Below are positions 1-64,000 of a stretch of 64,000 bases of DNA, one piece after another (the first letter of the stretch is position 1; each line of letters begins with the position of its first letter). This stretch comes from Branchiostoma floridae. Lineage: Eukaryota; Chordata; Leptocardii; Amphioxiformes; Branchiostomatidae. Both the position numbers and the translations under genes were made by a program. Location of the stretch: positions 11,394,985 to 11,458,984 of the forward strand of contig NC_049990.1 in assembly GCF_000003815.2 (NCBI RefSeq). The letters run 5' to 3'. Under the pieces are notes generated by a model that worked only from the letters and a program-made list of their open reading frames with translations, was not told where the DNA came from and did no database searches.

Positions 1-1047
1 AATAGTGCAATCTATGTGTACTTTATTATGAGCATAACAAACATAAGAAAGTTGTAATTCACCAAAATTAGAAAATTGGTAAACTTAACTTGACTGTTTC
101 TTGTGCTAATGGACTTACAGCAGCCACAGCTTGTCGATCAATCAACATCCCCCCAAAATAACCTCCGACATAATTAGATTTTACGACCAAAAACAATCAA
201 TTTCTTCTGTGTCAGAGGCTATCAACGTTCCTTGTGCTAAATACTTAACGAAAATGCACAAACTTCGCAACTATCTTCATCCAAATCCAGAAATGGGAGC
301 GTTAATTCAACAATATTAACCTGACTTATAATCTGTCATCATCAACAAAGGAATTGATTGAAATGTTTGATCTGAATACATTAAATTTGAAATGCAAATG
401 TAGAATTTACACAGTGGATAAATCAAACACTGTTCTTGTGTAAATTTAGAATGGTTGGCTTCACTTCGCCGTAGATTATTCGAATGGATTCCTTCTTTTT
501 TCGCAAAATCTAAAATTTTGGGTGTCATACGTTTATTTGTGACCTGCTAGGGATAGTTGGGGTGGGGGGCGAAGCAACCTGCTTCCGATACCATATTTAC
601 GATTAAGGGGAAAATTTCACCAGAAAGCACGGCGTGTAGTCTCTGAATAATCCAAGACAAACACCAGTTCGACACTCTGCTTAGAAACTAGAGCTAATTG
701 GCGAGTTTGTGACACTTTGTCCCGTACATTTTTTGCGGTAAACAAGGAGTGTACCTTTAGACAACCGTCCACAACATATGTATACGATAGAACATGGGCC
801 ATCGCCCTACCCGGTACACTGTTTCCTGTGCGTGTCTCCAGCAGAAAATGGCTTCCTTTTCCAGTCATATCGTCAACAGTCACATTTTTAGCTTTGCTAA
901 AGTCTACTGTTGTGAAAACAGGCGGCTGAGACAAGAGGAAAGAGAGGGAAAGGGCGAATTTTGTACACAGACTGTGTTTGTTTGTGTTCATCGCCAAACG
1001 ATAAAGCTGTTTTCTCTTCGTCAGGACGGTAAAGTTAAACCACTAAC
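1..1047 (-). other. LRCH intron 1 (partial)
   Basis: This stretch begins at the LRCH donor site and runs to the window edge. Short open frames are present (for example 131-319 plus and 617-997 minus), but none shows a family motif, a splice-consistent LRR exon or biased composition. I see no transposon ends. Confidence 0.4.
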
Positions 1048-1222
1048 CTGCACATGTAACGTCGCTCAATTCGTACGAAATGGCGCTCTTTGGGTACTCC
1101 TTTAGTTTCCTGCAACTCAAGTTCAACTTCCCAGTCACCTGGGCGTCCTCGAAACTCTTTTCGAGGCTCCGAAGATTTGACAAGCTCGCCGTTCCGCCAA
1201 GGCCGTGACTTAGTGCCGCCAT
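1048..1222 (-). CDS. LRCH: LRCH-type protein, first coding exon (partial gene)
   Basis: LRCH proteins carry N-terminal leucine-rich repeats and a C-terminal calponin-homology domain and act as cytoskeletal scaffolds. The exon encodes about 58 residues containing SLEKSFEDAQVTGKLNLS, then RKLKEYP and YELSDVT. This matches the start of vertebrate LRCH1-4 (LERALEEA..TGVLNLSGRKLKEFP...HDLTDTTRADLSRNRL). I place the start at the ATG at 1222 because its context (AAAATGGCGG) is a good initiation site; an in-frame ATG at 1270 would add 16 residues with no family match. The exon ends in CAG followed by GTTAG. A phase-1 split G fits the conserved Asp that begins the next LRR exon. No further LRCH exon is visible between 1 and 1047, so the gene continues to the left of the window. 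LRCH is clear; which of the paralogues cannot be decided from one exon. Confidence 0.8.
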
Positions 1223-1268
1223 TTTTCCTACTTCTGCAGTGACATATCCCGTACATCCGGCGGACATC

Positions 1269-1360
1269 ATTGGTCAGATTGTATGCAAATCACATTAAAC
1301 TGTTCGTTGATTGGCTACAAATACGTAATACTGCATCCTTCTACAATCTCTTGTGATTGG
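1269..1360 (-). promoter_or_regulatory. CCAAT boxes and octamer upstream of LRCH
   Basis: Three ATTGG motifs on the plus strand (1269-1273, 1310-1314, 1356-1360) are CCAAT boxes for the minus-strand gene. The two distal ones sit in nearly the same context, AGCCAATCA. An octamer ATGCAAAT lies at 1283-1290. All fall within 140 bp upstream of the chosen LRCH start. Clustered CCAAT boxes are typical NF-Y sites. No TATA box is evident. Confidence 0.45.
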
Positions 1361-1363
1361 CTA

Positions 1364-2844
1364 AAGGCATGAAAGGCGCTTTTGTTTGAGTTGATCATGA
1401 GTGGTCTCAGTTCGGCTTGGTCAAGCAAATACATGTAGTCACAAATGCAAGCAATAGACGAATAGTTGTAGAAGATCAACCCAATGAAAGAACAATTTAA
1501 TGACTACTAGAATAGATTAGACTAGGACTCATCAAAATGCTTCGTCGAATTCTCATCTCTTTCTATACTTCAATATGCGCACATTTGTCAGTGCTTTGTG
1601 GAGAACAGGTGTGTCGATATAATTTTATTAACCGTATTGTGCTCATATCCCAGCTACGCTGTATAAGAGTCTAGCTGGCTATGGAAATCTGCAGTCTTGT
1701 AACGTTGTTTTACTGAAAATGTGGACAATTTAATTGCCTTAGTTTTGGTTTCCCTTTGTGTTCCTTTTCTTGAAATCGTCATTGCTGACGGAACGGTATT
1801 TCAATTCCTTACCTGGGCGCATCACGACTTGAACAAACATTGCTGATGTTATAGTTCAATCGGCAATTAGAAGCACCAAGACATCGGTGCAGTTTGGACA
1901 AAACCGCTAGATAGAGCTTCAACTCTTTGACAATCGATAGCAAAAAGCGCTGGGAATATTGTAGCAGAGCATGACTAGCCGTTATCATGAAACTTTTTCA
2001 AACGTGCACGTGTTTCTTGGAATAACGTCATATTTTAAAATCGGGTATCCTTCTAAAGGTTTCTTCAACGACAGATTCCCCAGTATACAACGAACAACAA
2101 AAAATAGTCACGATTACCATAGATAGCATTTAAGTCAGGTTTAAACAGTAGCTAATGAAAAAAAAACGAAGCTCAACATATGGCACATAAGGTACTCAAT
2201 AAGGCACATGCGTTTTATGATATTTTGTATGATGATTGTTAGTACTTGTCATTATATGGGATGTTATTAACGTTGTATGCTATATATGTAAAATTTATTA
2301 TATGTTATGCCAAGTGTCCATGTTTTCAGTTTGATTTTGTTACTCATGGAACTGAGTAGCTGTCGCAGTTTTTGCGAGAGCTACTAATGAAGGCGTTTAT
2401 AAAACTATGAACAATAAACAAGGATGCAGTTTATAACGTTATATTTGGAAATAGCTTTAGCCACCCAATAGTTGTGCCCAAGATGAAGCAATACATGAAT
2501 AAAGCAATCTAGTTCCATCCACGATGCTTCTGACAAAGAAGTTTTTTCTAACGTCTTAATCATCTTGATATAACGCATATGCCTGTCTGTTCCCGTTCTA
2601 TATGTTAAATAATATTCGTCTTGCCAACTCTTGGTCTATTCATTATAACGTGTTTTTTTTTTTGTTCGTGTAGCATATCTACTGTAACTGTGATGGTTAC
2701 ATACCATATGTGATTTACTCCGCAGTGACTGAACAGTACCTCGGAAAGGAGTATTTTGTGAAAGATACATAGAGTCTTTCACTTACAATCAACCATGACA
2801 GATTGTTCATATACTTGACCGGGGTGCTTAGATCTCAAAATACC
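1364..2844. other. Intergenic, nothing recognised
   Basis: AT-rich sequence between the LRCH promoter and the left edge of the LRR array. There is no long open frame and no repeat shared with the array. Similarity to the array units begins only near 2845, at a CTCCTCTGGTAGC block that also occurs near 6650 and 17895. Confidence 0.4.
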
Positions 2845-3778
2845 AACTCCTCTGGTAGCAAAACTCCCTTGGCAAATTATTCTCCCTACTAGCCAGCGCA
2901 GTCAGCCTGTTACAGACTATTAACTGACCGGTTCTGTCTCACGTGCATGCTGATGTGTCGTCTTACAAAGTGAAGATTGTCTCCCTCACGGCGAGTGGCA
3001 GGCCGCTTGTGATCCGTGATCGCAAACATGGCCTGGAGTTAGATATGCAACCGTGAACGGTAAAAAAATTCACAAGTAGTATCTGCCATGACATATGACG
3101 CTGGTGCATGTGTCTTTCGACAACAATTGATTACATACATGGAAGCTACATAAGAATTATTGTATAGAGCTTTAGGTTCTCGGAGCTCCGTTCCAAGGGC
3201 CAATGTTGCTAGCTCAAAGAGTTACGAGAATTCTAAACTACGCATTATCAGAACTCTGGTATGATTCAGCCTTCAGAAGTGTATTGATGAGTTGCGTGAA
3301 TATCTAGATGCAATTTCCCACAACTGTGTTTTTTTCTTCTGTCAGGCAGCGTAGACAAATCATATTTCCAGTGGAGTGTTTCAATTTCCTTATAAACACA
3401 AGCGACCATTATATAAGACCACGTGTGTAACGTCACAAGATTGTGCTGAACAACGACGTCGGCAGCCAATGGGATATAAGTTCTTCTTGATTGTTACCTG
3501 TCTTGAAACATCCTGTTGTTTAAAAAGAGCTACGTGACATGTTAAATATTCATTTCTAAAACGAGGACCAATCAAGTGGCGTATTTCAGGCTGGCAGGTA
3601 ACGACTGACGTCGCCGCATGTTGCACTAACTCCGACCAGACTCCGTGCCTACTGCGCAGCCCGAACGTACAAGGTAAAGAGTTGTCCTTTCAATCACACA
3701 GCGGCACATAATAGAAAGAGATTGAAGACCTTATTTTCTGTTAGGCCAGATAATTTTCTTTTCACGAACGAGTTTACA
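2845..3778 (+). other. Upstream flank of array copy A
   Basis: This flank matches the segments before B and E, including the CCAAT box (3466-3470), the GGCTGGCAGGTAACG block and the CAAGGTAAAGAG putative donor near 3670. It lacks the hairpin element found at 6727-6989 and 17966-18210, so it looks like the empty-site version of the flank. Confidence 0.5.
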
Positions 3779-5541
3779 ATGATCCTGCAAATGTTTAGGA
3801 AGTGCGACCATTTTGAGGTCCAAACAAGAGGCAGGGGCAAAGGATGGTGTTGCCTACTCCTTCTTGTTCTGTTCATGGTGATATCTAATTCTTGTACGGG
3901 AGAAAACATACAATACTGCAAGAGATATATGACTCGCATTCGCTGCACGTTAATTAATCATGAGCTAATCTAATCACCAGTTTTCCAACAGAAATACCAA
4001 ATAACGTTTATATCTTGAAGGTGGGTCTGGGTATCAGGAACCTTACGCATATTCCACTTTTTCCGAATCTAAGCACATTGGACATGAAGATAAACCGTAT
4101 CGATACTGTCTCGTGGATTTCACTGAAAAAATTACCTTGTTTATCGATTCTCTCTCTGTCATTTAATAGAATCGCGCACGTGAACTTGGGTGTAGTTATA
4201 GGACATCTTCCAAAGCTGAAATTCGTTGATCTGTCAAATAACAGGCTCACATCCTTTTCCGAACGTGACATAGGACTTCCCTTCTTGAAACGGGTAGGCA
4301 TTAATGATAACCCTTTCGCCTGTGACTGTACGATGTTGTGGCTGATAAATAAAACCAAGTGTTTAAACGAATGTAAGAAAACACGCTCCGATTGCTATGC
4401 CGAATGTGCTGCTGGTTTTCTTCCACCCCAATTTGGCGGCGAAAGATTTCACTGTAGCAGTCCAAATGATTTGAAAGCATTGACTTTAGAAGATATCAAC
4501 ACATCAACGATGAGATGTGAAATCTCATCAACGGCTATACAGATGCCTCTTTCTCGACAACTTGTCACAACTCATGATCTTTCTTCGACTAGCGGATACG
4601 TGGCCGCTCACGGCAATACCGGCGACAATGCTCATTGTGTAGTACATTCAGATGGGCTTCGGACTGAAACATTTGAACCCACAAGGCCTACAAACAAATC
4701 GACTAGCATTTTCCAAACAGAGAACAGTAACAAAGAGATAACTCGCAGTGTACATGTCAAAATCATAGCTTCTGTCATTTACGTGGGGTTATTGTTGCTC
4801 TTGACAATAAAGATAGTTATGTTGCGCCGATCCGGTAGAGATGATATTGCAGCGGGTGAAGCTATTATGCTACAACGTATCAATCCGCCGATAGAAAACA
4901 ATGCTTAGCGCCTACCATAGAAACTGTAATGCAGGGCCAACACAGCAAGATTCTACCAACATATCTCTGGCCATCTCTACCTCACATGATGCCGCCAATT
5001 CTCAACACGCTCTATCACAGGCACCGTAATACAGGGGTAGCACTACTACCTGATCCTACCAAAATATGCTTTGCCCAAGCCATTACACCTATGGAAAACG
5101 CTGCCTACAACCGAAACTGCAACGCATGGACAGTACAACAAGTTCCTACCGATATATCTCTGGCTCAAGTAGCACCGCCAATTTTCAATATACTGCCTAT
5201 TACAGGCACTCTAATATAGGGATTCAACAGACACCTACCGCACAATGCCTGGCCCAAGTCATTCCACCAATAGAAAACACTGCGCTGTGCCTACAACCGA
5301 AACTGCAACACGGCAACAAGTTCCTACCTGGCTCGAGTGGTACCCCAATTCTCAACACTACCTATCACACATACATGCAGGCACCGTAGTACAAGGAGGG
5401 ACCTCACAACCACATGAAACTTATTCTACCGAACCATTCTTGGCCCAAATCATTCCACCTATAGAAAAGACTGTATGTCATTTGGAACAGCAATGCCGCT
5501 ATAGCACAAGATCAACAGCAAGGTCAACAGCATTTAGGTGA
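3779..5541 (+). pseudogene. LRR receptor copy A, disrupted
   Basis: The leader is recognisable (MILQMFRK..., hydrophobic LLLLVLFMVIS), but the LRRNT region has lost sequence relative to D and carries an extra 8 bases near 3967 (GAGCTAATCTAATCACC against GAGCTAACC in B). This gives a stop at 3973 and a frameshift. The LRR, LRRCT and membrane helix then stay open from about 4015 to 4908 with no leader. A second lesion just after the helix (AACAATGCTTAGCGCC against AACACTGCC) stops the frame at 4908. The repeat tail continues in broken frames to about 5541. The tail lesion is shared with copy D, the closest relative (both read PPQFGGERFHC and TLEDI). Residual expression from the internal ATG at 4084 would yield a protein without a signal peptide. 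Confidence 0.8.
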
Positions 5542-6289
5542 AGTGGACGATCCAAGTGTCAATACTCCTAGGAAATGATTGGAGGGTAATTGACTTTTTT
5601 CTTAAACATTTTACCTGACATAAATGTAGTTAGTGTCGCTCTGTAACATGGGAAATAATACTGTGCATATGGATATGTAGATCTATATGTAGAGAGTTTG
5701 ATCGATATTTTGGATTTTAACTAAGCAACAAAGCAGATGTAGTCGTCATGAATGTTACAGAGTGTACACTAAAATAACATACTGTAGCACACAAAAAACG
5801 TCCTGTTCTCAGACGTCTCCCTGACTTATGTCCCCGAACATGCATGTCATAAAACACTAGTAGGTCAAGGGACAGGAAGAACAAATTATATAGTCTGTAC
5901 GCTGTAGTCTGTCGACCAATAACTGCAAAACGATTCCGAATTTCTTAATACAATTTTGAAAATGTGGTAGAACATTACTTGGTGCTCTAATTAGCTATAG
6001 GTTGCATTTTATAATACTGCTATAAACTGTTCTACTAGACATGCTGTGTTCAATCGCTCCCCCCAACCTAACGAAGTTCTGTATTTCTGAGTCGTTATGT
6101 ACTTCATAGTTGTCAGTATATGAACATGTACAATCTTTGTATTAGCGCCATTTAGACTGTGCACCGAAAACCTTGTGTTCCTGTGAAGTAGCAACCTAAT
6201 AAAGCTATTCACGGAATGATGTGTCTTTCGACCCTTATCTAAAATGTGAGGAATAAGCACATTTATAAGCACATTTGGAACGACTTTCT

Positions 6290-6545
6290 GCCACACTTCT
6301 AATTGTAGCCAGGGACCGAGCCATTTTCTTTATGGTTTCTTTTATATGGAGACACTCATCCGAAGTACTCCCGAGTACCTTCATAGTTACTACTTGCTTT
6401 ATTGAACTCCCGTCAGTAATTTTGACATTTTCGGTTTATACCCAAGCAGCACAGCATTACACTTTGTCTTATTTACGTTCACGAAGAGTATGTTTAAACG
6501 CATCCACTTACATACATTATTCAAACCTTCCTGGAAATTGACTTA
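6290..6545 (-). mobile_element. Reverse-transcriptase relic, A-B spacer
   Basis: The minus strand encodes FQEGLNNVCKWMRLN, then FVNVNKTK, and after a frame break VLGSTSDECLHIKETI. These resemble the RT thumb region of Jockey/CR1-type LINEs (VC.W...N.L.VN..KTK ... LGV.iDe.L.w..HI). The relic carries frame breaks, so it is not functional. The same relic lies at 17507-17765, so it predates the duplication of the A-B-C block. Confidence 0.6.
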
Positions 6546-6726
6546 ACTCCAACAGGCCTTCCCAACGGGGGTGCGGGGAAAGAAGAATTCGATAATGAAG
6601 AAATCAGGAAAATTGGCCGGGGGAGTCAGACCACGCTAAGGCCGGCCAACTCCTCTGGTAGCAAAACTCTCCATATAATAGCCAGCGTAGTCAGTCTATC
6701 TGGTAGAGACTATACATTAACCGTTA

Positions 6727-6989
6727 AGGTGCACTTTCACTGCACTTGCGTCAAGCTTGCGTCACTGCGGGGTTCGAACGATACTCAACGATTTTCAGAG
6801 ATATAGAAGGAAAATTTTCTTACTTCTTGCAAGGAGCTTGCTTCTTGTGTCCTTTGTCGTTTTCTAAGTCATACTTTTACAATACCTGAATTATAAAAAA
6901 ATCGGCGACTTTGAATTAACACAGCGGTACCGCAGTGTACGAACCCCGCAGTGCCGGACCGGTGCCCCAAGTACAGTGAGACACGACCT
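6727..6989. mobile_element. MITE with ~55-bp inverted ends, A-B spacer
   Basis: The ends are imperfect inverted repeats, one running AGGTGCACTTTCACTGCACT to CACTGCGGGGTTCG and the other its complement. TTA lies on both sides (6724-6726 and 6990-6992). No coding sequence. The matching flank of copy A (near 2930) has no such hairpin and looks like an unfilled site. Confidence 0.6.
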
Positions 6990-7559
6990 TTAGCAATAAC
7001 GTGTTTGCTGATGTGTCATCTGCGTACATGGCGGTGATTGTCTCTGGTTAAATATGGTTATTTAGTCTCTTTGAACTCCCTCACGGCGAGTGGCAGGCCG
7101 TTTGTAAATACATGTATTGTAAACATAGCCTGGAGTTAGATGTGCAAAGGTTAAAAATGTAAGTAGTCTTAGTATCTGCCGGGGTGTGCATGTGAAGCTA
7201 GTGCATGTGTCTTTCGACAACAATTGATTACATACATGGGCGCTACATCGGATTTTATGTGGATCTTTAGGCTCTCGGAGCTCCATTGCAAAGGCCAATG
7301 TTTTAAAGAGCTCCGAGGATTCTAAACTACGTATCTGTCATGGGAATTGTCAGAACTTCGGTCTGATTCAGCCTTCAACAGTGAATTGATTAGTTGCACG
7401 AATATTCAGATGCAATTTCGTTTTTTTCCTTTTTGTCGGGCAACGTAGACAAATCTAATTTTCAGTGGAGTGTTTTAATTTCCTCATAAACACAGGACCA
7501 TTACATAAACTCACTTGTGTAACGTCACGAGGTTGTGCCGAAGGACCGGCCCAATAGTT

Positions 7560-7896
7560 ATCGACGTCAGCAGCCAATGGGATAAGTTCTTCTTGATTGT
7601 TACAGGCCTTGAAACATCCTAGTTAAATATTCATTTCTAAAACGAAGACCAATCACTTGGCGTATTTCAGGCTGGCAGGTATACGTAACGACTAAATGTC
7701 GCCGCATGTGGCACATCTTCCACCAGCTCCGACCATACTCCGTGCACACGGCTAGGACAGAATTCGCGCGCAGCCCGAAAGTACAAGGTAAAGAGCTGTC
7801 TTTTCAATCACACAGCGGCACATAATAGAAAGAGATTGGAGACCTACTTTTTGGTAAGGCCAGATAATTTTAGTTCTTTTCCCGCACGAGTCTACA
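7560..7896 (+). promoter_or_regulatory. Conserved promoter-proximal block and possible 5'UTR intron of copy B
   Basis: Every array copy carries a related block of about 330 bp before the start codon. It includes a CCAAT box in context AGCCAATGGGAT (here 7574-7578; also 3466, 11346, 20505, 24196 and 31203), a GTTCTTCTTGATTGTTACAG block, AATATTCATTTCTAA and GGCTGGCAGGTA. The CCAAT box is altered in D (AGCCCATGGG near 14688) and G (AGTCAATGGG near 27897). An AAG/GTAAAG donor-like site (GT at 7788) and a pyrimidine-rich stretch ending in CACGAG (7881-7890), just before the ATG, could bound a 103-nt 5'UTR intron. No TATA box is clear. The role is inferred from conservation and position only. Confidence 0.45.
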
Positions 7897-10224
7897 ATGA
7901 TCCTGCAAATGTTTAGGAAGCGCGACCACTTTGAGGTCCAATCAAGAAGCAAAGGATGGTGTTTCGTACTCCTTCTTGTTCTGTTCATGGTGATATCTTG
8001 TACGGGAGACAACGTTAACATGAAACACTGTAAGTCGGAATGGGCCATTACAAAAAATACAACTGAAATTGCTTGCTCGTTTAGAATGCTTGAGCTAACC
8101 GGTTTTCCAACAGAAATACCAAAGGACGTTTTTATCTTGAAGATTGGTCCGTGTATTAAGAATCTAACACACATCCCACTTCTTCCAAATCTAAACAAAT
8201 TGGAAATGAATGTCAACCTTATCGAAACTGTCTCGTGGATTTCACTGAAAAATTTACCTAGTTTATCACTTCTCTGTCTGTCATTCAATAGAATCGCGCA
8301 CGTGAACTTAGGTGTAGTTATAGGGCATCTTCCAAAGCTCAGGTTCGTAGATCTGTCAAATAACAGGCTCACATCCTTTTCCGAACGTGACTTGGGACTT
8401 CCGTATTTAAAAACAGGAATCATTAACTATAACCCTTTCGCCTGCGACTGTACGATGTTGTGGCTCATAAACAAGACCAAGTGCTTAAAAGAATGTAAGA
8501 CAACACGCTTAGATTGCTACTCCGAATGTGATGCTGGTTTTCTTCCACCCAAATTTGGTGACGAGAGACTTTATTGTGAAAGACCAAATCTTTTGAAAGG
8601 GTTGTCTTTAGGTGAAATGAACACATCAGCGATGGGATGTGAAACATCTACGGCAATACAGACGCCTTTTGCTGGACAACTTGGCACATCTAATTATCTT
8701 TCTTCGACTAACGAATACGTGGCCACTCGCGGCAACACCAGTGACAATCATCGGTTAGCACATACAGATGGGATTCGGACTGACACATTTGAAGCCACAA
8801 GGCCCACGAACATACGGACTAGAATTCTCAAAACAGAGGACAGTAACAAAGAGATAAGCAGTGTACATATCATAATCATAGTTTCTGCCATTTTCTGCGG
8901 GTTATTATTTTTCTTGTTCATGATGATAAAGATAGTAATATTGCGCCAATCCGATAGAGATCATAACGCAGCGGGTGCAGCTATGATAATGCAACATATC
9001 AGTCCACCGGTACAAAACACTGCCTATCATCAAAACTGTAATGTAGGGGCAGCACAACAACAAAATTCTACCGACATATCTCTGGCTCACATAATGCCAC
9101 CAATTCCCAACACTCTGTACCACCAGCACCGTAATACAGGTGTAGCACAACTACCTGGTCCTACCCAAACATGTCTGACCCAGGTCATTCCACCGATAGA
9201 GAACACTGCCTACAACAGAAACACCAATGCTGGAGCAGGACAACAAGATTCTATCGACATATCTCTGGCTCAATTGGCACCACCAATTCTTAACACTACC
9301 TATCACAGGCACCGTGATACAGGCATATCACAACCACCTGTAACTAATTCTACCGCACCATGCCTGGCGATAGCCCAGATTATTCCATCAATAGAAAACA
9401 CTGGCTACCATCGGAACAGCAATGCCGCTTTAGCACAAGAAGCAGATACTATGGACATGCCTCTAGGGAAAGAAATACCATCGGATCACATCAGAAGTGC
9501 TTGTGACACAAACATCTATTCAGATTCATCGCAGCTATCAAACTCTGACATTTCGATGGCCCCACCAATAGAGAACGCTACATACAGCAGTGTACAAAAC
9601 AACGATTTCCACAGCACTGCATACTGCGGTACGCATCAATTACGTGTTGGGTATATACAGAGGGGAGAACCTATGATGAGCCATTCAGATTCATCGCAGC
9701 TATCAAACTCTGACATTTCTATGGCCCCACCAATAGAGAACGCTACATACAACAGTGTACAAAGCAACGATTTCCACAGCACTGCATACTGCGGTACGCA
9801 TCAATTACGTGTTGGGCATGTACAGAGGGGGGAACTTGTGATGAGCCAACGTCACAGCAACGAATCGCACAACAGTGCTTACAACTGTACACAGAGTAAT
9901 GAATTCAACAACACTTCATATGGCAGGTCACAATGTAGCATCGATGTTGCCTCGTCACAGGCTATCCCCTCTGTCCAACACGCAATTGATGCGCCAAGCC
10001 GTTTAGGCATTGCATCACCAATGACACTACCTCAAAGCACACTAGTTTCGGGCTCTGAAAGGGAGGCAGGCACGGGTTGCTTGTCTTCCCCAGGACCATT
10101 GCCAGAACTGCCATCGGTTGTGAATCCACATGAACCTGATGATGTCATCGACGAAAACACTGGAAAAGACACTGTCTCTGAACACGAATATGAGGACATG
10201 CACGACTATGAGGAAATTCAGTAA
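7897..10224 (+). CDS. LRR transmembrane receptor, copy B, full-length tyrosine-repeat tail (775 aa)
   Basis: Predicted single-pass surface receptor in one uninterrupted frame. The start is an ATG at 7897; upstream in-frame starts are not ATG. A hydrophobic leader spans about residues 21-36. An LRRNT-like Cys region lies at about 45-86, followed by three to four LRRs at 87-170 (NNRL and FNRI cores). An LRRCT starting NPFACDC runs to about 248. A Thr/Ser stalk leads to a membrane helix at about 324-349. The cytoplasmic tail of about 425 residues has five units of the type PPI-x-NT-x-Y spaced 30-35 residues, two longer units with NATY and STAY, then NSAY and NTSY. It has a PLPELP motif and ends EHEYEDMHDYEEIQ. 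YEDM fits a PI3K-type SH2 site and YEEI a Src-family SH2 site. I do not recognise a named family; ligand and function are unknown. It is the only array copy with the complete tail. Confidence 0.88.
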   Translation: MILQMFRKRDHFEVQSRSKGWCFVLLLVLFMVISCTGDNVNMKHCKSEWAITKNTTEIACSFRMLELTGFPTEIPKDVFILKIGPCIKNLTHIPLLPNLNKLEMNVNLIETVSWISLKNLPSLSLLCLSFNRIAHVNLGVVIGHLPKLRFVDLSNNRLTSFSERDLGLPYLKTGIINYNPFACDCTMLWLINKTKCLKECKTTRLDCYSECDAGFLPPKFGDERLYCERPNLLKGLSLGEMNTSAMGCETSTAIQTPFAGQLGTSNYLSSTNEYVATRGNTSDNHRLAHTDGIRTDTFEATRPTNIRTRILKTEDSNKEISSVHIIIIVSAIFCGLLFFLFMMIKIVILRQSDRDHNAAGAAMIMQHISPPVQNTAYHQNCNVGAAQQQNSTDISLAHIMPPIPNTLYHQHRNTGVAQLPGPTQTCLTQVIPPIENTAYNRNTNAGAGQQDSIDISLAQLAPPILNTTYHRHRDTGISQPPVTNSTAPCLAIAQIIPSIENTGYHRNSNAALAQEADTMDMPLGKEIPSDHIRSACDTNIYSDSSQLSNSDISMAPPIENATYSSVQNNDFHSTAYCGTHQLRVGYIQRGEPMMSHSDSSQLSNSDISMAPPIENATYNSVQSNDFHSTAYCGTHQLRVGHVQRGELVMSQRHSNESHNSAYNCTQSNEFNNTSYGRSQCSIDVASSQAIPSVQHAIDAPSRLGIASPMTLPQSTLVSGSEREAGTGCLSSPGPLPELPSVVNPHEPDDVIDENTGKDTVSEHEYEDMHDYEEIQ

Positions 10225-10846
10225 ACCTTGATTTGATATATCTATCTTAGATGATATCAACAGCATTAGGGTGAAGTAGACAATCAAAGTGTCTATAGCC
10301 CTAGAATATGGTTGGAGGATAATTGGTATTTTTGTTCATAATTTTGACTAAGGCCACAGCAAGTACATTCTATGTCTGACATCCTCTGCAAATTGAAAAA
10401 TAATGAGCAAAAAAACCAAGATGGGTAAAAAAAGTTGTCTACATTTTCAAAATAGACACAATAAACGTTGTTACAAGAATTTAAGCGACAAAACATGGTA
10501 GCAAACTTAAGCCAACAAGTCATTAATTCCAGGCCTGTATTCAAGAAAAAAAAATGAAATAGTGTAATGAAAGTGTCACTAGTGTGGTAGACTGGTACTA
10601 CTTACCAAGTTAGCAACAAAACTCGTGACCCAAGGTTCTACTTCTACAAGTATACAGCTAAATTTAGTTTTACTTATACAACCACAGCTATGGCTTCCTC
10701 GGTACGCGGTAGTGTCACTTCTACAAGTAAATCATCAGGCTACAACACAATAGATTTTCCCATTTTGGTACTTTCTCGTCATGTTGACCATCTCCGAAGA
10801 AGAGAACAATATTTTTTTCTGAAATCAGCTTTATGTTCCTACCCTC

Positions 10847-11030
10847 CAAGCAGAGGTTCGGTACCAGTTGTTTTTGACGTGTACTTGTTTGGGGCGTTTT
10901 ATAGGGCTTTCCATTTTGTGCTGTTTTCTTTTTGTTTCCCTGCCAATACATAAAGAAAACATCACAAAACTGAAAGCCCGATAAAATACCTTAAACACGT
11001 CAAAACAACCGCAGCCGAGCCTCTGTTTGA
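10847..11030. repeat. Long-hairpin element, B-C spacer
   Basis: Two arms of about 80 bp are imperfect inverted repeats. The left arm begins CAAGCAGAGGTTCGG and passes through GACGTGTACTTGTTT and GGGCTTTCCATTTTGTG. The right arm is its complement, ending CCTCTGTTTG. The loop centres on a CCAATACAT block. The same hairpin recurs at 14174-14361, 23687-23883, 27379-27562 and 30685-30870. It is probably an old MITE spread by array duplication. Confidence 0.6.
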
Positions 11031-11679
11031 AGAATATTTTCTCCCCTCCGTTCCAAGGCAAATGTTACTCAAGCGTTACGAAAATTCAAAACCACATTTC
11101 GGACATTTTTTTTGTCAAAACTCTTGCTTGATTCAAGCAGCCTTCAGCGGAGAATTCATTATTTGCGTAAATATTAAGATACAATTTCCCTTGAGTATTT
11201 TTTCCTTTGTGATGCAGTGTGGACACATTTAATTTCCAATGGGGCACTTCAATTTCCTTACAAACAAAACTGTCCATTATAAGTGTAACGTCACAAGGTT
11301 GTGCTCAAGGACCGGCCTAATAGTTATCGACGTACGCGTCAACAGCCAATGGGATGAGTTCTTCTTGATTGTGACAGGCCTTGAAACATCCTTTTTTTCT
11401 AAGAAGTGCTACGCGATATGACAAATATTCATTTCTAAAACGAAGACAAATCAGTTGACGTATTTCAGGCTGGCAGGTAACGTCGCCACACATCTTCCAC
11501 CAGCTCCCACTGGACTCCACCAGGACACTCCGTGCGTGGCCCGAAAGAACAAGGTAAAGAGTTGCCTTTCTCAACCACAGCGACACAAAATAGACAAATA
11601 TTGAAGACCAAATTTTCTGCTATGCAAGATAATTTTGTCGTGTAAAAAGTTGAACAGAAACGGATACAGCGAGTCTACA

Positions 11680-13354
11680 ATGACCATGCAAATGTTTTGG
11701 AAGCGCGACCACTTTGAGGTCCAAACAAGAAGCAAAGAGTGGTGTTTCATACTCCTTCTTGTTCTGTTCTGTTATTGTACGGGAGACAATATGAAACACT
11801 GCAAGACCGTGGTCCTAGGAAAAAACACGACTGTCATTGGTTGCTTTTTTATTAATCTTGAGCTAACTGAGTTTCCAAGAGAAATACCAAATAACGTTTA
11901 TATCTTGAAGGTTGGTCCATGTATTAGGAACCTTACGCATATTCCACTTCTTCCGAATCTATATTAATTGGAAATGAATTTCAACCTGATCGAAACTGTC
12001 TCGTGGATTTCATTGAAAAATTTACCAAGTTTATCGCTTCTCTGTCTGTCATTCAATAGAATCACGCACGTGGACTTAGGTGTAGTTATAGGGCATCTTC
12101 CAAAGCTCAGGTTCGTAGATCTGTCTAACAACGTTGACAGGCTCACATCCTTTTCCGAACGTGACTTGGGACTACCCTACTTAACACAGGTAGACATCAA
12201 TGATAACCCTTTCGCCTGTGACTGTACGATGTTGTGGCTGATAAACAAGACCAAGTGTTTAAAAGAATGCAGGAAAACAAACTCAGTTTGCAATTCCGAT
12301 TGTGCTGCTGGTTTTCTTCCACCCAAATTTGGCGGCGATAGATTTTACTGTAGCAGTCCAAATCATTTGAAAGGATTGTCTTTAGATGAAATCAACACAT
12401 CAGCGATGAGATGTAAAACCTCTACGGCTATACAGATGCCTCTTGCAAAACGACCTGGCACATCTAATCATCTTTCTTCGACTAACTAATACGTGGCCGC
12501 TCGCGGCAACACCAGTGAAAATCATCGGTTAGTACATTCAGATGGGATTCGGACTGAAATATTTGAACTTACAAGACCCACGAACACACCGCCTAGTATT
12601 TTCAAAACAGAGAACAGTAACAAAGAGATAAGCAGTGTACATATCATAATCATAGCTTCTGTCATTTTCTTGGGGTTATCATTTGTCTTGCTCATGACAA
12701 TAAAGATAGTCATTTTGCGCCGATCCGGTAGAGATGATAATGTTATCGGTGCAGCTATTATGCTGCAACATGTCAGTCCGCCGATACAAAACACTGCCTA
12801 CCATAGAAACTGTAATGCAAGGCCAACACAACAAGATTCTACGGTCATATCTCTTGCTCAGACGATGCCACCAATTCTCAACACTCTGTACCACCAGCAC
12901 CGTAATACAGGGGTAGCACAACTACCTAATCCTAGCCAAACATGTCTGACCCAGGTCATTCCACCGATAGAGAACACTGCCTACAACAGAAACACCAATT
13001 CTACCGAAATATCTCTGGCTCACATGATGCCACCAATTCTCAACACTCTGTACCACCAGCACCGTAATACAATGGCAGCACAACTACCTGATCCTACCCA
13101 AACATGTCTGACCCAAGTCATTCCACCGAAAGAAAACACTGCCTACAGTGCATCACCAATGACACTGCCTCGAACCACACTAGTTTCAGGCTCTCAACGG
13201 GAGGCAGGCACGGGGCGCTTGCCTTCCTCACGGCCATTGCCAGAACTGCCCTCGGCATGACCCTAATAACGATGTCATCGCCGAAAACACGGGAAAAGAC
13301 ACTGACTCTGAACATGAATATGAGGATATGCACGACTATGAGGAAATTTACTAA
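11680..13354 (+). pseudogene. LRR receptor copy C, two nonsense mutations
   Basis: The frame starts with an ATG at 11680 (MTMQMFWKRDHFEVQ...) and matches copy F closely. Two in-frame stops break it: TAA at 11965-11967, where F has TCA (Ser), and TAA at 12487-12489, where F has GAA (Glu). Otherwise the frame runs on to a stop after PLPELPSA at 13260. A 7-residue piece of the tail (AGAGQQD) found in F is missing near 13008. Past 13260 the segment coding for the YEDM/YEEI end persists in another frame to about 13354. Read-through or RNA editing would be needed to make a full protein, so I call it a pseudogene. Confidence 0.82.
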
Positions 13355-13827
13355 ACTTTGCAATTGATGTATTTTGTGTTTTAGATGATATCAACAGCAT
13401 TTGAATGAAGTGGACAATCAAAGTGTCAATACTCATAGAATATGATTGGAGGATAGTTGTGTTTTTTCTTCATAATTTTGACTAAGGCAACGGCATGTAA
13501 ATTCTATGGATGGCATCCTCTGCAGACTGCAAAATAATGAGCTAAAAAACAAGTAAGGCTAATTCTTAAAAATAGATACCATAAACGTTGTATCAAGAAT
13601 TGAAGTCACAAAACATGGTAGCAAAACCAAAAAGTTATTCATTTTCAAAGAGCAAGTGTAGTAAAAAGACTTTAGTGTGGTAGACTGGTGTAACGTACCA
13701 AGTTAGCAATAACGTTAACATTCATGGCCCAAGGTGCTACTTCTACAACTATCTAACTAGTTAATACAACTACAGTGTATAGCCATGGCTTCCTAGGTAG
13801 TGTCGCTTCTACAAGTAAAATTATTAA

Positions 13828-14052
13828 GGCCCCCTTTCCACTAGACGGCGATCGCGCTGCGCTATCACTGCGACCTAAACAGGATATGTGTAACCTTCGT
13901 TTTCACACTGGGTATATCATACAAAACGATTGAGAAGACAGCAAATCACAAAAAAATGTAAATAGATTTTTTTTTTCTATTCGTTAAGCGATCTGTCAAA
14001 TTTTAGGTCGCAGAGAGAGCGCGGCGAAATAGCCGTCCTAGTGGAAAGGGCC
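13828..14052. mobile_element. MITE with GGCCC...GGGCC ends, C-D spacer
   Basis: The ends GGCCCCCTTTCCACTAG and CTAGTGGAAAGGGCC form an inverted repeat that extends about 35 bp through GACGGCGATCGCGC. The B-C spacer lacks it (CTACAAGTAAATCATCAGG continues directly). No frame inside. I cannot define the target duplication. Confidence 0.65.
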
Positions 14053-14173
14053 GGGGGTATACTGAGCTACAACATAACATATTCTCTCATTGTGGGCCTT
14101 TTCTCGTCATGTTGACCATCTCCGAAGAAGAAAACAATTTCTTTTTTAAATCAGGCTTTATGTTCCTACCCTC

Positions 14174-14361
14174 CAAGCACAGGTTCGGCTCTGGTTGTTT
14201 ATTGACGTGTACTTGTTTTAGGCGTTTTTATCGGGCTTTCTATTTTGTGTCGTTTTCTTTATGTCTTCCCGCCGATACATAAGAAAACAGCACAAAATAG
14301 AAAGCCCTATGAAAACACCTCAAACAAGTAAAAAAAACAACCGCAGCCGAGCCTGTGTTTG
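14174..14361. repeat. Long-hairpin element, C-D spacer
   Basis: Copy of the B-C hairpin with arms running from CAAGCACAGGTTCGG to GCCTGTGTTTG. The arms pair better here (TTTCTATTTTGTG against CACAAAATAGAAA). Confidence 0.6.
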
Positions 14362-15008
14362 AAGAGTATTTTGTCCCCTCCGTTCCAAGGCAAATGTCAC
14401 TCAAGCGTTCCGAAGATTCCAAACTACGCGTAGCGGACTTTTGTTTTGAATTGGTCAAAACTCTGGCCAGATCCAGCCCCTAACAGCGAATTCGTTACTT
14501 GCGTGAATATTTAGATACAATTTCCCCTGTGTATTTTTCTTTCGTTTGTGACGCAGTGTGGACAAATCTAATTTCCAGTGGGGCATTTCAATTTCCTTAT
14601 AAACACAACATGTCCATTATAAAAAAAAAAACACTAACGTAACGTTGTGCCAATAGTTATCGACGTACGCGTCGACAGCCCATGGGATTGGTTCTTCTTG
14701 ATTATTACAGGCCCTGAAACATCCTTTTTGTTCAATATTCATTTCTAAGACGAAGACAAATCAGTAAACGTATTTCAGGCTGGCAGGTAACGAACGTCTC
14801 CACAGCTCTTCCACTTACTCCGACCAGACTCCGTACACAACACTAGGACACTCCGCGGGCAGCCCAAAAGTACAAGGTAAAGAGTTGCCTTTCTCAGTCA
14901 AAGCGGCAAAAAGAGGGATTGAGAACTTCTTTTCTGTTAAGCCATATAATTTTCTCCTGTAAAACGTTGAACAAAAAAGAATCTGTTTTCACGCACGAGT
15001 CTATAATC

Positions 15009-16142
15009 ATGCTGCAATTGTTTTGGAAGCGCGACCACTTTGAGGTCCAAACAAGAAGCAAAGGATGGTGTTTTATACTCCTTCTTGTTCTGTTCTTGGT
15101 GATATCTTGTATGGGAGACAACATGGAATTCGAATACTGCAAGAGAGAAAGGGCCCTAGGAAAAAATATATCTTACATCGGTTGCACGTTTAATAAGCTT
15201 GAGCTTACCGGTTTTCCAACAGAAATACCAAATAACGTTTATCGCTTGAAGGTTGGTCCGTGTATCAGGAACCTTACACATATTCCACTTCTTCCGAATC
15301 TAAACATGTTGGAAATGAATATCAACCATATCGAAATTGTCTCGTGGATTTCACTGAAAAATTTACCTAGTTTATCGCTTCTCCGTCTGTCATTCAATAG
15401 AATCGCGCACGTGAACTTGGGTGTAGTTATAGGACATCTTCCAAAGCTCAGGTTCGTAGATCTGTCTAACAACAGGCTCACATCCTTTTCCGAACGTGAC
15501 ATAGGACTTCCCTTCTTGAAAAGGGTACACATCAATGATAACCCTTTCGCCTGTGACTGTACGATGTTGTGGCTGATAAACAAGACCAAGTGTTTAAACG
15601 AATGTAAGAAAACACGCTCAGATTGCTACTCCGAATGTGTTGCTGGTTTTCTTCCACCCCAATTTGGCGGCGAAAGATTTCACTGTAGCAGTCCAAATGA
15701 TTTGAAAGCATTGACTTTAGAAGATATCGACACCTCAACGATGAGATGTGAAATCTCATCAACGGCTATACAGATGCCTCTTTCTCGACAACTTGGCACA
15801 ACTCATGATCTTTCTTCGACTAGCGGATACGTGGCCGCTCACGGCAATACCAGTGACAATGCTCATTGGGTGGTACATTCAGATGGGCTTCGGACTGAAA
15901 AATTTGAACCCACAAGGCCCACAAACAAATCGACTAGCATTTTCCAAACAGAGAACACTAACAAAGAGATAGGCTGTGTACATGTCAAAATCATAGCTTC
16001 TGTCATTTACGTGGTCATTGGGTTATTGTTGCTCTTGACAATAAAGATAGTTATGTTGCGCCGATCCGGTAGAGATGATATTGCAGCGGGTGAAGCTATC
16101 ATGCTACAACGTATCAATCCCCCGATACAAAACAATGCTTAG
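15009..16142 (+). CDS. LRR transmembrane receptor, copy D, very short tail (377 aa)
   Basis: The ectodomain is intact: leader (FILLLVLFLVISC), LRRNT, LRRs, LRRCT (NPFACDC) and stalk, then a membrane helix (IYVVIGLLLLL) and only about 28 cytoplasmic residues ending NPPIQNNA. The ATG used by B reads ATA here, so I start two codons later at the ATG at 15009. The stop comes from a frameshift (AACAATGCTTAGTGCC against AACACTGCC) shared with copy A. All tyrosine repeats are lost from the frame. If made, the product could bind a ligand without tail signalling, like a decoy; this is inference. A recently dead gene is the alternative. Confidence 0.72.
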   Translation: MLQLFWKRDHFEVQTRSKGWCFILLLVLFLVISCMGDNMEFEYCKRERALGKNISYIGCTFNKLELTGFPTEIPNNVYRLKVGPCIRNLTHIPLLPNLNMLEMNINHIEIVSWISLKNLPSLSLLRLSFNRIAHVNLGVVIGHLPKLRFVDLSNNRLTSFSERDIGLPFLKRVHINDNPFACDCTMLWLINKTKCLNECKKTRSDCYSECVAGFLPPQFGGERFHCSSPNDLKALTLEDIDTSTMRCEISSTAIQMPLSRQLGTTHDLSSTSGYVAAHGNTSDNAHWVVHSDGLRTEKFEPTRPTNKSTSIFQTENTNKEIGCVHVKIIASVIYVVIGLLLLLTIKIVMLRRSGRDDIAAGEAIMLQRINPPIQNNA

Positions 16143-16786
16143 TGCCTACCACAGAAACTGTAATGCAGGGCCAACACAACAAGATTCTACCGACATATCC
16201 CTGGCCTAAGTGATACCACCAATTTTCAACACTGACTATCACAGGCACTGTAGTACAGGGTAACCGACAACTACCTGATCCTATCCAAACATGCTTTGCC
16301 CAAGCCATTACACCTATGGAAAACGCTGTCTACAACCGAAACTGCAACGCATGGACAGTACACACAACACACAACAAGTTCCTACCGACGTATCTCTGGC
16401 TCAAGTTGCAATTGCACCGCCAATTCTCTACTGCCTATCACAGGCACTGTAATACATGTATAGGGATTCAACAGACACCTGTAACTGATCTACCGCACAA
16501 TGCCTGGCCCAAGTCATTCCACCAATATAAAACACTGCCTACAACCGAAACGGCAACGCGACAACAAGTTCCTACCTGGCTCGAGTGGTACCCCCAATTC
16601 TCAACACTACCTATCACAGGCACCGTAGTACAAGGAGGGACCTCACAACCACATGAAACGTATTCTACCGATCCATGCTTGGCCCAAATCATTCCACCTA
16701 ATAGTATAGAAAACACTGTATGCCATTTGGAACAGCAATGCCGCTGTAGCACAAGATCATCAGCAAGGTCAACAGCATTTAAGTGA
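16143..16786 (+). pseudogene. Decayed tail-coding remnant downstream of copy D
   Basis: The DNA after the D stop still matches the tyrosine-repeat tail of the family (recurring CACCAATTCTCAACACT and CCTATCACAGGCACCG blocks), but it is scattered over several frames with small insertions and deletions. The equivalent stretch after copy A (4909-5541) is similar. The last repeat-like fragment ends near 16786. Confidence 0.65.
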
Positions 16787-17506
16787 AGTGGACGATCCAA
16801 GTGTCAATACTCCTAGAGAATGATTGGAGGGTAATTGACCTTTTTCTTAAACATTTTACCTGACATAAATGTAGTTGGTGTCGCTCTGTACATGTAAATC
16901 TATGTAGAGAGAGTTTGATCGATATTTTGGGTTTTGATTAAGCAACACAGCAGATGTATAGTCGTCATCAATGTTACAGAGTGTACACTAAAATAACATG
17001 GTAGCAGACACAAAAAACGTCCTGTTCTCAGACGTCTCCCTGACCTATGTCCCCGAACACGCATGCCATAAAACACTCAAGTCAATGGACAGGAAAAACA
17101 AATTATATAGTCTGTACTCTGTAGTCTGTCGACCAATAACTGCAAAACGATTCCGAATTTCTTAATCCAATTTTGAAAATGTGGTAGAACATAACTTGGT
17201 GCTCTAATTAGCTATAGGTTGCATTTCATAATACTGCTATAAACTGTTCTAATAGACATGCTGTGTTCAATTGCTCCCCCCAACCTAACGAAGTTCTGTA
17301 TTTCTGAGTCGTTATGTACTTCATAGTTGTCAGTATATGTACATGCACAATCTTTGTATTAGCGCCATTTAGACTGTGCACCGAAAACCTTGTGTTCCTG
17401 TGAAGTAGCAACCTAATAAAGCTATTCACGGAATGATGTGTCTTTCGACCCTTATCTTAAATGTGAGGAATAAGCACATTTATAAGCACATTTGGAACGA
17501 CTTTCT

Positions 17507-17765
17507 GCCACACTTCTAATTGTAGCCAGGGACCGAGCCATTTTCTTTATGGTTTCTTTTATATGGAGACACTCATCCGAAGTACTCCCGAGTACCTTCA
17601 TAGTTGCTACTTGCCTTATTGAACTCCCGTCAGTAATTTTGACATTTTCGGTTTATTCCCAAGCAGCACAGTATTACACTTTGTCTTATTTACGTTCACG
17701 AAGAGTATGTTTAAACGCATCCACTTACATACATTATTCAAACCTTCCTGGAAATTGACTAAACT
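17507..17765 (-). mobile_element. Reverse-transcriptase relic, D-E spacer
   Basis: Paralogous copy of the relic at 6290-6545, with the same RT-like segment (VCKWMRLNILFVNVNKTK) and the same frame break after the TGVQ codons. The two copies differ by scattered substitutions. Confidence 0.6.
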
Positions 17766-17965
17766 CCACCAGGCCTTCCCTACGGGGGTGCGGGGAAAGT
17801 AGAATTCGATAATGAAGAAATCAGGAAAATTGTCCGGGGGAGTCAGACCATGCAAGGACGTTACATCATTGGACCATGCTAAGGCCGGCCAACTCCTCTG
17901 GTAGCAAAACTCTCCATATGATAGCCAGCATAGTCAGTCTGGTAGAGACTATACATTGACCGTAA

Positions 17966-18210
17966 AGGTGCACTTTCACAGCACTTGCGTCAAGCTTGCG
18001 TCACTGCGGGGTTCGAACGATACTCAACGAATTTCAGAGATATAGAAGGAATATTTTCTTACTTCTTGTGTCCTTTGTCGTTTTCTAAGTCATACTTTTA
18101 CAATACCTGAATTATAAAAAAATCGGCGACTTTGAATTAACACAGCGGTACCGCAGTGTACGAACCCCGCAGTGCCGGACCGGTGCCCCAAGTACAGTGA
18201 GACACGACCT
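17966..18210. mobile_element. MITE with ~55-bp inverted ends, D-E spacer
   Basis: Paralogous to the element at 6727-6989, with the same CACTGCGGGGTTCG inverted core. It has an 18-bp gap relative to that copy near 18065, where the CTTGCAAGGAG stretch is missing. It was carried along by the block duplication. Confidence 0.6.
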
Positions 18211-18399
18211 TTAGCAATAACGTGTTTGCTGATGTGTCGTCTGCGTACATGGCGGTGATTGTCTCCCCAAGGAGGTTAAATATGGTTATTTAGTCTCTTT
18301 GAACTCCCTCACGGCGAGTGGCAGGCCGTTTGTAAATACATGTATTGTAAACATAGCCTGGAGTTAGATGTGCAAAGGTTAAAAATGTAAGTAGTCTTA

Positions 18400-20090
18400 G
18401 GGACCTGACGTTATTTACTGGGGGGAGGGGGCTGGTGCAAAATAGGTCTGGTAAAAAATTTTTCAATGCCCCCCCCCTCCCCCCAAAATTTTTCAATGCC
18501 CCCCCCCTCGCCCCAAAAAAATTTTCAATGCCCCCCCCCCAAATTTTTTCCTTGTCTTTTCCATTACACACAGTCTGTCATTAAATAATATAGCAATAAC
18601 AATAGCGGTAGCGTTGTTTGAACGTGACGACGATCGGCCCGGGGTGTCAAGACCCGCGCGTCAACAAATTACGCACGTTGGAGTCCTGCTGGGGCATATG
18701 TTATCTCCCAAAGTTTTACAACAGCCAAGTTTTCATTTTGATGACATATATACAAACATGTAGCACTAGATGTTGTTACACTCACGCTGCAACGGTTATA
18801 AGACTTACCTTGTCTGATATCACTTCTCCGATCTACGTGAAAACAAGTCTCTGGTAACGTTCAATAATACGCAAGATCACGAAACTGAGCGTTTCCGCCA
18901 GACCGACGGCTAGCTGTTAAAGGCCGTCCAGGGATCGGAGGGCCGAAGGCCCGACCGGTCTCGGGGATTAGGGGCATGCTACCCGGGAAATTTTGATATT
19001 TTTGACCCTCTAAAACGAAATTTCCCGCATTCTGTGAGGCAAAAAAATTTGGATTTTATGCGTCCACATCAACGAAGAGAAAAGCGGGCGGGGAGGGGCG
19101 GTAATCCAACTTGGGCGATCTTTTCCACTACACATGTACGAAAACAAATTAATGTTGTAGATGGAAGAGACTTGGGTACATTTTAACGATATCGTTTCGA
19201 AAACCGCTTCAAGACTGCTTCAATCTTTCCAAAACGGGAGTTATTTCGGCCAATTGCAACCTACAAACTTGCCAAAAAAAATTCGCGCCACCATGATTAC
19301 GTCATATGCAGCAGAGAGCCCGCTGTCACGAAAGTAAGCATCGTAATGTTTTATCCCGTTGCTGTCTGTGAACCATTCCGTATACAAAGAACAGATGCAC
19401 GCAGGATTGATATTTAGACCAATTTTAGTTTCTATAGTTTTCTTAAACTTCGTGCGAACATGGAATCACACGACAGAGGCGGCTGCAGAAAATTTCTCAG
19501 TACGGGGAGGGCAAACTATATCAACGTAATACTTGGGTGTCCAGGGGCATGCTCCCCCGGGAAAATTTGGAAATCTTGACTATCTGAAACGGTCTTTCCA
19601 AAATTTTGATGGGCAAAATTTGCTGGCAGACTAAGCTTTAAGTTTAATAGCCTTTCTATTAGAACTTCACATGGTTTTGAGGGCGACGACGCCCCCAACG
19701 TATTTCCACGATTTCGAGCGCCGGGCATGGCACGAGCCGTCGCAAGGTAGGTCTGGAGAAATGTCATTCAAATGATGAAGTTTGGACACTCTGAGACACG
19801 ATTTTCTGCATTTTGAGGGATAAACTTCGCTGGTAGACTATGCTAAATGTAATGACAATTTTCTGTCAGAGGAAGAGATTTTTGATGGCGACGAGTGCCG
19901 AAGTGTTGTGTGCGCCAGAGGCGCAAGCCGTCGCAAGGGACGTCCAGAGAAAAATTGAAATCTTGACCATCTGAAACTTCATTTCCTTCATTTCAGGGGC
20001 ACATTTTGCTTGTATTTATCAAGGCCCCTCAGGCAATTTTTTTCAATGCCCCCCCCCCTCGGCTCAAAAAATTTTTCATCGTCAGGTCCC
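18400..20090. mobile_element. Harbinger-like non-autonomous DNA element, 1.69 kb
   Basis: The spacer before B reads GTAGTCTTAGTATCTG without interruption near 7165. In the paralogous spacer before E this site is split by 1691 bp with inverted ends GGGACCTGACG and CGTCAGGTCCC, flanked by TTA (18397-18399 and 20091-20093). A TTA duplication with GGG-starting ends fits PIF/Harbinger. I see no transposase frame. The interior has C-rich repeats (TTTTTCAATGCCCCCCC) near both ends and degenerate tandem units (GGGGCATGCT..CGGGAAA, ATCTTGACCATCTGAAAC) near 18975, 19545 and 19960. A 4- or 5-bp target duplication with slightly shorter ends is also possible. Confidence 0.72.
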
Positions 20091-20814
20091 TTAGTATCTG
20101 CCGGGGTGTGCATGTGAAGCTGGTGCATGTGTCTTTCGACAACAATTGATTACATACATGGGCGCTACATCGGATTTTATGTGGATCTTTAGGCTCTCGG
20201 AGCTCCGTTGCAAAGGCCAATGTTGCTTAAAGAGCTCCGAGGATACTTAACTACGTATCTGTCATGGATTGTCAGAACGCTGGTCTGATTCAGCCTTCAA
20301 CAGTGAATTGATTAGTTGTGTGAATATTCAGATGCAATTTCCCCTAACTGTGTTTTTTTCCTTTTGCCAGGCAGCGTAGACAAATCTGATTTTCAGTGGA
20401 GTGTTTCAATTTCCTAATAAACACAGGACCGTTACATAAACTCACTTGTGTAACGTCACGAGGTTGTGCTGAAGGACCGGCCCAATAGTTATCGACGTCA
20501 ACAGCCAATGGGATAAGTTCTTCTTGATTGTTACAGGCCCGGAAACATCCTAGTTAAATATTCATTTCTAAAACGAAGACCAATCACTTGACGTATTTCA
20601 GGCTGGCAGGTATACGTAACGACTAAATGTCGCCGCATGTGGCACATCTTTCACCAGCTCCAACCAGACTCCGTGCACTCGGTTAGGAGCCCGAAAGTAC
20701 AAGGTAAAGAGTTATCTTTTCAACCACACAGCGGCATAAAATAGAAAGAGATTGGAGACCTACCTTTTGGTAAGGCCAGATAATTTTCTTTTTTTTTTCA
20801 CGCACGAGTCTACA

Positions 20815-22419
20815 ATGATCCTGCCAATGTTTAGAAAGCGCGATCACGTTGAGGTCCAATCAAGAAGCAAAGGATGGTGTTTCATACTCCTTCTTGTTCT
20901 GTTCATGGTGATATCTTGTACGGGAGACAACATGAAACACTGTAAGTCGGAATGGGCCATTACAAAAAATACAACTGAAATTGCTTGCTCATTTAGAATG
21001 CTTGAGCTAACCGGTTTTCCAACAGAAATACCAAAGGACGTTTTTATCTTGAAGATTGGTCCGTGTATTAAGAACCTAACACACATCCCACTTCTTCCAA
21101 ATCTAAACAAATTGGAAATGAATGTCAACCTTATCGAAACTGTCTCGTGGATTTCACTGAAAAATTTACCTAGTTTATCGCTTCTCTGCCTGTCATTCAA
21201 TAGAATCGCACACGTGAACTTGGGTGTACTTATAGGACATCTTCCCAAGCTGAAATTCGTTGATCTGTCAAATAACAGGCTCGCATCCTTTTCCGGACAT
21301 GACTTAGGACTTCCTTATTTGAAAACAGGAATCATTAACGACAACCCTTTCGCCTGTGACTGTGCGATGTTGTGGCTCATAAACAAGACCAAGTGCCTAA
21401 AAGAATGTAAGAAAACACGCTTAGATTGCTACTCCGAATGTGATGCTGGATTTCTTCCACCCAAGTTTGGTGACGAGAGACTTTATTGTGAAAGTCCAAA
21501 TCATTTGAAAGGGTTGTCTTTAGATGAAATGAACACATCAGCGATGGGATGTGAAACCTCTACGGCAATACAGACGCCTTTTGCTGGACAACTTGGCACA
21601 TCTAATTATCTTTCTTCGACTAACGAATACGTGGCCGCTCGCGGTAACACCAGTGACAATCATCGGTTGGCACATACAGGTGGGATTCGGACTGAAACAT
21701 TTGAACCCATAAGGCCCACGCTCATACCCACTAGCATTCTCAAAACAGAGGACAGTAACAAAGAGATAAGCAGTGTACATATCATAATCATAGTTTCTGC
21801 CATTTTCTTGGGGTTATTATTTTTCTTGTTTATGATGATAAAGATAGTAATATTGCGCCGATCCGATAGAGATCATAACGCAGCGGGTGCAGCTATGATG
21901 ATGCAACATATCAGTCCACCGATACAAAACACTGCCTATCATCAAAACTGTAATGCAGAGGCAGCACAACAACAAGATTCTATCGACATATCTCTGGCTC
22001 ACACGATGCCACCAATTCCCAACACTCTCTATCACAGGCACCGTAATACAGGGGTAGCACAACTACCTGGTTCTACCCAAACATGTCTGACCCAGGTCAT
22101 TCCACCGATAGAGAATACTGCCTACAACAGAAACACCAATGCTGGAGCAGGACAACAAGATTCTACCGACATATCTCTGGCTCACATGATACCACCAATT
22201 CTTAACGCTGCCTGTCACATGCACCGTGATACAGGCATTTCACAACCACCTGTAACTGGTTCTACCGCACCATGCCTGGCCGAGGCCCAGATTATTCCAC
22301 CAATAGAAAACACTGGCTACCATCGACACAGCAATGCCGCTTTAGCACAAGAAGCAGATACTACGGACATGCCTCATCGCAGCTATCAAACTCTGACATT
22401 TCGATGGCCCCACCAATAG
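20815..22419 (+). CDS. LRR transmembrane receptor, copy E, truncated tail (534 aa)
   Basis: E is the closest relative of B, starting at an ATG at 20815 (MILPMFRKRDHVEVQ). It has the same order: leader, LRRNT, LRRs, LRRCT, stalk, membrane helix (IFLGLLFFLFMMIKI) and tail. The tail keeps four NT-x-Y units; the fourth of five repeats reads NAAC, with its Tyr lost. A 64-nt deletion relative to B, at about 22374, shifts the frame, so the protein ends with about 14 unrelated residues at 22419. The B-type distal tail continues out of frame to 23072. The membrane receptor itself looks intact. Confidence 0.78.
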   Translation: MILPMFRKRDHVEVQSRSKGWCFILLLVLFMVISCTGDNMKHCKSEWAITKNTTEIACSFRMLELTGFPTEIPKDVFILKIGPCIKNLTHIPLLPNLNKLEMNVNLIETVSWISLKNLPSLSLLCLSFNRIAHVNLGVLIGHLPKLKFVDLSNNRLASFSGHDLGLPYLKTGIINDNPFACDCAMLWLINKTKCLKECKKTRLDCYSECDAGFLPPKFGDERLYCESPNHLKGLSLDEMNTSAMGCETSTAIQTPFAGQLGTSNYLSSTNEYVAARGNTSDNHRLAHTGGIRTETFEPIRPTLIPTSILKTEDSNKEISSVHIIIIVSAIFLGLLFFLFMMIKIVILRRSDRDHNAAGAAMMMQHISPPIQNTAYHQNCNAEAAQQQDSIDISLAHTMPPIPNTLYHRHRNTGVAQLPGSTQTCLTQVIPPIENTAYNRNTNAGAGQQDSTDISLAHMIPPILNAACHMHRDTGISQPPVTGSTAPCLAEAQIIPPIENTGYHRHSNAALAQEADTTDMPHRSYQTLTFRWPHQ

Positions 22420-23072
22420 AGAACGCTACATACAACAGTGTGCCAAGCAACGATTTCCACAGCACTGCATACTGCAGTGCGCATCAAATTCGGGTTGGGC
22501 ATATACAGAGGGGAGAACCTGTGATGAGCCATTCAGATTCATCGCAGCTATCAAACTCTGACATTTTTATGGCCCCACCAATAGAGAACACTACATACAA
22601 CAGTGTACAAAGCAACGATTTCCACAGCACTGCATACTCCGGTACGCATCAATTACGTGTTGGGTATGTACAGAGGGTGGAACGTGTGATGAGCCAACGT
22701 CACAGCAACGAATCGCACAACAGTGCTTACAACTGTACACAGAGTAATGAATTCAACAACACTTCATATGGCAGGTCACAATGTTGCAACGATGTTGCCT
22801 CGTCACAGGTTATTCCCTCTGTCCAACACGCAATTGATGCGCCAAGCCGTTTAGGCATTGCATCACCAATGACACTGCCTCAAAGCACATTAGTTTCGGG
22901 CTCTGAAAGGGAGGCAGGCACGGGGCGCTTGCCTTCCGCAGGACCATTGCCAGAACAACCATCGGCTGTGAATTCACTTGTACCTGATGATGTCATCGAC
23001 GAAAACACTAGAAAAGACACTGACTTTGAGCATGAATATGAAGACAGGCACGACTATCAGGAAATTGACTAA
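22420..23072 (+). pseudogene. Out-of-frame distal tail of copy E
   Basis: After the E stop, the second frame encodes the B-type distal tail: the SDSSQLSNSDI and PPIENATYNSV units, the NSAY and NTSY motifs and the C-terminus. The terminal motifs are altered: YEDM reads YEDR and YEEI reads YQEI. This frame has no start of its own. It is open to a stop at 23072, so the frameshift is probably recent, or the segment is reached by splicing. Confidence 0.65.
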
Positions 23073-23686
23073 AGTTTATTTTGTTTTTTATATGATATCG
23101 ACAGCATTAGGGTGAAGTAGGCAATCCGAGTGTCAATGGTCCTAGAATATGATTGGAGGATAATTAGTCTTTTTCTTCATAATTAAGACCAAGACTACAG
23201 AAAGTAAATTTCATGGATGACATCCTGTGCAGACTGCAAAATAATGCATCGAAAAAAACCCAAGACTGGTAAAAAACAAGATGGCTAAATTTTCAAAATA
23301 GACACCATAAACGCTGTAACAAGAATGTAAGCGACAAAACATGGTATCAAACTTAAGTCAACAAGTCATTAATTCCAGGCCTATATTCAAGAAAATACTG
23401 AAATATTGTAGCAAAAGGGTTACCTGTGTGGTAAACTGGTATTACTAACCAAGTTAGCAACAAAACTCGTGTCTCAAGATGCTACCTCTACAAATATACA
23501 GCTAAATTTAGTTTCACTTACACAACTACAGCTATGGCTTCCTCGGTAGTGCCACTTCTACAAGTACTCGTAGAATCGTTAGGCTACAACACAAGAGATT
23601 CTACCATTACGGTACTTTCTCGTCATGTTGACCATCTCCGAAGAAGAACAAATTTTTTTTTCTGAAATCAGGCTTTTGTTCCTACA

Positions 23687-23883
23687 TTCCAAGTAGATGT
23701 TTTGCTCCGGTTGCTTTTTGACGTGTACTTGTTTAAAGCGTTTTTAGGGCTTTCCATTTTGTGCTGTTTCCTTTTTGTCTTCCTACCAATACATAACAAT
23801 ACATAAAGAAAACATCACAAAACTGAAAGCCCGTTAAAACGCCTAAAACACGTCAAAACAACCGTAGCCAAGCCACCCTTTGA
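23687..23883. repeat. Long-hairpin element, E-F spacer
   Basis: Copy of the B-C hairpin. The outer part is diverged (CAAGTAGATG), the inner arm GGGCTTTCCATTTTGTG is intact, and an ACAATACATA duplication sits in the loop. Confidence 0.55.
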
Positions 23884-24529
23884 AGAGTATTTTGTCCCCT
23901 CCGTCCCAAGGCAAATGTTACTCAAGTGTTACGAAAATTCCAAACCACATTTCGGACATTTTTTTGGTCAAAACTCTTGCCTAATTCAACCTTCAGCGGA
24001 GAATTCATTACTTGCGTAAATATCTAGATACAATTTCCCTTGTGTATTTTTTTCCTTTGTGACGCAGTGTGGACATATTTAATTTCTAGTGGGGCACTTC
24101 AATTTCCTCACAAACAAAACTGTCCATTATAAGTGTAACGTCACAAGGTTGTGCTCAAGGACCGGCCCAAGAGTTATCGACGTACGCGTCGACAGCCAAT
24201 GGGATGAGTTCTTCTTGATTGTTACAGACCTTGAAACATCCTGTTTTTCTAAGAAGTGCTGTGCGATATGACAAATATTCATTTCTAAAACGAAGACAAA
24301 TCAGTTGACGTATTTCAGGCTGGCAGGTAACGTCGCGAGACATCTTCCACCAGCTCCCATTGGACTCCACTTGGACACTCCGCGCGTAGCCCAGAAGAAC
24401 AAGGTAAAGAGTTGCCTTTCTCAACCACAGCGACACAAAATAGACCGATATTGAAGAACAAATTTTCTGTTATGCAAGATAATTTTGTCGTGTAAAAAGT
24501 TGAACAGAAACGGATACAGCGATTCTACA

Positions 24530-26137
24530 ATGACCGTGCAAATGATTTGGAAGCGTGACCACTTTGAGGTCCAAACAAGAAGCAAAGGGTGGTGTTTCAT
24601 ACTCTTTCTTGCTCTGTTCTGTTCTTGTACGGGAGACAACATCAAACACTGCAAGACCGTGGTCCTAGGAAAAAACACGACTGTCATTGGTTGCTTTTTT
24701 ATTAATCTTGAGCTAACTGGGTTCCCAACAGAAATACCAAATAACGTTTATATCTTGAAGGTTGGTCCGTGTATTAGGAACCTTACGCATATTCCACTTC
24801 TTCCGAATCTATATTCATTGGAAATGAATTTCAACCTTATCGAAACTGTCTCGTGGACTTCACTGAAAAATTTACCTAGTTTATCGCTTCTCTGTCTGTC
24901 ATTCAATAGAATCGCGCACGTGGACTTAGGTGTAGTTATAGGGCATCTTCCAAAGCTCAGGTTCGTAGATCTGTCTAACAACAGGCTCACATCCTTTGCC
25001 GAACGTGACTTGGGACTACCCTTCTTAACACAGGTAGACATCAATGATAACCCTTTCGCCTGTGACTGTACGATGTTGTGGCTGATAAACAAGACCAAGT
25101 GTTTAAAAGAATGCAGGGAAACAAGCTCAGTTTGCTATTCCGAATGTGATGCTGGTTTTCTTCCACCCAAATTTGGCGGCGATAGATTTGACTGTAGCAG
25201 TCCAAATAATTTGAAAGGATTGTCTTTAAAAGATATCAACACATCAGCGATGAGATGTAAAACCTCTACGGCTATACAGATGCCTCTTGCAAAACGACCT
25301 GGCACATCTAATTATCTTTCTTTGACTAACGAATACGTGGCCGCTCGCGGCAACACCAGTGACAATGCTCATTGGGTAGTACATTCAGATGGGACTCGGA
25401 CTGAAACATTTGAACCCACAAGCTTAAGACCCACTAACACACCGACTAGCATTCTCAAAACAGAGAACAGCAACAAAGAGATAATAAGCAGTGTACATAT
25501 CATAATCATAGCTTCTGCCATTTTCTTGGGGTTATCATTTGTCTTGCTCATGACAATAAAGATAGTCATTTTGCGCCGATCCGGTAGAGATGATAATGCT
25601 ATCGGTGCAGCTATTATGCTGCAACATGTCAGTCCACCGATACAAAACACTGCCTACCATAGAAACTGTAATGCAAGACCAACACAACAAGATTCTACGG
25701 TCATATCTCTTGCTCAGACGATGCCACCAATTCTCAACACTCTGTACCACCAGCACCGTAATACAGGTGTAGCACAACTACCTGATCCTAGCCAAACATG
25801 CCTGACCCAAGTTATTCCACCGATAGAGAACACTGCCTACAACAGAAACACCAATGCTGGAGCAGGACAACAAGATTCTACCGACATATCTCTGGCTCAC
25901 ATGATGCCACCAATTCTCAACACTCTGTACCACCAGCACCGTAATACAGGGGCAGCACAACTACCTGATCCTACCCAAACATGTCTGACCCAAGTCATTC
26001 CACCGAAAGAAAACACTGCCTACAGTGCATCACCAATGACACTGCCTCGAACCACACTAGTTTCAGACTCTCAACGGGAGGCAGGCACGGGGCGCTTGCC
26101 TTCCTCACGTCCATTGCCAGAACTGCCCTCGGCATGA
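24530..26137 (+). CDS. LRR transmembrane receptor, copy F (535 aa)
   Basis: Complete frame from the ATG at 24530 (MTVQMIWKRDHFEVQ) to a stop after PLPELPSA. It has a leader, LRRNT, LRRs, LRRCT (NPFACDC...KCLKECRETSSVC), a stalk and a membrane helix (IFLGLSFVLLMTIKI). The tail has five units with NTAY or NTLY and then a proline-rich end. Relative to B it lacks the long distal units, and an 11-nt deletion after PLPELPS puts the YEDM/YEEI end out of frame. It is the parent-like sequence for pseudogene C and for the 3' part of G. Confidence 0.8.
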   Translation: MTVQMIWKRDHFEVQTRSKGWCFILFLALFCSCTGDNIKHCKTVVLGKNTTVIGCFFINLELTGFPTEIPNNVYILKVGPCIRNLTHIPLLPNLYSLEMNFNLIETVSWTSLKNLPSLSLLCLSFNRIAHVDLGVVIGHLPKLRFVDLSNNRLTSFAERDLGLPFLTQVDINDNPFACDCTMLWLINKTKCLKECRETSSVCYSECDAGFLPPKFGGDRFDCSSPNNLKGLSLKDINTSAMRCKTSTAIQMPLAKRPGTSNYLSLTNEYVAARGNTSDNAHWVVHSDGTRTETFEPTSLRPTNTPTSILKTENSNKEIISSVHIIIIASAIFLGLSFVLLMTIKIVILRRSGRDDNAIGAAIMLQHVSPPIQNTAYHRNCNARPTQQDSTVISLAQTMPPILNTLYHQHRNTGVAQLPDPSQTCLTQVIPPIENTAYNRNTNAGAGQQDSTDISLAHMMPPILNTLYHQHRNTGAAQLPDPTQTCLTQVIPPKENTAYSASPMTLPRTTLVSDSQREAGTGRLPSSRPLPELPSA

Positions 26138-26231
26138 ACCCAATAACGATGTCATAGACGAAAACACTGAAAAAGACACTGTTTCTGAACATGAATATAA
26201 GGACATGCACGACTATGAGGAAATTTACTAA
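26138..26231 (+). other. Out-of-frame YEEI terminus after copy F
   Basis: Directly after the F stop another frame reads DVIDENTEKDT then EHEYKDMHDYEEIY and a stop near 26231. This corresponds to the C-terminus of B; the first motif has Lys in place of Glu (YKDM). Similar tails follow C (to 13354) and G (to about 29945). Confidence 0.6.
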
Positions 26232-26685
26232 ACTTTGCAATTGATATACATGTACTTTGTGTTTTAGATGATATCAACAGCATTTGGATGAAGTGGACAA
26301 TCAAAGTATCAATACTCATAGAATATGATTGGAGGATAGTTGTGTTTTAACTAAGGCAACGGCATGTAAATTCTATGAATGGCATCCTCTGCAGACTGCA
26401 AAATAATGAGCTAAAAATAAGATGGGTAAAAAAACAGTTAAAGGCTAATTCTTAAAAATAGACACCATAAACGTTGTATCAAGAATTGAAGTCACAAAAC
26501 ATGGTAGCAAAGCCAAAAAGTCATTCATTCCTGTATTCAAGAAAAAAAAAACTAGTGTAGTAAAAAAGACTTTAGTGTGGAAGACTGGTATAACTTACCA
26601 AGTTAGCAACAACGTTAACATTCGTTGCTCAAGGTGCTACTTCTACAATTATCTAACTAGTTTATACAACTATAGCCATGGCTTC

Positions 26686-26973
26686 TGTATCTGTATCTGT
26701 ATCTGTATCTGTATCTATATAGCCGGTATAACCGCCATTCGGCGTAACACACCAGCTTCGCAGGCACGCGGCGCGGCAGCAGCTGGTTATATTACACTGA
26801 ACGATCCGTCACACCTAACTTTTGCACATCTAACTGCAAGCGTTCTTTAAAACTATCCAGAGAAGATGCCCCTACTGTACTTGGTGATAACAAATTCCAA
26901 TCTACGATAGTTCTGGGAAAATACGAATTTTTGAACACATCAATCCTAGCTTGGAAACTCTGGTACTTGAAGT
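26686..26973 (-). mobile_element. LINE 3' end with hexamer tail, between F and G
   Basis: Read on the minus strand, this 288-bp insert encodes the end of a CR1/L2/Jockey-like reverse transcriptase, including NSYFPRTIVDWN and SLDSFKERL before a stop. It is followed by about 110 bp and a microsatellite tail of GATACA units (26686-26720). It is flanked by a 9-bp duplication CATGGCTTC (26677-26685 and 26974-26982). The spacers after C and G show the uninterrupted site. It is a classic 5'-truncated LINE integration, distinct from the element inside H. Confidence 0.82.
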
Positions 26974-27017
26974 CATGGCTTCCTCGGTAGTGTCGCTTCT
27001 ACAAGTAAAACCATTAA

Positions 27018-27262
27018 GGCCCCCTTCCCACTAGACGGCGATCGCGCTGCGCTATCACTGCGACCTAAACAGGATATGTGTAACCTTCGTTTTCACACTG
27101 GGTATATCATACAAAACGTAAAAGTGTGATTGAGAAGACAACAAATCACACAAAGTGTAAATAGATTTGTTTCTTTTTCTATTCGTTGAGCGATTTGTCA
27201 AATTTTAGGTCGCAGAGAGAGAGCGCGGCGAAATCGCCGTCCTATAGCTAGTGGAAAGGGCC
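27018..27262. mobile_element. MITE with GGCCC...GGGCC ends, F-G spacer
   Basis: Same family and same site as 13828-14052, with internal indels (an extra AAAGTGTG near 27120 and CTATAGCTAGTGG at the right end). Confidence 0.65.
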
Positions 27263-27378
27263 TGGCGTATAGTGTGCTACAACATAACAGAATCTCTCAT
27301 TCTGGGACTTTCTTGTCATGTTGACCATCTCCAAAGAAGAAAACATTTTTTTTAATCAGGCTTTATGTTCCTACCCAC

Positions 27379-27562
27379 CAAGCAGAGGTTCGGCTCCGGT
27401 TGTTAATTGATGTGTACGTTTTAGGCGTTTTATAGGGCTTTCTATTTTGTGTTGTTTTCTTTATGTCTCAGCATCGATACATAAGAAAACAGCACAAAAT
27501 AGAAAGCCCTATAAAAACACCTCAAACAAGTAAAAAAACAACCGGAGCTGAGCCTCTGCTTG
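27379..27562. repeat. Long-hairpin element, F-G spacer
   Basis: Copy of the hairpin with well-paired inner arms GGGCTTTCTATTTTGTG and CACAAAATAGAAAGCCC. Confidence 0.6.
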
Positions 27563-28222
27563 AAGAGAACTCTATCGATCTGTCCCCTCCGTTCCAAGGC
27601 AAATGTTACTCAAGTGTTCCGAAGATTCCAAACTACGCTTAGCGGACTTTTGTTTTGGTCAAAACTCTGGCCTGATCCAGCCCCTAACAGCGAATTCGTT
27701 ACTTGCGTGAATATTTAGATACAATTTCCCCTGTGTATTTTTCTTTCGTTTGTGACGCAGTGTAGACAAATTTAATTTCCAGTGGGGCATTTCAATTTCC
27801 TTATAAACACAACATGTCCATTATAAAAAAAAAACACTAACGTCACGTTGTCCTTGAGTCAAGGACCAGCCAATAGTTATCGACGTACACGTCGACAGTC
27901 AATGGGATTGGTTCTTCTTGATTGTTACAGGCCCTGAAACATCCTTATTGTTCAATATTCATTTCTAATACGAAGACAAATCAGTTAACGTATTTCAGGC
28001 TGGCAGGTAACGAACGTCTGCACAGCTCTTCCACTTACTCCGAACGGACTCCGTACACAACACTAGGACACTCCGCGGGCAGCCCGAAAGTACAAGGTAA
28101 AGAGTTGCCTTTCTCATTCAAAGCGGCAAAAAGAGGGATTGAGAACTTCTTTTCTGTTAAGCCAGATAATTTTCTCCTGTAAAACGTTGAAGAAAAAAGA
28201 ATCTGTTTTCACGCACGAGTCT

Positions 28223-29851
28223 ATGATAATGCTGCAAATGTTTAGGAAGCGCGACCACTTTGAGGTCCAAACAAGAAGCAAAGGATGGTGTTTTATACTC
28301 CTTCTTGCTCTCTTCTTGGTGATATCTTGTATGGGAGAAAACATGGAATTCGAATACTGCAAGAGAGAAAGGGCCCTAGGAAAGAATATATCTTACATCG
28401 GTTGCACATTTAATAAGCTTGAGCTTACCGGTTTTCCAACAGAAATACCAAATAACGTTTATCGCTTGAAGATGGGTCCGTGTATTAAGAACCTTACACA
28501 TATTCCACTTCTTCCGAATCTAAACATGTTGGAAATGAATTTCAACCTTATCGAAACTGTCTCGTGGATTTCACTGAAAAATTTACCTAGTTTATCGCTT
28601 CTCTGTCTGTCGTTCAATAGAATCGCGCACGTGGACTTAGGTGTAGTTATAGGGCATCTTCCAAAGCTCAGATTCGTAGATCTGTCAAATAACAGGCTCA
28701 CATCCTTTGCCGAACGTGACTTGGGACTACCCTACTTAACACAGGTAGACATCAATGATAACCCTTTCGTCTGCGACTGTACGATGTCGTGGCTGATAAA
28801 GAAGACCAAGTGCTTAAAAGAATGCAGGGAAACAAGCTCAGTTTGCTATTCCGAATGTGATGCTGGTTTTCTTCCACCCAAATTTGGCGGCGATAGATTT
28901 TACTGTAGCAGTCCAAATAATTTGAAAGGATTGTCTTTAAAAGATATCAACACATCAGCGATGATATGTAAAACCTCTACGGCAATACAGATGCCTCTTG
29001 CAAAACGACCTGGCACATCTCATTATCTTTCTTCGACTAACGGATACGTGGCCGCTCGCGGCAACACCAATGACAATGCTCATTTGGTAGTACATTCAGA
29101 TGGGATTCGGACTGAAAAGGCATTTGAACCCACAAGCTTAAGACCCACTAACACACCGACTAGCATTCTCCAAACAGAGAACAGTAACAAAGAGATAATA
29201 AGCAGTGTACATATCATAATCATAGCTTCTGTCATTTTCTTGGGGTTATCATTTGTCTTGCTCATGACAATAAAGATAGTCATTTTGCGCCGATCCGGTA
29301 GAGATGATAATGCTATCGGTGCAGCTATTATGCTGCAACATGTCAGTCCGCCGATACAAAACACTGCCTACCATAGAAACCGTAATGCAAGGCCAACACA
29401 ACAAGATTCTACGGTCATATCTCTTGCTCAGACGATGCCACCAATTCCCAACACTCTGTACCACCAGCACCGTAATACAGGTGTAGCACAACTACCTAAT
29501 CCTAGCCAAACATGTATGACCCAAGTCATTCCACCGATAGAAAACACTGCCTACAACAGAAACACCAATGCTGGAGCAGGACAACAAGATTCTACCGACA
29601 TATCTCTGGCTCACATGATGCCACCAATTCTCAACACTCTGTACCACCAGCACCGTAATACAGGGGCAGCACAACTACCTGATCCTACCCAAACATGTCT
29701 GACCCAAGTCATTCCACCGAAAGAAAACACTGCCTACAGTGCATCACCAATGACACTGCCTCGAACCACACTAGTTTCAGACTCTCAACGGGAGGCAGGC
29801 AAGGGGCGCTTGCCTTCCTCACGTCCATTGCCAGAACTGCCCTCGGCATGA
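28223..29851 (+). CDS. LRR transmembrane receptor, copy G, mosaic (542 aa)
   Basis: Complete frame from the ATG at 28223 (MIMLQMFRKRDHF) to a stop after PLPELPSA. The first part, through the LRRNT (NMEFEYCKRERALGKN) to about 28530, is copy-D-like. From FNLIETV onward it is copy-F-like through LRRCT, helix and tail. The LRRCT reads NPFVCDCTMSWLIKKT, differing from NPFACDCTMLWLINKT in the other copies, so a possible N-glycosylation site (NKT) is lost. The tail keeps five NTAY/NTLY-type units. The YEEI end lies out of frame downstream. Confidence 0.8.
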   Translation: MIMLQMFRKRDHFEVQTRSKGWCFILLLALFLVISCMGENMEFEYCKRERALGKNISYIGCTFNKLELTGFPTEIPNNVYRLKMGPCIKNLTHIPLLPNLNMLEMNFNLIETVSWISLKNLPSLSLLCLSFNRIAHVDLGVVIGHLPKLRFVDLSNNRLTSFAERDLGLPYLTQVDINDNPFVCDCTMSWLIKKTKCLKECRETSSVCYSECDAGFLPPKFGGDRFYCSSPNNLKGLSLKDINTSAMICKTSTAIQMPLAKRPGTSHYLSSTNGYVAARGNTNDNAHLVVHSDGIRTEKAFEPTSLRPTNTPTSILQTENSNKEIISSVHIIIIASVIFLGLSFVLLMTIKIVILRRSGRDDNAIGAAIMLQHVSPPIQNTAYHRNRNARPTQQDSTVISLAQTMPPIPNTLYHQHRNTGVAQLPNPSQTCMTQVIPPIENTAYNRNTNAGAGQQDSTDISLAHMMPPILNTLYHQHRNTGAAQLPDPTQTCLTQVIPPKENTAYSASPMTLPRTTLVSDSQREAGKGRLPSSRPLPELPSA

Positions 29852-30447
29852 ACCCAATAACGATGTCATCGACGAAAACACGGGAAAAGACACTGACTCT
29901 GAACATGAATATAAAGACATGCACGACTATGAGGAAATTTACTAAACTTTGCAATTGATATACTTTGTGTTTTAGATGATATCAACAGCATTTGGATGAA
30001 GTGGACAATCAAAGTGTCAATACTCATATGCATAGAATATGATTGGAGGATAGTTGTGTTTTTTCTTCATAATTTTGACTAAGGCAACGGCATGTAAATT
30101 CTATGGATGGCATCCTCTGCAGACTGCAAAATAATGAGCTAAAAAACAAGATGGGTAAAAAAACAGTAAGGCTAATTCTTAAAAATAGACACCATAAACG
30201 TAGTAACAAGAATTGAAGTCACAAAACATGGTAGCAAAGCCAAAAAGTCATTCATTTCTGTATTCAAGAAAAAAAAAACTAGTGTAGTAAAAAAGACTTT
30301 AGTGTGGAAGACTGGTATAACTTACCAAGTTAGCAACAACGTTAACATTCATTGCTCAAGGTGCTACTTCTACAATTATCTAACTAGTTTATACAACTAT
30401 ATCCATGGCTTCCTAGGTAGTGTCGCTTCTACAAGTAAAATCATTAA

Positions 30448-30568
30448 GGCCCTTTTTCCACTAGACGGCGATCGCGCTGCGCTATCACTGCGTACTAAAT
30501 AGGATATGTGTAACCTTCGTTTTCACATTGGGTACGAAATCGCCGTCCTATAGCTAGTGGAAAGGGCC
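30448..30568. mobile_element. Internally deleted MITE, G-H spacer
   Basis: Same site and ends as the 27018-27262 element, but the middle is deleted, from GGGTA straight to CGAAATCGCCGTCC. Both inverted ends remain. Confidence 0.65.
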
Positions 30569-30684
30569 TGGCGTATAGTGTGCTACAACGTAAAAGATTA
30601 TCTCATTCTGGGACTTTCTTGTCATGTTGACCATCTCCAAAGAAGAAAACATTTTTTTTAATCAGGCTTTATGTTCCTACCCAC

Positions 30685-30870
30685 CAAGCAGAGGTTCGGC
30701 TCCGGTTGTTAATTGACGTGTACGTTTTAGGCGTTTTATAGGGCTTTCTATTTTGTGTTGTTTTCTTTATGTCTCACCGCCGATACATAAGAAAACAGCA
30801 CAAAATAGAAAGCCCTATAAAAACACCTCAAACAAGTAAAAAAAGCAACCGCAGCCGAGACTCTGTTTGA
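30685..30870. repeat. Long-hairpin element, G-H spacer
   Basis: Copy of the hairpin, nearly the same as the F-G copy, consistent with recent duplication of that spacer. Confidence 0.6.
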
Positions 30871-31526
30871 AGAGTACTCTATCGATCTGTCCCCTCCGTT
30901 CCAAGGCAAATGTTACTCAAGCGTTCCGAAGATTCCAATCTACGCGTAGCGGACTTTTGTTTTGGTCAAAACTCTTGACTGATCCAGCCCCTAACAGCGA
31001 ATTCGTTACTTGCGTGAATATTTAGATACAATTTTCCCTGTGTATTTTTCTTTCGTTTGTGACGCAGTGTGGACAAATTTAATTTCCAGTGGGGAATTTC
31101 AATTTCCTTATAAACACAACTGTCCATTATCAAAAAAAAAAAACACTAACGTAACGTTGTGCTCAAGGACCAGCCAATAGTTATCGACGTACGCGTCGAC
31201 AGCCAATGGGATTGGTTCTTCTTGATTGTTACAGGCCCTGAAACATCCTTATTGTTCAATATTCATTTCTAAAACGAAGACAAATCAGTTAACGTATTTC
31301 AGGCTGGCAGGTAACGAACGTCTGCACAGCTCTTCCACTTACTCCGACCAGACTCCGTACACAACACTAGGACACTCCGCGGGCAGCCCAAAAGTACAAG
31401 GTAAAGAGTTGCCTTTCTCAGTCAAAGCGGCAAAAAAAGGGATTGAGAACTTCTTTTCTGTTAAGCCAGATAATTTTCTCCTGTAAAACGTTGAAGAAAA
31501 AAGAATCTGTTTTCACGCACGAGTCT

Positions 31527-34110
31527 ATGATAATGCTGCAAATTTTTTGGAAGCGATACCACTGGCTGAAGACTAAGGTGCAGTCCCTCAGTGACTTTCT
31601 TGATCAACCTACCTGTCCACCGATCAATGGAGAGTCAGTAGAGGTGGTTTCTTGCTTCACCTATCTCGGCAGCGTTATTACGCAGGACTGCAAGTCTGAC
31701 CAAGATGTCAAGCGCAGACTCGGAATCGCCTCTGCAGCCTTTGCCAGCCTTGGCCGTGTATGGCGCTGCAAACATCTCTCCAGAACGGCCAAGCTGAAGG
31801 TGTACAACACTCTGGTTCTTTCAGTGCTCCTGTATGGAGCCGAGTCATGGACTCTCACCAAGTCACTGAAACAGAAACTGGACTCCTTCGATTCACAGTG
31901 CCTTAGAAACATCGAGGGCATCCGCTGGCAGGACCATGTCACCAACGAAGTAGTACGCCACACAACAAACCAGATCCCGGTCAGCCAAAAGATCACCAAG
32001 TACCAGCTTAACCTTCTGGGACACATCTCCAGAGCAACACCGACCCAGGAAGTGATCAAATTGATCACCTCAGTTCCAGATTCAACTTGGAGGCGCCCCA
32101 GAGGCCGTCCTAGGAGCAGATGGGAGGACCAAGTCTTCAAAGTGCTGGACACCACAGGGGTCAGCAGATCTGACTGGAGAACTCTGGCTGAAAACAGAAC
32201 ATCTTGGAGGGACATGTCTACAGCCGCTATGCATCTCCCCTGATGCCCGCGGCTGATTGATACCACTTTGAGGTCCAAACAAGAAGCAAAGGATGGTGTT
32301 TTATACTCCTTCTTGTTCTGTTCTTGGTGATATCTTGTATGGGAGACAACATGGAATTCGAATACTGCAAGAAAGAAAGGGCCCGAGGAAAAAATATATC
32401 TTACATTGGTTGCACGTTTAATAAGCTTGATCTTACCGGTTTTCCAACAGAAATACCAAATAATGTTTATCGCTTGAAGATGGGTCCGTGTATTAAGAAC
32501 CTTACGCATATTCCACTTCTTCCGAATCTATATTCATTGGAAATGAATTTCAACCTTATCGAAACTGTCTCGTGGATTTCACTGAAAAATTTACCTAGTT
32601 TATCGCTTCTCTGTCTGTCATTCAATAGAATCGCGCACGTGGACTTAGGTGTAGTTATAGGGCATCTTCCAAAGCTCAGATTCGTAGATCTGTCAAATAA
32701 CAGGCTCACATCCTTTGCCGAACGTGACTTGGGACTACCCTACTTAACACAGGTAGACATCAATGATAACCCTTTCGTCTGCGACTGTACGATGTCGTGG
32801 CTGATAAAGAAGACCAAGTGTTTAAAAGAATGCAGGGAAACAAGCTCAGTTTGCTATTCCGAATGTGATGCTGGTTTTCTTCCACCCAAATTTGGCGGCG
32901 ATAGATTTTACTGTAGCAGTCCAAATAATTTGAAAGGATTGTCTTTAGATGAAATCAACACATCAGCGATGAGATGTAAAACCTCTACGGCAATACAGAT
33001 GCCTCTTGCAAAACGACCTGGCACATCTAATTATCTTTCTTCGACTAACGGATACGTGGCCGCTCGCGGCAACGCCAGTGACAATGCTCATTTGGTAGTA
33101 CATTCAGATGGGATTCGGACTGAAAAGGCATTTGAACCCACAAGCTTAAGACCCACTAACACACCGACTAGCATTCTCAAAACAGAGAACAGTAACGAAG
33201 AGATAAGCAGTGTACATTCCATAATCATAGTTTCTGCCATTTTCTTCGGGTTATTATTTTTCTTGTTCATGACAATAAAGATAGCAATATTGGGCCAACC
33301 CGATAGAGATGATAACGCAGCGGGTGCAGCTATTATGCTGCAACATATCAACCCACCGATACAAAACACTGCCTATCATCAAAACTGCAATGCAGGGGCA
33401 GCACAACAACAAAATTCTACCGACATATCTCTGGCTCACATGATGCCACCAATTCCCAATTCCCCAAACTCTATCACAGGCACCGTAATAGCACAACTAC
33501 CTGGTCCTACCCAAACATGTCTGACCCAGGTCATTCCACCGATAGAAAACACTGCCTACAACAGAAACACCAATGCTGGAGCAGGACAACAAGATTCTAC
33601 CGACATATCTCTGGCTCAATGATGCCACCAATTCCCAATTCACAAAACTCTCTATCACAGGCACCGTAATACAGGTGTAGCACAACTACCTGGTCCTACC
33701 CAAACATGTCTGACCCAGGTCATTCCACCGATAGAAAACACTGCCTACAACAGAAACACCAATGCTGGAGCAGGACAACAAGATTCTACCGACATATCTC
33801 TGGCTCACACGTTGCCACCAATTCTCAACACTCTGTACCACCAGCACCGTAATACAGGGGCAGCACAACTATCAGCCAAACATGCCTGACCCAGGTCATT
33901 CCACCGAAAGAAAACACTGCCTACAGTGCATCACCAATGACACTGCCTCGAACCACACTAGTTTCAGACTCTCAATGGGAGGCAGGCACGTCCATTGCCA
34001 GAACTGCCCTCGGCATGAACCCAATAACGATGTCATCGACGAAAACACTGGAAAAGACACTGACTCTGAACATGAATATGAGGACATGCACGACAAATTT
34101 ACTGAAAGTT
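31527..34110 (+). pseudogene. LRR receptor copy H, split by a LINE insertion
   Basis: The ATG at 31527 (MIMLQIFWKRYH) is followed within 40 bases by a 695-bp LINE fragment, so the start codon and leader are cut off from the ectodomain. The LRR frame resumes at 32259 and is open to 33622, with a first ATG at 32339 (MGDNMEFEYC) that gives no signal peptide. A one-base deletion (GGCTCAATGATG against GGCTCACATGATG) ends that frame in the tail. The tail remnant continues in another frame to about 34110 and contains a tandem duplication of roughly 190 bp (33447-33619 and 33623-33800). The final YEEI codons are missing (EHEYEDMHDKFTE). The leader is D/G-like, the ectodomain G-like and the helix B/E-like. 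Confidence 0.82.
31564..32258 (+). mobile_element. 5'-truncated LINE (reverse transcriptase C-terminus) inserted in copy H
   Basis: The insert encodes the C-terminal part of a non-LTR retrotransposon polyprotein: YLGSVITQD, LLYGAESWTL, then a Trp/Arg-rich end (RRPRGRPRSRWEDQV), typical of RTE-like or related clades. It is flanked by a 9-bp duplication GATACCACT (31555-31563 and 32259-32267). Paralogues have a single GCGACCACTTTGAGG at this site. The element is truncated at its 5' end, as expected for target-primed reverse transcription, and ends shortly after the RT stop at 32243 with no poly(A). It lies in the same orientation and frame as the receptor start, giving a 238-codon chimeric frame from 31527. 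Confidence 0.88.
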
Positions 34111-35105
34111 TGATCTCATGTGTTTTAAATGATATCAATAGCATTGTGGGAAGTGGACAATCAAAAGTTTCAATATTCCTAGAGTATGATTTTAGGATAA
34201 CTGGTCCTTTTCTTCATAATTTTGACTACGGCCACAGCAAGTAAATTTTATGGATTACAATCGTCATTACGTCGTCTGCAGACTGCAAAAATAATGAGAT
34301 AGGGCGAAAAACAAGGTGGGTAAAAACTAGATAGCTAAATTTTCAAAATAGAAACAACAAATAGATTCTCCCATTTTGGTACTTTCTGGTCAACACGAAG
34401 AAGAAAACCTTCTTTCTGACATTAGGTGAAAAATAATGAGCACACCGATGCCATCTATAAAAAGTTACTTCCTGTGACCGAACATAAATGTAGTGGTCGC
34501 TCTGTAAACAATTGTTAAAATTGCATGTTAATAGATCTAGAGAGTTTGATCGATGTTTGAGCTTAACCAATCAACACAGTAGATGTAGACGTCGTTAATG
34601 TTACGAAGCGTGAACGAAAACAACATTTTGTTGCACAGGAAACAATGTTCTGTTCTCTGACGTTTTCCTGATGTATGTCCCTGAACAGGCACGTCATTAA
34701 ACACAGGTAGGACACAAGGGACAGGGAAAACAAATTATATAGTCTATAGTCTGGTCTCTGTCGACCAATAACTGCAAAATTATTCTGAATTTCTCATTCC
34801 AATTTTGAAAATGTGGTAGAAAATTGTTTGGTGCTACACTATGGTTACATTACATCAGATACTAATGTAAAAAAGTTCAAGTAGAAATGCTGTTTTCTTG
34901 TTTGCCCTCAATCTAAAAGAATTCTGCTCTTCGTAGCCGTTATGTACTTCAGTCTGTATATGTACAGAACATGTATAATGTATTAGCGCCATTTGGACTG
35001 TGCACCGAGAACCTTATTTTCCTGTGACGTACCAATATAATAAAGCTATATACGGAATATCAATGTGTCTTCTGACCTTCGTATTGAAGTTGAGGAATAA
35101 GCACA
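34111..35105. other. 3' flank of copy H, end of array
   Basis: This stretch matches the 3' flanks of A and D in patches (CATAAATGTAGT..GTCGCTCTGTA near 34490, GACGTTTTCCTGA near 34660, TTAGCGCCATTTGGACTGTG near 34980). It includes no open receptor frame. Similarity ends near 35105. Confidence 0.55.
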
Positions 35106-37985
35106 GAGCTTTCACAAACTCTTCTATCTGGCAACAGAAAATCCTAGTTAGAGAATCCAGAATTTCACTGTCATTATCTCAATAAGAACCAAACTTTGAC
35201 TAAAACTATAGGGCTCAAACCTACACCACTTTTTACTGACATCAGAAGTTATCTGCCACCATAAGAAATAAAAGCCTAGTATGTCCCGGACAAAAGATAC
35301 GAAAACTGCAAGTCCTGCAGCAGGACAAAAGTTATCCGCCAGAAGGCCCATAATCTACCCTGACCTTTGTCTTTCTAGGACATACCCACATACCAAATAC
35401 CACCACAATCCATCCAGAGATTCTTGAGTTATTGTTGCTCACCACAAATACCTGTAAACACAGATTATACAGATACATCAAATTGCAAAACAATACTTCC
35501 AATTTCATGGAGGTAATAACAGTCAAACTTTGACTAATCAATCCCCACCCTCTGAAAACAAACTATTCCCCTTGATTGTTTATGCTGGTATTTACAAGTA
35601 AAAAAAGATAAAAACACAACAATAACACAAACTGTGAGTCAGAGATAATCCAATACTTTGGTTTTACTACAAGCATACATTCTCTAAATATAGATGAACA
35701 CATGTCATCCCTGTCCACACTACAATACTACCTAATGTACAGTACAACATACATGTACAAGGAAGCACACAACATATACTTCCTTTTAAAAAATGGACAC
35801 ATTTACTGCACAGGACCATTATTTTATAATAGTCTCTTGTTCATACACACAACCGATATCTTCCCGTTATCAAAATGTTAAATAAACCATACTATTTTCC
35901 CTCTGTGGAAAGTACTAAAAGCATTAAATTATGACATCTTCATGTAAAAGCATGAAAAAACTAGTACATATGTGAAACACCTAAAACTACACTGTGATCA
36001 CCATAAATAGCTTAAGCATGTACTATGATGTAGAGTATGTACATTGAATGAAGTGCTCTGGTGACATACATGTATATTTCAATGTACAGTTCAAGCAAGC
36101 AGTAAACTACATGTGGATGTGTATTTCTCAACAGTAGAAAGCATTTTTAGGCTAAAAAAAATCCAAGTCCAATCATTTCTCAAATAAAAGAACAATTGTA
36201 TAGTCATGCAAATTTGACCCCTTACAGAATACAACTTATTGCCACAAGTTCAATATTGGTTTTTGTTATGACACTGCTTGAAAGAAATTGGGTTGATCAA
36301 GCTATGAAGGACATATGAAGCACTTTGTGCTAAGAAGCTACAATTACTAGGCAGCGTCATTTGGATGGATGTCCACAAAGTTACAGGTCCATAAATGTAT
36401 GTATTGGAAGTATGCACTACTTGGAGAAGACACAGTGCTTATCATTGTTTCTGCCATGATTAAAAAAATACAACATTTTAAGAACCAAAGCCTTTGCCAG
36501 CGAAGTACAGTCTAGTAAGTTAACCATTTGCCTCTTTCTGTAACACTAATTTAAAAGAAACTTTCAAAAAAGATTTTGGCTCCTACCCTTTCTCTTATGC
36601 AAGGACTACAAAAATCTATGGATGACTTCTGAAAATCTTAATTATGAACTAATAAACTAACAAGAAAAGTAGAAACTGTGGTAGAAACATAACATCTAGC
36701 AACTAACGTTAACAACTAAAGTGTAAGTGTTGTACTAACAATACAGTGTATACTCTACGTTACTTGTGACATCTTTTTACATGAATGGAACCTGTTTTGA
36801 AATCTTTAATATATCCAAAAATGTTCATGTCAAATCTACATAGAACTATTTACATACAGTTTTACTTGAACTGATGTGTGAACTACAAAATACATGTAGT
36901 TAAAATACAAATGGTGACCTAAAAACCATAGTCATTGGTTTGACATAAAATCGAAAATTTCTGGTCTGTTCCTTGCCAAAATTGGTTGAACTTATTTACA
37001 GATATAATGGCATGTGCCATTTTCAATTCAAAAATAGGGGTAACAAAACATGTAGTGAAGGATTGCAAAAGATGAATCTATGGGACAATTCCATTCAAAA
37101 TTCAAAGAGGAGGGAAATATCCTGTTTTTGAACATCAACCAATGTATTGGGACACAATATATAACAAATCCTGACCCCCCTCTGAATTTTCAAAATAGAC
37201 TAATCTTGAAGTGTGTGAAGGAAGATACATGTTAGACTTAGTAGAAGGAGGGGGAAACTATTCATCTAATGTATGAACCTAAAATGCATAAAATAAAATT
37301 ATTGGTAAAATTTGCAAACAGAAGAAATGGTTACGATTGCCCCCCTCCCACAACAGGTCTATCACTTTGATGGGAACTGAAGGAACCTAACACTGAACTC
37401 TGTACAAGTTTACAAGTTGGTTTAAATATACCACAGTGTCAGCACCAACTACTAGTACTTCAAGCGATACGTGTTATTTACAAGCAAGCGGTTCAGTACA
37501 AAGCTGCTTTGGAATGGTTCACAATTGAACGGTTAGAGTACATCTACTTTGGATTGGTACAGCATAGGTGCTGGGGTACTTATTTGGTATTGTTCCAGTA
37601 TGTCCTTCCTACAGGTAGTTGTACCAAAGCAAAATCCCATAGAAGCTATAAGGGTTATTCCATTCTACATTTCTTTGGAGGGTGGAATAAGATGATCTGA
37701 ATTTTCCCCTCCCTCCTACAATGGAATAACCCTTAAACTGATTGAAGTAGACAAAAAGCATGAGGACTATGAAATCTTTACAAAATTGTTGCAGAAAGAC
37801 CTGTGAGATAAAACAATCATTAATCTTACATACTAGAACAATGTACATAGACAATGTAATACATGCTTAGGTCACTAGGTGGCACCACTGAATGCTTTTT
37901 TACTGCAACTTGATCCAAGAAAATGTAGGAAAGACTTTAAGACAGTATAAGTCACAGAGAGGTACAACCAGGAGAACGCTGGACA
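35106..37985. other. Intergenic / possible RSF1 3'UTR, nothing recognised
   Basis: AT-rich, without a long open frame or a clear transposon. The right part may be the RSF1 3' untranslated region on the minus strand, but I could not place a poly(A) signal with confidence. Confidence 0.4.
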
Positions 37986-40573
37986 TCAGTCGTCTTCTGT
38001 GACATACGCGACCAAGTCCATGACATTGGCCAATAGTTCGTCTTCGTCTTCTCCCGATTGCCGACTACTCCGTCCTGAAGAATCATGGGTACCGTTTTGT
38101 GTCATCTGCGCGGGAAGAGGCAGTGTGTCCGTCGTTGGAGAATTCTCCAGGGATTTAGAGACTTTGGGAAGCTGAAACGACACTCCCATCTTGTTCCCTT
38201 CTGTCGATGTGTCTTCTTTGTTGTCCTTTTCTTCTTGGACATTTTCAGACAGTTCTTTCTTATTGGAATCTTCCTCCTTACTTTCGTCTTTTGATTCCTG
38301 GTCATCTTTTTCTTCTTCTTTGACTTCTTCTTTTTCTTCTTCTTCCTCCTCTTCTTCATCAGATTCAGAAGTATCGAGCTGCAAAATATAAACGAATGCT
38401 ACTTCATACCCTTAAACATTGTGTATACTACATGTGTGGATCTATACATTTCTTGGTCAGCTACATGAACCATAGAATATATTTTTAAAACAAGGTACTC
38501 TGAGAGTGCAAGCCTTTACCAAGTTATCTCAAGTTATGCCATAGGTTCTTTTAGGAAGCCACAAATTAAAAGTTGGTTTGGGTATGGGAGGAGGCTTTAA
38601 ACTCATCTTGATCATTCATAAAGCCATGCCCCCCTCTCCCCCAAAGAGATGGCTAAATTTTAAAAATAGAGACCATAAACTTGTAACAAGAATATAAGCA
38701 ACAAAACAAGTACCATGTATTTCTTTCCTTCTTGACATTAGTGTGGTAGCCTTGTATCAGTACAGCTACATTTAAAGCTTACCACAAACTAAGAAACTAA
38801 CATAAGGCAAACATAAATGATGGAAGTAACTAACAAAACTGTTGCGGTTGTAATCACCGACCTGTCGTCTGGCGGGTTTCCTCGGTTCCTCCCTGGTGTC
38901 CTCTGAGCTGGACTCACTTTCACTGCTGGTCTCCAAGCGCGGCCGTTTTCTTCTGGGTGAACCCTCCTCTTTTGCAGCCTCTGGCTCCCACTCCAAGTCT
39001 GGCAGCTCTCTATGCATTAATGAACACTCTTGACATGAGATGCTTAGGCCTAGGAAAAAAATGTTGTGTTTCCTGTTTCCCGACCTACTCTAGAAAAAAC
39101 TGCTGACTCTAGCGTTTTTTTTAGTAGACAGTGGAGTTACATATAGTTTCCAGTTAGATCTTTTATCTTTTTCTCGACCCTATTCAAGTAAAGAAACTGC
39201 CTGTCTTATCTAATGAAGGATAAATGTACAAACAAATTTGTAACCATTAAGCACAAAATTAAAGCTTGACATTGGAAAAATAAGTATTCTCATCCATTTC
39301 ATTCCTACTTTGCTAAACCGTATTGTATCACTAGAGTTTTGGCCCAAGTCTTAAATAAAATAAAAATAAAAATCATCCCTAACGTTACCTACAGACGCTA
39401 TTTTTTAAGGACTTTTATAAGGTATATTAGCTTTGATGGTCATAACATGGGGAAAAAATTTTGCTTCCTACTCTAACTTTTCTTTCAATTTAAGAATAAT
39501 GTAAAAAAAGCAAACAAACCTTTTTGTCTTCTCCTGTTCCTCCTCACTGCTGGAGGACTCCTTGTAGCAGACCTTCTGTCGGCGAGCAGAGTACGTCCTC
39601 ACACCTGACCACCTGGGAATGTTCTCACTACTCACACTGGAATGTTCGTCTTCTAAAGAAAAGGTGGTAGGTCAAGGGTCAAACATGACAATTGCGAGTT
39701 TCACTAACTTATGAGAATGACGTTAAGTAGGTCAGACTTAGCAGTCTATCAGACATACATAACCCCTTTGAGGTGAAGTTGGTTGTAATCCACAATGTAT
39801 TGGAAGGTGGAGCCCGTCCCTCTCTTTCCACTGACTTTTACCTCCCAAACCAAAGTCAGGTAACCATTTTACACTTGGGTGGAGTGTTGCATTGCCATGT
39901 AAGAGAAATAGGTGTTTGGCTTAAATGGGCAAATAAAATGAGAAAAATGGATGTGATGAAATGGAGTGGGAAGAGAGGGATGGGCTCCGCCTTCCAATAC
40001 CATTACGTAGACGCAGCGGATAACAACCTATTGCCCCAGGCCCTCAAAAAGGCTATGGGAATACCATCACCTTCATATCATACATGCACCTACACAGTGC
40101 CCACCCAAATGATAGAGGACACTGGCAAGCTACTATCAAGCATCTATGTGCATATGTCTCTCCCTTGCCTGACAGGGAACAGCAAACATTAAACCAGATA
40201 TTGAGTGTGTGTGTGAGTGAGTGACCTTGTTAGCCTGCATGTGAGATCCCATATTGTGAATAACCTTCTTCCTATTGCCTATCCTTGTAAACAATACAAT
40301 CTCAGCAGGGTGATAACAAAGAATGAAAGTAAATAATATCAAGGCTTAGGCTGAATTCAAAAATGTGTGTCTGTACCGATGTCTTCATCTTCCTCGTCGG
40401 AGTCCCAGTACCGCCGTTTGCAACCGGACCTGAGCCGGGAACTCCTTCGGGTGGCCTTGGAGGAGCGGCGCCCCCGAAACCTCCTCCTGGTCCGCTGTGC
40501 CAGGGAGTCATCACTCTCACTCAGGCTGGGCTCGCTGGGCTCACTGGGCTCCTCCTCTGCTTCACTCTGCTCA
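37986..40573 (-). CDS. RSF1: RSF1 exons 14-17, C-terminal region
   Basis: Exons 14 (40573-40377), 15 (39652-39520), 16 (39009-38862) and 17 (38378-37986) alternate Ser/Glu-rich and Arg-rich stretches, such as [20 protein letters not shown]. The last exon has a poly-Glu run followed by a conserved terminus, [19 protein letters not shown], matching EEDELLRVTDLVDYV in human RSF1. The stop codon is at 37986-37988. Confidence 0.9.
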
Positions 40574-43500
40574 CTGAAAGGTACATACAGATTATGCGTG
40601 TTTTGTGATAAGAACAGGTATACAGAAAACAAAGTGCACTTTCCTTTAGAATGTACAAAGAAATACGCAATTGAAATACTTTGTCATTGCTACACTTGTA
40701 AAACAGAAATATGCACACCTTACAAAGGAAGACTTTTTCAAATATCTTAATAATAATATGTCATCAGCTAGCTACAATTTGATAGAAGAACTCTGTAAGT
40801 TCGTCTTCACATGTTTTAAGAAGAGGGAAGAAGCATGTAGAAATATAGACATAAGTAGAACATAGAATAGTTTACCTATCATTCTCTACTCTTTGTATGC
40901 AACTTACTGCATTTAGCCCCAAAGGGGCATGAATATGCAACAAACGTCATTGTCATAGCTAATTTTTCATTAAACATTTGTATCATGTCCTTAGCCTGAG
41001 TACCATCCTCTATTGTTACTGCTGACTAAGCCTTTTCACTAGGTAGCTACAGATGTGGTTTGACAATGAAAGGACTGAGCCAGCGGTCACCAATTACACT
41101 TAAAAATTGTTACATTGGGGATTTTTTGCTATATTTGACCAAAAAATGTATACTTTGGGTTTCCGTGAGATGAAAAAGCCAACTGATATGGAATTTGGTA
41201 AAGGGATAGCTTTAACACAAGGAATAGAAAATGGGTCACATATACCAGTCCATTTTTCATAGATAGGGGTGTTCTGGAAGAGTCTATTTCTGTAGGGGGG
41301 ACTATAAAAAAATCCTTTTTGGAGTGGGATGATGTTTTGGGATAGGTCAATTCTATCAATTCAATCATATTCCTACCATTTCAGAGCAAACAAGCACATG
41401 ATCAGCACCTGACAAAGCTGTTTACTAGTTACTTATCTATCAGTTTTGGGTTAAACCAACTCCTACATTAATGAACAGGATGTCTTGTCCATCTTGGTCA
41501 CAGCAGACAAGCAGAAAGAGCTTTTAGAATACCTTTTGAAAACAAAAATCTTGTAAGACATTCCTATTAAGCTGGCACCTTTTTAGTAAGTCACATACTG
41601 GAATAAGAGGTGTCTGAAAAAAAATCATTTAGTCTACTGGAACCTCATTTTTTTGTCCCACCCAAAGCAAACATTACAATGTACATGGTTCAACTTTAAG
41701 CTAGACTTTGACTTGAGGTGGGACAGCCAGCCACATGAGCAGGAAAATTAATCATGGCGGCTGCAATGTGTAGTTTGGGGGCACAAAGACAGAGAGTCAC
41801 ATTTGGTGGAGTGGGATCAGGAACAGGACAGTTTCGGGGTCCACATGGTGTTGCAGTGTCAGATGAAGGAGAATACAAGTCTTCACCCTGCAGGGAACAT
41901 TTGTCCGACAGTTCCCAACAGTTGGAATAGCCGGAAAGTATGGTTACGGTCCACAAAGACTTGGTGGTTCGGGGGGCAGAGTTAGAGCCGCTCCCGACAT
42001 AAGTCAAGTAAGTCAAGTCCCAACAGTCTTGTCAAGTGAACAGAAGATGTACCCCCATGATGTGGCCTTAGATGGGGAGGGGAACCTGTGGGTGGTGGGG
42101 AACCTGTGGGTGGTGGGGGACACAAAGTCTGCTGAGTTTGCTGTGCAGTACAACAAACAGGGCACAGCACTGGCCCAGGGGAAGATTGACCTACAGAAGA
42201 CAGCTTGGGAAAGCGGAGTTGCCGTGGACACCAGGAGGAACCACATCCTCATCACACAAACCTCAGGAGGCGGGGATTTTCGCTATGGCAAAATACAGAT
42301 ATTCAGGCAGTGGGCTAATGATGATGATAGAAAGAAAGAAAAGAAAAGTAATGAGACACTTTGGAGAACTGATGATGGAAGTACCGTGGGTCAGCAACGG
42401 ATGAAGAAACTACTCTATGTCACTGTGGATGGGGAAGGGAACATTCTAGTGTCAGACTGTCTCAATCACTGTGTGTTTGTGTACAATGAGGATGGACAGT
42501 TTCAGTTCAAGTTTGGAGGTGAAGGAAGCGTTGAAGGTCGCCTTAAGTGGCCCCAAGGCATTTGTACAGACATAGCAGGTAACATCATCGTGGCAGACTG
42601 GGGAAACAGCCGTGTGGAGATGTTTGACAAGACAGGAAAATTCCTTGAACACATCACTACAGACATGGGGAGGCCATGGGCTGTTGCCATGGCAACCCAG
42701 GGACATCTGGTAGTAACCAATAGGGAAGAGAACAGAGTCAGCATATTCCATAACTTCTGAATCTCAGTGAGGTGAAAATCGAACTTTATCTGTAGACTGT
42801 TGATTTGAAATTTGCCATCAGAATTGTTGCTAAATCATGTTTGTTTATACATGTATATATACCACAAAGCAAAATATTTCAACTTAGATGTTGAGTAGAT
42901 GCTGCATGAGCTCCCAGTCTATGACCCCCTAAAACACACTCAGCCGAAATCTAATATTAATTCATAGAATCTAGAAGTTTGAAAAGCAAAGTCAAAGAGA
43001 GTCGTACAATGTATGTAAATAGTTTAAAAGTGTTATGATTTAAAAGAATTTTTATGGGGGTAAATGTCCACCTTACTAGTAAAAGGTTTTTTGATTGCAT
43101 AAACATTGCAATTTTCTTTTGCTGCACAAACTTCCAGCAATCAGTACGTTTTCTACTTTTCATAAGAAGAACAAAAGTGGAGGAGTACTGCATTCAATTT
43201 TACCTTCCTTCGCTCATGTTGTACTCTTCCTCACTCCCCACTTCCTCTTCACTGTCAGCATCCAGGTCCATGAGCCGACGCCGGCGACCCTTCTTTGGCC
43301 CCTCCTTTTTCACTACACCGCCCTCCGCAGCGATGATGTTCTCAATGTCCTTCCCACCATAGCCTCCTGCACCTCCCTCTGCAGCAATGATGTTCTCTAT
43401 GTCCTTCCCACCATATCCCCCTGCACCTGGGAAAATGGTAAACATGGTAATCAGAGATAGTGGATGCAGCACGCCCCCTGGCAGCACATAAGGAAACTGC

Positions 43501-46500
43501 AGAGTGCACAGCTGCCTGAAGAAAAGTCAGATAAAGCTCTGTGATTTTTGTAGAAATAGGGTATCATTAGAAATTAGTCTGTCAGATGGCTCACACTTGA
43601 AGACTGTGACCTGGGGCTGTCTCTAGGACCCGTCCCTCCGTCCTAGGACAGAAGTTTGCTGGTTGGGAGAGACAAAAATTTCATCCCATCCATCCCCAAA
43701 AATCTGAACATCAGTACATAAAATTTATGAAAATGTGTTTTCAAAAACTAAGAATGACAAATTTTACAGGAAAATCAACAATCTTGTGTTTTATGGTTGC
43801 CAGACAATCTGCTCTCCTGGGTAACGGGCTCATGGTTAGATGCTTTGGTGCCCCTTTTTCTCTATTTCAAAAAATCCTGGAGGTTATCAAAGTTGAAACC
43901 TGGGTTTACTCATCTTGTCCAAAGAAGTACATTATATACAAAGACAAATAGTAGTGACTAACCTTCTGATGCTTTAATATCCTCCTGAATGGCTTCATTG
44001 ATGACCTCATCGAAGTCATCAAACCTGTACGAGATGTCCTTTCTTGTACGCCGCGACGTGCGTCTCTCCGCGATTGTCTTGACGGGTTTCTCGTCATCGT
44101 AATAATGCCGATGACGGTGGTGGTGATGCTGCTTCTTCTTCTTCTTGTGCTGGTGGCGGGGTCTGCTGCGTTCTTCATCATCGTCACCTACCATCTCAGA
44201 CTCACGATCAGGCTGGAGAAAAGGAGTCTGTATGTGAGCTTTACAATATAGATATAGCTAGGTCACATGTGGCCAGAGTCTTCAACTGTGACCCATCTGA
44301 CAGTAATTTTCAAATACAACATGTATTCATTCATTCATTGTAAAACCTAATTTCTAGAAAAATGAGATTTATCTGACTTTTCTTTAGGTAGCTGTATACT
44401 CTACAGTTTCTCCATGATCTGCCAGGGGGGGGGGGGGGGGGGAATCTACTATCCCTGATTGCCGTGTTACCTTTACCAAGAAGGTTATATTTTGGGCATT
44501 ATTTGACTGAGTCTTCATGTATATCCCCCATCATCTCTACTCAAGACTGGTATGGATTCTCGAATCCAATTTTGCCTGCCTGTATAATAGGGAACAAGGT
44601 CATAGACAGAGAGACAACAGATATACACACTATCATGCATTGTAGTACAGTTATGCTAAGTTCTGATATACCGGTACATGTATCTAATTTTCAATGATCA
44701 CTGTCGCTTTCTTCAGGATCAATACTGACCAATCACTTTAAAACGTAAACTCGCGAGAGTTACAGACATGTGATCTTATCAACATGTGATTTTATGGAAA
44801 CATGACATGATCAGCAATTGGTCAAATGTGCCAGGATGTTTATAATAACCCTGTCTTTTTTAAGCGATGGCTGGAGTGCCCTGATGTATATGACCTCCTT
44901 TATAGTATTATACAGTACTGACCCTGAAGAAGGCAACAAAATTTTCAAACTTTGTCAAGTCATTAAGTCATACAGACTGAGTGTAAAACCCACCTCAGGA
45001 ATGACATTTTCCAGGCTGATCCCGACGTACGTCAATCTCTCCTTCCTTCGCTCTGCCCGTTGTTTCTTCTTGAGCTCCTGGTCCACTTCTGCTAAGGCTT
45101 CTCTCAGTTTACTCACCAGCTGCACCTGTAAGGGAGACATGTCATATCAAAAATGTTGAAGATTCCTTTCTTCGGTTTTCTACAACTTTTTTGTGCAATT
45201 TTAGTTCAACATATCCATAAATCATTTACAGCTTTCCATACAAAGACTTAAGATTCTTGGTTCAAATTCTTGGCAGGCCTACGTGTTGTGAAAGATACGT
45301 GTACTTTATACCTATTTCCTTACTTAACTTAGGTGAAAATGAGTACATGTATCTAGCTACATGAAGATAGAGATCACATGTTTGAGGAGAGCCACACCTC
45401 CAGCACATTTAAGAACCCACCATAGGTAGAACATGCATCCTTCCCAGTGTGAGTGGATACACATGTAACCGTACAGTATGGTCTCTGGGTTGACATCTTG
45501 AAAAGGTAATAGTCAACTGTTATGCCAATCCTTCCACAAATGTGGTAAATTTTAATAAACAAAATGTACTTACATGTTCACAGCTGGGACAGAACCAGTC
45601 TCCATCTGGGATCATCATCAGAGGGGGCCGCAAACATGCCGTGTGATAACCACTGTCACACTTATCACACAGGAGGATCTGGGGGTGAAATAATTATCAG
45701 AATTATCATACAGATGAATATGTCATACAATGTACAATGACATGAACAAATTTGATTATCACTGGGCACACTTATCAAACTTCATAGAGTAGTATATGGG
45801 GCAAGAGCCATAGTCAGTATCATATCATGTACATACATGTACATGGAAGACTTTCCACCCAGTCTTGAAGAATGTTGTCCGTACTACTTTAAGTACCCAT
45901 GTCATAGACCCCAGGAGTTAATGGTAAATACTGTGATTTCCTATTCCTAACTTGAACATGAGTAACTATGAGAAGTACTATTCCAACATTTTTGTAACTA
46001 TGAGAAGTACTATTCCAACATTTTTGTAACTATGAGAAGTACTATTCCAACATTTTTGCAGCAGTTTTATGTTCTCGCAGTTTTTGTAGCAACCACTTCA
46101 TGTTGGTCTTAAGACCATGGGTGTTCCCATTATATACAGTATGTGACTATAGCACTGTCACAAACTCAAAACCAATGCAAACGCTACTTTTTGTCTGCAA
46201 AATCAAATCACCACAAACTTAACAACAGCATTGAAAGTAAGCCACATACCCATTCAGGATGATTGTACATGCCACATTTACTGCAGGGGGAGTCATCTTC
46301 AGTAGGGTATTCACTCTCCTCCTCCTCCTCCTCCTCCTCTGAACTATCTTCTTCTTCATCCCCTGATGACTCTTCACTCGTGCTGTCCTTCCTACGACGA
46401 CCCCTCCTCTTGCCACGCCCCTTCTTCTCTCTGGTCTTCTTCTTGACCGGTTCTGGGGAGGGGGGTAGGGATGGCTCCGATGGCTCTTTTGGGTAGGTCA

Positions 46501-49500
46501 CAGGTTTCTTCTGCAAGTGGTGTACAGCAACATTTTATTTCATTGAGACCATGTAGTGATGTAGTGATGTACTTAGTCCACTACGGACATACATGTACAG
46601 ATGTCAAATATTGGTAATCACTCTATAACTGTCAAAATGCCTATGTACATGTTGAGAGAATGGTTCATACATGAAGAATAAAAAATAGTTTAGACAGCTT
46701 ATAGACGTCGAGGTACTATGAAACACAATCCAAGCTAATCCAAGCAACTAGATAGATTCATAAGTGGTCAGAAGTTTTAAATAGCATCCACTATCTTTCA
46801 TCAATATTTGAAAAGAATGTGATGTCCAACGGGTCTTTAATCCAAGCTATTAATTCATATGAAGACAATTGTTAGACATTTCATATAAATATTTTATGAG
46901 GTCAAGACAAAAGATACCCTGAGCACTAACCTTAACTTCAGGTGTGTAGACTTGAGTCACAGCTTTCCTGGCCCTGGTACTTCTCCTGATGGGGGCACTG
47001 ACTGCCTCCTTACTGCTCTCTGAGTCTTTACTCACACTTCTACTGTCATCCAGATCTTCACCCTCCTCTTCCTTCCCTTCCACATCCTCATCTTTCTCCT
47101 TCACTTGTTTCTTGAAAGTTTCTTTAAGACTCCTCCTACCCCTTCTTCCTCTTTTCCTGCCCCTCTGTGGTTTTGTGGTTTCTTCAGAAGTTTCTAGGGT
47201 AACTTTTTCAGTGGTCTCTTCCTTCTGGTCGTCTTCTGTGTCTTTTTCAGGGTGGTCGCTCTTCTCTTCAGTGCTCTCAGTTTTCTTGTCTGATTCTTTG
47301 CTCTCCTTAACAGTGTCCTCAGTAGTAATGTCAGGTTCTTTGCTCTCGTTCCCCGGTTTATCCTTATTTGTACAAGAATCCACATTCTTGTTCCCAGGGT
47401 CCTCTTCTTCTTTTTCGTCAGATTTCTCACTCTCCTTCCCAGGTTTTGGACTCCTTTCACCATATTTGGCTACACCCTCCTCAGCTGCCTTAGGTTCTTT
47501 ACTCTTTTTCCCAGTGCTCTCACTCTGAGATGTAGTGTTTGCTCCAGAATTTTTGGCTTTTTCTCCTTCTTCTTCTTTTTCCTCCTTTTCTTTTTCTTTG
47601 ACCTTGCTCTGTTCAGGTTCAATCGTTGACCTTGACTCAGTTTTTTTACTCTCATGTCTGTCCTGAGTGTCATCTGAGACACGATTGGTGGAGACCTGCT
47701 CCCTCTCACTAGTAGTCTTCATCTCCTTCCCGGAATCAGGAATCTTGTTCCCAGTGTCATCACCTTCTGACCTTTGACCCTCCTTGTCATTGGCTGTCCT
47801 CCCTCCTGCTGAATCAGTATTGCTGCTTGAATTGTTTAAAGTGTTCTTGGACAGTATTTCTCTTACTTTATTCTTAGCTTCTGCAAGGAAAGAAATATAT
47901 ACTTTGATATCAAGTTATTGAGTCATCATCACCAACTGAAAAAGAATACATATACAGTAACCTTATAATGGCAAATATATGAAAATATTTTGTAAAACAA
48001 TTTTTACACGTAACAAATAATGTTATTCAACTCAAGAGATAATATTTGCAAACAAATTCATAATGCCCAATAAACTACTGCTCTGTTTATTCTTGTTCAA
48101 ACCTTTAATATACATGGCAACCAGCCCCTCCAGCTGTCCTAACACTTGCTACATAATGTAATAGTCTAAGAACACCACAGTGTATATCTATTTGGAATGG
48201 GAAAAGATGAAGCAGAAACAGAGTAAAAACAATGTTTCCCTTCTGTGATACAGTGAAGGTAAATATAATAAAATGTAGTAATGGTACCTTCAACTGCTGC
48301 TGCTGTTTCTCTACTTTCAGGACCTTTGTTGTCTTCTTTGGCTGTACCGCCACCTTCTGTAGGGTTCCTTCTTTCCTTCCCTTCATCCTGACTACCCATG
48401 TTTCCTGGTACACTGTCCATGCTGCTGCCCTCCCCCATACAATAGTGTAACCTTCCGTTCGCAAAAGTCTGCAGTCCTACGGTAGGGTCCATGGTCGCGC
48501 TTACGACACACGGCGGTTCCGTGATAGCGTCTCTTTCACACTTGATGGGAACGTCGCGCAAGATGTTCTCGATAGAGTGGATTCCCTTGTGCACGTGGCT
48601 AACCGGTTTTGACGGAGGCGATTCCTGTTGTTTGCTGCCACCTTTGCTCGTTTCCCCTTTCTCCTCTTTGGCCTCTGGTTGGTTGGAAGATGTTGCGCTA
48701 TTGGCACTCGTTTCCGCACCTACTTCGTTCTTCACGATAACACTCTCTTTTTTCGTTGAGTCATCCTCGTTTTGAGGCAAAGAATCATTTTCTTTTGGGG
48801 AGGATTTTACAGGTTCTTCCTTCACGACAGGTTCTGGGGTGATTTCTCTTTTCACGATGACACTAACATGTTGGGAAGTGATGGGCTTTTCTGTGTCCTC
48901 CTTACTACTTGGCTTGTCGTCTGAGGCAGTTTTCTTCAAGTCTTCTTTGCTTTCCTTTGTTTGACTCTCCTTTTTCGTCTTGTCGTCTGTTTTTGTGTCT
49001 TCTTTATCCTCCTGTATTTGGTTCTCCTTTCCTGGTTTGGCATCTGTTTGGGGCTGCTCCTTGTTTTCTTTATCCTCATCTGCAAAAACAGATTCAACAT
49101 CGCATTAGATTTATTTTTCCTTTCTACAAAACAAAGCCAATAGAAGGGAAAACTTGAGCACACTGCTCAAAAACCAAATGGACATGTTTAGTTAATTCCA
49201 TGGAGCTATCTCAAATCTAACTGTGAGCAATTCTCAGCTATAATTTATAAACACATTTGGAGGCAGAAAGTAAATTTTTCTGACAAACATTGATGATAAT
49301 TGACCCACACCACAAGAACTCCCAAACTTCAACAAATCTCCATTATTTATGACCATATCCAACATTCAAGCATGCTTGTCAAAACCTTGTTAACAAGACC
49401 CTATACAGAACATTAGGTTACTACAAATATAGAAACTTTTGCAGTGGTTTTATTTTTGCGGAATTCCCAATGCTTCAGAAACTTCTCCCTCATATGACTA

Positions 49501-52500
49501 CTGTACCACAGATGAGACAGAACTGTTTCAGCTGCAAATTTAAAACACCGCAAAAAGTCCTTTTCCTTCCCACCACAATATAAAACCACTGCAAAAGTAA
49601 ACAAATTTACAGTATTTCTTTCAAGTGCAGCCTAACCTTTATCCAAGCATTACAGCAAATATCTGCTTTTACACAGTAACGATGATGATGATGTCCCCAG
49701 ATTGCCCTATGGATAACTCACCATACTGACCATTGGTACATTTGTCCTTAATCTTACCGGCCAGACTGGCCTGGTCAGCGGACGACGACTTATCGTCTTC
49801 CTCCTCATTCTCAGGAGTGTCCTTGCCTCCCCCCTCCAGCTCCGCAATGAGACCTTCCAACTCATCACGAGTTCTGAAATGGTGGGAAAATGCAACATGA
49901 ACTTTTGTGATATCATTGGTACATCTGTGGCCATGTTGGTGTCTTACTTGGATTTCAGTTGATCAAAGATGAAACATTTTGAACATATTAAGGTCTTTTA
50001 AAAGACCTTAATAAGTAAGACACCAACATGGCCACAGATGTACCAATAATAAAACTGTGTTGATGAAGGTTAGACATCCAGGTAATATGATACGTCAAAA
50101 AGGAGTTATTCAAGCAACTAGATGTGATTTTGGAAACGGTCAGATTCAAATTTAGATAGCATCTATTATCTTTCCCACTATCCAGTGGATGCAATCTGAG
50201 ACGTCTGACCGTTTCCAAAATCATATCCAGTTGCTTGAGTAACTACTTTTTGTCAATTCTAAAACATGCTGATACAACGCATACATTGTACATACTAAGA
50301 ATACCTCAGAAACAAAAAACTGCCCCCCTCCCCCATAACAGATATGACACTCCATTTTCACCAGGTGAACAGTCCAGGTGTGCTTTTCTCACCTGCAGAC
50401 CACCTGCCAGGTGGAGTTGTACTGGTCGTCAGGCTCCTCTCGGTACAGGTGCAAGTTTGTGTCGGCATCCTGTCAAACAACAAGGTCACACAAATGCAAG
50501 GTCAACTAGTATACATAAGATATAGTATCCCTTAACTTTCTCCAAACCTGGCATGGGCAGCACTTCGGTCAAGAAGGTCGTCGTCGTCGTCGTATCCATT
50601 TTGAAGGTAAACAATCAAATAGGCAAAACTTGAAAGCTTATTTTATCTAAGTCTAATTTACCATATGGAAAACAATCTTATATAAATTAGACTATGTAGA
50701 CAATGAGAGTTTGAAATATTTAAAAAAAGACAAATTTCTATGCGATCTTCTACCACAAGTCTTATGTTCAAGTTTAAATTGTTCTACGAACCTGCATGTA
50801 CCAGTATAACATGCCGTTTTTGTCTCGGCCAAGCGGTTTCTCGCGCATTTCATCCGCTTCTTCCTTGTTCAACACCTCGGCACGGAACTTCAGGTTGTCG
50901 TCAAACTGGCGCTCGCACAGGTACTGTAGGTCAAAGGTCACAACATATCCAACATGTCACACTGTAATCGCAGTAGAGAAGTAACCATGAATTGAAAACC
51001 ATAAAATCAACAATACTGCAAATATTTCAAGATATGCAACTTGGTTCGTACCTTGAGAAGTTTGAGCTTGATGTTGGGATCCACCTCCTGGTACCCACCC
51101 TGCTCCATCTCCCATGCTGCAATCTGGGAGAACTGGCGGCACATCTGGGAATAAGGTATGATGTGGACAACATTTTAGACTTTGGTTCATGGCAAGTCAT
51201 CTATGGAAACAAAGGCAGAATTGATCTCATATTGAAAATAAAACCTATTTCTAGATGCAAATATGAATTTTCCACATCTATGATATCAATAACCAAGACT
51301 GCAAAGTAAAAGAAAGCTCAAGTCTTTAGATCAAAATTTGAATTTCTTTGAATTAATTACTTCGCTAGTAACACAAACTTTCTCCTACCTTAACGAGGTA
51401 CCTCTCCCACTTGTCCGAGGAAACGCTCTTCCCGATCTTCCGCATCAACTTGACCTGCATCAGGATCAAGTCTGGGTTCACTGAAACAGGAAGGGAATTG
51501 TTGCTACTTTTGTCTCCAGCCCTGAGGCATGGCCAAAAATCTCATCATCATCATCATCATCATCACCTAGCTGAAAACTATTTCATTTTGTGTTGAATGA
51601 TAGAAGTGCCCTACCAAGAAAGCTATTATGTATTACAGATTGTCTGATATTATCAATCTCAATGTAAATTTTTGGGTTGGGATATTTTCTTAGATGGTCT
51701 AACATTAAACATGACTGGTACACAAGAATCTAGTATGCTACTATTGTTAGGATCATTCTAAAAAGTTAGGAGTTCAATACACATAATAAAATCATCAAAA
51801 TATGTTCACCTGTTAAACAATCTCATTGAAAAGTAAATATCACTGAAATAGTTTTCCATAAAACACACAAAAATCGATTTGTGAAATAAGATTTACGTGA
51901 ATACGAAAGAGCATGAACATGAATGAACACATGCATTAGTGCACACACACAGAGTGTATTAATTATTCAAAATATTTATTGATTTTTACAATTGTAAACA
52001 AAGCCATGTGGCCATCTTATTATGTAAACAAACAATGCAGGATTACATTACAAATGAGGATACACAAAAAATGTGCATAAACCATAAAGAATTCAAATAG
52101 AAAATTGTAATGAAGCATTGCATACATAAAGGATATAATATTTTCTTAAGCATACACATATTCAGGTAGCAATATCATAAACAGATAGAGCATGGGAACT
52201 AAAAATGAGATAATTGCCCATGTTGATAATAATTTGACTGTTTTTGTTGCGAAAATGAAAGGATATCTACAAAGAGAAACTGCTTGTAGCCCAATGTAGA
52301 TACGTAGACTAAAACCCTAGACTGTATAGTGTGCATTTGTACCTGTGGGTGTGTTCACCTGTGTCCAGGTATCGTGTTACCTGCATGTGCTACTAGTCTA
52401 CCCACTCGCCCCCCTCCCCACAAACCTAATTTATACCCATTCACACCCAAAACGGACATCTATTCCACAATAGGAAGATTTTCTGTATAAACAGAGCACA

Positions 52501-52831
52501 GAATCTCCACAAAACAAACCCGCAAGATCCTCAACAAAGCGAGGAAACGCAAGAATTTACCGAAAATCTGGGTCATTATCATAATTATCCATTGTTTGGA
52601 TCATACGCCGCCCCCCTCCCACACGCCTTTTTTCGAACCCAACTTCTGCACGTTAAACTTGATGTAGAAGCATGATTTGGATGACTTACGCCTGGTGGTG
52701 TCTTCCAAGGCTCTCTGCAGCTCGGCATAGGACATGGGCGGCAGGCCCAGCGCCTCTCCGTAGCGGCGGAGGAAGCCACAAACCACCGCATAGTCGGGAT
52801 CCGTATCCACTCCTTTCTCCGGGCCCGACAT
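37986..52831 (-). CDS. RSF1: Remodeling and spacing factor 1, complete 17-exon gene (1423 aa)
   Basis: RSF1 is the histone-binding subunit that pairs with the ISWI ATPase SNF2H in the RSF chromatin-remodelling complex. I placed exons (high to low) at 52831-52690, 51480-51389, 51144-51052, 50923-50792, 50469-50393, 49873-49722, 49079-48288, 47880-46931, 46510-46250, 45678-45574, 45125-44994, 44212-43963, 43426-43204, 40573-40377, 39652-39520, 39009-38862 and 38378-37986. All junctions are GT-AG, and the phases sum to 4272 nt ending in TGA. Length is close to human RSF1 (about 1440). Domain order matches: N-terminal [22 protein letters not shown] and [11 protein letters not shown], a long acidic centre, a C4HC3 PHD finger, [10 protein letters not shown], and the terminus [15 protein letters not shown]. 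Exons 7 and 8 are poorly conserved and rest on frame and splice sites. No other gene in the window is linked to it. Confidence 0.93.
41798..42760 (+). pseudogene. NHL-repeat (TRIM2/3/71-like) gene copy inside an RSF1 intron
   Basis: NHL repeats form a beta-propeller at the C-terminus of TRIM2/TRIM3/TRIM71-type proteins. Here the plus strand encodes [20 protein letters not shown] (41798 on), then [13 protein letters not shown] in a different frame. An open frame follows from the ATG at 42047 to a stop at 42760, with repeats such as [26 protein letters not shown] and [13 protein letters not shown]. Damage signs are the frameshift near 41875, a missing propeller strand, a duplicated NLWVVG, and a charged insert ([12 protein letters not shown]). 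There is no RING, B-box or filamin part. It lies between RSF1 exons 14 and 13 on the opposite strand. It could be a retrocopy or a fragment of the lancelet TRIM-NHL expansion. Expression of the 238-residue frame cannot be excluded. Confidence 0.7.
43204..45125 (-). CDS. RSF1: RSF1 exons 11-13
   Basis: Exon 11 (45125-44994) gives a predicted helix [24 protein letters not shown], written here as [10 protein letters not shown] then [14 protein letters not shown], followed by [14 protein letters not shown]. Exon 12 (44212-43963) has a His/Lys-rich insert ([19 protein letters not shown]) and then [16 protein letters not shown]. Exon 13 (43426-43204) contains two copies of [17 protein letters not shown] in tandem; vertebrate RSF1 has two GKDIST copies at the same place. 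These parts are among the best conserved in the protein. Confidence 0.9.
44425..44442. repeat. Poly-G tract of 18 bases
   Basis: An uninterrupted run of G in the RSF1 intron upstream of exon 12 (C on the transcribed strand). It could form a quadruplex; its length may be unreliable because of sequencing. Confidence 0.7.
45250..45562 (+). mobile_element. SINE-like repeat, RSF1 intron
   Basis: This segment has a B-box-like GGTTCAAATTC near its left end. It shares blocks with 58640-58970: GACATCTTGAAAAG, TGTTATG.CAATCCTTC and TGTGGTAAAT followed by AATAAAC. The copies lie in the same orientation. A tRNA-derived SINE is the likely source. Confidence 0.5.
45574..46510 (-). CDS. RSF1: RSF1 exons 9-10, PHD finger
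   Basis: Exon 9 (46510-46250) carries a Glu tract and then [12 protein letters not shown]. Exon 10 (45678-45574) continues [15 protein letters not shown] and ends WFCPSCEH. Together they make a C4HC3 PHD zinc finger with all eight ligands in place, nearly identical to vertebrate RSF1. PHD fingers of this class read histone H3 tails. The intron falls inside the finger, after PEW. Confidence 0.95.
45963..46058. repeat. 32-bp minisatellite, three copies
   Basis: Three perfect tandem copies of a unit beginning TAACTATGAGAAGTACTATT (45963-45994, 45995-46026, 46027-46058), within the RSF1 intron between exons 9 and 10. Confidence 0.85.
46931..49873 (-). CDS. RSF1: RSF1 exons 6-8, acidic low-complexity centre
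   Basis: Exon 6 (49873-49722) completes the conserved block with [13 protein letters not shown]. Exons 7 (792 nt) and 8 (950 nt) are rich in Lys, Glu, Ser and Thr, with repeated KEE and ESKE tracts and basic stretches ([19 protein letters not shown]) near the end. Human RSF1 has a similar long charged centre. One block in exon 7, [16 protein letters not shown], is less charged than its surroundings and could be a short functional motif. Exon calls rest on open frame, phase and GT-AG sites. Confidence 0.8.
49915..50047. repeat. Perfect 35-bp inverted repeat with a palindrome
   Basis: Arms at 49915-49949 and 50013-50047 are perfect complements (ATTGGTACATCTGTGGCCAT and onward). Between them a 28-bp perfect palindrome centred at 49999/50000 contains AAGGTCTTTTAAAAGACCTT. 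It lies in RSF1 intron 5, about 40 bp upstream of the exon 6 acceptor in transcript order. It is probably a young MITE or its remnant. Confidence 0.75.
50090..50256. mobile_element. MITE with long inverted ends (CAAGCAACT...GGAAACGGTCAG)
   Basis: The arms run from AGTTATTCAAGCAACT through GATTTTGGAAACGGTCAGA and back as its complement near 50197-50250, spanning about 165 bp. Related fragments lie at 46737-46810 (CCAAGCAACTAGAT...ATAGCATCCACTATC) and 53668-53737 (ACTCAAGCAACTGGATATGA). No coding sequence. Confidence 0.65.
50393..52831 (-). CDS. RSF1: RSF1 exons 1-5, DDT/WHIM-type N-terminal region
   Basis: Exon 1 starts at an ATG ([17 protein letters not shown]) and ends at a perfect GTAAGT donor. 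Exon 2 gives [20 protein letters not shown], exon 3 [14 protein letters not shown], exon 4 [14 protein letters not shown] and [13 protein letters not shown], and exon 5 [18 protein letters not shown]. These match human RSF1 residue blocks in order. This region in the family holds the DDT/WHIM-like fold used for ISWI and nucleosome-linker contact. The GACGACGAC run near 50580 lies in intron 4 and is not needed for the frame. Confidence 0.9.
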
Positions 52832-55774
52832 GTTTGTATATTGAAGCGGCTTTCCCGATTACCCGAATACTGTCGCTATCGATCGGAAAGTTAGCTGGAC
52901 GGACAATGCAAAATCACGAAATGTTGAAACAAAAATATCAACTATAAAAAAAACTATTTCATGCTCTCTTCAGCTCATTTTCTGACAGATATTAAATGAG
53001 AGAGGGCTTGCAAAACAAAGAAAGTTAAGAAGATTAGAAAAACCGCCGCGGGGTAATGAAGTAAGTCAGCCGCGACATCTAGCGGAAATCTTTGAAACTG
53101 CAAGTAGTGCTGCAGAATTACTGGTGGACATCTGGAGTGCGGTTTTGTGTTTATAATATCAGTGCTCAGTTACTTTTGCATGTTATTCTTGGCAGCGTGA
53201 TTAGTCTGCGGTGGCTCTCCGAGGATACCGTCTTCTTCTTCTTCATTGTTGCCCCCAACTAAACGGCTTCAGGGGCAAAGGGGGCCCAACTTGTGAGGGA
53301 TGATGATACAACTTCGCCAGAATGGCAAAGAGCGTTCCACTAGCACTGCATGAGTAAATGAGCAGCTGTAACTTGTCCCGGTGCGGATGTTGACAGGTTG
53401 CAACCTGACCAAACATATTGTCTGTTTGGATGTTTATTTGAATTTAATACGTATGGTCATAGGTATAGCACATTCTTTTAATAACGTGTCGTAAAACTAA
53501 AACACATCACGTGATCTTTATTATACTTTATTATGGATAGCTACTGGCAACATTACGACAATACGATGATAATGAAATTATGCAATACACGCATCTACAT
53601 AAACGTTCAATATCTTAATTCTGCCCTGTATCTATATGTATGTGCGATACTAACCGCTTAACTTGATAGACATCCAGGTAATAAGATACTCCAAAATAGA
53701 GGTTACTCAAGCAACTGGATATGATTTTGGAACCGAGTAATGATTGTCAAGAAAGCAGCGCCCACTTAGCGAGAAATCTGAACATTGCAGTTAACAGGTC
53801 CTGGAGTTCTTCTGTATGGTCCTGTATTGTCAGACGGATTGACATACGGTGTTACAGCGCACGTGGCCACCTCTTCACATCCCGGCAAGACAGTGATTTA
53901 TTGACATGACATAATTTACTATCTTTAGGCGGGCAAGTCTTGAGTTCAGAATCCCACCGGAAAATAAAAAAGACATGAGATATCTGTGTCCCAAATAGTT
54001 GTTGGCGGTCCAACTAGACTCAAAACAGATCAAGCGTTTTATTGAAATCTTCAGCTGTCAATCAAAGGTATTCAGAGTCACGGCTCTGTCTGGGGTGTGC
54101 ATGACTGATCGCACGTAGGCATGGCAAAGTTCAGGATGAGGAAATTAGAAATCGGTACGATTTACTATTACTCCTTACGTAATAGTAACCGGTCACCAGG
54201 AGGTCTGTCAGAAACAAAGTACCAAAGTGATCATTATCATTTCTCTCTATTCAGACGTCCTGGGCAGATCTCCATTGGATCATGATTAAGAGTGGGTTTG
54301 AGGAAACTTACCTACGAACAATTTTGTACAAAAGTAAAGTACCTGAAGTGCAGGTACAGAATCGCAATCATATTAGATTGTGTGTGATTAATCGGATGAT
54401 TGTCTGAAAACGAATGTGAACGCATTTTTAGTTCAATCGGATCGCAAAGTTCTGATCCGGTTTAATCCGCTTGTTCTTTTTGAGTGTGAACGACTGAGTC
54501 AATGAACTTGTATCAATGTATCACACCTTGACATGCCGATTTGCCAGTTGATATACGATGAAATGCATGGCTTCGGGATTCCAGTCCAACTTCCGGCGTA
54601 TATGAATGCACGAATTCAAAGCTTTTTAACTATCATCATCACTTGTTGAGACAAGCCTAGATCTAGAATAGGAGTTGCAGTGAAAAATTCCAAAAATATA
54701 CACACGATGATTCAACTTTTCAAAACAAAAGAAGGAAGCATGATTATACGAAAAGTTTGCAGTTGCGTAAATGTCGTCCGAATTTTTCACGTTTCGTTTG
54801 CAATTATCTTTGAATATTTGTTTTGCAACTAGGTTAATTACATTCTACATCAACTTCACCCATTATTGATATCATAAAATAATGTGCTGGTCTTGAGGTC
54901 CTAGAAATATAACTCAAAACTTAATGGGAAACTTCAGAAGGATCATATTCCATCTTGTCATCACTTGTTTCCGGAGAAAACGTCCAGAGGTCACACCTTG
55001 TCTTCTGGGTGTACTTGTATACTTGGTACAGTGCCTAGGTTTGCGTTCCGCAACGTAAAGCATGTCAAATGTAAGTGTATATCATACTTAGGGGACGGTT
55101 CAACAGTTAGAGTGCGCCATGTAGAGAAGGAAATTACCCTGGACGCAAACCACGTAGAAACGTACGGTGTAACCGCGTAATAAGTTAGAAAATGTTTAAT
55201 TTGCACAAGGAGGTTATATAGAGATTTGGGCAATATCGTAATGTTTATACGTTGTGCCAGTTTAATTTTCTTCCTGTATGATTGTTCATGATCCTTTTGC
55301 GAGCAACTCTATACTTTTTGTCTCCATTATCCATATTAAGAAATGAAAATAGCAATTGTATTTACTTTACGTTTGAAAAACTAACGAAACTGTCAGACTT
55401 CTTATCACTGATCATTATAGCAACATTTGCTGTAAAAATAATAAATCACATTTGTGGACGTTCGGATAATTACTTAGACTGAGGTCGCCAAACTTATTTT
55501 TCTATGTCAAGATATTTTTTTCTGATAACTTGAAATGATAAACAGTCCGAGATGAAAACAGCTACTGTATGTTCTGGAGATGTTTCCTTCTATTCTACAG
55601 TCCCATATATATAAATAATGGCTGACCCCTAGTTTCAGTTCTCTAGTGGCAACGTTATCTCAGTACGGTCCGGTGACAACCCAAATGTGTTTTCCCTTAG
55701 CGAGACCCAGCGTACTATCTAAAGCACGTAGTCTAGGGACCCCACACGCCACAAATCACCTCACACCGACCAGA
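52832..55774. other. Intergenic between RSF1 and the receptor gene
   Basis: The RSF1 promoter should lie just right of 52831; the first 250 bp are moderately GC-rich (GCCGCGGGG at about 53045), without a TATA box. A possible short repeat occupies 53225-53410 and a MITE fragment 53668-53737. The rest is AT-rich, with no gene that I can support. Confidence 0.4.
55606..55617 (+). promoter_or_regulatory. Candidate TATA box of the ANF-receptor gene
   Basis: TATATATAAATA lies 158 bp upstream of the chosen start codon, and a TTCAGTTCTC initiator-like block follows about 27 bp later near 55634. Spacing fits a TATA promoter, but AT-rich surroundings make chance matches possible. Confidence 0.35.
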
Positions 55775-63815
<8,041 letters not shown>

Positions 63816-63845
63816 GTTAGCAAGTGCTTACAGGTTCTCCAGAAT

Positions 63846-63846
<1 letters not shown>

Positions 63847-63908
<62 letters not shown>

Positions 63909-63931
63909 ATGTGTTGTGTGTGTGTGTGTGT
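63847..63931. repeat. (GT)n microsatellite
   Basis: About 60 bp of pure GT repeat followed by an interrupted GT tract, in the last receptor intron of the window. Confidence 0.9.
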
Positions 63932-64000
63932 GTATGTATGTGTGCCTGTGTTTACTTGCGTGTGTCTGATCAGCAAGCAAGTATAGCGTACATGTAACTG

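Follow-up and report, generated by a model that had tools for sequence, protein, structure and literature searches.

The window, a 64,000-nucleotide stretch of the Branchiostoma floridae genome (C12:11394985-11458984), contains a tandem cluster of leucine-rich repeat (LRR) receptor genes. By comparing the copy B protein with the window (tblastn), we located eight copies lying head to tail on the plus strand between positions 3779 and 34094, as the initial annotation had described. No coding similarity to copy B was detected by this search in the rest of the window, and an Rfam scan of the window returned no match. The copies and their disruptions are as follows.

3779..5374, plus strand: copy A, broken where an 8-bp insertion interrupts the LRRNT region and where a 7-bp insertion leads to a stop at the tail start
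7897..10224, plus strand: copy B, 775 aa, the sole copy with a full-length open tail
11680..13348, plus strand: copy C, broken by TAA at B-codons 101 and 273 and by the LPSA* frame change
15009..16142, plus strand: copy D, 377 aa, with ectodomain and helix open and a tail of 27 residues
extending to ~16790, plus strand: decayed tail remnant of copy D
20815..22419, plus strand: copy E, 534 aa, with its own 64-bp deletion
22374-23072, plus strand: remaining tail of copy E, open in another frame
24530..26137, plus strand: copy F, 535 aa, five NxxY sites, C-terminus RPLPELPSA*
28223..29851, plus strand: copy G, 542 aa, five NxxY sites, C-terminus RPLPELPSA*
31527..34094, plus strand: copy H, broken by a LINE fragment that cuts the leader, with the tail frame also broken
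31555..32267, plus strand: LINE-like fragment in the copy H leader (Pfam DUF6451; reverse-transcriptase-like by eye)

The coding frame of the open copies is intronless, as had been proposed, and runs from leader to helix in B, D, E, F, and G. The idea that all copies share this layout in one open frame did not extend to A, C, and H (3/8), which are broken, and only B (1/8) has a full tail. Some lesions are shared: the frame change leading to LPSA* is common to C, F, G, and H and precedes the last ~30 residues of B, while the 7-bp insertion is common to A and D. Because this insertion ends the protein 27 residues past the predicted helix, copy D has no NxxY site. The tail of copy E is shifted in frame because of its own deletion, which four NxxY sites precede. 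In copy H, the LINE-like fragment is flanked by GATACCACT, a 9-bp repeat at 31555 and 32259 that has the form of target-site copies, and lies in the reading frame set by the original start codon.

Upstream of the coding frames, the splice-donor-like sequence CAAGGTAAAGAG occurs in 8/8 copies (window positions 3670, 7784, 11550, 14873, 20700, 24400, 28093, and 31397). Its GT sits 105-132 bp upstream of the start codon or the homologue of the start codon, and it is perhaps the donor site of a 5'UTR intron.

The family across the genome

The cluster belongs to a much larger family. We searched the genome (513,431,437 bases in 431 contigs) with two protein queries, copy B (at least 68 matches) and the ectodomain of a C14 member (at least 127 matches), which merged into at least 57 and at least 124 loci, respectively. 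Together they define at least 125 loci on 20 contigs, including at least 37 on C3 and at least 33 on C18. This count is a lower bound because only part of the first-look candidates was scored (58/1068 in the copy B search and 127/1679 in the C14 ectodomain search), and the weakest of the ~125 matched loci may be other LRR genes. The initial annotation's expanded LRR receptor cluster was thus confirmed, in a family reaching far beyond the window. The copy B tail alone matched 45 places, those outside the window being mainly on C3 and also on C12, C18, C9, C187, and C8.

A family open frame was found in all of the first 20 loci read, in 19 through the ORF filter and in L022 by re-inspection. The layout in a single open frame is common to these loci, some with shortened tails; among the family proteins, L018 is short and has no helix, and the tails of L025 and L026 are short. 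In an ectodomain tree of 26 members, the five open window copies formed one clade (100/100), with a long-branch warning and the deep order unsettled.

A small LRR head with atypical caps

Copy B served as the reference for receptor anatomy.

7897..8004, plus strand: signal peptide, aa 1-36, with an extended n-region (predicted from hydropathy)
8005..8652, plus strand: ectodomain, aa 37-252 (Pfam, PDB similarity, alignment, structure model, VIA-align)
8653..8862, plus strand: Ser/Thr-rich stalk, aa 253-322
8863..8946, plus strand: membrane helix, aa 323-350 (hydropathy 2.96)
8947..10221, plus strand: cytoplasmic tail with nine NxxY sites
9518..9848, plus strand: two 165-bp tandem units in the tail, each with MAPPIENATY
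10096..10221, plus strand: C-terminal part, PLPELP (aa 734-739) and then EYEDMHDYEEIQ

The ectodomain consists of a two-Cys LRRNT-like cap, ~4 LRRs, and an LRRCT-like cap with a cysteine-rich insert. These caps are atypical, as Pfam LRRNT matches only 2/20 family members and LRRCT only 1/20 (E<=1), and eight cysteines are kept in 20/20 aligned members (C45, C60, C183, C185, C196, C211, C227, and C248 in B numbering). A model built from 26 family members reached a mean pLDDT of 89.1; an earlier one, with eight near-identical copies as input, reached 35.4 and was discarded. The modeled ectodomain is a capped LRR solenoid of VLR size, and its LRR sequence and solenoid fold place it in the extracellular LRR class. 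Its top fold matches include Nogo receptor, LRRTM2, and AMIGO1 (VIA-align), and phmmer ranks LINGO1 and LRRC4B first; both rankings are biased because PDB holds mostly vertebrate proteins.

Tails carry NxxY arrays of variable length

The tyrosine-repeat tail previously described proved to consist of NxxY strings, but the array is not uniform, with nine sites in B, five each in F and G, four in E, and none in D. In B, the tail extends 426 residues past the helix and places the Asn of each site at aa 374, 405, 436, 466, 501, 560, 615, 659, and 672. We compiled tail statistics from 27 proteins minus D, L025, and L026 (short tails) and L018 (without a helix), leaving 23; L022 was not included. Across these tails, 81/125 tyrosines fall within NxxY vs. 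11.1 expected, a count inflated by tandem duplication of tail units. For B, E, F, and G individually, 0/2000 tail shuffles reached the observed NxxY count.

The repeat unit is mostly P-P-psi-x-N-x-x-Y, with I/L/V/M/F at -5 in 59/81 NxxY sites. PPxxNxxY is present in 19/23 tails and absent from L020, L023, L024, and L024b. For position-wise conservation, we chose 13 of the 27 proteins ourselves, one per subfamily and equally weighted. Conservation was concentrated N-terminal to the tyrosine, at -7, -6, -5, and -3 (z 13-20), weaker at -1 (z 9.4) and +1 (z 7.4), and slight at +3 (z 1.7). There is no fixed residue C-terminal to the tyrosine, and position -2, which is Pro in NPxY, is mostly Thr.

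The repeats do not follow ITAM/ITIM patterns ([ILVS]xYxx[LIV] or paired YxxL/I), whereas they do have the psi-x-N-x-x-Y sequence of PTB ligands. Such motifs dock PTB domains in TrkA, RET, and LRP. Published work indicates that at least one PTB domain accepts NxxY without the proline (PMC3683042), and the genome contains PTB-domain exons. The tail pattern therefore points to PTB-domain docking, for signaling or uptake, rather than to ITAM/ITIM function. Since D, L025, and L026 are almost tailless, part of the family cannot signal via the tail.

Three further observations concern tail diversity. L020 and L023 (C18:11.09 Mb) have different tail repeats, TTNRTYENPTGALD and TNxIYSI, and keep NxxY without PP-psi; their array seems to have been rebuilt from another unit. 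L059 (C8:8576800-8580300) has a family-like tail (PPIQNSVY, PPIANSMY) and a much longer stalk in a 910-aa open frame that is cut at the locus start. At the end of copy B, PLPELP and EYEDMHDYEEIQ form what we take to be a possible SH3/SH2 ligand pair. Only B, where Gly replaces Arg before it, and L016 retain a whole, in-frame PLPELP...YEEI-type pair, which may be a chance occurrence.

Constraint and segment exchange

Selection differs along the protein. Across the five open copies (B, D, E, F, and G), the LRR core had a pN/pS of 0.32 (95% interval 0.18-0.53), compared with 0.56 in LRRNT, 0.71 in LRRCT, 1.02 in the stalk, and 0.91 in the helix. Between aa 37 and 248, four or more residues occur among the eight copies only at columns 47, 57, 101, 175, 232, and 239. 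Two central strands are nearly invariant in all eight copies, with variation at the strand 2 and strand 5 edges. The low core pN/pS and the few variable columns rule out a hypervariable LRR face. Outside the window, LRR dN was below LRR dS in 7/8 pairs from other clusters and about equal to it in the nearly identical L013-L014 pair.

In the tails of B, C, E, F, G, and H, the PP-psi-N-Y codons had a pN/pS of 0.13 vs. 0.81 for all remaining tail codons, so motif codons appear constrained while linkers drift. Only 18/10000 random codon sets were as constrained, falling to 5/10000 without B and rising to 95/10000 with B, E, F, and G only; the motif was defined from copy B, and the pairwise counts behind these values are not independent. 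A test using pN only and three codons per site was weaker, at 124 to 794/10000 depending on the copy set (562 for B, C, E, F, G, and H; 284 without B).

Several genes are also mosaics. To the left of aa 129, copy D is G-like at 63/72 informative sites, and to the right it is A-like (G-like at 25/140 sites), a contrast that 0/2000 shuffles equaled. Copy H is G-like at 133/149 sites outside aa 312-429, yet within this segment, which spans the helix and first tail sites, it is B-like (G-like at only 11/47; 0/500 shuffles). Mosaic signals were weaker in B, E, and C. In the C3 cluster, L014 and L060 have diverged in the LRRs (dS 0.31) but hardly in the stalk (0.00) or tail (0.05), whereas L013 and L014 are nearly identical in the LRRs (0.01) and differ more in the stalk (0.15). 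These patterns indicate that neighboring genes exchange segments, re-pairing heads with tails. The view that the family evolves fast accordingly holds for copy turnover, breakage, segment exchange, and the near-neutral stalk and helix, but not for the LRR core, which is under purifying selection.

Relation to described receptors

The initial annotation matched the cluster to no known family. Our literature search, with subscription papers outside its reach, found neither a named family nor a description of this one, but two of its features are known from other lancelet proteins. The scale of the head resembles that of the amphioxus VLR-like protein Bf66946 (PDB 4xsq; phmmer E 6.8e-8 with copy B and 6.1e-23 with the family profile), which likewise has a tiny capped LRR head. 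The concave face of Bf66946 binds Gram-positive bacteria, and the protein has a C-terminal hydrophobic region, with no tyrosine tail described in the parts of the report available to us (PMC4731796). The LRRNT of Bf66946 has four Cys in two disulfides, whereas that of the window family has two conserved Cys. By model and fold comparison, the family has the VLR or VLR-like arrangement of LRRNT, few LRRs, and LRRCT in a VLR-sized solenoid. Lamprey and hagfish VLRs are assembled somatically; by contrast, the genes here are whole in one germline assembly, and their LRR core is conserved between copies.

The layout, in turn, is known from BbLcLRR of Branchiostoma belcheri (MW390887), another lancelet protein with LRRNT, LRRs, LRRCT, one helix, and a tyrosine tail (PMC8211107). 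The published protein has 699 residues, including Y690, and carries the motifs TRYLRV, DDYATV, HDYSEV, and HDYDDP; it was found with BbLck and bound SHIP1 in Jurkat cells (PMC8211107). Copy B (HDYEEI) and L016 (HDYETV) share its HDYxx[VI]-type end. However, BbLcLRR has a WSC domain between its LRRs and LRRCT, and WSC was absent from 20/20 family members scanned (Pfam, E<=1); across the genome, all 74 WSC matches are at least 19 kb away from every family locus. The four BbLcLRR tyrosine motifs are likewise not in copy B, where only the related HDYEEI occurs.

All four motifs are instead carried by L062 (C9:17158600-17165000), in which the last tyrosine is ten residues from the stop, matching BbLcLRR. 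Its LRR, WSC, LRRCT, helix, and tail pieces lie in separate short open frames, as in a multi-exon gene, its tail piece has 10 tyrosines with one NxxY, and its identity to copy B is 32% over 68 aa (E 0.002). On this sequence evidence, L062 is likely the BbLcLRR counterpart, and its four motifs support the lancelet origin of the genome. We therefore rejected BbLcLRR membership for the window family, given the missing WSC, the missing motifs, and the separate gene, which corrects a likely misfiling. Another candidate BbLcLRR relative, L061 (C13:1918811), was set aside because on visual inspection it resembles a WSC receptor carrying PKD-like repeats, with no apparent LRR.

Among other systems, a Pfam scan of 20 family members found no TIR domain, so the family does not fall with Toll-like receptors. 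No NxxY arrays are known in LINGO, LRRC4/NGL, AMIGO, LRRTM, Nogo receptor, or GPIb. The psi-x-N-x-x-Y core is shared with the PTB-docking receptors TrkA, RET, APP, and LRP. Those are kinase or LDLR-type receptors with mostly 1-2 sites, whereas here LRR heads are joined to arrays of up to 9.

Proposed mechanism and alternatives

With about as much confidence as doubt, we propose that these genes encode type I LRR receptors of a large lancelet family, with variable NxxY arrays in the tails acting as multivalent PTB docking sites. Each receptor would be encoded in one exon as a signal peptide, small LRR solenoid, Ser/Thr-rich stalk, helix, and disordered tail. The head would bind a microbial or self ligand and the receptors would cluster, after which a Src-family-type kinase would phosphorylate the NxxY tyrosines, or unphosphorylated NxxY would be read directly. 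PTB adaptors of the Shc, Dok, FRS2, Numb, or Dab type could then dock several at a time and, because of this, array length would set the strength of signaling or uptake. In copy B, the PLPELP...YEEI pair at the C-terminus may serve to retain the kinase. The ligand, phosphorylation, PTB docking, cell type, and immune role are what we infer for the family, and by analogy an innate receptor role is plausible.

The best-known vertebrate immunoreceptors signal via SH2-binding tyrosine motifs. A further-reaching proposal, which we make only tentatively, is that germline LRR immune receptors here use tunable PTB-docking arrays (0 to 9 sites, through tandem duplication) in place of ITAM/ITIM-SH2. Gene conversion would re-pair heads and tails, so that signaling strength diversifies more than the recognition face. 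If true, a VLR-sized LRR head with serial PTB-type sites would be another multivalent immune or uptake receptor design in chordates, and the family would offer a natural tail-length series for asking how output depends on the number of sites.

The NxxY arrays would serve equally well in endocytic or scavenger receptors, in which Dab/ARH/Numb-type PTB adaptors and clathrin read unphosphorylated NxxY for particle uptake in gut or gill and tyrosine signaling plays little part. We consider this unlikely, if credible. LDLR-type sorting prefers NPxY, and Pro at -2 is rare here, although YSSV and YNSV in copy B presumably fit YxxPhi sorting signals. Also in favor of uptake, the amphioxus LRR protein FrLRR is reported to promote bacterial binding and phagocytosis (PMC10199209).

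The vertebrate proteins heading the phmmer and fold rankings raise a non-immune reading, in which these are nervous-system or epithelial adhesion or guidance receptors comparable to vertebrate single-exon LRR transmembrane proteins. A conserved LRR core is also what a fixed self ligand would produce. Still, ~125 matched loci, tandem turnover, and broken copies would be unusual for such receptors, and we find this quite improbable.

It is very doubtful that the family consists of SH2-type immunoreceptors (ITAM/ITIM-like), as published for BbLcLRR with Lck and SHIP1 (PMC8211107). HDYEEI at the end of B and HDYETV in L016 do resemble BbLcLRR HDYSEV and DDYATV, and the BbLck and SHIP1 association in Jurkat cells offers a precedent. 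Yet among 75 tail tyrosines from 13 genes, L/I/V occurs at +3 in only 9, N at +2 in 5, and M at +3 in 1, and copies C, F, G, and H have lost the C-terminal end bearing the HDYEEI-type motif. Finally, a decaying cluster of mostly non-functional relics is highly improbable: in three of the eight copies the frame fails ahead of the ectodomain or within it, and one alone keeps a full tail, but the LRR core and tail motif are constrained in open copies, and many members outside the window are open.

Other open frames in the window

Beyond the receptor cluster, the window contains an open frame with NHL repeats at 42047-42760 (Pfam E 2.1e-21) and another with an ANF_receptor ligand-binding region at 55685-56509 (Pfam E 2.5e-30). 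Between these, on the minus strand, lies a Lys/Glu/Ser-rich open frame of 290 aa (46850-47722).
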